Shown: piece after piece, positions 1 to 64,000 of the stretch
How positions within the stretch are numbered: the first letter of the stretch is position 1
Layout: each line of letters opens with the position of its first letter
Source of the DNA: Bugula neritina
Lineage: Eukaryota > Bryozoa > Gymnolaemata > Cheilostomatida > Bugulidae
DNA: 64,000 bases
Direction: 5' to 3'
NCBI GenBank assembly: GCA_964035545.1
Contig: OZ037772.1
Span: 10,245,318-10,309,317 of the forward strand
Translations under genes and position numbers: made by a program
The notes under the pieces: model-generated
Told to the model about the DNA's origin: nothing
Seen by the model: only the letters and a program-made list of their open reading frames with translations
Databases searched by the model: none

Positions 1-1800
1 TCTAGCAGTGCATTAAAACACAAACTGTAACCCACACCTCTATTATAGTAGCTATAGCAAAACAACAGTGGTGCTAGCTTTTTAGTAGTGACTGATAATC
101 TTCACAAGTCAAATTCACAAGATATTAACTGTGGAACTTTGGCAAGTATAAAGAATAACAATACCATGCAGTTGCTTCAACTAGAAATGTAAAACTTACC
201 AGCACAATTAGCATTCACTTAGTAACTCTAGTTAGTCGATTAAATTTGAGTTGAGTGAGTATAAATGACTGTTCAATTTGAAGGTAAATGTTCCCTACAA
301 GTTTCCTCTATGAACTCAGAAGTGAAACTGATGGTTCAAGTGGAAACTGCTCTTCAGTGAAACCTTGAAATAGTTAATGAGGGAATTTTATTATTCCCCT
401 TCTTAGCCTTATCTGCTTTAAAGCTATGTCTAGTGTTTACCAAGTGTGATAAAGGATCACCAGGTATTTATGATAGCTGCAAAATGCACTTAAGTTGGTG
501 ATAACATTGCCATGCAAAGGGTTAGTGTGTTGAGATTGTTTTTAAAGCTGAGTAAACATACGAGGGTTCAGTTGTTGTTTGTCAGCATTAATGAAGCCAT
601 TATATGCCTACTTCATTGTAACAAAAAGCTTATTCAAAATATAATGTTTGTAAAATTATATAAAGCATAATTATAACAGAGATTACTAATAATTCTTGAC
701 ATTTTTCATCTTGATGTTAAAAACTATATACTGTAAGTTAAGCATTTAAGCGTTTTCAACAATAACTGTGATTGCCGACAGTTGAATTTGCAACACAACG
801 TTTTGTAACAGTATTCTGAAATATCATGAGTTAGCAACTATTCAAAAAATTGATTCAACGAGATGCTTGATGTTTGGTCACCATGGTGCTTGTGTACTTT
901 ATTGTATTAACTATTCGATTTCACACATGAAGCTTGAAAGTAACACACAGAAATATTTAGAAATGCATAATTAATGCCAGAACGTAAATCCTAAAAGGCG
1001 CAAGTGTGAATTTGGAAAGTAATGGTAACCAGGCACAGTGGTCATACGGGTACAAAAAGTCAATAGAAATGCAAGAGAAATTAGTTTATTTTAGTTTATA
1101 GTTTCTTTTAACATATATTGTCGTCATTGCTTGTATCTGCCTTAATTAACTAGTATATTATAATAGCAAGTTCGAAAGCAATTTTCATTCAGCTACCGTA
1201 TACATTTGTTTTTCAAGTTGGCCATGTGCATGGGGCACAACGGGCCACCTGTCCATATTCTACTCACATCATTCTTATCATTTGGCTTGCCAAAAATTTT
1301 AATTTGAGGGAATTTTATTTCTCCCTTATTTAGCCTTATCTGCTTTAAAGCCCTGCGTAATGTTTACCAAGTGTGATAAGAGTCATATGGCATTTATGAC
1401 TGTTATAAAATGCATGCAACTTGGTGATAAACCTGTGAATTGCGAAGGTCACATACTTTGTGCGTTGGGCTTCGGCAGCTGGGCGGCCCCCTGGACCCCC
1501 AGCCTGAGAGTATGGCCTAGAATATTTTTGCCGCTACATCCCCGGTCTCAAGTATTCATATCTTTAAATGAGTATGTATATTTCAACAGTTTATGACACA
1601 TTGTTAATTTTGAGTAGAGAATAATTTAATGTTTTTAATACATAAACAATTATGAGGCTGCACGTCAAATATTGCTGCAGCTCTGTCAAACAATGATTAT
1701 AGAAAATGCAAATAACTACTGGTATAAGTATGTGATTGAATATAGGGCTGGGGGGAACCTGAGTTCACTTGACATAAAAAATTAATTTATGTGAAATGAA
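1..1800. repeat. Block A, left copy of a ~1.9-kb segment that recurs at 62073-64000
   Basis: No gene is supported here. The stretch matches 62073-64000 in the same orientation at high identity with small indels, so it is one end of a long-period duplication. It also contains an internal repeat: the segment around 385-520 (agccttatctgctttaaag, then gtttaccaagtgtgataa) recurs in diverged form around 1305-1430. A short plus-strand open frame at 1360-1596 is not convincing: the right-hand copy of the block diverges inside it near 63700 and it resembles no family I know. Confidence 0.8.
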
Positions 1801-1819
1801 GGTAATCTGATAATAATTT

Positions 1820-1891
1820 TCCGAAACTGGGATTCGAATCTGAAACTTGCGGCCTGCAAGTAAGTGTGCTAACTATTACACCACGGAGACC
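1820..1891 (-). repeat. tRNA-like sequence (tRNA-derived repeat head)
   Basis: The minus strand carries an A-box-like stretch (TGGTGTAATAGTTAGC, near 1870-1885) and a B-box-like stretch (GATTCGAATCC, near 1830-1840) at tRNA spacing, with a possible 5-bp anticodon stem ACTTG/CAAGT. The acceptor ends pair poorly and the anticodon loop lacks the usual T33, so a working tRNA is unlikely. It shares its central sequence with the element at 47165-47235, which points to a tRNA-derived SINE family or tRNA pseudogene. The right-hand copy of block A runs off the window just before this site. Confidence 0.55.
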
Positions 1892-2530
1892 ATTAGGCTA
1901 CTGTTAACTGACATCAATATATATAAAAATTATGTGTAATTAAACTATGTTAACTTAACGACATTATGTATAATTACTAAAACATGCAGTAAAATAAATC
2001 TTTCAGATTAAAATGCTTCGTAATACGATGATGTTATGTAAATTAGACTGTCCTAAGTCTACTTATAATATAACCATATTTTATAGGAAGAAGGCAACTC
2101 CTTTAGTATGCTCCATATATGGAATGTCTTACAAATAGTATAACATTGTATATTATTTAGTATATTAGTATGACACATTAGTATACCATATTATGTATAA
2201 TGTCAACAGCTGCTTTATAATTTGACTATCAGTTGATAAATAAACAAGTGGAGATAACTGGTAATATGTACACTACTGGTTTACTACCATTGATTACATA
2301 CAAATCAGTGAAATAGAATACAGTTTAGAATGTGACACAATAATACAATAGGCTATAGATCACAAATATAACACAGTACAATAAAATACAATGCAATATA
2401 ACATAATATATAACATAAGGCAATACAATATAACACTATATGCAAAGTGATACTACAAATACATAAAAGGGGAAATATTGCAACAAAAATTACTGACCCT
2501 TTTTAGATTATCCAGTCTATTAGTTCACTT

Positions 2531-2653
2531 TCACTTCAGCTGATAGAATTTAACTTGTCCATTATATACAAGAGCTTACTGGAACTACTAGAGTAGAGCC
2601 AATCTAGATGAGGTATGTTGTTTTTTTCAGGAAATGTCCCAATTAGTAACTTT
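2531..2653 (-). pseudogene. Relic of a TRIM terminal exon
   Basis: The minus strand here resembles the last exon of the TRIM genes, including the start AAGTTACTA, the middle CTCTAGTAGTTCCAGTA and the end CTATCAGCTGAAGTGA. Indels break the reading frame before the end. It lies ~2.4 kb downstream of the working terminal exon of TRIM-1. The same relic sits in the spacer of TRIM-2 at 20683-20807. It implies that an ancestral unit carried a further TRIM 3' end, most of which has been lost. Confidence 0.7.
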
Positions 2654-3419
2654 CTCAAAATTATGAACACATTTATTGTAGAAATCAAGGAAATAAAAAT
2701 TGTAAGTATGAGCAACTCTAAACCCTCAGCTGAAAGCTACAAAGCCAAATCTTAATAATTGAACTTTAAAAACAACTCATTACCTATAATTGCAGGAAAC
2801 TGGAATATTCAATTAGGGCGGAGTTATTAATTAACTCACTTTTTGTGTGTCCAATCGAAATAGTGGATCTCTTTTATAGGTGTATTATTAGCATTCATAG
2901 ATCTTATTGTACATACAGTAGAACCCAATTATTTGCCAACTATTGAATGATGTTGATTTTTTTCCACCAATACAAGATAATATGACTCACTAGTAAAGCT
3001 CCCCCAAGGATATTTATTATTTCTACTGTATAGGTTAATATTACTATAACATGTGACCATGCAGCTCCATAAAGTGTTGCTTGTATATGTTGAGTAAAAG
3101 TACATAAATATTGTAGATGATGTAACATACAGTGTTGACTATTAAAGACAAAACATGGTTCCTAATAAATTTCTGTAACTACTCAGACTAGAGATGTTCC
3201 TATCTCACATCTTAAACAGCTCTGCTTGCAATACAAAAAGGTAACTCTTCACAGGATACAACTTCAATTGCTAGTAACTATAAAATTGTGCTTTGTACAA
3301 TGTTTACTAGTAGAGATGGAATTGGTTACTTAAGAGGTACACAAAAAGTTATATTGAATCCTTAAATTTCATATATCATATGATCTGCAGAACTTGATAT
3401 ATAGCATGTCAGTTTGATT

Positions 3420-3720
3420 GTTGTTGCTGCATGGAATTTAGTTTGATTTTGTAAAAATGTTTAAAGAGTTTTGGTGAACGGAATGTGATGGTTGACAAAA
3501 CTTTATCTGGAACTTATTTCTTGTGTGCAGCAGACACTGTTTTGGCTTGATCTCTGCTTTTATTACATAACATTTGAATTATAAATAATGATCCCTTACT
3601 GAAAAAGAATGTCTCTGTATGCCAATACTTAGTAGATAGAAGTCGTTTTGCTTTTTCACCAAATGAAGGGTAGTTCAAGTTTGTAGAAATATCAGCTGCC
3701 ATATCTTTTGTAGCGAGAGC
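3420..3720 (-). other. Conserved exon-like island in TRIM spacer
   Basis: On the minus strand a stretch reading DISTNLNYPSFGEKAK followed by a donor-like GTAAG, a ~100-nt intron-like gap and an acceptor-like TTCCAG recurs in the spacers at 21640-21900, 31560-31990 (twice in tandem) and 54490-54770. The frame shifts after GEKA in some copies, and a stop follows directly after the putative splice. A protein-coding role is therefore weak; a transcribed non-coding exon or a decayed gene end fits as well. I do not recognise it. Confidence 0.35.
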
Positions 3721-5095
3721 TTTTTAGTGAATGCTTTAATTCCAGCTTATAATATCACTTAATAGTACACTGCATAATAAGATGGAAAAAGTAAGGCTTT
3801 GAGTTAAGCTGCACTCAAATTATTAGTGGCTATAATCTCTAGAAAAAAGCTTTTCACTTGTATTAAGATCCTTTCCACATCGTTTGAGAAAGAAGAACTT
3901 TTGCAGAGTAATAAAACAGTTTATACTAAATGAAAATGGATTGTTTATAAACTACTGACTAATTCCTATTCGTAACATGTCCAATAGCTGTGTGATATTT
4001 TCTAAAAGGTGATAACAAAAAAAATTACAGAGTATAAAATTTTGGATTTCTCTTTATTAGACAAAGAATCAATTGCCAGATAAAAAGCAACATTATCTTT
4101 ATCAAAGAAACTGCTTATTGTAAGGGAATAATGTGCTATTTCTTGTTACTAATAATAATTTCATATACCATAGCTGAAAACAGTTTCAAATCATACCATA
4201 TCTGAATGCAACACAGCAATCTGTCCATATTAATAGCAAAATCTTATTCATTAGTAATTTCTAAGACAGCAAACATAGACACAATTAATTTGGCTGGATA
4301 ATTGCAAATAACAAAAGTTTATATAAGTCAGGATAAAAAATAATAGGAAATTTAAAGAAAATTTTGCAAATTTAAAGTACATAATATATATGTAGCCATC
4401 ACCAATGAAAACTTTTATAGCCTATAAATTTTACAGATTAATTATAGAAATAGATTGCATATGTATATAATTGATATAAAGTACAATAGACTGGATATTC
4501 CGCTACATAATACACCAGTACAAGAAATTGAGTGATAATAATGAATTAAAAATAGTGCTTGTAAAATTTAGTGGATATAGCCTGTCTAGTAGTCCACTGT
4601 AAAGTAGGAAGTTAAACATGCAGACGTCTATAGTGAAGTAAACTGACTTAGTTGACTTATTAAAGCAGTGATGTACTGGGAAGGTAACTCTGAATGTATG
4701 ACTCAACATTTCGTGTTCTACAAAGCATAACAGGGATGTCCAGTATATACAATATCTGCCATGTTATAATAATACAATACTATGAGACATTAGTATATAC
4801 ACAGTATTGTTAACAGTTGTTTTATAATTTAACTATTGATTGAAAACTAATCAGGGGATATAACTGGTAATAATGTGCCCACTACTGGTTTACTAACATT
4901 TATGTAATCTGATACAATATGCATAATTTTTATATGCAATAAAATGCAATACAGCACAAGAAAATAATACAACAAAATGCCGTGCAAAGCCAACAAATGC
5001 AAAGAAAGATTACAAACATGACTTGGAAAGGCATTCTGAACCCCTCAAAAATTTTACTCACCCTCATTTGAGGATCCCAGTGTATTAGTTCACTT

Positions 5096-8000
5096 TCACT
5101 TTAGCTGATAGAACTTAACTTGTCCATTAAAAGAGTTTACTGGAACTACTAGAATAGAGCCAGTGACGTGGAGATCAGGTATGTGAATGTATTCAACTGT
5201 AGATATCCTGGTTAGTAACTTGCCTGTTGAGATAAAAGACATAATTTTCTTTCTTAAGACTCAAAGATAATATAAAGAGAGTGCAGTTTATTTGTAGCAA
5301 ATAACTATAAATATGAATGAACTCATTTCATCAAATTATAACACATATATTTCATACACTATATGTAATCTACACAGTAACTAACCCGTATGTAATGATA
5401 GTACACAGAGTGTGGTAGGTTCAGTATAATCAGCCACAACTACAAACTCATCTCTATAGCAGGTCACTCCATGAGGTTTAGCCACATCCTTACACTGCCA
5501 GATGATGTCACCTGATGAGGTGTCTACTTTGTATACTAGAGATGAGTGACGCTGAGATATAATAATTGAGTTGTTATCTGCAGCAGACAGATGTACAAGA
5601 GCATCAGTAACTAGAGGACAGGGTAAAGTGTTTACTATCTCCCCATTCAGAGAGTAGAATACTAGAGTTTTATTCAGCCTGTCAGGAATAGTTATTTGGT
5701 TGTTTACGATGGCAAGCTGATTTATCCACTTTGAGTCATTTGCATGAGTCCAACTGGTGATAGTCTTGCCTTCAAGGTCATGTACTCTTACAGTTGAATC
5801 AGAAGACAGAGTATATATCCTATCATTATGTACTGAGATACTCTTCACATGACCACCTTTAAGAGAAATGAATGATTTAGTTACTTTGTTGTTCTCATCT
5901 ATCCTGTCTACACCTCCCTTACACCCAGCATATGTGACACCTTTATAGGTGTGAACAGACCTGCAGTATGGAGAAACTTCAACAGAGTTTATCAGTTCTA
6001 CAGATTTGGGTGGTGGAGGTGAAACAGCCAGTCCTTGTTCAGGAGTTATACTTGCTGTCCTTTCATTGGTCAGCTCAATCTCTATATTTCTTTTCTCTTC
6101 TGTAATAAAATATTGACATGCATGACAAGGTAATATAATATAAAACAGCTGATACATCAGAAAAACTAGCAGATAAGTAAGCAAATTCATGTATATATTT
6201 TGTGCATCACTACACAAGCAGCAGTGCTATAGCAGCACTGCAATGACCATGCACTTTTCATTTTAAAAAATTAATAATATAATTTTGGCTTTTTAGACCA
6301 AATTATTTTTATGGAAATCAACTATTGAAAAAAATTTACTGCAAGCAAAAAAAAAACAAACCAGCAGCTGCGTTCATGTCGACAAATTATTAAAATCAAT
6401 TCTAATGATATTCTATTTAGTGATGTACTACTATATTAAATTAGGTTATGTTCATCAAAAACTTGTATTAGTATTATCCAAGAGCACAGCTATTGCACAA
6501 GTGTGTAAATCTATAGAATAGTTGAGAGAAGTATACAGATTGGGGGAGATGTAGGCCACTCGCCCTCTCAGTGTAAATTAAACACTAAAGATTTCCACTA
6601 ACATCATTTATCTTAAAACATAGTTTAATAGTAGTTTTAGAAAATGTTAGTTCCTTCATCATGTTAAGTTAAAATATTAGATATAATATATTGTTATAAC
6701 ACAGGTCAATAGAGAGAAATGCCAGATGAGGAAAATGTAACAGTTAGCAACATATAGCTTACATACATAATACACCTTCAATCTAAAAGTCAAAATATAT
6801 ACTTCCGTGATGATTTTACTTATAAATACGGCGAGATACAAAATGTCATAAAAATGAAAAACTGTTATAGTTCTATTCAATATCTTTTAAATAATTTTGC
6901 ATGGATAACATATAAAACCAACCTTTGACCTCCACAGATGTTACAAGACCAAATCGTGTCAACTTAGGAATCTCTTCTGTCAACAGTCTATCAATCTCCT
7001 TCTTCATATCACGATATGACTTAATGATGTCAACCTAACAATATAATATATACATACAATGTGACACTGTGTAGCAGGTGTTTGGGCGTTGTCTGCTATT
7101 ATAGAGAATGCTAGTGTTGAGTATGGACAATGATATCAACAACAATGCTGTATTTGACACACACAAAACCATCTAAAAACAGCAGTGCAATGCAAAATAT
7201 TGAAGGATAGAGATTGCAATGCAGATTAGGGAAACAGACTATACTACCAACTATAAATGGGTAAGGTTTACGCCAATAAACTGTACCCTATAAGGAAGCA
7301 CAGATTTCAAAATTGACGCTAATGTGTGGTGGGCTATGCTATTAAATACAGTATCCTAATATAGCATTATACAGCATCTTCTATTATTATACAGTATCAT
7401 ATAGAGTATTATACTGCAGTATACTACGATAGTATACAGTATCCTACGGTATTATAATACAGTGTCATATAGTGTTAGTATACTGGGTACCTTGCAGACC
7501 GACAGCAAATAAAATGGAATACGCTGGTGGCTGGAGGCCACTCTGTAAAACTTAACTTGGGCTGAGCCACAATGACAGCATTTCTCAAATTACTTCATTC
7601 CAAATTCTTATAAATCATTACACAATGAAGTCCCATTAACTACTACAGGCTGCATGTTTTAGCATGTACACAAAGATACATGTATTTAAAAAGTATTTTT
7701 TCCTTTCTAATTTATATATCTGATAGAGCAACATAATTTTATGTTTATGCCTTTGAGGGTGGCATAAATGTTGGACAGTCCTGTGTAATACAGCATGATA
7801 TGTTATAGTACAGTTCCATTACTGCCTCTATTGGTTATTACCTAATTCATTTTCTACTTATGTACTCTTTAGATGTTATTTACAGATAGAGAAACAATGA
7901 ATATAGAATTTATATAAAGACATTGAAATATATATAAACTGCTACAGATCCTAACATCTACTATATATGCTCTGCAACTAACCTCATGACTTTGGTCTAA

Positions 8001-9806
8001 CTTAGCCTCTATTCCTGTTCTGTGATTATACAGCTCACAGTATCTAACCCCAACTTCCTCTACCATGAAATTCACTGCTCGACTTTCAGTCTTTTCTCTC
8101 TTCTCCACCAGTTCTTTCTCCAGTTTGTCATACTTATGTTGAATAGCTGCTATCTAAATACATTCACATTGAATGTTAGACAGGATAGAATAGTTTGAGG
8201 AGTGTCTGAGTGTATAACCATCTTGCATCTACCAAAAAAGTAGCTTATCTCAGATGATTATAAAAAAGTTGTAAACAAACTCTCACAGCTTCTATATGAT
8301 CTTTATAATTATCAAATTTAAAAACCATGTAATAATCACCTGATCATCACGCTGTTTACATAGCAACATCAGCAGCTTCTTGGTTTCAGTTCTAAACTCA
8401 TCAATGTTTGCAGCTATCTGTTTGTAATATCCAGATAAGTTGTCTTCTCTTGTCTTCAACTTTGTGACTTCCACCAGCTGCATTGTTAAATCTTTCAATG
8501 TCAAGAGTGTATGCTGTGATGTACCTAAAGTATATACAAAGTAATGTATAAGCTGTTGTGTACCTGAATCATGTAATATATATAGCAAGTAAACAGAAGA
8601 ATAGACACTTACCATCATCACATACACCAGCTGTAGGTACACATTGAGTACAGAGTAGTTTGAGACAGACTTTACAACCCAAAGTATACTCTACGTCTGC
8701 ATGTGTCTCACACATTCTCTTCTCTAACTTAGCAGCGCGAGCTATATACTCTGTCATATTTATTCTAGAATGTTCTTCGGCCAGATTGTCATGGTCCTAA
8801 GATAAACATATACAAAAGAGTTTGTGGCTTACTAACGATATTACATCTAAGATTGCATATATACATTATAATGGTCCTAATGTCATGATCATATAATGCC
8901 TAAAGTATATATGCAATAGTATACAATTTAATAATATTTAAAGATATATTGTACAATCTATTACAATAAAAGCATGAATGTAAGAAATCAATCTTCAGAG
9001 TTATGTCTCCTTGAACATAACTTTTATTTAATGTATAATAAACTACAGCATGCTGATCGATAAATGTTAGGAGGTAAAGACACAAAACCAATTCATGTAA
9101 GCAAATGAGTGAAAACAAGTGAAACTAAATGAAAGTTTTCGATTGATGAATCAAATCAAATATTGTAAATAATTTGTTGCAAAGCTGATTAAATTATTTC
9201 TCTGCAAAGTATCACCAAAATCTCAAGCTTTCAGTTTCAAAATATCACATATAAAGATATATACACAGATCACACAATAAATAGTGTTAACTTACAATGA
9301 CATGTTTAGCACAGTACAGTTTGGAACAAACTAAACAATACACCAGAGCAGATGTGTTATTCACTCCTGACTTTGTACAGACTTCACAGAGTATAGACTT
9401 ATCTATCTGTTTCATCTGGTCTGCTGTTGGTAACTTATCAGGTGTTGTATTGAACACTTGTCTGTAATATAAATGATGAATTTATTGTTGATAGATCATC
9501 AATTAGTTTTATCTTAGAGAACATTTATCAATCAACGCTCATAGTATAATTTGCTCCGTTCCACCTCGTGATATTATATTAACTGTAACATATACTAGAC
9601 AGTAGACGTAGCGAAAATCACATAGCAAATACTTTGACATAAACTTACCGACATATTCCACATTTAAGAGCATTTAGCCTTCCATAGAATTCATTCAAAC
9701 ACTTGTCACAGTGTGGGTGAGTACAAGGCAGTGCCTTAATTTCCTCTAACTTGAGTTTAGATAAACAAATAGTACATCTCACCATCTGTTGTGGTTTGGA
9801 TGCCAT
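5096..9806 (-). CDS. TRIM-1: RING, B-box 1, B-box 2, coiled-coil, six-blade beta-propeller protein (intact)
   Basis: Eight exons join in frame to 605 codons: 9649-9806, 9296-9461, 8613-8796, 8340-8524, 7983-8153, 6923-7034, 5386-6099, 5096-5223. Start MASKPQQMV. A C3HC4 RING uses C11, C14, C28, H30, C33, C36, C49, C52. B-box 1 has C78, C81, C95, C98, C103, H106. B-box 2 has C137, H140, C149, C152, C157, C160 and probably H174. Residues 171-325 are a predicted coiled coil. Residues ~368-605 form six ~40-residue repeats (for example SVHTYKGVTYAG, SISVHNDRIYTLSS), an NHL- or WD-like propeller ending FYQLK. Known TRIM proteins with this order are E3 ubiquitin ligases whose C-terminal propeller binds the target, often in innate immunity; that role here is inference. 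Splice donors are mostly GTAAGT or GTTAGT. No nonsense codon was found. Confidence 0.88.
7330..7490. repeat. Degenerate intronic minisatellite (TRIM-1 intron 5)
   Basis: Irregular repeats of the type tacagtatcctatagtatta lie between exons 5 and 6. They correspond to the expanded ~20-bp array at 42300-42716 in TRIM-4 and to shorter versions in TRIM-2 (25500-25745), TRIM-3 (35545-35635) and TRIM-5 (58690-58970). Confidence 0.7.
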
Positions 9807-11490
9807 TTTGTTCTACAATTACATCATATTAGGACGACATAATCATATTGATTACAATGATTTCACATCAATTACCAATACCCATACAAGTGGATAACAA
9901 GAGATTTAAAAGAAGATTTGGGCATTGCCCAAGTTCCAAGAACAGCAAACAATTCTATCATCAACTATCTGATATTGTTATTGAATTATTTACATCTACA
10001 TCTAGCAAGGGCTGACACTGGACTTGGTAGCAACTTTGCGTTTGAGGCTGTCGTCATTTCGACTGTATTGTCAACCAACTTACAGTTAGTGAGCCATTAA
10101 CATTCAACCTATTATTATTAAAGTTATTAATTAAATCATAATGAAAATGACAATACTTTCAACATTCATTTTCATATTAGTTTAGTGAGACTGAGACCAA
10201 GCATCGCAATCTGCCAGTCACAATCACAATGACAATCACAGTGGCAATCAATAAATTCAATCATGTATTTTTAAAACCAAAGTGATGGATGATTACACTT
10301 ACAGTTAATGTTATAACCATAATCCTAATAGGAAAAAGTAGAAGTTGAATATCAATATGGTAAATTAAAATTGGCTCACCAAAAAAGTGTTCGCTGAGTG
10401 ACTCAAGCTCTTCAATTCTAATAGTAATTGTGTCCAATCGAATGGATATGATGACCTACTTCTAGTTCTACTCAAAACTGCTTTGCAAGCTGCTACAAGG
10501 AAGTTGAAAATGAAACTGCGCTACAGATGAGTAATAGAAATTTCCCGAGTTGGAAATTTTACGTACTATAGATAAAGTCTGCAAAACAGACGGTACTGAA
10601 TCATTTGTTTACTAATACTAATTCCGATGTTACATTAGCCGAAAGTTGTGCTGCCTTCGACGCAATAGCGATGTGAAGAGGAGATTACTCTTATACTACA
10701 ATTCCTTCTCAATAGCCATATAATAACTATTATCCATCAGTTATTAAAAGGTAATGGTTACACATTTCTTTATTCAAAATCTTAAGCATCCGTAAAAATT
10801 GTTTATTAGATTGCATTGGGAGCTGCATATTTTAAGAGGAGTAAAATGTTTGGCCAAAAAAGTCACAAATCTGCGCATTAACCCTCTAACACTGACCTGC
10901 ACCTTTCTCTATTACTGCAATGAGTTATACTATATTATAGACTTGAAATAAATTGTAGAGTGAGTGGATTCGGTAAATCATTTTCTTTAATTGGCTTTGC
11001 ATTTTATATGCCAAATATTTTCTTGCTTAGTCACATCAAATGATATAGTATGACTATAACGAGTAGCATGTAATGGCGAAGGTATATAGAAGCTTATAAG
11101 ATTTATAAACATGTATTTTATAGTTGTGTATTTTACTTTTTATATCAAAAGCATATCATGTAACCTGCCAGTATATTAACATATCCCAATCGTTGTTACA
11201 TACTGGAGACCATAATAAACCAACAAATAATAAAATGAAACTTGCTTATCATTGTCATTTGTCATCATTGACCTAGTTTAAATACAAACCAATCAGAATT
11301 GATTTAAATACTGAGATTTATTTACAATAATACAGAAGTCATAAACTCTAAATGATAAAAACTATAGTAGGCCATATAATATAACTATAATAAATTATTC
11401 AGCACTTTGACACAATTATAGCAATGTAACTCAAATGTTTAAATGAGTCAAAATGACTCAAACTCAGCCTTAACATGGCTCGAGTTTCCA
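9807..11490. other. Upstream region of TRIM-1 and downstream region of SYT-like copy 1
   Basis: The stretch is shared with 37586-38880 (above TRIM-3) and 44681-46260 (above TRIM-4), so it probably contains the promoter of these minus-strand genes. A plus-strand frame of ~60 codons at 9918-10100 stays open in all three copies but resembles nothing known and may be chance. An IRF/ISRE-like site lies at 10506-10517. Near 11415 a deletion relative to 46271-46725 has removed the last SYT exon. Confidence 0.6.
10506..10517 (+). promoter_or_regulatory. ISRE/IRF-like motif upstream of TRIM-1
   Basis: GAAAATGAAACT matches the interferon-stimulated response element core GAAANNGAAAC. It lies ~700 bp above the TRIM-1 start codon. 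The same 12 bp occur at 38297-38308, ~710 bp above TRIM-3, and with one change near 45377-45387 above TRIM-4. A site this short is common by chance in AT-rich DNA, and the three regions are duplicates, so conservation is only weak support. Confidence 0.3.
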
Positions 11491-11564
11491 GGTTATGCTA
11501 TAGAAATGTTGATATATGAAATAATATCTACAGAACAGCGGAGCTCCTTAATAGAAGCCCTCAC

Positions 11565-12509
11565 CTCATAACTACTGATTTTCACTTTACACAAGTCTAC
11601 GACTATACTCATATCAGCTAAGTTCACATGTTGAGGCAGAGCTAGAACTATCTCCTGGTTGAAGAGTGGATTAGTAGTCACTTTGATGTTATCTATAGTA
11701 CGTTTCTTCTTCAACTTCTTTCCATCTTCTAGCACCGTCACTCTTACCGTTAGGCCTAGAATATTTTTAAAAATTAAGAGTTTGAGCATCTGATAATTAT
11801 AAAATATACATCACTCTTTTTATATGCACTTTAGTGAAAATTTTCTATTTTTTACATTGACACAAATTTTAAAGCGTGAGTTATTTTTGAAGTTGCTTAC
11901 CCAGTACTGCGATTTCGTCTTTTATGTGTAAATCTTTTGCTTTAGCAAAGAAAAAGGTGAGCGTAAGATTATCTTTAGCCTTTGTGCTCTTCACGGAAAA
12001 CAGCAGCTCTCCGACATAATTCTAAAGGATAATTTGTAAAACATATACAATACTATAAATAAATAAATACATAATAAAGTCGTGTACACATACATACTCT
12101 GCAGCTTGCATTTAATATATATTTACATTTCTTTTGCATACATTATAAACCATTTCATATAGCTACATAAAAACATATTAATGTATGATGAATGCAATAC
12201 ACACAGGTGCATTACATATGCATAATGTAGATACTATAATATTAAATGTTATATTTATAATTATATGTAGTTTTATTTTATTTAGAATACTGTATTCACT
12301 GTATACTGTAAATTTTAAATAATGAAATATATTCACCTCTTCATGGTCATGTGACTCAGGTAGACATCTGTCAATGTGTTTCTCTACGTATAATGACTCA
12401 TCATGTGGTAGACTATTTAAACGCAATTGGACAACTCCAACCTTCTCCGTCTTCACAAACTGATCGTAGTCATACAGGTGACATAACAGATGTTTCCCTG
12501 AGAGATCAT
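11565..12509 (-). pseudogene. Synaptotagmin-like C2 gene fragment, copy 1 (5' and 3' truncated)
   Basis: Three exons remain: 12337-12509, 11901-12021 and 11565-11755. The first encodes the end of a C2A domain (LYDYDQFVKTEKVG, like the loop-3 DFDRFSKHD of synaptotagmins). The second starts a C2B domain (NYVGELLFSVKS, compare GELLFSL) and the third continues it (LEDGKKLKKKRT, then TTNPLFNQE). Synaptotagmins are membrane-trafficking proteins with two C2 domains. The 5' exons (membrane anchor and most of C2A) are absent, with a minisatellite in their place. The terminal WHXL exon present in copy 2 is removed by a ~450-bp deletion near 11415. The donor after the third exon (GAG then GTGAGG) therefore has no partner. 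Confidence 0.75.
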
Positions 12510-12649
12510 CTAATTAAATACAGAACACCAGAATATTGTTGTGATTCTAGCAATAATACAGTCGAGTGATAAAAACACTCATTTCACAAGCATGTAACAG
12601 AAACAAAAATTGACATAATAGGCAGGATGATAAACACCGAATACAGTGT

Positions 12650-13443
12650 ACTACTGTACTTACTCAGTATATACTATACCACTGTACTTACTTAGTAAAT
12701 ACTCTATCACTGTACTTACTTAGTAAATACTATACCACTGTACTTACTTAGTAAATACTATACCACTGTACTTACTTAGTATATACTATACCACTGTACT
12801 TACTTAGTATATACTATACCACTGTACTTACTTAGTAAATACTATACCACTGTACTTACTGAGTAAATACTATACCACTGTACTTACTTAGTAAATGCTA
12901 TACCACTGTACTTACAGAGTAAATACTATACCACTGTACTTACTTAGTAAATAATATACCACTGTACTTACTTAGCAAATACTATACCACTGTACTTACT
13001 TAGTAAATACTATACCACTGCACTTACTGAGTAAATACTATACCACTGTACTTACATAGTAAATACTATACCACTGTACTTACTTAGTAAATACTATACC
13101 ACTGTACTTACTGAGTAAATACTATACCACTGTACTTACTTAGTAAATACTATACCACTGTACTTACTCAGTAAATACTATACCACTGTACTTACTTAGT
13201 AAATACTATACCATTGTACTTACTTAGTAAATAATATACCACTGTACTTACTCAGTAAATACTATACCATTGTACTTACTGAGTAAATACTATACCATTG
13301 TACTTACTTAGCAAATACAATACCACTGTACTTACTTAGTAAATACTATATCACTGTACTTACTTAGTATATACTATACCACTGTACTTACTTAGTAAAT
13401 ACTATACCACTGTACTTACTTAGTATATACTATACCACTGTAC
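12650..13443. repeat. 28-bp minisatellite, about 28 units
   Basis: Tandem 28-bp units, on the plus strand of the form cttacttagtaaatac followed by tataccactgta, with scattered single-base variants. The array directly abuts PTGES2-like exon 7. Read on the minus strand each unit repeats the exon's own splice-donor sequence (AAGTAAGTACAG). The equivalent array in copy 2 (48440-48562) has only 4-5 units. It fills the gap between the PTGES2-like and SYT-like fragments. Confidence 0.95.
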
Positions 13444-16393
<2,950 letters not shown>

Positions 16394-17557
16394 CTTTGTT
16401 AAATGTACGAATTTGATCAGCTGTAGTAGCCTTCGCTTGATAAATACTCTACCCCTACAGATTGTGAAACTGGCTTAGATCAATATTTAGAGGCAACTTT
16501 AGGCTACTTAGCGTACATTAGGGTCGTTTTTAACACCAGCATATTATCAAATAGCCGATGTCTTCAAAGACGCAAATGCTTCTGTGCTAAGTGGTACACG
16601 GATTTAGGTAGAGCATAACTCCTTCTTATTTGCGCAGAGGCGAGTAAAATGGTGCACTAGCTTCGGTGTGACGTAAGATTATTCCAATAAACTAAAACTT
16701 CTTATAGTTGTAATTATAATTTAATGATTATACCCTTTGAAGAGCATTCTCCGTAATGATCATAGATCAATAAACACACTAGAATCTCAGATCAAAATAA
16801 TAATAGCTATAGCTATAATAGTTTAAGAATTATACTAAAGAGCAAGTTTATGATAGGTTTAATAATTGATGTATTTTTTATCAGCAACCAGAGAAAGTTG
16901 ATAGCTCTAGCCCAAGTTTGATTAATGAAGGATGTCATTAACCCCTTGAGATCTCCAATCTCAATTCACAAAAGAATCATTATTATACAAAATTCAATGA
17001 TATATGTGTAACTTATAAATGGTGTAAATTGACAAAATTATGGATATACATAAAAAATACAATATATTCAAATTGGAAATGCATAGTTTACAAAAAATAG
17101 ACCAAACATCTGTATCATATGCAATGCGCTAGAAATGAAAAATTAAGAAAATGTTATGTAAGTAATGAGAGACTGCACAATATTCTGTCTGAAGCATGTA
17201 AATTATAGTCCAAGTTTCAAGTCAGCTGGTGAATAGAAAATTAGAATGAGCAGTTATTCTATAGGGAAGGGACAGATTCAGTCTATGATCTAACCAGGGA
17301 TAGTTTCTAGAGAAGAGAATTCCTCTAGCGTGCCTAAAAATAGTACATAAAAGCTACAATAATGATTATACCGTGAACAACATAAGCTTATTTACATAAA
17401 TCAGACTTTGGTGTGCAGAAAAAATAACATTGAAACTATATATTACATATACCCCATAATCTAGGTCTTATATTTGTTCTTGATTGAAATAATATAGACT
17501 GAAAGCAAAGTATAAGCTGCGCAGCATAAATTATCTGACATGATATATATGTCTACT
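16394..17557. other. Upstream region of PTGES2-like copy 1
   Basis: No gene is seen. The region is duplicated at 51499-52679 with high identity and presumably contains the promoter of the PTGES2-like gene just above its start codon. It then runs into the pentanucleotide satellite. Confidence 0.6.
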
Positions 17558-18840
17558 ATACGCTACACTACACTGCACTACACTGCACTGCGCTGTACTG
17601 CACTGCACTGCGCTGCACTGCACTGCACTGCACTGCACTGCACTGCACTGCACTGCACTGCACTGCACTGCACTGCACTGCACTGCACTGCACTGCACTG
17701 CACTGCACTGTACTGTATTATATATACTACACTATACTATACTACATACTGTACTATATACTATGCACTGTACTGTATTATATATACTACACTATACTAT
17801 ACTACATACTGTACTATATACTATATAATTATACTATATAATTATACTATATACATACTACACTATACTATACTATACTATACTATATACTACACTATAT
17901 TATACTATACTATACTATACTATACTATACTATACTATACTATACTATATACTACACTATATTATACTATACTATACTATACTATACTATACTATACTAT
18001 ATAATACACTATACTACACTATACTATACTATACTACACTATACTATACTATACTATATACTACACTATACTACACTATATTATACTATACTATACTATA
18101 CTATACTACACTATACTATACTACACTATATACTACACTACACTACACTACACTACACTACACTACACTACACTACACTACACTACACTACACTACACTA
18201 CACTACACTACACTACACTACACTACACTACACTACACTACACTACACTACACTACACTACACTACACTACACTACACTACACTACACTACACTACACTA
18301 CACTACACTACACTACACTACACTACACTACACTACACTACACTACACTACACTACACTACACTACACTACACTACACTACACTACACTACACTACACTA
18401 CACTACACTACACTACACTACACTACACTACACTACACTACACTACACTACACTACACTACACTACACTACACTACACTACACTACACTACACTACACTA
18501 CACTACACTACACTACACTACACTACACTACACTACACTACACTACACTACACTACACTACACTACACTACACTACACTACACTACACTACACTACACTA
18601 CACTACACTACACTACACTACACTACACTACACTACACTACACTACACTACACTACACTACACTACACTACACTACACTACACTACACTACACTACACTA
18701 CACTACACTACACTACACTACACTACACTACACTACACTACACTACACTACACTACACTACACTACACTACACTACACTACACTACACTACACTACACTA
18801 CACTACACTACACTATACTATACTATACTATACTATACTA
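17558..18840. repeat. Pentanucleotide satellite (CACTG, CTATA, CACTA blocks)
   Basis: A 5-bp repeat array of ~1.3 kb with homogenised sub-blocks: CACTG-type (about 17570-17710), ACTAT/CATAC-type mixed (about 17711-18130), nearly pure CACTA for ~680 bp (about 18130-18812, ~136 units), then ACTAT again. The long open frame on the plus strand is a by-product of a period with no stop codon in that frame. Copy 2 (52680-53011) is only ~330 bp and lacks the pure CACTA block. Confidence 0.97.
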
Positions 18841-19280
18841 AATGCCGATTATCGATATTTCGGCATTTTGGAAAGCCAAAATGCCGATCTCGGCAACCGG
18901 AAACAAGTACATGCAAATTCAATCACAATATATATTTCCAAAAACAACTCATTAACATTAGCTCAAATACTCATACACTTGTAAAGATAAAACAACTTTG
19001 CAATAAAATATTAAACATAGAACCTCCAATAAATTGAAAAAAAGTAATAATTCAAGTCTTTCACTCCAAAGAAGTCAATTTCCTGAAGTCTTTCATCCTG
19101 AAGTTACAAAACTATATACAAAATTTGAAAGTTTGTGTTTTCATCAAAACAGTGAAGGGCTGACAGTTGAGTTTGTAACCCAAGTTTAAAGAGTGGATCA
19201 TTTGTCCATGTTTGACATTGGTATTCAGTACCCTTCTGAATATTCAATATAAATATATATAACAATATATTCTAAGATAT
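18841..19280. other. Satellite-flanking segment with a strong hairpin
   Basis: A perfect 12-bp stem with a 4-nt loop lies at 18860-18887 (TCGGCATTTTGG, loop AAAG, CCAAAATGCCGA). The sequence AATGCCGA at 18841-18848 can form an alternative stem with 18860-18867. The rest, to 19280, is AT-rich without a recognised feature and has no counterpart that I see in the second block. Confidence 0.7.
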
Positions 19281-19861
19281 ACATATGTATGTTAAAAATT
19301 ATGTGTAATTAAACTATGTTAACCTAATGACATTATGCATAATTACTAAGACATGCAGTAAAATAAATCTTTCAGATTAAAATGCTTCGTATGAAAATGT
19401 AAAATTGATAAATCAAAATATAAGGTGCAATAGCTTTTGCAATACGATGAGATTGTGTAAATTAGACTGCCTTAAGTCTACTTATGATATAAGCATATTT
19501 TATAGGGAGAAGGCAACTCCTTTAGTATGCTCCAGATATGGAATGTCCTACAAATAGTAGAACATTGTATATTATTTAGTATAATAATATGGCACATTAG
19601 TGTACCATATTATGTACAATGTCAACTTATTATGTATAATGTCAACAGCTGCTTTATGATTTACCTATCAGTTGATAAATAAACAAGTGGAGATAACTGG
19701 TAATATGTACACTCCTGGTTTACTAGAATTGATTACATACAAATCAGTAAAATAGAATACAATTTACAATATAAAAAATAATGCAATGCGGATAAGTAAT
19801 AAAACAGAGCACAACAAAATAAAATGCAATATAACCTACAATGTAACAATATGGTGCAATA

Positions 19862-20486
19862 CATAGTAAATAATATTACATATATTTTATAAAATTATTT
19901 TATAAAACTACTATAATGTTTACGTAACGTCATAAAACAACCGACTACAGACACGAGAGGTGGACTTGCTGTGCCAAGAATTTCTGCACTCGAAACATGC
20001 ATCTGAGATTTCCAATCCGTTTACAGCCAACTCTTATCACAATTCATGCAGATTCAACTGCAGACAAAAGAATCCACTTAATATACTCGCAGTAAATAAT
20101 AGGTGCATAGAGTGGGTTATTATTATGAATAATAAACACTACATCTATTTGACAAGCTATTTTGAGATAAGATAAAATATTTTCTATCCATATACATAGT
20201 TGAAATACGTTACTACTAGTTTGTTACTGTCTAAAAATTATTATATAAGGTAAGTATACAGCATACAGCATCTGTTTAATCTGGGGACAGAGTCGAGGTG
20301 TGTACATCGTGTCATCTACTTTATCCAACTGCAGAAACGCCTTTCTCAGCAGAGTGGTTACTATTGAAGTTATTTCCTCCTGCACTTCCTCTCGTGTCTG
20401 TAGTCGGTTGTTTTATGACGTTACGTAAACATTATAGTAGTTTTATAAAATAATTTTATAAAATATATGTAATATTATTTACTATG
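19862..20486. mobile_element. Element with perfect 99-bp terminal inverted repeats
   Basis: Bases 19862-19960 and 20388-20486 are exact reverse complements over 99 bp (outer end CATAGTAAATAATATTAC, inner end CTACAGACACGAGAGG). The interior is ~427 bp. The TRIM-1 spacer lacks this sequence, so it is an insertion. The minus strand from the right arm reads TREEVQEEITSIVTTLLRKA onward for ~57 codons; the plus strand from the left arm reads TREVDLLCQEFLHSKHASE onward. Both begin after the same acceptor-like CTACAG within the arms. No transposase is recognised. It could be a fold-back/MITE-like element or an inverted duplication of a gene fragment. No clear target-site duplication is visible. Confidence 0.65.
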
Positions 20487-20682
20487 ATCATCTTTGGTCA
20501 CCTTTCACCACCGTGGTCTTGCACGGGTGGCGGAGTAATATTATATACTATATAAGACTGTATAACATGACGCAATACAATATAACACCATATGCAAAGT
20601 GATACTACAAATACATAAAAGGGAAAATATTGCAGCAGGAATTACTGACCCTTTTTAGAGTATCCAGTCTATTAGTTTACTT

Positions 20683-20807
20683 TCACTTCAGCTGATATAA
20701 TTTAACTTGTAAATATAGAAAAGTGTTTACTAGAACTACTAGAGTAGAGCCAATGTAGATGAGATATAATGTAGTTTTCTTCAGTAGATGCCCCAATTAG
20801 TAACTTC
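20683..20807 (-). pseudogene. Relic TRIM terminal exon in the TRIM-2 spacer
   Basis: Duplicate of the relic at 2531-2653, with the same CTATCAGCTGAAGTGA-type end (here changed to TATATCAGCTGAAGTGA), CTCTAGTAGTTC and AAGTTACTA landmarks and a broken frame. Confidence 0.65.
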
Positions 20808-23800
20808 CCTATAATTATGAGCACAATTAATGTAAAATTCTAGGGAATAAATAGTGTAAGTATGCGTATACCCTAAATCCACAGCTGAAAGCTACAAAAC
20901 CAAGATTTAATAGTTTTTTTTATAAACAACCCATACCTAATTGCAGGAAACTGGAATATCATGCAATTAAGGCGGAGTTATTAATTAACTCACTTTTTGT
21001 GTGTCCAATCAGAATAGTGGATCTCTTTTATAGGTTAGTTATTAGCATTCATAGATCTTATTGTACATATAGAACCCAATTATTTGCCAACTACTTCGCA
21101 TGACGTTGACTTTTTCTATCAATACAAGATAATATGAATAATATGACTTTTTTTTACTAGTAAAGCTCCCTCAAAGATCTTTATTATTCTATTGTTATAG
21201 TTTAGTATTACTAACATGTGACCATGCAACTCCATTTAAAGTGAAGCTTGTATATTTTGAGTGAAAGTACATAAATATGTGGCTGATATCGATGTAGCAT
21301 GCAGTGTTGACTATTAAAGACAGAACATGTCTTCTAATATTTCTATAACTATACTCAGATTAAATATAGTCCCTTCTCACTGCTTGAACAGCTCTGACCT
21401 ATACTATTATAAGATAACTCACCACGGTATATACAACTCTAATTACTAGCAACTATAATATTATGCTTTGTACAATGTTTACTATAGGAGAGATGAAAGG
21501 TTACAAGAGGCACACAAAAATTGTATTAAAGCATTAAATTTTATATCATTATATGGTCTGATATATAATATAACATGTCATTTTGATTGTTGTTGCTGCA
21601 TAGAAATCAGTTTGAGTTTATAGAAATGTTTAAAGAGTTTTGGTGAACAGAATGTGATGGTTGACAAAACTTTACCTGAAACTTAGTTTCTTGTGCGAAG
21701 CAGACACTGTTTTGGCTTCATCTCTGTTTTTATTATATAACATTCAAATTCTATATAAAGATAACTTACTGAAAAAAAACTCTCTGTATATTCCAATACT
21801 TAGTAGATAGAAGTCGTTTTTCTTTTTCACCAAATGAAGGGTAGTTCAAGTTTGTAGAAATATCAGCTGCCATATCTTTTGTAGCAAGAGCTTTTAAGTG
21901 AAAGCTTTAATTTCAGCTTATAATATCACTTAATAGTACACTGTATAATAAGCTGGAAAACGTAAGGCGAGTTTAGCTGCACTCAAATTATTAGCTGCTT
22001 TATTCCTCTAGAAAAAAAACTATTCACATGCATTAAGATAGCTTCCACATTGATTTAAAAATCAGAATTTTTGCAAAATACTAAAAACAGTTTATACTAA
22101 ATAAAAATTGTTTGTTTATGAAATACTGACCAATTCCTATATTTGTAACATGCCCAGTAGATGTGTGATATTTTATAGAAGGTGATAACAAAAATATTAC
22201 AGAGTATTCAAAGTAAAACTGGATAAAATTTTGGGATTTTTCTTTATTAGACAGAGAATCAACTGATAATTAAAAAGTAATCCTATCTTTATCAAAGAAG
22301 CTGCTTATTGTAAAAAGATAATGTGCTATTTCTTGTTATACTGATAATAACTGCATATAATAACTAAAAACAGCTTCGCAGCATGTCACATCTCAATGCA
22401 ACACAGCAATCTGTTCATATTTAATAACAAAATCTAATGCATTAGTAATTTCTAAGACAGCAAACATAGACACAATTCATTTGGCTATAGGTAATTGCAA
22501 ATAACAAAAGTTTATATTCAGGATAGGAAATAATAAGAAATTTAAAGAAAATTTTGCAAATTCAAAGTACATAATATATATGTAGCCACCACCATTGAAA
22601 ACTTTATAGCCTATAAAGTTTACAGATTAATTGTAGAAATAGATTGTGATTATAATTGATATAACGCACAATAACCTGGATTTTCCGGCATATAATACAC
22701 CAGTACAAGAACTTGAGTGATAATAATGAATGAAAAATAGTGCTTGTAAAATTTTTGACGGATCACGTGGTTATAGCCTGTCTAGTAGTCTACTGTAAAG
22801 TAGGAAGTTAAACATGCAGGCGTCTATAGTGAAGTGAACTGACTTAGTTGACTGATTAAAGCAGTGACGTACTGGGAAGGTAACTCCTTATGTATGACTA
22901 AACATGTTGTGTTCTACAAAGCATAGCAGAGATGTCTAGTATATACAATATCCGCCATGTTATAATAACATATTACTATGAGACATTAGTATATACACAG
23001 TATTGTAAACAGTTGCTTTATAATTTAATTATTGATTGATAAATATAATCAGGGGAGATAACTGGTAATAATGTGTCCACTACTATATAGGTAACCGACA
23101 ATATTATTATAAGACTATAAAAATTCATAATATTTCTATGCAATAAAATTCAATACAACACAAAATATTATATAAGAAGATGCGATGTAAAACTATTCAA
23201 TGCAAAGCAGCATTAGAAACATGAATTAGAGAAGCACTCGAAACAACATTTACTGACCTTTACTTGAGGATCCCAGTCTATCAGTTCACTTTTAGCTGGT
23301 AGAACTTGACTTGTCCATTAGAAGAGTATACTGGAACTACTAGAGTAGAGCCAGTGATGTGTAGATCAGGTATGTAACTCTTTATAGTAGATATCCTGGT
23401 TAGTAACTTGCCTGTAGAGATAAAATTCATAATGTTCTTTTTTAGGAATCAAAGATAATATTAAAAGAGTGCAGTTTATTTGTAGGAAATATATAAATAT
23501 GAATGAACTCATTTCATCAAATAATAATGCATGCATATCGTACACTTGATATATTCTACACAGTAACTAACCTGTATGTAATGATAGTACACAGAGTGAG
23601 GTAGGTTCAGTATAATCAGCCACAAGTACAAACTCATCTCTATAGCAGGTCACTCCACGAGGTTTAGTCACATCCTTACACTGCCATATGATGTCACCTG
23701 ATGAGGTGTCTACTTTGTATACTAGAGATGAGTCATACTGAGATATAATAACTGAGTTGTTATCTGCAGCAGACAGACGTACAGAAGCATCAGTGAGTAG

Positions 23801-25499
23801 AGGACAGGATAAAGTGTTTACTACCTCCCCATTCAGAGAGTAGAATACTAGAGTTTTTTTAGGCCTATCAGGAATAGCTATCTGATTGTTTATGATGGCA
23901 AGCTGATTCATGCTATCCGACTTCTCTGGATGAGTCCAGCTGGTGATGAACTTTCCTTTAAGGTCATGAACTCTTACAGTAAAGCCAGTAGACAAAGTAT
24001 ATATCCTATCATTATGTACTGAGATATTCGTCACATTGCTATCTTTAATAGAGATGAATGATTTAGTAACTTTGTTGTTCTCATCTATCCTGTCTACACC
24101 TCCATCACACCCAGCATATGTGACACCTTTATAGGTGTGAACAGAATAGCAGAATGGAGTAACTTTAACAGAGTTTATCAGTTCAACAGACTTGAGTGGT
24201 AGAAGTGAGAGAACTAGTCCTTGTTCAGGAGTTATACTTGCTGTCCTTTCATTGGTCAACTCAATCTCTGTATTTCTTTTCTCTTCTGTAATAAAATATT
24301 GACATGCATGACAAGGTAATATAATATAAAACAGCTGATACATCAGAAAAACCAGCAGATATGTTAGCATACATGTATATATTTACACATCACTACACAA
24401 ACAGCAGTGCTATAGCAGCACTGCAATGACCGTGCACTTTTCATTTAAAAAATTATTATTATAATTTTGGCTTTCTGTACCAGATTATTTTTATGGGAAT
24501 CAAAAATGGTAAAAAATTTACTGCAGAAAAAAATCAGCAGCTGCATTCATGTCAACAAATTATTAAAATCAATTCTAATGATATTCTATTTAGTGATATA
24601 CTACTATATTAAATTAGAACTTGTATTAATATTCTCCAAGAGTAAGCACAGCTATTGCACAAGTGTGTAAATCTATAGAATAGTTGAGAGAAGTATACAG
24701 ATTAATGGAGATGTAGGCCACTTCCTCCTCAGTGTAAATTAAACACTAAAGATTTTCAATAACAACATTTATCTTAAAACATAGTTTAATATAGTAGTTT
24801 TAGAAAATATTAGTTCCTTCATCATGTTAAATTAAAATATTATATATAATATATCGTTATAACACAGGTCAATAGAGAGAAATGCCAGATGAGAAAAATG
24901 TAACAGTTAGCGACATATAGCTTACACACATAATACACCTTCAATCTAAAAGTCAAAATATACTTCTGTGATGATTTTACTTTCAAATACGGCGAGATAC
25001 AAAATGTCATAAAAATGAAAAACTCTTATAGTTCTATTCAATATCTTTTAAATAATTTTGCATGGATAACATATAAAACCAACCTTTCACTTCAGCAGAT
25101 GTTACAATATCAAACCGTGCCAACTTAGGAATCTCTTCTGTCAACAGTCTATCAATCTCCTTCTTCATATCACGGAATGACTTGATAATGTCAACCTAAC
25201 AATATTATATATACAGACAATGTGACACTGTGTAGCAGGTGTTTGGAAGTTGTCTGCTATTATAGAGAATGCGAGCGTTGAGTATGGACAATGATATCAA
25301 CAACAATGCTGTATTTGAGACCAAATAAACCATCTAAAAGACAGCAGTGCAATGCAAAATATTGAAGGATAGTGATTGCAATGCAGCATAAGGGAAACAG
25401 ACTTCTACCAACTATAAATGGGTAATTGGTTTACGCCAATAAACTGTACCCTAGCTATAAGGGAGCACAGATTTCAAAATTGACGCTAATGTATAGTGG

Positions 25500-25745
25500 G
25501 CTATGCTATTAAATACAGTATCCCAATATAGCATTATAAAGCATCTTCTAGTATTATACAGTATCATATAGTATTATACTGCAGTATCCTACGATACAGT
25601 ATTTTATAGTAATATTATCATATAGTGTTATGTAGTGTCCCATGGTACTATACAGTATGCTATAATATAAGTATTGTGGTATTATTATATTAGTATTAGT
25701 ATCTTACGGTATTATAATACAGTTTCATATAGTGTTAGTACTGGG
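25500..25745. repeat. Degenerate intronic minisatellite (TRIM-2 intron 5)
   Basis: Irregular copies of the tacagtatcctatagtatta-type repeat found in the same intron of all five TRIM genes. Confidence 0.65.
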
Positions 25746-27774
25746 TGTCAAACCCTTTCAGGCGGAGAAATGAAATACCCTGGTCAAGAAAGGCCACTGT
25801 GTAAAATTTAGCTTGAGCTGGGGCCACAGTGTCAGTATTTTATTAATTACTTCATTTCAAATTCTTATAAATCATTACGCAATGAAGTCCCATTAACTAC
25901 TACAGGCTGCATGTTTTAGCATGTACACAAAAAGACATTTAAAAGGTGTTTTTTTCACTCTAATTGATATATCTGAGCAAAATAATTTCATTTTATGCCT
26001 TTGAGAGCAACATAAATGCTGGAGAGCCCTGTGTTATACAGCATGCTATGTTATAGTACAGTCCCATTATTGGTCATTACCTGATAAATTTTCTACTTAT
26101 ATAATCTTTAGATGCTATTTACAGATAGAGAAAAACAATAAATATAGAAATAATATAAAACATCAAAATATATAAAGCTGTTACAGATCCTAACATATAC
26201 TATATATGCTCTGCAACTAACCTCATGACTTTGGTCTAACTTAGCCTCTATTCCTTCTCTGTGATTATACAGCTCACAGTATCTAACCCCCACTTCTTCT
26301 ACCATGCATGAAGTTCACTGCTTGACTCTCAGTCTTTTCTCTTTTCTCCACCAGTTCTTTCTCCAGTTTGTCATACTTCTGTTGAATAGCTGCTATCTAA
26401 ACACATTCACATTAAATGTTAGACAAGCTAAAAAAAGTTGGGGAGTGTATAACCATCTTGCGTCTGCCAAAAAAGTAACTTATCTCAGACGGTTATACAG
26501 AAAACTATAAATTAACTCTCACAGTTTCAATATGATCTTTAAAATTATCAAATTTAAAAACCATGCAATAATCACCTGATCATCACGCTGTTTTCATAGC
26601 AACATCAGCAGCTTCTTGGTTTCAGTTTGAAACTCATCAATGTTTGCAGCTATCTGTTTGTAATAAGCAGATAAGTCGTCTTCTCTTGTCTTCAACTTTG
26701 TGACTTCCACCAGCTGCATTGTTAAATCTTTCAATGTCAAGAGTGTGTGCTGTGATGTACCTGAAGTAATATATACAAAGTAATGTATAAGCTGTTGTGT
26801 ACCTGAATCATGTAATATATATAGCAAGTAAACAGAAGAATAGACACTTACCATCGTCACATACACCAGCTGTAGGTACACACTGAGTACAGAGTAGTTT
26901 GAGACAGACTTTACAACCCAAAGTATACTCTACGTCTGCATGTGTCTCACACATTCTCTTCTCTAACTTAGCAGCACGAGTTTTATACTCTGTCATATCA
27001 ATTCTAGAGTGTTCTTCAGACACAACGTCATGATCCTACAACAAAGTTATATTATAGAGTAGTACTTAGTTTATAATTGATGACATTGTATATAAAAAAG
27101 CATGTATATGTATCCTAATGGCCATGTCATTATGCTATAATGTAGAAAATATACACCCAACATTGCATAACTCATTCAAAAAATATATAAAGCCAAATTA
27201 CGCAGCATATAATATGTTATAGTGCCACGAATGTTATAATTAGTTAGTCTTGAGAGTTGTATGTACACTTGATCATGACTTTATCCAACGTATAACAACT
27301 CACATTATGATTTTTGCTGATCAATACATTCCAAAATTTAAATTTGTGTGAACATATGAATGAAAACGAATGAATAATTTCATTTACCAAACTAAAAAGT
27401 TATTTTATCAAATATTGCAGAGTTTTTTTTGTGAAACCAGCAAATTGTTTGTCAGTAAAACATAATAAAAACCCAGAGGTTTTGGACTAATATTATTTTG
27501 AAACATAGCCAGTTGCTACGGCTATCCAGTTTTACAACACATAAGGGAAACATGCAAAAAGAAATTAAAGAGTGCTGACTTACAATGACATGTTTAACAC
27601 AGTAAAGTTTAGAACAAACTAAACAATACATCAGAGCAGGTGTATTATTCACTCCTGACTTTGTACAGACTTCACAGAGTATAGACTTATCTATCTTTTT
27701 CATCTGGTCTGCTGTTGGTAACTTATCAGGTGTTGTATCGAACACTTGCCTGTAATATAAATGGTGAATACGTG

Positions 27775-30035
27775 CAACATTATCTGCTGTAGGCTATAAG
27801 TTTTGTTACGATACAATGATACAACGAGGTAGAGTTAAATACCAACTGTTGCTAGTTTTATTATTGCTAAATTAAAATCCTGCTTTTCTTAAAATACCTG
27901 CCCTTGTGTTTACATGCAGTTTTCTTTTAATTAGACCCATGTAAGACTCACTACACATGACTAGGGCAACACTAAAACCTAGACCATGGTTGCTTCTGTG
28001 TGTTGCAACTATAGCAGCTAAAAATAGCATGCAATGAAATCCTAAAATTAATTTTTAATAATAATTCTAAAATGCCACCAGCTTATAACCTGTTATAAGT
28101 TTTATCAACAAGCAATCAAAAATTTAAAACTAATCAAAAGTTGTTTCTAGAACTAACTTGCTTGCGTCTAAAGGTTTGAAAAAATGTTCTCTAGAATGCA
28201 ACTGAGATATATTTGAATATTTCAATATAATATTACGGCATAAACAATGTGTCATATAGATTCTGTAAGAAGAGGATGTTGTAATGCTGGCTCTTTCCAT
28301 ATCAACAGTACGCAGTAACTTTTGATTATGTATAGGGAGAACAATGTTTCCATCTATAAGCCACTGTATAGAACAACTATATAGGTCTGTAGACTGAACA
28401 AACATTTCTCAAAGTCTTTTGAAAATAGTTTTTACTAGCTCCTATTTTACACATCTCAAAATATCAAATGACATGAAACCTTTAGTCATATTGGTGCCGT
28501 GATATTCTATGGATGATGTAAGCTTGCATTAACCACGGCATAGCAAAATGGAATTGGTGCGAGGTGCTCTGATTAAACACATTTAGCACTCAGTCATAGC
28601 TTTGCATAACATTTATTATTGTGACAAATTATTCTGATAAAATCTATCTGACTCTATACACAATTACTGAACCAAGGCTTTATTGTACAAGTTATTCACA
28701 AAAATAATAGAGTAAAAAATCAAAGATCTCCATTGTACAAATAACAATAGAACAATTGTGTGAAAATCTCAGTGCGTTATTAATGTTGTTTTTCTCTATT
28801 GTCACAACTTTCTATAACTAGAAAAGCTAAGCTATTTCCAAATAGCATTTAGGTTGCTCAATAACAAAGTACGTTTAGTTAGGCATTACATCTCATTGAT
28901 ATGCTCCATTGATCTCTAATATATTACATTGGAGAACTTGAACTGACTAACTTTTGATTTAAACGTAGTCATTGACAACGTGAATACATTCTAATACTTA
29001 ATTGACTTAAGGGTTTAGTAACAAAGCTTTCTGTCAACATTCAGTCAATCAATTTTTGATATACAAGTATCTGTATCTAACCCTACACTCTGGTTATAGT
29101 ACCATGTCATAGTGACATATAATATCTCTATTGACTTCACAGTAAAGCAAACTATAGGTCTCTGTTTGTATAGGATATATTACAACTCATATCAAGTAGG
29201 GTTTGGAACCTATTTATAGCACCACCTGACTGTAAGATATATTATATTACATATGCAGACAACATATAATAAATCATGTGGCAGTACAAACATTTATTAT
29301 TTGGATTCTGCTCTGATAAAGTATATTTTACTCAAACCATAGCTACTGGGTTGTAGGGTTTGGTTATGCAACCAAAAATTAAAGGAATAGCATAATGAAA
29401 TAAAAGAGTTATATTGTATGTAACAACAGATCTATTGGGTGCCGTTTCTTTGTGCTTCTTGTGTATTGTATTATGACCACTTCAAAAAACTAGAAAAGCT
29501 TGACAAATTGTCAAAAGAATAAGAAAACAAAGCATATTTCGTTTCCAATCTAAATCATTGAGTGCACCCAACAAGGTGGTAGGTGTTGAAAAACTGCCTA
29601 AAAACTGCAACCGCATTAGAACAATGAATTTAATTTTAAACCTAATCTACTTAATGATGACCGTATTGCATTGTGAATAATTCAACTTACAAAAACTTGG
29701 AACAAAAAAAACTAAGACCAGCTTATTAGTGCCGATCATGACTTTAACCTTAGCATAAGTAAAATATCAAGACTTTATTAGACATTTTGATCAATGAGGT
29801 AGTTATCAGTATGAAACACTAAAATCACTGAAACGCTTCTCTAATGCTCACATTAAAAAAATGCACAATACTGCATTTAAGTAAAACACCTGATTTTATT
29901 ATATATACTGCATATTAAAATTGTTATAATAAAACATCTTATAATACAAATTTGTCAACATCTACTTATTTTTCTTGGTAATAATAATATATAAATCAGG
30001 ATATATGCACTGCATAGCATGAACCATGAGGTTAT
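27775..30035. other. ~2.25-kb insertion in TRIM-2 intron 1
   Basis: Sequence similarity to the other TRIM copies stops just after exon 2 and resumes just before exon 1, leaving ~2.25 kb unique to this copy. I see no terminal inverted repeat, poly-A tail or recognisable transposon gene. A minus-strand frame of 91 codons at 28130-28405 is unrecognised. The insertion may itself have disturbed splicing of TRIM-2. Confidence 0.6.
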
Positions 30036-30266
30036 TGATCAACATTATTATGAAATATATGACATTATGTAACATATTATACTATATATTATGATATTAT
30101 TCACCCACCGACATATTCCACATTTAAGAGCATTCAGCCTGCCATAGAATTCATTCAAACACTTGTCACAGTGTGGGTGAGTACAAGGTAGTGCCTTACA
30201 TTCCTCTAACTTGAGTTGAGATAAACAAATAGTACATCTCACCATTTGTTGTGGTTTAGAAGCCAT

Positions 30267-30789
30267 TTTGTCCTACAAGTAGATTAGTATAATTGCTGTT
30301 ATTATTTGCAGGTATGATAACACAAGTGCAATAAGTATGTATTTTTTATTAAATAACATAAATATAAGAAGTATAGTATCCAATGCTCATTATATTATAT
30401 AACATATACTGTATAGTGGAAACTTCTTTACTGTAACTACAGTACTTATAAACATTATATTAAAACAATACACATGTGAATACCCCTAACAGGTGTTACA
30501 AGTCACCCAGAGTGCTTAAAGCAGCTGAAAAATATGATAAAATGTATAAATATTAGAATTGTTTTGCTGCTCAACTACAATAATAATAATAGTTGGAATA
30601 GAATAAATGTATTTTGTATTAAATAAACTAGCAATTTAAATCATTACCAGCTAAAAGTGACAAGTTGAACTAATAAACTTGTTAGACTAATTACCTGTAT
30701 TTTGTGATCAATGAAGTACGTGCTGTTTCCACACACTCCTCTGAAAGCTGCAACAATCCAGTCTTAAGTGAAACTGCATCTTAATAAAC
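30267..30789. other. Upstream region of TRIM-2
   Basis: AT-rich, without the 1.1-kb upstream region shared by TRIM-1, -3 and -4. No gene or clear promoter motif is seen. The next spacer copy starts near 30790. Confidence 0.5.
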
Positions 30790-33366
30790 AACTCATGACT
30801 CATTGTAGGGAACTGGAATGTCCAATTAGGGCGGAGTTATTAACTTCCTTTTTGTGTGTCCAATCAGAATAGTGGATCTATTCTATAAGTTTATTCAGAG
30901 CAATCATAGATTTTATTGTGTACATAGAAATTCATTGTTTGCTAACTATTGAGAGATATTGATTTTTTCCACCAATGAAAAAGAGAGTGACTTGTAAATT
31001 AATTGCCTGTACCGGACTTGCAAGCAGGCTCGATAACCAATTACACTATAACAGGGGCTTCGGGATTCCAAACAAAATAACTTGCTAGTAAAGCTCATCT
31101 ATGTATTTTCATTATTTATACTTTAGTTTAGTATTACTAACAAGTGACTATGCAGCTCCATAAAGTGTTGCTTGTATATGTTGAGTTAAAATACATGAAT
31201 GTTGCAGCAGAGGTAGCATGTAACAGTGTTGACTATTAAATAGACGGCACATGTCTTCTAATATATTTCTATAACTACACTCAGATTAAACATACTTCCT
31301 TCTCACTGCTTAAACAGCTCTGACCCATATACTATTATAAGATAACTCACCACAGTATATACAACTCTAATTAATAGCAACTATAATATTATGCTTTGTA
31401 CAATGTTTACTTTAACAGAGATGAAAGGTTACAAGAGGCCGCACACAAAAGGTTATATTTTAAAGCATTAAGTTTTATATCATATGGTCTGATACATAAT
31501 ATAACATGTCAGTTTAATTGTTGTTGCTGCATAGAAATCAGTTTGAGTTTGTAGAAATGTTTAAAGAGTTTTGGTGAACAGAATGTGATGGTTGACAAAA
31601 CTTTATCTGAACTTGTTTCTTTTGCGAAGCAGACACTGTCTTGGCTTCATCTCTGCTTTTATTATATAACATTTAAATTATAAATATGGATAACTTACCG
31701 AAAAAAAATCTCTGTATGCCAATACTTCGTAGATAGAAGTCGTTTTGCTTTTTCGCCAAATGAAGGGTAGTTTAGGTTTGTAGAAATATCAGCTCCCATA
31801 CCTTTTGGAGAATAAGCCTTTTGGTTTTATTACATAACATTTGAATTTTATATAATGAAAACTTACTGAAAAAGAATATCTCTGTATGTCAATACTTTGT
31901 AGATAGAAATTGTTTGCTTTTTCACCAAAAGAAGGGTAGTTCAAGTTTGTAGAAATATCATATCTTTTGTAGAATAAGCTTTTTAGTGAAAGTTTTAATT
32001 CCCGCTTATAATAGCACTGAATAGTAGGCTGTATAATAAGCTGGAGAAGAGAAAGCAGTTTAGCTGCACTCAAATTATTAGTATGGCAATAATCTCTAGA
32101 AAAAAAACTAGTCATTTGCATTATGATCTTTTCCACATTGTTTTATAAAAATAATTTTTTCAGAGTAATAGAAACAGTTTATACTAAATAAAAATTGATT
32201 GTTTATGAACTACTAACTAATTCCTATTTGTAACATGTCTAATAGATGTGTGATATTTTATAGAAGGTGATAATAAAAATACTAAAGGATATTCAAAGTA
32301 AAACCGGATAGGATTTTGGGATTTCTCTTTATTAGCTGAAGAGTCAATTGCTAAATAAAAGGCAATCTAATGTTTAATAAATGAGCTGCTTAATAAGTAA
32401 GGGAATAATGTGCTTTTTCTTGCTACTGATTATAATTTCATACCATAGCTGAAAACAGTTTCAAGTCATACCATATCTGAATGCAACACAGCAATCTGTT
32501 CATATTAATAGCAGAATCTGATACATTAGTAATTTCTAAGACAGCAAACATAAACACAGTTAATTGGGCTGGATAATTGCAAACAACAAAAATTTAGTCA
32601 AGATAGAAAATAATAGGAAATTGAGTGAAAATTTTGCAAATTTAAAGTACATAATATATATCTAGCCACCACCAATAAGATTGTTATACAAAGTTATTAC
32701 ATATTTGTAGAAATATATTGTGTATAATTGATATAACACACAATTGCCGGGATTTTCCGGTATATAATGCACCAGTACAAGAACTTGAGTGATAATATTG
32801 AATGAAAACTACTACTTGTACGATAGTGGCATATCACATGGTTATAGCCTGTCTAGTAGTTCACTGTAAAGCAGGAAGTTAAACGCGCAGAAGTCTGTAG
32901 TAAAGTAAACTGACATAGTTGACTGATTAAAGCAGTGATGTACTGGGAAGGTAACTCCTTATGTATGACTCAACATGATGTGTTCTACAAAGCATAGCAT
33001 GAGTGTCTAGTATATACAATATCTGCCATATTATAATAATATAACACTATGATACATTAGTATACAGTGTATGCATTGTAAACAGTTGCTTTATAATTTA
33101 ACTGTTGATTGATAACTAATCAGGGGAGATAACTGGTAATAATGTGCACACTACTATATAGTTAACCGACAATATTATTATAATACTATAGAGAGTCATA
33201 ATATTTCTATGCAATAAAATGCAATTCAACACACAATATTATACAACAAGATGCAATGTAAAACTATTCAATACAAAGCAGCATTAGCAAGATGAATTAG
33301 AAAGGCACTCAGTACCTCTCACAACAACATTTACTGACCTTTATTGGGGAATCCCAGTCTATAAGT
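30790..33366. repeat. TRIM-3 3' spacer (copy of ~2770-5095)
   Basis: It begins within the spacer unit (the motif ggaactggaatgtccaatta) and lacks the relic terminal exon. The exon-like island is present twice in tandem (about 31690-31810 and 31850-31990). A tRNA-like fragment is inserted at 31005-31060. Confidence 0.7.
31005..31062 (-). repeat. Truncated tRNA-like fragment
   Basis: The minus strand reads AAGCCCCTGTTATAGTGTAA then TTGGTTATCGAGCC, an A-box and D-arm-like start, followed by a GCTTGCAAG stem region. There is no B box. The other spacers lack it, so it is an insertion, related to the elements at 1820-1891 and 47165-47235. Confidence 0.4.
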
Positions 33367-36300
33367 TCACTTCCACTTGAGCTGATAGAACCTAACTTGG
33401 GAATACAAGTGTACTAGAACTACTAAAGTAGAGCCAGTGATGTGGAGACCAGATATGTAATAACTGTTTTCAGCAGACATCCTGGTTAGTAACTTGCCTG
33501 TTGAGATAAAAGACATAGTGTTCTTTTTTACCAATCAAAGATAATATAAAGAGAGTGCAGTTTATTTGCAGCAAATAACTATAAATATGAACGAACTCAT
33601 TTCATCAAATTATAACACATGTATTTCATACACTATATGTATTTTACACAGTAACTAACCTGTATGTAATGATAGTACACAGAGTGTGGTAGGTATAGTT
33701 TCATCAGCCACAACTACAAACTCATCTCTATAGCAGGTCACTCCACGAGGTGAATCCACATCCTTACACTGCCATATGATGTCACCTGATGAGGTGTCTA
33801 TTTTGTATACTAGAGATGAGTAATACTGAGATATAATAATTGAGTTGTTATCTGCAGCAGACAGACGTACAGGAGTATCAGTGAGTAGAGGACAGGGTAA
33901 AGTGTTTACTACCTCCCCATTCAGAGAGTAAAATACTAAAGTCTTATTTAGCTTGTCAGGAATAGCTATCTGATTGTTTATGATGGCAAGCTGATACCTC
34001 CTCTCCAATTTATCTGGATGTGTCCAGCTAGTGATAGACTTCCCTTTAAGGTCATGAACTCTTACAGTTGAATCAGAAGACAAAGTATATATCTTATCAT
34101 TATGTACTGAGATACTCAACACATCGATACCCTTAATAGAGATGAATGATTCTGTTACTTTGTTGTTCTCATCTATCCTGGCTACACCTTTTCTACACCC
34201 AGCATATGTGACACCTTTATAGGTGTGAACAGAATAGCAGAATGGAGAAACTTCAACAGCGTTTATCAGTTCTATAGACTTGGGTGGTGGAGGTGAGAGA
34301 ACCAGTCCTTGTTCAGGAGTTATACTTGCAGCTCTTTCATTGGTCAGTTCAATCTCTATATTTCTTTTCTCTTCTATAATAAAATATTGACATGCATGCC
34401 AAGGTAATATAATATAAGACGGCTGATACATCAGAAAAACTAGCAGATATGTAAACATACATCTATATCTTTGTGCATCACTACACAAACAGCAGTGCTA
34501 TAGCAGCACTGCAATGACCATGCACTTTCCATTTAAAAATAAACATTATAATTTTGACATTATAGACCAGATTATTTTTATGGGAATCAACTATTGAAAA
34601 AAATTTACTGCAGAAAAAATCAGCAGCTGTGTTCATGTCAACAAAATTTTAAAATCAATTCTAATGATAGTCTATTTTAGTGAGATACTACTATATTAAA
34701 TTAGGTTATGTTCACCAAAAACTTGTATTAGTATTCTCCAAGAGTAAGCACAGCTATTGCACAAGTGTGTAAATCTATAATGTAGTTGAGAGAAATATAC
34801 AGATTGGGGGAGATATAAGCCACCCCCCTATAAATTAAATGTGTAAATTAAACACTAAAGATTCCCACTAATTATAGTTTATTAGTAGGTTATATACTGG
34901 CAATAATACAAACCCAGTTTTAGAAAATATTAGTTCGTTCATCATGTTAAATTAAAATATTATATACAATATATGGTTATAACACAGGTCAATAGAGAGA
35001 ATTGCCAGATGGGGAAATGTAACATTTAGCAACATATAGCTTACACACATAATACACCTTCAATCTAAAAGTCAAAATATACTTCCGTGATGATGTTACT
35101 TAAATATGGCTAGATACAAAATGTCATAAATGAACAACGTTTATACTTCTATTCAATATATTTCTTTAATTAAGTTTGCATGGATAACATATAAAACCAA
35201 CTTTTGCCTTTCACAGATGTTACAAGATCAAATTCTATCAACTTAGGAATCTCTTCTGTCAACAGTCTATCAATCTCCTTCTTCATATCACGATATGACT
35301 TAATGATGTCAACCTAACAATATTATATATACAGACAATGTGACACTGTGTAGCAGGTGTTTAAAAGTTGTCTGCTATTATAGAGAATGCTAGCGTTGAA
35401 TATGAACAATGAGATCAACAACAATGCTGTATTTGACACCAACTAAACCATCTAAAAACAGCATTACAATGCAAAAGATTGCAGGATCAAGTGTGAAAAG
35501 CACAATTCATGGGAAAAAAGCTTCTACAAGCTAATTATATGCCCTATAGTATTATACAGTGTCCTATAGTAATATACAGTGTGCTATAGTATTATACAGT
35601 ATCCTATAGTAATATACAGTGTCCTATAGTAGCGAATTCTTTTCATTACAATATATCTATTTATATTACCTAAACGATCTACAGATGTTATATAAACTAT
35701 CAAACTGCCACAAATACACACACCCTAACATCTACTATCAATCCATACTCTACAACGAACCTCATGACTTTGGTCTAACTTAGCCTCTATTCTTTCTCTG
35801 TGATTATAAAGCTCACTGTATCTAACCCCCACTTTTTCTACCATGAAATTCACTGCTTGACTCTCAGTCTTTTCTCTCTTCTCCACCAGTTCTTTCTCCA
35901 GTTCGTCATACTTCTGTTGAATAGCTGCTATCTAAATACATTCACATTAAATGTTAGACAAGCTAGAAAAATTTGGAGAGTGTCTGAATATATAACCATC
36001 TTGCATCTACCAAAAAATAGCATCTCTTAAATTATTATAAAGAAGCTATAAACAAACTCTCACAGTTTCTATATGATCTTTATAATTATCAAATTTAAAA
36101 AACATGTAATAATCACCTGATCATCACGCTGTTTCCATAGCATCCCCAGTAACTTCTTGGTTTCAGTTCGAAACTCATCAATGTTTGCAGCTATCTGTTT
36201 GTAATAAGCAGATAAGTTGTCTTCTCTTGTCTTCAACTTTGTGACTTCTACCAGCTGCATTGTTAAATCCTTCAACGTCAAGAGTGTATGCTGTGATGTA

Positions 36301-37585
36301 CCTAAAGTATATACAAAGTAATGTATAAGCTGTTGTGTACCTGAATCATGTAATATATATAGCAAGTAAACAGAAGAATAGACACTTACCATCGTCACAT
36401 ACACCAGCTGTAGATACACACTGAGTACAGAGTAGTTTGAGACAGACTTTACAACCCAAAGTATACTCTACGTCTCCATGTGTCTCACACATTTTCTTCT
36501 GTAACTTAGCAGCACGAGCTTTGTATTCTGTCATATTAATTCTAGAATGTTCCTCGGCCAGATTGTCATGGTCCTAAGACAAATATATACAAAAGAGTTT
36601 GTGGCTTACTAACGATATTACATCTAAGATTGCATATAATATACATTATAATGGTCCTAATGTCATGATCATATAATGCCTAAAGTATATATGCAATAGT
36701 ATACAATTTAAAAATATTTAAAGATATATTGTGCAATCTATTACAATAAAAGCATGGATGTAAGAAATCAATCTTGAGAGTTATGTCTCCTTGATCATAA
36801 CTTTTATCTAATGTATAATAAACTACAGCATGCTGATCGATAAATTTTAGGAGGTAAAGACTCAAAACCAATTCATGTGAGCAAATGAGTAAAAACAAAT
36901 GAAAACAAATTAATGTTTTCAATTGATGAACCAAATCAAATATCGCAAACAATTTGTTGCAAAACCATTAAATCATTTCTCCGCAAAGTATCACCAAAAT
37001 CTCAAGCTTTTAGTTTCAGAATATCACATGTAAGGATATATACACAGAAAACACGAAAAATAGTGTTAACTTACAATGACATGTTTAGCACAGTACAGTT
37101 TGGAACAAACTAAACAATACATCAGAGCAGGTGTGTTATTAACTCCTGACTTTGTACAGACTTCACAGAGTATAGACTTATCTATCTGTTTCATCTGGTC
37201 TGCTGTTGGCAACTTATCAGGTGTAGTATTGAATACCTGTCTGTAACATAAATGATGAATTTATTGTTGATATATCATCAATTAGTTTTATCTTAGAGAA
37301 CATTTATCAATCAACGCTCATAGTATAATTCGCTCTGTTCCACCTTGTGATATTATATTAACTGTAATATATACTAGACAGTAGACTTAGCGAAAACCAA
37401 ATAGCAAATACTTTGACATAAACTTACCGACATATTCCACATTTAAGAACGTTTAGCCTTCCATAGAATTCATTCAAACACTTGTCACAGTGTGGGTGAG
37501 TACAAGGTAATGCTTTACATTCCTCTAACTTGAGTGTAGATAAACAAATAGTACATCTCACCATTGGTTGTGGTTTGGATGCCAT
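33367..37585 (-). CDS. TRIM-3: RING, B-box, coiled-coil, propeller protein (intact)
   Basis: Exons 37428-37585, 37075-37240, 36390-36573, 36117-36301, 35761-35931, 35202-35313, 33660-34373, 33367-33497 join in frame to 606 codons. RING and B-box ligands match TRIM-1. Two splice sites are weaker: the exon 5 donor is GTTCGT instead of GTTAGT, and exon 6 ends A instead of G before GTTGGT, changing the split codon from Glu to Lys. The terminal exon ends FYQLKWK because the usual stop is read through by two codons. Propeller differences from TRIM-1 concentrate before each blade strand (for example GIDVLS against GGHVKS). It shares ~1.1 kb of upstream sequence with TRIM-1 and TRIM-4, so expression is probably similar. 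E3 ligase and recognition roles are inferred from family knowledge. Confidence 0.86.
35545..35635. repeat. Short 20-bp minisatellite (TRIM-3 intron 5)
   Basis: Four to five units of the type tatagtattatacagtgtcc, homologous to the ~20-unit array in TRIM-4. Confidence 0.8.
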
Positions 37586-38880
37586 TTTGTTCTACAATTA
37601 CATCATATTAAGACGACACAATCATGTTGATCACAATGATTTCAGAGCAGTTATCAATACTTATACAAGTGGATGGCAAGAGAATTAAAAGAAGATTTGG
37701 ACATTGCCCAAGTTAAAAGAACAGCAAACAATTCTATCACCAACTATCTGATATTAATATTGAATTATTTACATCTACATCTAGCAAGGGCTGACACTAG
37801 ACTAGGTAGTAACTTTGCGTTCGAGGCTGTCGTCATTTCGACTGTGGTGTTAACCAACTTACAGTTAGTGATTCATTAACATTCAACCTATTATTATTAA
37901 AGTTAATAATTAATTCCTTATGAAAATGACAATACTTTTATCATTCATTTTGATATTAGTTAAGTGAGACTGAGAGCAAACATTGCAATCTGCCAGTCAT
38001 AATCACAATAACAATCACAGTGGCAATCAATAATTTCAATCATGTATTTTTAAAACTTATGTGATGGATGATTACACTTCCAGTTATAACCATAATCCTA
38101 ATACTATAGTAATAGTAATAGCAAAAAGTAGAAGTTGAATATCAATATGGTAAATTAAAATTGGCTCACCAAAAAAGTGTTCGCTGAGTGACTTAGGTTC
38201 TCCAATTCTAATAGTATTTGTGTCCAATCGAATGGGTATGATTGACCTACTTCTAGTTCTACTCAAAACTGCTTTGCAAGCTGCTGCGAGGAAGTTGAAA
38301 ATGAAACTGCGCTACAGATGAGTAATAGAAGTTTCGCGATTTGGAAATTTTACGTACTATAGATAAAGTCTGCAAAACAGACGGTACTGAATCACTTGTT
38401 TAGTCATACTAATTCCGATGTTACATTAGCCGAAAGTTGTACCGCATTTGACCCAAGGGCGATGTTAAGAGCAGATTACTCTTACACTACAATTCTTTCT
38501 CAATAGAAATATAATAACTATTATCCATCAGTTATCAAAAGCTGATGGTTAATCATTTCTTTATTCAAAATTTTAAGCATCCGAAACAAATTGTTTATTA
38601 GACTGTATTGGTAGCTGCATATCCTAAGAGGAATAAAATGGTTGACCAAAAGTGTCACAAATCAGTGCAATAACGATAACACTGGCGTGCACCTTTTTTC
38701 TTTGTTACTGCAATAAGTTATACTATATTATAGACTTGAAATAAATTGTAGAGTCAGTGGAGTCAGTGAATCATTTCTTTTTATTGGCTTTGCATGCTAT
38801 ATGCAGAATATTTTCATCCTTATCCAACATTTTAGTCACATCAAATGATATAGTATGACTATAATGAGTAGTGGAAGTCA
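37586..38880. other. Upstream region of TRIM-3
   Basis: Duplicate of 9807 to about 11070. It carries the same ~60-codon plus-strand open frame (37673-37879) and the ISRE-like motif at 38297-38308. No independent gene is supported. Confidence 0.55.
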
Positions 38881-40038
38881 TTGTGCAGTTTCACTATGCA
38901 GAAAGATAACTCCAAGGAAGTCTGTAGTATAAACTACAGACCATAAAATTTGAATGTATTTAAAATAAGAGTTGATGCAATTTTGGAATTTTAGTTTATT
39001 AGCTTAAGATCAATTATTTAATAAAAAGAAATCATATATTCATCAAAGGAGCTACTTACTGTAAAAGAATATAATGTGCTACTTTTTGTTACTGATAATA
39101 ATTTTATATCATAACTGAAAATAGATTCAAATCATGTCACATCTCAATTCAAAACAGCAATCTGTTCATATTAACAAGAAATCTGATGCATTAGTTATTT
39201 TATGGCAACAAACATACAGAATTAATTTGGTATGATAACAAATAACATAAGTGTTGTTGAGAAAAAAAAAAATGAAAAACTGAATAAAGGTTTTGTGAAT
39301 TTAAAGTACATAATATTTGTATCTAGCCACCACAAGCTAAAATATTTATATAAAGTTTACAAACTTGCAGAAATTATTTGTGTATAACTGATACAAAAAA
39401 CAGTAGACTGGATTTTTCAGCATACAATACACCAGTAATACGAATTGTGTGATATTAATGAATCAAATACAGTGCTTGTGAAATTTTAGCGAACCACGTG
39501 GTTATAGTCTGTCTGTAGTCCACTGTAAAGCAAAAACATGCAACCACTCTTAGGGGGGAGGGGGGTACTTGACATGGTGGGGTGAATAAAGAGTTGTGGT
39601 GTACTGGGAAGGTAACTCCTTATGTATGACTCAACATGATGTGCTCTACAAACCATAGAAAAGCTGTCTAGTATATACAATATCTGAATATCTGACATAG
39701 TATAACATAAAATTAGTATGACTCGTTAGTATGCATTATATGTATTATAAACAGCTGCTTTATAAGTTGACTATCAGTTAATAAGTCATCAGAGGAGATA
39801 ACTGGTAATAATGTGCACACTAATAGTTGACCAACCATAATATTATAATACTATAAAGAGTCATAATATTTTCATGCAATAAAATGCAATACAACACACA
39901 ATATTATACAACAAGATGTGCGATGTAAAACTACTAAATGCAAAGTAATATTACAAACATGAATTAGAGAGGCACTCAGAGCCCCCCTCACAATTTTAAC
40001 TGACCTTTATTGGAGTATCCTAGTCAATCGGTTTACCT
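38881..40038. repeat. TRIM-4 3' spacer, truncated copy
   Basis: Corresponds to about 4030-5095 of the TRIM-1 spacer. The earlier part, including the exon-like island, is missing, so TRIM-3 and TRIM-4 lie closest together in the array. Confidence 0.65.
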
Positions 40039-40125
40039 TCACTTTAGCTGGTAGAACTTGACTGATTCATTAGAAGAGTATACTGGAACTACTAGAGTAG
40101 AGCCAGTGAGGTGTAGATCAGGTAT

Positions 40126-43100
40126 CTATCTGTTTTCAGTAGATATCCTGGTTAGTAACTTGCCTATTGAGATAAAATACATATTGCTCTGTTTTAAGAA
40201 TCAAAGATAATAAAAAGAGAGTGCAGTTTATTTGCAGCAAATAACTATAAATGTGAATGAACTAATTTCCTCAAATTATAATGCATGCATATCATACACT
40301 ATATGTATTCTACACAGTAACTAACCTGTATGTAATGATAGTACACAGAGTGTGGTAGGTTTAGTTTCATCAGCCACAAGTACAAACTCATCTCTATAGC
40401 AAGTCACTCCATAAGGTCTAGCCACATCCTTACACTGCCAGATGATGTCACCTGATGAGATGTCTACTTTATATACTAGAGATGAGTAACGCTGAGATAT
40501 AATAATTGTGTTTTTTTCTGCAGCAGACAGAAATACAGGAGTATCAGTAAGTAGAGGACAAGGTAAAGTGTTTACTATCTCCCCATTCAGAGAGTAGAAT
40601 ACTAGAGTTTTATTCAGCCTGTCAGGAATAGCTATTTGATTGTTTATGATGGCAAACTGATTTGTCCACCTTGTTTTTTTATCTGCATGAGTCCAACCGG
40701 TGATAGTCTTGCCTTCAAGGTCATGAACTCTCACAGTTGAATCAGAAGACAGAGTATATATCCTATCATTATGTACTGAGATACTCCACACAAAACTACC
40801 CTTAATAGATATGAGTGATTTAGTTACTTTGTTGTTCTCATCTATTCTGTCTACACCTCCTCTACACCCAGCATATGTGACACCTTTATAGGTGTGCACG
40901 GACTGGCAGTATGGAAAAACTTTAGCAGAGTTTATCAGTTCTACTGACTTGGGTAGTGGAGGTGAGACAACCAGTCCTTGTTCAGGAGTTATACTTGCTG
41001 TCCTTTTATTGGTCAGCTCAATCTCTATATCTCTTTTCTCTTCTGTAATAAAATATTGACATGCATGACAAGGTAATATAATATAAAACAGCTGATACAT
41101 CAGAAAAACTAGCAGATATGTAAACACACATGTATATTTTTTTGCATCACTACACCAACAGCAGTGCTATAGCAGCACTGCAATGACCATGCACTTTTCA
41201 TTTAAAAAATTATTATTATAATTTTAGCCTTTTGGACCAGATTATTTTTATGGCAATCAATTATTGAAAAAAATTTACTGAAAAAATAACAGCAGCTGCA
41301 TTCACGTCAACAAAATATTAAAATCAGTTCTAATGATATTCTATTTAGTGATATACTACTATATTTAATTAGATTATGTTCACCAAAAACTTGTATTAGT
41401 ATTCTCCAAGAGTAAGCACAGCTATATATTGCACAAGTGTGTAAATCTATAGAATCGTTGAGAGAAGCTTACAGGTTGGGGGAGATATAGGCCACTTCCC
41501 TTTTTCAGTGTAAAATACAAACTAAAGATTCCCACTATCATCATTTACCTTATACCTTGGTTTAATAGGATATTGCAGGGGTGTAGTGTGCCAGTAATAC
41601 AAACCCAGTTTTAGAAAATAATAGTGCCTTCATCATGTTAAATTAAAATATTATTTATAATATATTTTTATAACACAGATCAATAGAGTGAAATACCAGA
41701 TGATGAAAATGCAACAGTTGGCAACATAGCTATACCTTACATACATATATACCTCAAATTCAAAAGTCAAAATATACTTACTTGATTATGTTACTTAAAT
41801 GCAGCTATAGATAAAATATTTCAGAAAGATAAATAGGGTTATTAAGCTATTCATTATCTTGTTTTAAATAGTTTTGCATATTAATAACATAAAACTGACC
41901 TTTAACATCTATAAAACTGACCTTTGACCTCCACAGATGTTACAAGATCAAAATGTGCCAACTTAGGAATCTCTTCTGTCAACAGTCTATCAATCTCCTT
42001 CTTCATATCACGATATGACTTGATGATGTCAACCTAACAATATTACATATACACACAATGCGACACTGTGTAGCAGGTGTTATAGAGTTGTCTGCTATTA
42101 TAGAGAATGTCAGTGTTGAGTATGAACAATGAGATCAACAACAATGCTGTATTTGAGACCAACAAAACCATCCAAAAGCAGCATTGCAATGCAAAAGATT
42201 ACAAAATCGAGAGTGAAAAGCACAATTTAGAACAAGAAGCATTTACAAACGAATGGGCAAACTTTACACTAACTATCTGCAGTGCCCTACGTGGATCATA
42301 CAGTTTGCTATAGTATTATACAGTTCCCTACAGTATTATACAGTACCCTATAGTATTATACAGTGTTATATAGTATTATACAGTATCTTATAGTATTATC
42401 CAGTGTCCTACAGTATTATACAGTTTCCTATAGTATATTATACAGTATCCTATAGTATTATACAGTGTCCTATAGTATTATACAGTATCCTATAATATTA
42501 TACAGTGTCCTATAGTATTATACAGTTTCCTATAGTATTATACAGTATCCTATAGTATTATACAGTGTCCTATAGTATTATACAGTGTCCTATAGTATTA
42601 TACAGTGTTCTATAGTATTATACAGTGTTCTATAGTATTATACAGTGTCCTATAGTATTATACAGTGTTATATAGTGTCATACAGTATGCTGTAGTATTA
42701 TGCAGTATTCTATATAGTATCGAGAATTCTTTTCATTAGATTATATATATTTATATTATTTAAATGATCTATAGATGTTATATAAAATATCAAACTGCTA
42801 CAGATACACACACCATAACATCTACTATCAATCCATACTCTGTAGCTAACCTCATGACTTTGGTCTAAATTAGCCTCTATTCCTTCTCTGTGGTTATACA
42901 GCTCACGGTATCTAACCCCCACTTCCTCTACCATGAAGTTCACTGCTTGACTCTCAGTCTTTTCTCTCTTCTCCACCAGTTCTTTCTCCAGTTTGTCATA
43001 CTTCTGTTGAATAGCTGCTATCTAAATACAGTCACATAAAATATAGGAGAAGATAGTTTGGTTTGAGGAGTGTCTAAGTGTATATGGTCATCTTACATTT

Positions 43101-44680
43101 CCCAAAAAAGTAACTTATCTCAGCTGGTTATACAGAGAACTATAAACAAACTCTCACAGCTTCTATATGATCTTTATAATTATCAAATTTAAAAACCACG
43201 TAATAATCACCTGATCATCACGCTGTTTCCATAGCAACATCAGCAGCTTCTTGGTTTCAGTTCGAAACTCATCAATGTTTGCAGCTATCTGTTTGTAATA
43301 ACCAGATAACTTGTCTTCTCTTGTCTTCAACTTTGTAACTTCCACCAGCTGCATTGTTAAATCTTTCAACGTCAAGAGTGTATGCTGTGATGTACCTAAA
43401 GTAATATATACAAAGTAATGTATAAGCTGTTGTGTACCTGAATCATGTAATACATATAGCAAGTAAACAGAAGAATAGACACTTACCATCATCACATACA
43501 CCAGCTGTAGGTACACACTGAGTACAGAGTAGTTTGAGACAGACTTTACAACCCAAAGTATACTCTACGTCTGCATGTGTCTCACACATTCTCTTCTCTA
43601 ACTTAGCAGCACGAGCTATATACTCTGTCATATTTATTCTAGAATGTTCTTCGGCCAGATTGTCATGGTCCTAAGATAAACATATACAAAAGAGTTTGTG
43701 GCTTACTAACGATATTACATCTAAGATTGCATATATACATTATAATGGTCCTAATGTCATGATCATATAATGCCTAAAGTATATATGCAATAGTATACAA
43801 TTTAATAATATTTAAAGATATATTGTACAATCTATTACAATAAAAGCATGAATGTAAGAAATCAATCTTCAGAGTTATGTCTTCTTGAACATAACTTTTA
43901 TTTAATGTATAATAAACTACAGCATGCTGATCGATAAATGTTAGGAGGTAAAGACGCAAAACCAATTCATGTGAGCAAATGAGTGAAAACAAGTGAAACT
44001 AAATGAATGTTTTCGATTGATGAATCAAATCAAATATTGTAAATAATTTGTTGCAAAGCTGATTAAATTATTTCTCTGCAAAGTATCACCAAAATGTCAA
44101 GCTTTCAGTTTCAAAATATCACATATAAAGATATACACACAGTAAACACGAAAAATAGTGTTAACTTACAATGACATGTTTAGCACAGTACAGTTTGGAA
44201 CAAACTAAACAATACATCAGAGCAGGTGTATCATTCACTCCTGACTTTGTACAGACTTCACAGAGTATAGACTTATCTATCTGTTTCATCTGGTCTGCTG
44301 TTGGCAACTTATCAGGTGTAGTATTGAACACTTGTCTGTAACATAAATGATGAATTTATTGTTGATAGATCATCAATTAGTTTTATCTTAGAGAACATTT
44401 ATCAATCAACGCTCATAGTATAATTCGCTCTGTTCCACCTTGTGATATTATATTAACTGTAATATATACTAGACACCAGACGTAGCGAAAATCACATAGC
44501 AAATACTTTGACATAAACTTACCGACATATTCCACATTTAAGAGCATTTAGCCTTCCATAGAATTCATTCAAACACTTGTCACAGTGTGGGTGAGTACAA
44601 GGCAGTGCCTTAATTTCCTCTAACTTGAGTTTAGATAAACAAATAGTACATCTCACCATCTGTTGTGGTTTGGATGCCAT
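40126..44680 (-). CDS. TRIM-4: TRIM-propeller gene with a C-terminal truncation
   Basis: Exons 44523-44680, 44170-44335, 43487-43670, 43211-43395, 42851-43021, 41922-42033, 40326-41042 and a last exon starting at 40163. RING, both B-boxes and coiled coil are intact, and the propeller exon has one extra codon (717 nt). In the last exon TAG at 40126-40128 ends the protein after KLLTRISTENR, ~30 residues short; the ancestral stop is at 40039-40041 and the sequence between stays open. About 576 residues result. The lost part is the closing strands of the sixth blade, which in propellers normally lock the ring, so folding may suffer. Either a very recent pseudogene or a variant; the other exons show no damage. 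Confidence 0.83.
42300..42716. repeat. 20-bp minisatellite, about 20 units (TRIM-4 intron 5)
   Basis: Near-perfect tandem units tacagtgtcctatagtatta. The same intron of TRIM-3 has 4-5 units, and TRIM-1, -2 and -5 have degenerate versions, so the array expanded in this copy. Confidence 0.95.
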
Positions 44681-46357
44681 TTTGTTCTACAATTACATCA
44701 TATTAGGACGACACAATCATGTTGATCACAATGATTTCACATCAGTAACCAATACCCACACAAGTGAATAACAAGAGAATTAAAAAAAGATTTGGGTATT
44801 GCCCAAGTTCCAAGAACAGCAAACAATTCCATCATCAACTATCTGATAATAATATTGAATTATTTACATCTACATCTAACAAGGGCTGACACTGGACTTG
44901 GTAGTAACTTTGCGTTTGAGGCTGTCGTCATTTCGACTGTATTGTCAACCAACTTACAGTTAGTGAGCCATTAACATTCAACCTATTATTATTAAAGTTA
45001 GTAATTAAATCATAGTGAAAATGACAATACTTTTAACATTCATTTTGATATTAGTTAAGTGAGACTGAGACTAAGCATTGCAATCTGCCAGTCACAATCA
45101 CAATGACAATCACAGTGGCAATCAATAAATTCAATCATGTATTTTTAAAACCAATGTGATGGATGATTACACTTACAGTTATAACCATAATCCTAATAGC
45201 AAAAAGTAGAAGTTGAATATCAATATGGTAAATTAAAATTGGCTCACCAAAAAAGTGTTCGCTGAGTGACTCAGGTTCTCAAATTCTAATAGTAATTGTG
45301 TCCAATCGAATGGATATGATTGACCTACTTCTAGCTCTACTCAAAACTGCTTTGCGAGCTGCTGCGAGGAAGTTAAAAATGAAACTGCGCTACAGATGAG
45401 TAATAGAAATTTCCCGAGTTGGAAATTTTACGTGCTAGTAGATAAAGTCTGCACAACAGACGGTACTGAATCATTTGTTTACTCATACTAATTCCGATGT
45501 TACATTAACCGAAAGTTGTGCTGCCTTCGACTCAATAGCGATGTGAAGAGCAGATTACTCTTACACTACAATTCTTTCTCAACAGTAATATTATAATAAC
45601 TATTATCCATCAGTTATTAAAAGCTGATGGTTACACATTTCTTTATTCAAAATCTTAAGCATGCGTAAAAATTGTTTATTAGATTACGTTGGCAGCTGTA
45701 TATCCCAAGAGGAGTAAAATAGGTTGGCCAAAAAGTCACAAATCTGTGCGTTAACCATCTAACACTGGCGTGCACTTTTTTTCTTTGTTACTGCATTGAG
45801 TTATACTATATTATATACTTGAAATAAGTTGTAGAGTGAGTGGAGTCAGTAAACCATTTTCTTTAATTGGCTTTGTATTTTATATGCAGAATATGATATC
45901 GTATGACTATAACGAGTAGCATGTTATGGCGAAGGTATATAGAAGCTTATAAGATTCATAAACAGGTATTTTATAGTTGTGTATTTTACTTTTTATATCA
46001 AAAGCATATCATGTAACCTGCCAGTATATTAACATATCCCAATCGTTGTCACATACTGGAGACCATTATAAACCAACAACCAATAGAATGAAACTTGCTT
46101 ATCATTGGTATTTGCCATCATTGACCTAGTTTAAATACAAACCAATCAGAATTGATTTAAATACTGAGATTTATTTACAATAATACAGAAGTCATAAACT
46201 CTAAATGATAAAAACTATAGTAGGCTATATAATATAACTATAATAAATTATCCAGCACTTTGACACAATGTCCGCTGTGACTTAGTGCACTCTGTTTATC
46301 ACACTGACTAGGTTGAGACGGGTACAAGTTTCTCATACAGTACAATACTAGATAGCC
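44681..46357. other. Upstream region of TRIM-4 and downstream region of SYT-like copy 2
   Basis: Duplicate of 9807-11415, with the plus-strand ~60-codon open frame (44792-44974) and a one-base variant of the ISRE-like motif near 45377-45387. No further gene is seen. Confidence 0.55.
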
Positions 46358-48306
46358 TCAGCTCCCCTTGGCTACTTTCTTCAACTGGTGCCACCACTCC
46401 AAACTCTTATTGTTGGTATTGAGAGAATGCTGAAGCTCTCTCCAATGTTCAGCTCCTCTCTTGTCACCGTCTGCACTGATGTACACTCTACCAACCACCT
46501 GTCAAGTAATGTCAGTGTGCGTTTATAGTGAGTGAGCAGGTGCCCAGCAGGTACCATGGATGGATGATTATTAGAAACTGAGCAAATAGTGACTAAATTG
46601 CTGAGCATTTTTGTTCAAGATATTAATTATAACGAAAAAATTTTTTCCAAGTCTACCAAAATTTTGATGAAGATAAAATTTAAACAGCAATTATTTTTAA
46701 AGTATATTCTTAGATAAAAGGCAACCGACCATAGCAATATAACTCAAGTGTTCAAGTGAGTCTAAATGACTTAAACTCAGCCTTAACATAGCTCGAGTTT
46801 CCAGGTTATGCTATAGAAATGTTGATATATGAAATAATATCTACAGAACAGCGGAACCCCTTGGTAGACGCCCTCACCTCATAACTACTGATTTTCACTT
46901 TACACAAGTCTACGACTATACTCATATCAGCTAAGTTCACATGTTGAGGCAGAGCTAGAACTATCTCCTGGTTGAAGAGTGGATTAGTAGTCACTTTGAT
47001 GTTATCTATAGTACGTTTCTTCTTCAACTTCTTTCCATCTTCTAGCACCGTCACTCTTACCGTTAGGCCTGAAATATTTTTAAAAATTAAGAGTTTGAGT
47101 ATCTGATAATTATAAAATATATCATATTCCTATAAAATATATCATATATCTCTAACAGGAATTGGTCCCCACCAGGAGTCGCACCACAGACTTCCGGCTT
47201 ACAAGTAAGCACGCTACCATTGCACCACAGGGGCTGTTGATTCAACTCAACAATACGTCCCACCCAGTTCTTTAAAACTCTGCTGGCTCTTCTACTACTG
47301 CCTCACACACCCCCTCTTCCCCCCCGGTCTTTCAATCACCTCGGATTACTATAACTGCTGTAAAACTTTACGAGAGGTTGAAATAACATGTAAAACTTTT
47401 TCCCCCACTAGGATTTAAACCTAAGACGAGTCCTCGGAGTTGGAAGCAGGTATGCTACCATTGCACCACATGGGGCTCTCTTTCATTATCCTTTCAAAAT
47501 TAAACCCTTTTTACACTTGAAAACAATTTCAAAATCTGACTGTTAAGCATGGAATATATTAGAAAACTTTAAAAGTTTGATTATCCAATAATTATAAAAT
47601 ATACATCACTCTCTTTTACATGCACTTTAGTAAAAATTATATATTTCTCACATTAATACAGCTCTTAAAGCGTCAACTATCGTTGAAGTTGCTTACCCAG
47701 TACTGCGATTTCGTCTTCTATGTGTAAATCTTTTGCTTTAGCAAAGAAAAAGGTGAGCGTAAGATTATCTTTAGCCTTTGTGCTCTTCATGGAAAACAGC
47801 AGCTCTCCGACATAATTCTAAAGGATAATTTGTAAAACATATACAATAATATAAATAAATAAATAAATAAAGTCCTGTACACATATATACTCTGCAGTTT
47901 GCAGCATTTATTATATATTTACATTTCTTTTGCATACATTATAAACACATTTCATATAGCTACATAAAAACGTATTAATTTATGATGAATGCAACACACA
48001 CAGGTGCATTGCATATGCATAATGTATATACTATAATATTAAATGTTATATTCATTATTATATGTAGTTTTATTTTATTTAGAATACTGTATTCACTGTA
48101 TACTGTGATTTTTAAATAATGAAACATACTCACCTCTTCGTGGTCATGTGACTCAGGTAGACATCTGTCAATGTGTTTCTCTACATACAATGACTCATCA
48201 TGTGGCAGACTATTTAAACGCAGTTGGACAACTCCAACCTTCTCCGTCTTCACAAACTGATCGTAGTCATACAGGTGACATAACAGATGTTTCCCTGAGA
48301 GATCGT
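46358..48306 (-). CDS. Synaptotagmin-like C2 gene, copy 2 (3' part only)
   Basis: Exons 48134-48306, 47697-47817, 46878-47068 and 46358-46498 join in frame for 207 codons. They encode the end of C2A and a whole C2B domain: NYVGELLF, LEDGKKLKKKRT, NPLFNQE, SSYEVVGRVYI, GAEHWREL and the WWHQL motif that matches the WHXL of synaptotagmin C2B. C2B lacks most of the acidic calcium ligands expected in loops 1 and 3, so calcium-independent binding is likely. No start codon, transmembrane segment or first part of C2A exists upstream; the first exon needs one base from a preceding exon. The PTGES2-like exon 7 ends in a different phase, so a spliced chimera would shift frame. It is an orphaned 3' half, possibly a pseudogene. 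Confidence 0.75.
47165..47235 (-). repeat. tRNA-like sequence 1 in the SYT-like intron
   Basis: On the minus strand: 5' end AGCCCCTG, A box TGGTGCAATGGTAGC, B-box-like GGTGCGACTCC and 3' end TGGTGGGGA, so part of the acceptor stem can pair (CCCC/GGGG). The anticodon arm GCTTACTTGTAAGC is self-complementary but leaves too small a loop. Probably a tRNA-derived repeat, not a functional tRNA. Confidence 0.5.
47402..47477 (-). repeat. tRNA-like sequence 2 in the SYT-like intron
   Basis: On the minus strand: AGCCCCATGTGGTGCAATGG (A box), GGTTTAAATCC (a B box with CG changed to TA) and TAGTGGGGG at the 3' end. Related to the preceding module; the anticodon arm does not fold well. Confidence 0.45.
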
Positions 48307-48439
48307 CTAATTGAATACAGAACACCAGAGTTTTGTGATTCTAGTAATGATACAGTCGAGTGATAACACTCATTTCACAAGCATGTAACAGAAACAAAAA
48401 TCGACATAATAGGTGGGATGATAAACACCGAATACAGTG

Positions 48440-48562
48440 TACTACTGTACTTACTTAGTAAATACTATACCACTGTACTTACTTAGTAAATACTATACCA
48501 CTGTACTTACTTAGTATATACTATACAACTGTACTTACTTAGTAAATACTCTATCACAGCAC
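48440..48562. repeat. 28-bp minisatellite, 4-5 units
   Basis: Same unit and position as the array at 12650-13443, next to PTGES2-like exon 7, but about six times shorter. Confidence 0.92.
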
Positions 48563-51498
<2,936 letters not shown>

Positions 51499-52679
51499 CT
51501 TTGTTAAATGTACGAATTTGATCAGCTGTAGTAGCCTTCGCTTGATAAATACTCTACCCTTACAAATTGTGAAACTGGCTTAGGTAAATATTTAGAGGCA
51601 ACTTTAGGCTATTTAGGGTACATTAAGGTCGTTTTTAAGACGCGTATATCAGCAACTACCCGGCGTCTTTAAAGACGCAAATAGTTCTGTGTTATGTAAT
51701 ACTCGCATTCAGGTAGAGCACAACTCCTTCTTATTTGCGCAGAGGCGAGTCAAACAGTGCACTAGCTCCGGTGTGATGTAAGATTATCCCAATAAACTAA
51801 AACTTCTTATAGTTGTAATTATAGTTCAATAATTATACCCTTTGAAGAGCATTCTCCGTAATGATTATAGATCAATAAACACACTAGAGACTCAGATCAA
51901 AATAATAATAGCTATAGCTATAATAGTTTAAGAATTATACTAAAAAGCAAGTTTTTGCTGATAGGTTTAATAATTGGTGTATTTTTTATCAGCAACCAGA
52001 GAAAGTTGATAAAATACATCCAGCTGAATTTGTAGCCCAAGTTTGATTAATGAAGGATGTCATTAACCCTTCAAGATTTCCAATGTCAATTCAAAAAGAA
52101 ACACTATTATGCAAAATTAATAGATATATGTGTAACTAAATTGTGTAAATTAACAAAATTATGGGTATACATAAAAAATACAATATATTCAAATTGGAAA
52201 TGCATAGTTTACAAAAAATAGACCAAACATCTGTATCATATGAAATGCGCTAGAAATGAAAAATTAAGAAAATGTTATATAAGTAATGAGAGACTGCACA
52301 ATATTCTGTTAGAAGCATGTAAATTATAGTCCGAGTTTCAAGTCAACTGGTGAATAGAAAATTAGAATGAGCAGTAATACTATAGTGAAAGGACAGATTC
52401 AGTCTATGAACTAACCAGGGATAGTTTCTAGAGAAGAGAATTCCTCTAGCATGTCTAAAAATAGTACATGAAAGCTACAATAATGATTATACAGTGAACA
52501 ACATAAGCTAATTTACATAAACCAGACTTTGGTGTTCAGAAAAAATAACAGTGAAACTATATACTACGTATACCCCATAATCTACGTCTTAGATTTGTTC
52601 TTGATTGAAATAATATAGACTGAAAGCAAAGTATAAGCTGCACAGCATAAATTATCTGACATAATATATATGTCTACTA
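51499..52679. other. Upstream region of PTGES2-like copy 2
   Basis: Duplicate of 16394-17557. It probably contains the promoter; no gene is seen. Confidence 0.6.
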
Positions 52680-53011
52680 TACGCTACACTACACTACACT
52701 GCACTGCACTGCGCTGCGCTGCGCTGCACTGCACTGCACTGCACTGCACTGCACTGCACTGCACTGCACTGCACTGCACTGCACTACACTACACTACACT
52801 ACACTGCACTGCACTGCGCTGCGCTGCGCTGCACTGCACTGCACTGCACTGCACTGTACTGTACTGTATTATATATACTACACTATACTATACTATATAC
52901 TGTACTATACTATATACTATACTATACTATACTATACTATATACTATATACTATATACTATACTATACTATACTATACTATATACTATATACTATATTAT
53001 ACTATACTATG
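52680..53011. repeat. Pentanucleotide satellite, short copy
   Basis: CACTA/CACTG/CGCTG units followed by ACTAT-type units. It matches the start of the array at 17558-18840 but lacks the long CACTA block. Its right end is cut by a segment containing TTGGTCACCTTTCACCAC. Confidence 0.95.
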
Positions 53012-53990
53012 TGGTCCCCTTGGTCACCTTTCACCACTGGTGGCGGGATACTATCCTATATACTATATAACACACTTACGTCTACTAATTTCTATCAGCT
53101 GAAGTGAAACTGAACTAATAGGGTCAGTAATTGCTGTGGGAGATATGGAGTCCTACTTCATGTTTCTATTGTACTTGTTGACCATGCTTAGTAGTTCTTT
53201 CACTATCCGAACTATATCATTATATCATTCTGCTACATTCAATGCCACTCACCACGTCTCCGATGCTTCGTAATTATGCTAATGGAGGTTTTTCATTTTA
53301 TGCAAAGGAACATTATCAATGGAATAAAATCACAACCCATGTGCTGCATTTAGTTGATCAACAATTGCGGACAAGTAGCATCTCTCGATGGTGGCCGGTT
53401 CCAATAGTTCAAGGTCACATGATGAACTCGTCTTAAGTTTCAATAGAATCTAAGCACACTAATTTTTAGCTCATGATCATTTATCTAATTACATATGATC
53501 AATGGCTTATTTCAAATAGCAAGAATTTCGCATGCATAATGCACAGGACAAACTAAATGCTGAAGCAGTGTGGCTCATTATCAGTGGCCAGGGTGTTAAA
53601 AATTTGGTTAGAATATGATATGAATTGACTACTAATGTATTAGTGCTTTGTAATCCATCCATGAGAATCTATTTGATGTATGGAAACATGGTGACAATGT
53701 CATTTTTCAGATGTTATATTCTACTTTAAACCAATAATTAGTTCAATCACAAAGCAAAAATTAAATGGAAAAACTATAAATATTTAGCCATTCAATTCTC
53801 AGTTCATTTTGAAGTTCAATAGACGGCTTTCTTTGGAGCTCAATCTTATTGTTACTGATGTGTTTTTAAAAGGTATTGCTAACTTATACTAACTTATTAT
53901 AGAACAGTAACTACCTGCATTATCATATTGTATAGCATTGTATTGTGTTTTATTGTATAGCATTGTATTGTATTTTATTGTATAGCATTG
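53012..53990. other. Rearranged junction segment between satellite and TRIM-5 spacer
   Basis: It starts with a motif (TTGGTCACCTTTCACCAC then GGTGGCGG, about 53020-53048) also found at 20495-20532, then an inverted relic of a TRIM 3' end (53082-53135). The following ~850 bp resemble no other part of the window. A 64-codon plus-strand frame (53242-53436) is unrecognised. Near 53925-54000 a ~27-bp repeat of the type attgtatagcattgtattg occurs about three times. Confidence 0.55.
53082..53135 (+). pseudogene. Inverted relic of a TRIM terminal exon
   Basis: The plus strand reads TTCTATCAGCTGAAGTGAAA followed by ctgaactaatagggtcagta, which is the FYQLK-stop end and 3' flank of a TRIM gene in the opposite orientation to every TRIM gene here. 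It records an inversion or an inverted insertion next to the satellite. Confidence 0.65.
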
Positions 53991-56160
53991 CATTGTATTT
54001 ATCAATTTCTTCCACCAATTAAAGAGAAAGTGACTTATTACTATAGTAAATATCACCCAAATATATTTATTATTTCTACTGTAGTATTACTAAAATGTGA
54101 ACAGCTCCATGAAGTGTTGTTTGTATATGTTGAGTTAAAATACATGAATATTGTAGCAGAGGTAGCATGTAACAGTGTTGATTATTAAATAGACAGAACA
54201 TGTCTTCTAATATATTTTCTATAACTATACTCAGATTAAACATACTTCCTTCTCACTGCTTAAACAGCTCTGGCCTATACTATTATAAGATAACTCACCA
54301 CAGTATATACAACTCTAATTAATAGCGACTATAATAATATTATGCTTTGTACAATGTTTACTATAGTAGAGATGAAAGGTTACAAGAAGCACACAAAAGG
54401 TTATACTAAAGCATTAAATTTTATACCATATGGTCTGATATATAATATAACATGTCAGTTTGATTGTTGTAGCTGCATGAAATTCAGTTTGAGTTTGTAA
54501 AAATGTTTAAAGAGTTTTGGTGAACAGAATGTGATGGTTGAAAAAACTTTATCTGAAACTTGTTTCTTTTGCAAAGCAGACACTGTTTTGGCTTCATCTC
54601 TGCTTTTATGTATTATATAAATTTAAATTATAAGTAACGATCCCATTACTGAAAAAGAATAATATCTCTGTATGTCAATACTTTGTAGATAGAAATTGTT
54701 TGCTTTTTCACCAAATGAAGGGTAGTTCAAGTTTGTAGAACAATCATATCTTTTGTAGAATAAGCTTTTTAGTGAAAGTTTTAATTCCAGCTTATAATAG
54801 CACTGAATAGTACGCTGTATAATAAGCTGGAGAAGAGAAAGCAGTTTAGCTGCACTCAAATTATTAGTATGGCAATATAATCTCTAGAAAAAAAGCTAGT
54901 CATTTGCATTATGATCTTTTCCACATTGTTTTATAAAGAGAATTTTTTCAGAGTAATAGAAACAGTTTATACTAATTTAAAATTGATTGTTTATGAACTA
55001 CTAACTAATTCCTATTTGTAACGTGTCTAATTATAGATGTGTGATATTTTATAGAAGGTGATAATAAAAATACTAAAGGATATTAAAAGTAAAACCGGAT
55101 ATAATTTTGGGATTTCTCTTTATTAACTGAAGAACCAATTGCTAAATAAAAATCAATCTAATCTTCATTAAATGAGCTGCTTATTGTAAGGAAATAATGT
55201 GCTATTTCTTGCTACTGATTATAATTTCATACCACAGCTGAAAACAGTTTCACATCATATCATATCTCAACGCAACACAGCAATCTGTATATATTATTAG
55301 CAAAATCTGATGCATTAGTAATTTCTAAGACAGCAAACATAGACACAAATAATTGGGCTTGATATAATTGCAAATAACAAAAGTTTAGTCAAGATAGAAA
55401 ATAATAGGAAATTGAGTGAAAATTTTGCAAATTTAAAGTACATAATATATATGTAGCCACAACCAATAAGATTATTATATAAAGTTTACATATTTGTAGA
55501 AATAGATTGTGTATAATTGATATAACACACAATAGCCTGGATTTTCCGGTATATAATGCACCAGTACAAGAACTTGAGTGATAATGATTGAATTGAAAAT
55601 AGTGCTTGTAAAATTTTTGACGGATCACGTGGTTATAGCCTGTCTAGTAGTCCACTGTGAAGTAGAAAGTTAAACATGCAGACGACTATAGTGAAGTGAA
55701 CTGACTTAGTTGACTGATTAAAGCAGAGATGTACTGGGAAGGTAACTCCATATGTATGACTCAACACGTTGTGTTCTACAAAGCATAGCAGAGATGTCTA
55801 GTATATACAATATCTGACATGTTATAATAACATAATACTATGAGACATTAGTATACGTTGTATGCATTATAAACAGTTGTTTTATAATTTAACTATTGAT
55901 TGATAACCAATCAGGGGAGATAACTGGTAATAATGTGCACACTACTATATAGTTGACCAACAATATTATCATAATACTATAGAGAGTCATAATATTTCTA
56001 TGCAATAAAATGCAATACAACACACAATATTATACAACAAGATGCAATGTAAAACTATTCAATACAAAGCAGCATTAGAAAGATGAATTAGAAAGGCACT
56101 CAGTACCTCTCACAACATTTACTAACCTTTATTAGAGTATCCCAGTCATTTAGTTCACCT
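53991..56160. repeat. TRIM-5 3' spacer (copy of ~2955-5095)
   Basis: Starts inside the unit at the ttcttccaccaatt motif and contains the exon-like island (about 54490-54770) and the region leading to the terminal exon. Minus-strand open frames at 54623-54859 and 55389-55628 are not conserved as proteins. Confidence 0.7.
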
Positions 56161-59100
56161 TCACTTCAACTGATAGAATTTGACTTGTCCATTAGAATAC
56201 CATACTGGAACTACTAGAGTTGAGCCAGTGATGTGGAGATCAGGTATGTATAAAATGTTTTCAGTTATAAATATCCTGGTTAGTAACTTGCCTGTTGAGA
56301 TAAAATACAAAATGTTCTTTTTTTAGGAATCAAAGATAATATAAAGAGAGTGCAGTTTATTTGCAGCAAATAACTATAAATATGAATGAACTCATTTCAT
56401 CATATTATAACACGTATATTTCATACACTATATGTATTCTACACAGTAACTAACCTGTATGTAATGATAGTACACAGAATGAGGTATGTTTAGTAACATC
56501 AGCCACAACTACAAACTCATCTCTATAGCAGGTCACTCCACGAGGTTTAGTCACATCCTTACACTGCCAGATGATGTCACCTGATGAGGTGTCTACTTTG
56601 TATACTAGAGATGAGTTATACTGAGATATAATAATTGAGTTGTTATCTGCAGCAGACAGACGTACAATAGTATCAGTGAATAGAGGACAAGGTAGAGTGT
56701 TTACTACCTCCCCATTCAGAGAGTAGAATACTAGAGTTTTATTCAGCCTGTCAGGAATAGCTATCTGATTGTTTATAATGGCAAGCTGATATATCCACAA
56801 GAGTTTATTATCTGTATGAGTCCAGCTGTTAATGGACCTCCCTTCAAGGTCATGAACTCTTACAGTTGAATCAGAAGACAGAGTATATATCCTATCATTA
56901 TGTACTGAGATACTCCTCACACTGCTACCTTTAATAGAGATGAATGATTTAGTAACTCTGTTGTTCTCATCTATCCTGTCTACACCTTCATCACACCCAG
57001 CATATGTGACACCTTTATAGGTGTGAACAGACCTGCAGTATGGAGAAACTTCAACAGCTTTTATCAGTTCTACAGGCCTGGGTGGTGGAGGTGAGAGAAC
57101 CAGTCCTTGTTCAGGAGTTATACTTGCTGTCCTTTCATTGGTCAGCTCAATCTCTGTATTTCTTTGCTCCTCTGTGATAAAAATATTGACGTGCATGACA
57201 TGGTAATATAATATAAAACAGCTGATACATCAGAAAAGCTAGCAGATAAGTGCATAGCTATAGCACACTGCAATGATCATGCACTTTTCATTTAAAAAAT
57301 TATTATTATAATTTTGGCTTTTTAAACCAGATTATTTTTATGGAAAGCTACTATTGAAAAAAGTTTACTGCGGAAAAAAATCAGCAGCTGCATTCATGTC
57401 AACAAATTATTAAAATCAATTCTAATGATATTCTATTTTAGTAATATACTACTATATTAAATTAGGTTATGTTCACCAAAAACTTGTACTAGTATTCTCC
57501 AAGAGTAAGCACAGCTATTGCACAAATGTGTAAATCTATAGAATAGTTGAGAGAAGCTTACAGATGGGGGATATGTAGGCCACTCCCTCCTCAGTGTAAA
57601 TTAAACACTAAAGATTCCCACTACCATTATTTACCTTACAACTTGGTTTAATAGTATATTCTAGGGGTGTAGTGTACGTGGTAATAATACAAACTCAGTT
57701 TTGGATAATAATATAGTGCCTTCATCATGGTAAATTAAAAGGTTATGTATGATGTATTCTCATAAATAATATTTTAATATTATTTATAAAAATACATTAG
57801 TAAAATACCAGATGATGAAAATGTAACAGTTTGAAACATAGCTATAGCTTACATACATATATACCCCAAATTCAAGTCAAAATATGATTACTTGATTATG
57901 TTATTTATATACAGGTAGATAAAACATGTCATAAAAAGGAACATTGTTTATAGTTCTATTCAATATCTTGTTTTAAAGTTTTTTACATGGAGAACATATA
58001 AAACCAACCTTTCACTTCCGCAGATGTTACAAGACCAAACCGTGTCAACTTAGGAATCTCTTCTGTCAGCAGTCTATCAATCTCCTTCTTCATATCACGA
58101 TATGACTTGATGATGTCAACCTAACAATATTATAATACAGACAATGTGACACTGTGTAGCAGGTGTTATAGAGTTGTCTGCTGTTAGAGAATGCCAGTGT
58201 TGAGTATGAACAATGAGATCAACAACAATGCTATATTTGACACACACAAAACCATCTAAAAAGCAGCAGTGCAATGCAAAATGTTGAAGAACAGAGAGTG
58301 CAATGCGGTATTAGAGAAACAGACATCTACAGACTAAGCCTTGGGCTGCAAAGTAGCAAAGGTGTCGACTGTAGCGTCAGTGATGCGTGATAAATAAAGC
58401 TTTCATTTTTAAATCGCACTCGCTTTCAATAGAACGCAATTTACTGGAATGTAGCACTAAATTAAAGAAATTGGGCTCGCTGAATAGCTACCAGCCAATT
58501 AGGTGACGATGGCAGAGACGATTCGCACTTGTTGCTCAGCATTTTCAACGCAAGTTCGAACGTTTTCTCAACACCTTTGCTACTTGTGATTTTAATTTTC
58601 GCGTGCGAAAATACGCACTGTGTGGCCCTAGGCTAATGGGTGTAGTTTATGCTAATAAACGGTACTCTTAAGGAACACAGATTTCAAATTTGACAGTGTG
58701 CTATATGGTATTAAATACAGTATCCTAATATAGTAATATAAAGTATGCTATAGCATTGTAAACTGTCCTATAGTAATATACAGCGTCATATTATGGTGTT
58801 ATACTAAAGCATCCTGCATACGTATTACACAGTATTCTATGGCATTATACAGTATTTCATAGTATTATACATGCAGTATTCTAGAGTACTATACAGTATT
58901 ATATATTATAGGTATCATGGTATTATTGTATTATACAGTATCCTACGGTATTATAATACAGTGTCATATCGTGTTAGTACCAGGTGTCAAACATTTTCAG
59001 ACTGAGGGCAACTGAAATAGAGTACTCTGATGACGGAGGCCACTCTGTAAAATTTAGCTTGAGCTGGGGTCATATTGACAGTATTTTCAAATTACTTCAT

Positions 59101-61685
59101 TTAAAATTTTTATAAATGTTAAACAATGAAGTCCCATTAACTCCTACAGGCTGCATGTTTTAGCACGTACACAAACAACATTTAAAAGGTAACTTTTCCA
59201 TTCTAATTCATATATATCTGAGCAAAACTAATTTATGTTTATGTCTTTGAGGGTGACATAAATATTGAACATGCAACCCTACGTTATACAGCATGATATG
59301 TTATAGTATAGTTTCATTACTGCCTTTACTGGTTATTACCTGATTCACCTCCTGTTCACACATTACCGTATAGGACATTGTAACGTAAAATCGCAGCCAT
59401 TATGACAAATGTCTGAGCTTCCTGCATGGTGCTACAGTACGTTAGGGTCAAGCACTGCTTGATTCAAACTAGTTGCGGCGGGTTCCTATTGGACAGAAAG
59501 ATTTTTGCGTCAGCTCATTGAATAAAATTGTCCAATGAGGTGTCTTATTATTTACCTAATAGCCGACTTAGTAAATTTCAACCGGGACACATTAAAGATA
59601 TCTGATATTATACATTACGACGTACGATACGGCAATGTGTGAACAGGGGGCCAGTTTCTACTTATGTAGTCTTTCGATGGTATTTATACAGATAAAGAGG
59701 CAGTGAATAAAGAAATTATATAAAGACATTAAAATATATAAACTGTTACAGATTTTAACATCTATGCTCTACGACTAACCTCATGACTTTGGTCTAATTT
59801 AGCCTCTATTTCTTCTCTGTGATGGTAAAGCTCACGGTATCTAAACCCCACCTCCTCTACCATGAAGTTCACTGCTTGACTCTCAGTCTTTTCTCTCTTC
59901 TCCACCAGTTCTTTCTCCAGTTTGTCATACTTCTGTTGAATAGCTGCTATCTAAATACAGTCACATTAAATGTTAGACAAGTTAGAAAAATTTGAGGAGT
60001 GTCTGAGTGTACAATCATCTTGCATCTACCAAAAAAATTATTTATCTCAGGTGGTTATACAGAAAACTATAAATAAACTCTCACAGTTTCTATATGATCT
60101 TTATAATTATCAAATTTAAAAACCATGCAATAATCACCTGATCATCACGCTGTTTACATAGCAACATCAGCAGCTTCTTGGTTTCAGTTCGAAACTCATC
60201 AATGTTTGCAGCTATCTGTTTGTAATAACCAGATAAGTCGTCTTCTCTTGTCTTCAACTTTGTGACTTCCACCAGCTGCATTGTTAAATCTTTCAATGTC
60301 AAGAGTGTATGCTGTGATGTACCTAAAGTAATATATACAAAGTAATGTATAAGCTGTTGTGTACCTGAATCATGTAATATATATAGCAAGTAAACAGAAG
60401 AATAGACACTTACCATCATCACATACACCAGCTGTAGGTACACACTGAGTACAGAGTAGTTTGAGACAGACTTTACAACCTAAAGTATACTCTACGTCTG
60501 CATGTGTCTCACACATTCTCTTCTCTAACTTAGCAGCACGAGCTTTGTATTCTGTCATATTAATTCTAGAATGTTCTTCAGACAGATTGTCATGATCCTA
60601 TTATAAATTATATATAATATGGAGTATATAGTTTGTCATTTACTATTGATATTATATATACAACATAATGTATACATTTCAATGGTTAAAATGTCATGAT
60701 GACATAGTAATGTATAAAACATATATGCAATGTTACATAATATTTTATGTAAAATAATATATACAAATATATTGTACCTACAATATATTTGTATATATAT
60801 AAAACCATATTGTACCTACAATATTATAATAACTACTATGGCAGACGTGGTAATGTATTGAAGGAATCTGTAGAGTTATGTCCCTTTGATTATAATGTCA
60901 TCCCACTTTATATTAAATTGCACCAGAGTACTTTTTCGTGAAATAAAAACCATCAACTGACTTTTCAGCAAAATTACAAGCAAAATCAAAAGCCAAATTA
61001 TTTTGCTACAAGACTGATGCTTACTCAAATTCAGCCAGTTATCAAATTATATGGCGATACAAGCAAGAGGCATGGACAAACACATAAACTAAGCATGGTT
61101 AAATTTACTTACAATGATATGCTTAGCACAAAATAGTTTGGCACAAACTAAACAATACATCAGAGCAGGTGTGTTATTTACTCCTGACTTTGTACAGACT
61201 GCACAGAGTACAGACTTATCTATCTGTTTCATCTGGTCTGCTGTTGGTAACTTATCAGGTGTTGTATTGAACACTTGCCTGTAACGTAAATAGATTAATT
61301 GTTGATACATCATTGACTAGCTATATAGTATATAAAGTAATTATATATAAAGGTTCATAGTGTAATGCTATCTCTTCTATAACCTAGTATAGCAATACAG
61401 GCACTACATATAGCATAAACACATAATTATAGTAAATAACATCATAATATTTATATTATTATGAACATTATTATAAAATATATAATAATATGTAACATAT
61501 TATTAAGTTATCATATTATTCACCTACCGACATATTCCACATTTAAGAGCTTTTAGCCTTCCATAGAATTCATTCAAACACCTGTCACAGTGTGGGTGAG
61601 TACAAGGCAATGCCTTACATTCTTCTAACTTGAGTTTAGATAAACAAATAGTACATCTTACCATTGGTTGTGGTTTAGATGCCAT
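56161..61685 (-). CDS. TRIM-5: RING, B-box, coiled-coil, propeller protein (intact)
   Basis: Exons 61528-61685, 61113-61278, 60414-60597, 60138-60322, 59780-59950, 58009-58120, 56455-57171 and 56161-56291 join in frame to 607 codons. The RING is MVRCTICLSKLKLEECKA with the later CTHPHCDRC and CGIC ligands; B-boxes and coiled coil match the paralogues. The propeller exon carries one extra codon near the third blade, as in TRIM-4, and the last exon ends FYQLK. The exon 1 donor is GTAGGT. Intron 5 is long (58121-59779) because it holds two MITE-like insertions and a degenerate minisatellite. Unlike TRIM-1 to -4, the frame upstream of the propeller exon is broken by one base. Confidence 0.87.
58338..58633. 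mobile_element. MITE-like insertion 1 in TRIM-5 intron 5 (TAA target duplication)
   Basis: Ends are inverted: left GCCTTGGGCTGC, right GGCCCTAGGC. A further inverted pair lies inside: AAGTAGCAAAGGTGT at ~58351-58365 against ACACCTTTGCTACTT near 58572-58586. It is flanked by TAA on both sides (58335-58337 and 58634-58636). A 3-bp TWA duplication with GC-rich ends suits non-autonomous PIF/Harbinger elements. The four other TRIM introns lack it, so insertion followed the duplications. No coding capacity. Confidence 0.7.
58690..58970. repeat. Degenerate intronic minisatellite (TRIM-5 intron 5)
   Basis: Irregular tatagtattatacagtat-type repeats homologous to the arrays in intron 5 of the other TRIM genes. 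Confidence 0.65.
59348..59650. mobile_element. MITE-like insertion 2 in TRIM-5 intron 5
   Basis: ~300 bp with inverted ends: left CCTCCTGTTCACACATTACC, right (reverse complement) CCCCCTGTTCACACATTGCC, continuing GTAT in both. The empty site in TRIM-1 reads attcattttctactta. The interior has no gene. No long target duplication is clear, so the superfamily is uncertain (hAT-like is possible). Confidence 0.7.
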
Positions 61686-62072
61686 TTTGTTCTACAAATA
61701 TTAAACAAAGTTGACACGATTCATATATTCATATTGGCATACTCATCATAATAATTATCACAGTGATGAAGTTGAAAATAAACAAGTTTCTGCTATGCTT
61801 TAACTTATAGAACATGAAATTTCAAAACAAGTATAGGTCAGTTTACAACCAAACTGTTGGTTGCATGGTGAGGTATTATTTGATCTTTTCAGCTTTTTAA
61901 CTTTTTAGACTTACTCCAAGTTTAGACTTTTTACAAAGCTCACTACTGCATAAATCTTTGTCTTGTACTTTTCACTTTGATGTATAGTTCTTTTCATAAT
62001 TAGTGTTTTAAATGTATATTCAACCATAACTGACACTCCATTCTTGCTCGCAAACCTAACTATAAGAGTTAT
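61686..62072. other. Upstream region of TRIM-5
   Basis: AT-rich, ~390 bp between the start codon and block A'. It lacks the 1.1-kb upstream region of TRIM-1, -3 and -4. No specific promoter motif was recognised. Confidence 0.5.
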
Positions 62073-64000
62073 GTTCTAGCAGTGCATGGAAACACAAACT
62101 ATAACCCACACCTCTAGTAGCTATAGCAAAACTGCAACAGTGGTGCTAGCTTTTTAGTAGTGATTGATAATCTTCACAAGTCAAATTCACAAGATATTAA
62201 CTGTGAAACTTTTGGACGTAAAGATTAACAATACCATGCAGTTGCTTCAACTAGAAATGTAAAACTTACCAGCACTTAGCAATCACTTAGTGACTTTAGT
62301 TAGTTGATTCAAATTTGAGTTGAGTGAGTATAGATGACTGTTCAATTTGAAGGTAAATGTTCCCTACAAGTTTCCTCTACGAACTCGAAAGTGGAACTGA
62401 TGGTTCAAGTGGAAACTGCTCTTCAGTGAAACCTTGAAATAGTTAATGAGGGAATTTTATTTCTCCCTTACTTAGCCTTATCTGCTTTAAAGCCCTGCGT
62501 AATGTTTACCAAGTGTGATAAAGGATCACCTGGTATTTATGATAGCTGCAAAATACACTTAAGTTGGTGATAACTTGCCATGCAAAGGGTTAGTGTGTTG
62601 AGATTGTTTTTAAAGCTGAGTAAACATACCCGGGTTCAGTTGTTGTTTGTCAGCATTAATGAAGCCATTATATGCCTACTTCATTGTAACAAAAAGCTTG
62701 TTCAAAATATAATGTTTGTAAAATTATATAAAGCATAATTATATAACAGGGGTTACTCATTCCATTTCTTGGCATTTTTCATCTTGGTGATATAAAGCTA
62801 TATACTGTAAGCAAAGTATTTGCATTTGAAACAACAACCAAGAATGCCAGACTGTTGAATTTGTAACACAATTTGTTGTAATGATATTCTCAAATATCAT
62901 CAGTTAGCAACTTCTCAAGGAATTGATTCAACAAGATGCTTGATGTTTGGTTACCATGGTGATTGTTTACTTTATTGTATTAACTATTTGCTTTCACACA
63001 CGAAGCTTAAAAACAACATACAGAAATATTTAGAAATGCATAATTAATGCCAGAACTAAATCCTAAAAGGCACAAGTGTGAATTTGGAAAGTAATGGTAA
63101 CCAGGCACAGTGGCCATTATAGGGGTACAAAAAGTCAGTGTAACCTCAAGAGAAATTGTTGATTTAGAGTTGTGTTTTTATCTTCAGTAAATAAAATTTC
63201 ATAATTTTTCAGCCATTGTTTTTAGCACTTGGTGAACTTACATTTTAAGTAAGTGAGTTCATATTTGTTTTAACGACTTGTTGTAACTTTTCAAGATGTC
63301 ATCCAAGCATTTCGCTTTTTAAACTCAAAGGTAACAAGCCTAGTTTATTTAACAGATATTATCGTCATCACTTGTATCTGCCCTAATTAACTAGTATAAT
63401 AGCCAATTGAAAAGCAATTTTCATTCAGCTACCGTATACATTTGTTTTTCAAGTTGGCCATGTGCATGGGGCACAATGGGCCACCTGACCATATTCTACT
63501 CCTATCATTTTTATCATTTGGCTTGCCAAAAATTTTAATTCGAGGGAATTTTATTTCTCCCTTACTTAGCCTTATCTGCTTTAAAGCCCTGCGTAATGTT
63601 TACCAAGTGTGATAAGAGTCATATGGCATTTATGACTGTTATAAAATGCATGCAACTTGGTGATAAACTTGTGAATTGCGAAGGTCACATACTTTGTGCT
63701 GCATCCCTCACTCCCCAAACGTGAAGCTAAAGGTCTCATGTATTCATATCTTCAAATAAGTATGTATATTTCAACAGTTTATATCATATTGTTTTGAGTA
63801 GAGAATAATTTAATGTTTTTAATACATAAGCAATAATCAGGCTGCACGTCAAATATTGCTGCAGCTCTGTCAAACAATGATTATAGAAAATGCAAATAAC
63901 TACTGGTATAAATATGTGATTGAATATAGGGCTGGGGGGAACCTGAGTTCACTTGACATAAACAATTAATTTATGTGAAATGAAGGTAATCTGATAATAA
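62073..64000. repeat. Block A', right copy of 1-1800
   Basis: Near-collinear with 1-1800 from tctagcagtgca onward, with an extra ~170 bp near 63150-63320 and a different stretch near 63700-63740. Like block A it has the internal agccttatctgctttaaag repeat twice (about 62475 and 63565). It ends just before the position of the tRNA-like element seen at 1820-1891. Confidence 0.85.

Follow-up and report, generated by a model that had tools for sequence, protein, structure and literature searches.

The window, a 64,000-nucleotide stretch of the Bugula neritina genome, holds five TRIM-type genes and raises the question of what has driven their propellers apart. A sequence-only reading had described these paralogues as alike in their N-terminal exons and different, blade by blade, at paired propeller residues, and had proposed a diversified recognition family for pathogens or self/non-self with constant ligase output. 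We asked whether selection, relaxed constraint or sequence exchange between copies accounts for this pattern best.

The TRIM-type copies of the window and their wider family

The five paralogues were located as eight-exon copies, T1 to T5, all on the minus strand (Table 1). The T1 exon ends carry GT/AG, and the exons of T2 to T5 were placed by alignment to T1. Of the five, T2 and T4 are broken. In T2, codon 225 is an in-frame TGA and 4 bp of exon 5 are duplicated; in T4, an in-frame TAG lies within exon 8, which encodes blade 6. The stop of T3 lies two codons past the end of T1. Exon-8-like pieces at 2601-2531 and 20752-20683 were considered as alternative terminal exons for blade 6; since both are frame-broken, this idea is unsupported.

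Table 1. Positions of the TRIM-type copies and their parts in the window
Feature	Position	Strand	Basis
T1, open	5096..9806	-	splice sites and 605-aa translation
T1 exons 1-4	9806-9649, 9461-9296, 8796-8613, 8524-8340	-	splice sites
T1 exons 5-8	8153-7983, 7034-6923, 6099-5386, 5223-5096	-	splice sites
T1 exon 1, RING, C-x2-C-x13-C-x-H-x2-C-x2-C-x12-C-x2-C	9649..9806	-	translation by eye
T1 exons 2-3, two B-box-like zinc fingers	8613..9461	-	translation by eye
T1 exons 4-6, coiled-coil region	6923..8524	-	helical, charged look, by eye
T1 exon 7, propeller blades 1-5, carries selected sites	5386..6099	-	30-copy site test and predicted fold
T1 exon 8, sixth blade, fast sites 575/577	5096..5223	-	
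T2, broken; propeller exon open	23286..30266	-	alignment to T1
T2 exon 7, propeller	23572..24285	-	
T3, open	33373..37585	-	alignment to T1
T3 exon 7, propeller	33660..34373	-	
T4, exons 1-7 open, exon 8 broken	40039..44680	-	alignment to T1
T4 exon 7, propeller	40326..41042	-	
T5, open	56161..61685	-	alignment to T1
T5 exon 7, propeller	56455..57171	-	

All eight ligands of a C3HC4 RING were recognized by eye in the translations of T1 to T5, and likewise in L073, a copy from the C6 expansion described below, for which all six N-terminal exons found a match; the Pfam RING model scored 20.3 bits on T1, under its cut-off of 27.3. The Cys/His pattern of two B-boxes was also seen by eye, with a Pfam score of 19.1 bits, under the cut-off of 24.1. 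In the 216-Mb genome there are at least 31 close matches to the RING exon and 151 matches to the propeller exon. None of the 7995 candidates scored in a search with the full-length T1 protein reached E<=0.001.

Three expansions were compared: that of the window copies (C8), a second one on contig C6 (C6) and a third (C3). The C8 site test covered 237 propeller codons in 30 close copies. Left out were L038 and L046 (partial, at one place), L039-L042 (same places as L034-L037), L044, L045 and L050 (frame breaks) and the more divergent L047-L049. C6 was sampled with 20 of its 51 propeller-exon matches and C3 with 5 of 16 (counted by hand).

Fast positions recur at corresponding places in the blades

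The site test was a custom implementation that was checked on simulations: no site was called in 12 homogeneous ones, while one of six mixed ones called 58 of 117 neutral sites. In the 30 copies, 18 of the 237 codons had a posterior above 0.9 for nonsynonymous excess, namely (T1 numbering) 363, 364, 370, 372, 386, 387, 409, 411, 425, 445, 449, 451, 493, 495, 509, 510, 535 and 552. At these 18 face sites every one of the 30 copies has a distinct residue set. The residues quoted earlier for 372, 409, 411, 495 and 535 were found as claimed in the copy alignments. The proposed pairing of variable residues in every blade held for blades 1, 2 and 4, where both the i and i+2 residues were selected, and largely for blade 5, where 535 was selected and 533 reached 0.85; in blade 3, however, the fast pair of C8 is 449/451 instead of 450/452. 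In C6, residue 450 reached 0.997 and 451 a weaker 0.86. The blade 6 pair 575/577 was borne out with posteriors of 0.98 and 0.99, although exon 8 must be regarded as noisy because 15 of its 41 codons exceeded 0.8 on the exon-8 tree, and 18 did so on the exon-7 tree; L012 was excluded from this test, and a pattern search found no exon 8 in L028, L031, L032 and L035. The residue between the pairs is mostly fixed, as had been noted (dN 0.09-0.10 in the window copies).

A second fast site lies about 16 residues further on in four blades (386/387, 425, 509/510 and 550/552, with 550 at 0.89); the 30-copy test found none in blade 3. Fast positions number between two and four in each blade. Covariation of selected residues was somewhat higher within blades (mean z 0.72, 24 pairs) than between them (0.18, 129 pairs), a contrast too weak to claim blade modules.

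The C6 copies had 13 selected sites above 0.9, 7 of them common with the 18 of C8; at a threshold of 0.8, 13 of 20 C6 sites were shared, and the posteriors of both expansions correlated only weakly, with a Spearman coefficient of 0.22 over 235 sites. The 13 C6-defined sites showed a dN of 0.68 and a dS of 0.16 in the window copies, as opposed to 0.08 and 0.14 elsewhere, and the corresponding dN/dS was 4.3 for the window copies, compared with 2.7 when all 30 were taken together. Conversely, C8-defined sites had a dN/dS of 3.2 in C6 copies, and in five C3 copies the C6-defined sites displayed a dN of 0.62 and a dS of 0.13 (0.06 and 0.11 elsewhere). The selection pattern therefore recurs in three expansions, and it is not circular, since sites defined in one expansion show the excess in others. 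Among T1 to T5, these 13 sites, picked from another clade, account for 140.3 of 527.6 nonsynonymous differences, whereas the null sum had a mean of 29.0 and a maximum of 96.5 in 100,000 draws. The rest of exon 7 had a dN/dS of 0.56 in the window copies, and the two introns flanking this exon differ by a JC divergence of 0.11-0.14. Nonsynonymous change at the sites thus exceeds both synonymous and flanking-intron divergence.

A mixture model with beta>alpha was compared with one restricted to beta<=alpha, and 2dlnL amounted to 84.5 for C8, 49.6 for C6 and 9.2 for the N-terminal exons of 11 copies. In the same nine copies, posteriors above 0.9 were obtained for 2 of 325 codons in the N-terminal exons versus 10 of 237 in the propeller; in the set of 11 copies, 3 of the 325 N-terminal codons passed as well. 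The RING, B-box and coiled-coil exons had been called close to identical. They are indeed similar, with a dN/dS of 0.20-0.34, but at synonymous sites they have diverged just as far as the propeller exon (dS 0.154, 0.146 and 0.143). On average, their similarity is therefore attributable to purifying selection and not to recent copying.

Selected sites map to one face of a predicted NHL-like propeller

A structural model of exon 7, which lacks blade 6, contained five blades (pLDDT 82.8, pTM 0.77); six blades were counted from the sequence. When structural matches were sorted by Z, the first eight rows were NHL domains (19.6-20.8), with a nidogen propeller at 19.4, within 1.5 of Brat, while Foldseek's own order placed the WD40 protein TLE1 first and NHL at rank 5. 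A profile search against PDB sequences retrieved Brat (E 9e-6), Thin (6e-4) and TRIM3 (9e-4). Pfam NHL gave no match to T1 at E<=1; at E<=0.1 it recognized 3 of the 52 members, with 0.02 as the best value. Because Pfam NHL repeats are hardly recognized, we name the propeller NHL-like and do not place it as a TRIM-NHL member. Ordinary Pfam NHL matches elsewhere in the genome number 24. For WD40, Pfam returned only weak propeller models on T1, all under their cut-offs, and the WD40 repeat model was absent among the 25 listed of 37 Pfam families matching the 52 members. T1 had no Pfam match to SPRY (B30.2), the predicted fold being a propeller instead.

The modelled blades contain 16 of the 18 C8 sites, and 13 of these belong to d-a or b-c loops (Fisher 8e-6). 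Counting the first two strand-a residues as top, which was our choice, with some strand ends set by hand, all 16 were included (7.7e-9). For C6 the respective numbers were 10 of 13 (2.7e-4) and 13 of 13 (3e-7). Mean posteriors of top and bottom loops differed in C8 (p 0.016) and not in C6 (p 0.32). Judged by strand order, the in-blade selected sites map to one face of the predicted propeller. With nonsynonymous excess at the sites and this one-sided placement, neither a lack of excess nor a scatter of variable sites through the fold, the two outcomes named beforehand as speaking against the proposal, was found.

Alternative explanations for the propeller differences

Relaxed constraint after duplication, with drifting propellers and redundant or decaying copies, would fit the pseudogene features of T2 and T4 and the frame breaks in L044, L045 and L050. 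Yet relaxed dN should not exceed the neutral rate, and it does so at the C6-defined sites, where 0.68 stands against the synonymous and intron values given above; moreover, in the window copies constraint persists on the residues that separate the paired sites and on the remainder of exon 7. We therefore consider this explanation highly improbable. Scarcely better placed is the idea that gene conversion or templated exchange, with divergent paralogues as donors, brings in differences without selection on sites. Exchange as such is real: distant copies have swapped their 3′ gene ends at least once, L024 and L025, 4.6 Mb apart, being 98-99% identical in exon 8 and 3′ flank and 91% in exon 7. Introns are also mosaic (mean p 0.016 in intron 3 versus about 0.3 in introns 1-2), and multi-base codon differences make up 44% at selected sites compared to 19% elsewhere. 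Conversion, however, carries synonymous and nonsynonymous changes together, whereas only nonsynonymous change is raised at the selected codons. The exchange between copies violates the single-tree assumption, but with per-segment trees 14 of the 18 C8 sites survived (lost were 363, 387, 425 and 445). Conversion may well contribute by reshuffling the repertoire.

A different view accepts the diversification and takes the propellers as RNA readers, each copy binding a different RNA, be it foreign, from a transposon or an mRNA of the animal itself, while the ligase or the body serves as effector. An RNA ligand is conceivable since the propeller resembles TRIM NHL domains, which lead both the Z list and the profile matches and some of which bind RNA; those of Brat and LIN41 do so on the upper surface (available text of PMC5908797, PMC9634614, PMC9070667). 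We mapped six named Brat contacts, out of 15 important residues counted in the accessible part of PMC9070667, through a weak alignment (best stretch i-Evalue 0.004). N800, Y829, R875, F916 and N933 align with 425, 450, 494, 533 and 550, so that five of six contacts coincide with selected sites of C8 or C6, while R847 aligns with 466, which is not selected. Taken separately, C8 sites matched one of six (p 0.33) and C6 sites four (p 3e-5). On the other hand, Brat, LIN41, Mei-P26 and Thin share a positively charged top patch, according to the same part of PMC9070667, whereas the net charge at the 18 face sites averaged +0.6 (range -5 to +5 in 30 copies) and that of the propeller -2.4. Altogether, we regard RNA reading as unlikely, though far less so than drift or conversion.

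Relation to known systems and significance

We consider it likely that these genes form a tandemly expanded family of NHL-like TRIM ligases, in which the propeller is under positive diversifying selection at its ligand face. The diversified surface on a conserved ligase-like body, as proposed by the sequence-only reading, is supported; the ligand and an immune role, including the proposed sensing of pathogens or self/non-self, we infer. The fast positions probably touch a ligand. A conserved RING/B-box/coiled-coil body would carry a six-blade NHL-like propeller, on which diversifying selection would act at the ligand-facing positions, these being the strand-a start (i and i+2), the b-c turn and the d-a loop. 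Each copy could then bind a different ligand via its variable face, and either this ligand or the TRIM protein itself would be marked with ubiquitin. Fast-changing foreign or allo-determinants would be the most likely ligands, which would make the family a germline-encoded recognition repertoire.

Primate TRIM5alpha is a B30.2 TRIM with positive selection in its C-terminal recognition domain. It shares the B30.2 fold with the fish finTRIM, btr and hltr proteins, whereas the Bugula family has a propeller. The fish genes resemble the Bugula family in their tandem TRIM expansion and in positive selection on the C-terminal recognition domain (PMC3137616, PMC2657112). The TRIM-NHL proteins Brat, Mei-P26, Thin, TRIM2/3 and TRIM71/LIN41 show the order of RING/B-box/coiled-coil body and propeller that is predicted for the Bugula family, top the Z list, give weak but significant profile matches and, in Brat, have contacts at corresponding positions. 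Unlike them, the Bugula family hardly matches the Pfam NHL repeat and shows diversifying selection, and its 151 propeller-exon matches contrast with four human TRIM-NHL genes (PMC9634614, in part) and few fish TRIM genes outside the B30.2 class (PMC3137616, in part).

The fungal HNWD genes het-d, het-e and het-r show positive selection at codon pairs 7/9 and 25/27 flanking a fixed residue in each repeat, which lie on the top face in the d-a loop and the b-c turn, and they exchange sequence (available text of PMC1805685, PMC2873952). The Bugula family resembles them in paired selected codons around a mostly fixed residue, in the predicted position of these sites and in exchange between copies. 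It differs in having a TRIM body, degenerate blades and no Pfam NACHT match in T1, where HNWD, a family of 10, has NACHT-based cell-death output and near-identical WD40 repeats (same sources). The WD40 top-face hotspot rule names R1-2, R1 and D-1, to which 409, 411 and 425 correspond by eye in blade 2, with V410-K411-S412-I413 as the four-residue motif (PMC3419727, in part); this rule was derived on WD40 blades.

A further step, which we offer tentatively and hold somewhat less likely than its opposite, is a repertoire encoded in the germline and made up of perhaps over 100 TRIM ligases with NHL-like propellers as variable 'reading heads', an animal counterpart of HNWD that would read foreign proteins or RNAs and answer with ubiquitin. 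Among the literature matches listed (titles and abstract openings, with subscription papers mostly outside the coverage), we found no paper on a TRIM body with a diversified NHL-like propeller. Known precedents are the diversified B30.2 domains of vertebrate TRIMs and the diversified WD40 propeller faces of fungal NLRs. If true, a propeller face of NHL-like type, diversified on a TRIM body, would add another and apparently convergent example of this solution; its named residues are available for specificity tests.

Organization of the gene family

The window, one stretch of a 216-Mb genome in 295 contigs, holds five tandem TRIM-type genes on the minus strand (T1 to T5) with eight exons each, modelled on the T1 splice sites with the other copies aligned. 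By translation, the T1 product comprises 605 residues. Its C3HC4 RING is followed by two B-box-like fingers, a likely coiled coil and a propeller, of which blades 1-5 derive from exon 7 and blade 6 from exon 8. Reading is open in T1, T3 and T5; T2 is broken both by an in-frame TGA and by a 4-bp duplication, and exon 8 of T4 holds a TAG.

Features of the window (window positions unless a contig is given)
Feature	Position	Remarks
Window	C8:10245318-10309317
Exon-8-like pieces	2601-2531; 20752-20683	frame-broken; ~2.5 kb downstream of T1 and T2
Segmental duplication, ~10 kb	7952-17881; 42816-53010	pieces ~91-96% identical; takes in 5′ parts of T1/T4 and adjoining sequence
Intron 3 (example)	8612-8525
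C2-domain (synaptotagmin-like) gene, resembling exons	11500-12520	upstream of T1; judged by eye
Tandem array, 28-base unit	12649-13449	self-match offsets 28
Open frame with MAAPCGKR	15818-16474; 50875-51579	present twice
Long low-complexity stretch	17500-19037	LHYTT-type repeats; three plus-strand frames open
Shared repeat	1-1463; 62075-63699	both window ends; 90-93% identical

A genome search with the RING exon gave 31 matches of at least 71% identity. Thirty are on C8, the contig of the window, in clusters near 5.4-5.8 Mb and near 10.1-10.36 Mb; the remaining one is on C7. On contigs C3, C4, C5 and C6, weaker RING matches lay upstream of propeller exons, as judged by eye from the coordinates. 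The propeller exon had 151 matches, a lower bound for places as 150 of 195 candidates were scored, and some of these rows are fragments of a single broken gene. All six N-terminal exons were matched in the C6 copy L073. The C6 exon-7 copies (n=20) were 42-46% identical to the T1 exon and, by eye in the alignment, C6 and C3 were nearer each other than either was to C8. The three are thus separate expansions, but unequally distant ones.

Exchange of sequence between copies is apparent in L024 and L025, which lie 4.6 Mb apart: identity between them is 99% across intron 7/exon 8 and 98% beyond, as against 91% in exon 7, while the 900 bases upstream barely align. Among T1-T5, intron 3 is almost identical (mean p 0.016), whereas introns 1-2 differ by ~0.3 on average, but by 0.02-0.07 among T1, T3 and T4, a sign of local conversion.

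Selection on the propeller

Site rates were estimated with an in-house script in the manner of FUBAR, which combined an MG94-type codon model with a FastTree topology and an empirical Bayes grid; codons are numbered as in T1. Among 30 C8 copies, 18 of 237 exon-7 codons exceeded a posterior of 0.9 for beta>alpha (363, 364, 370, 372, 386, 387, 409, 411, 425, 445, 449, 451, 493, 495, 509, 510, 535 and 552), with codons 533 (0.85) and 550 (0.89) below this limit; purifying selection exceeded 0.9 at 42 of 237. The 20 C6 copies gave 15 such columns, 13 of which exist in T1 (370, 372, 386, 405, 408, 411, 450, 493, 494, 509, 533, 535 and 550). Seven sites were common to both clades (Fisher p 5.9e-6), though posteriors across all sites correlated only weakly (Spearman 0.22).

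Since sites were defined in one clade and measured in another, circularity was avoided. At C6-defined sites, the window copies showed dN 0.677 and dS 0.157 (remaining sites, 0.080 and 0.143), and five C3 copies 0.616 and 0.130 (remaining sites, 0.062 and 0.110); C6 copies at C8-defined sites showed 0.385 and 0.121 (remaining sites, 0.089 and 0.131). The selection pattern is real and replicated. For the blade-6 pair of the sequence-only reading, 575/577, both codons were supported in 25 exon-8 copies, yet numerous other codons were too.

Among window copies, dN and dS were 0.031 and 0.154 in exons 1-4, 0.050 and 0.146 in exons 5-6 (four copies), and 0.104 and 0.143 in exon 7; intron 6 had a JC divergence of 0.140 and intron 7 one of 0.111. 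In the same nine copies, 2 of 325 N-terminal codons exceeded 0.9, as against 10 of 237 in the propeller; an N-terminal set of 11 copies gave 3 of 325. Homogeneous simulations (12 replicates) gave zero sites above 0.9; of six mixed simulations, five had none falsely called and one had 58 neutral sites called. Per-segment trees called 20 sites, including 14 of the original 18 and dropping 363, 387, 425 and 445.

Predicted fold and variable face

The T1 exon-7 product, modelled with AlphaFold2 and 52 sequences, had pLDDT 82.8 and pTM 0.77, with residues 1-24 below 50. Foldseek returned 1407 matches at E<=0.001; among the matches listed, the top rows were mostly propellers, with the TLE1 WD40 ranked first and the Thin NHL fifth. 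Ordered by Z, rows 1-8 were all NHL domains (Brat, Thin, Mei-P26, TRIM3, LIN41; 20.8-19.6), followed by a nidogen propeller (19.4). By predicted fold the family is NHL-like, though the Pfam NHL profile scarcely matches its propellers.

The face was assigned by strand order, d-a and b-c loops forming one side. In the modelled blades, 13 of 16 C8 sites and ten of 13 C6 sites fell in these loops and three of each at the first or second residue of strand a, with none in a-b or c-d loops. The variable sites are thus not scattered, as the earlier proposal of one ligand-binding side had anticipated, and by strand order they would lie on the ligand face. Mean posteriors of top and bottom loops differed in C8 (p 0.016) but not in C6 (p 0.32).

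The RNA contacts of Brat described in PMC13245067 and PMC9070667 include N800, Y829, R847, R875, F916 and N933. A profile alignment placed these six at 425, 450, 466, 494, 533 and 550, respectively; five of six fell on selected sites when C8 and C6 sites were combined (p 1.8e-5), a figure that needs both clades, as C8 sites matched one and C6 sites four. By eye, blade 2 residues agree with the WD40 hotspot rule (R1-2, R1, D-1) given in PMC3419727.

Face residues include aromatic, charged and small types, with a net charge of -5 to +5 among copies. This diversity argues for varied protein ligands over a common RNA-type surface, an RNA ligand being a possible alternative. In its working the family resembles two known systems, while belonging to neither: fungal HNWD genes, which exchange sequence among themselves and carry selected codon pairs 7/9 and 25/27 around fixed residues on the top face (PMC1805685, PMC2873952), and fish TRIM expansions, where selection falls in B30.2 (PMC3137616). 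In the present family, the first pair sits at i/i+2, with the second site ~16 residues on. Ligand identity and an immune role are what we infer for the family. With a conserved body and a variable face, the family is most simply read as putative ligases that would share one output, each receiving a different input through its propeller face.
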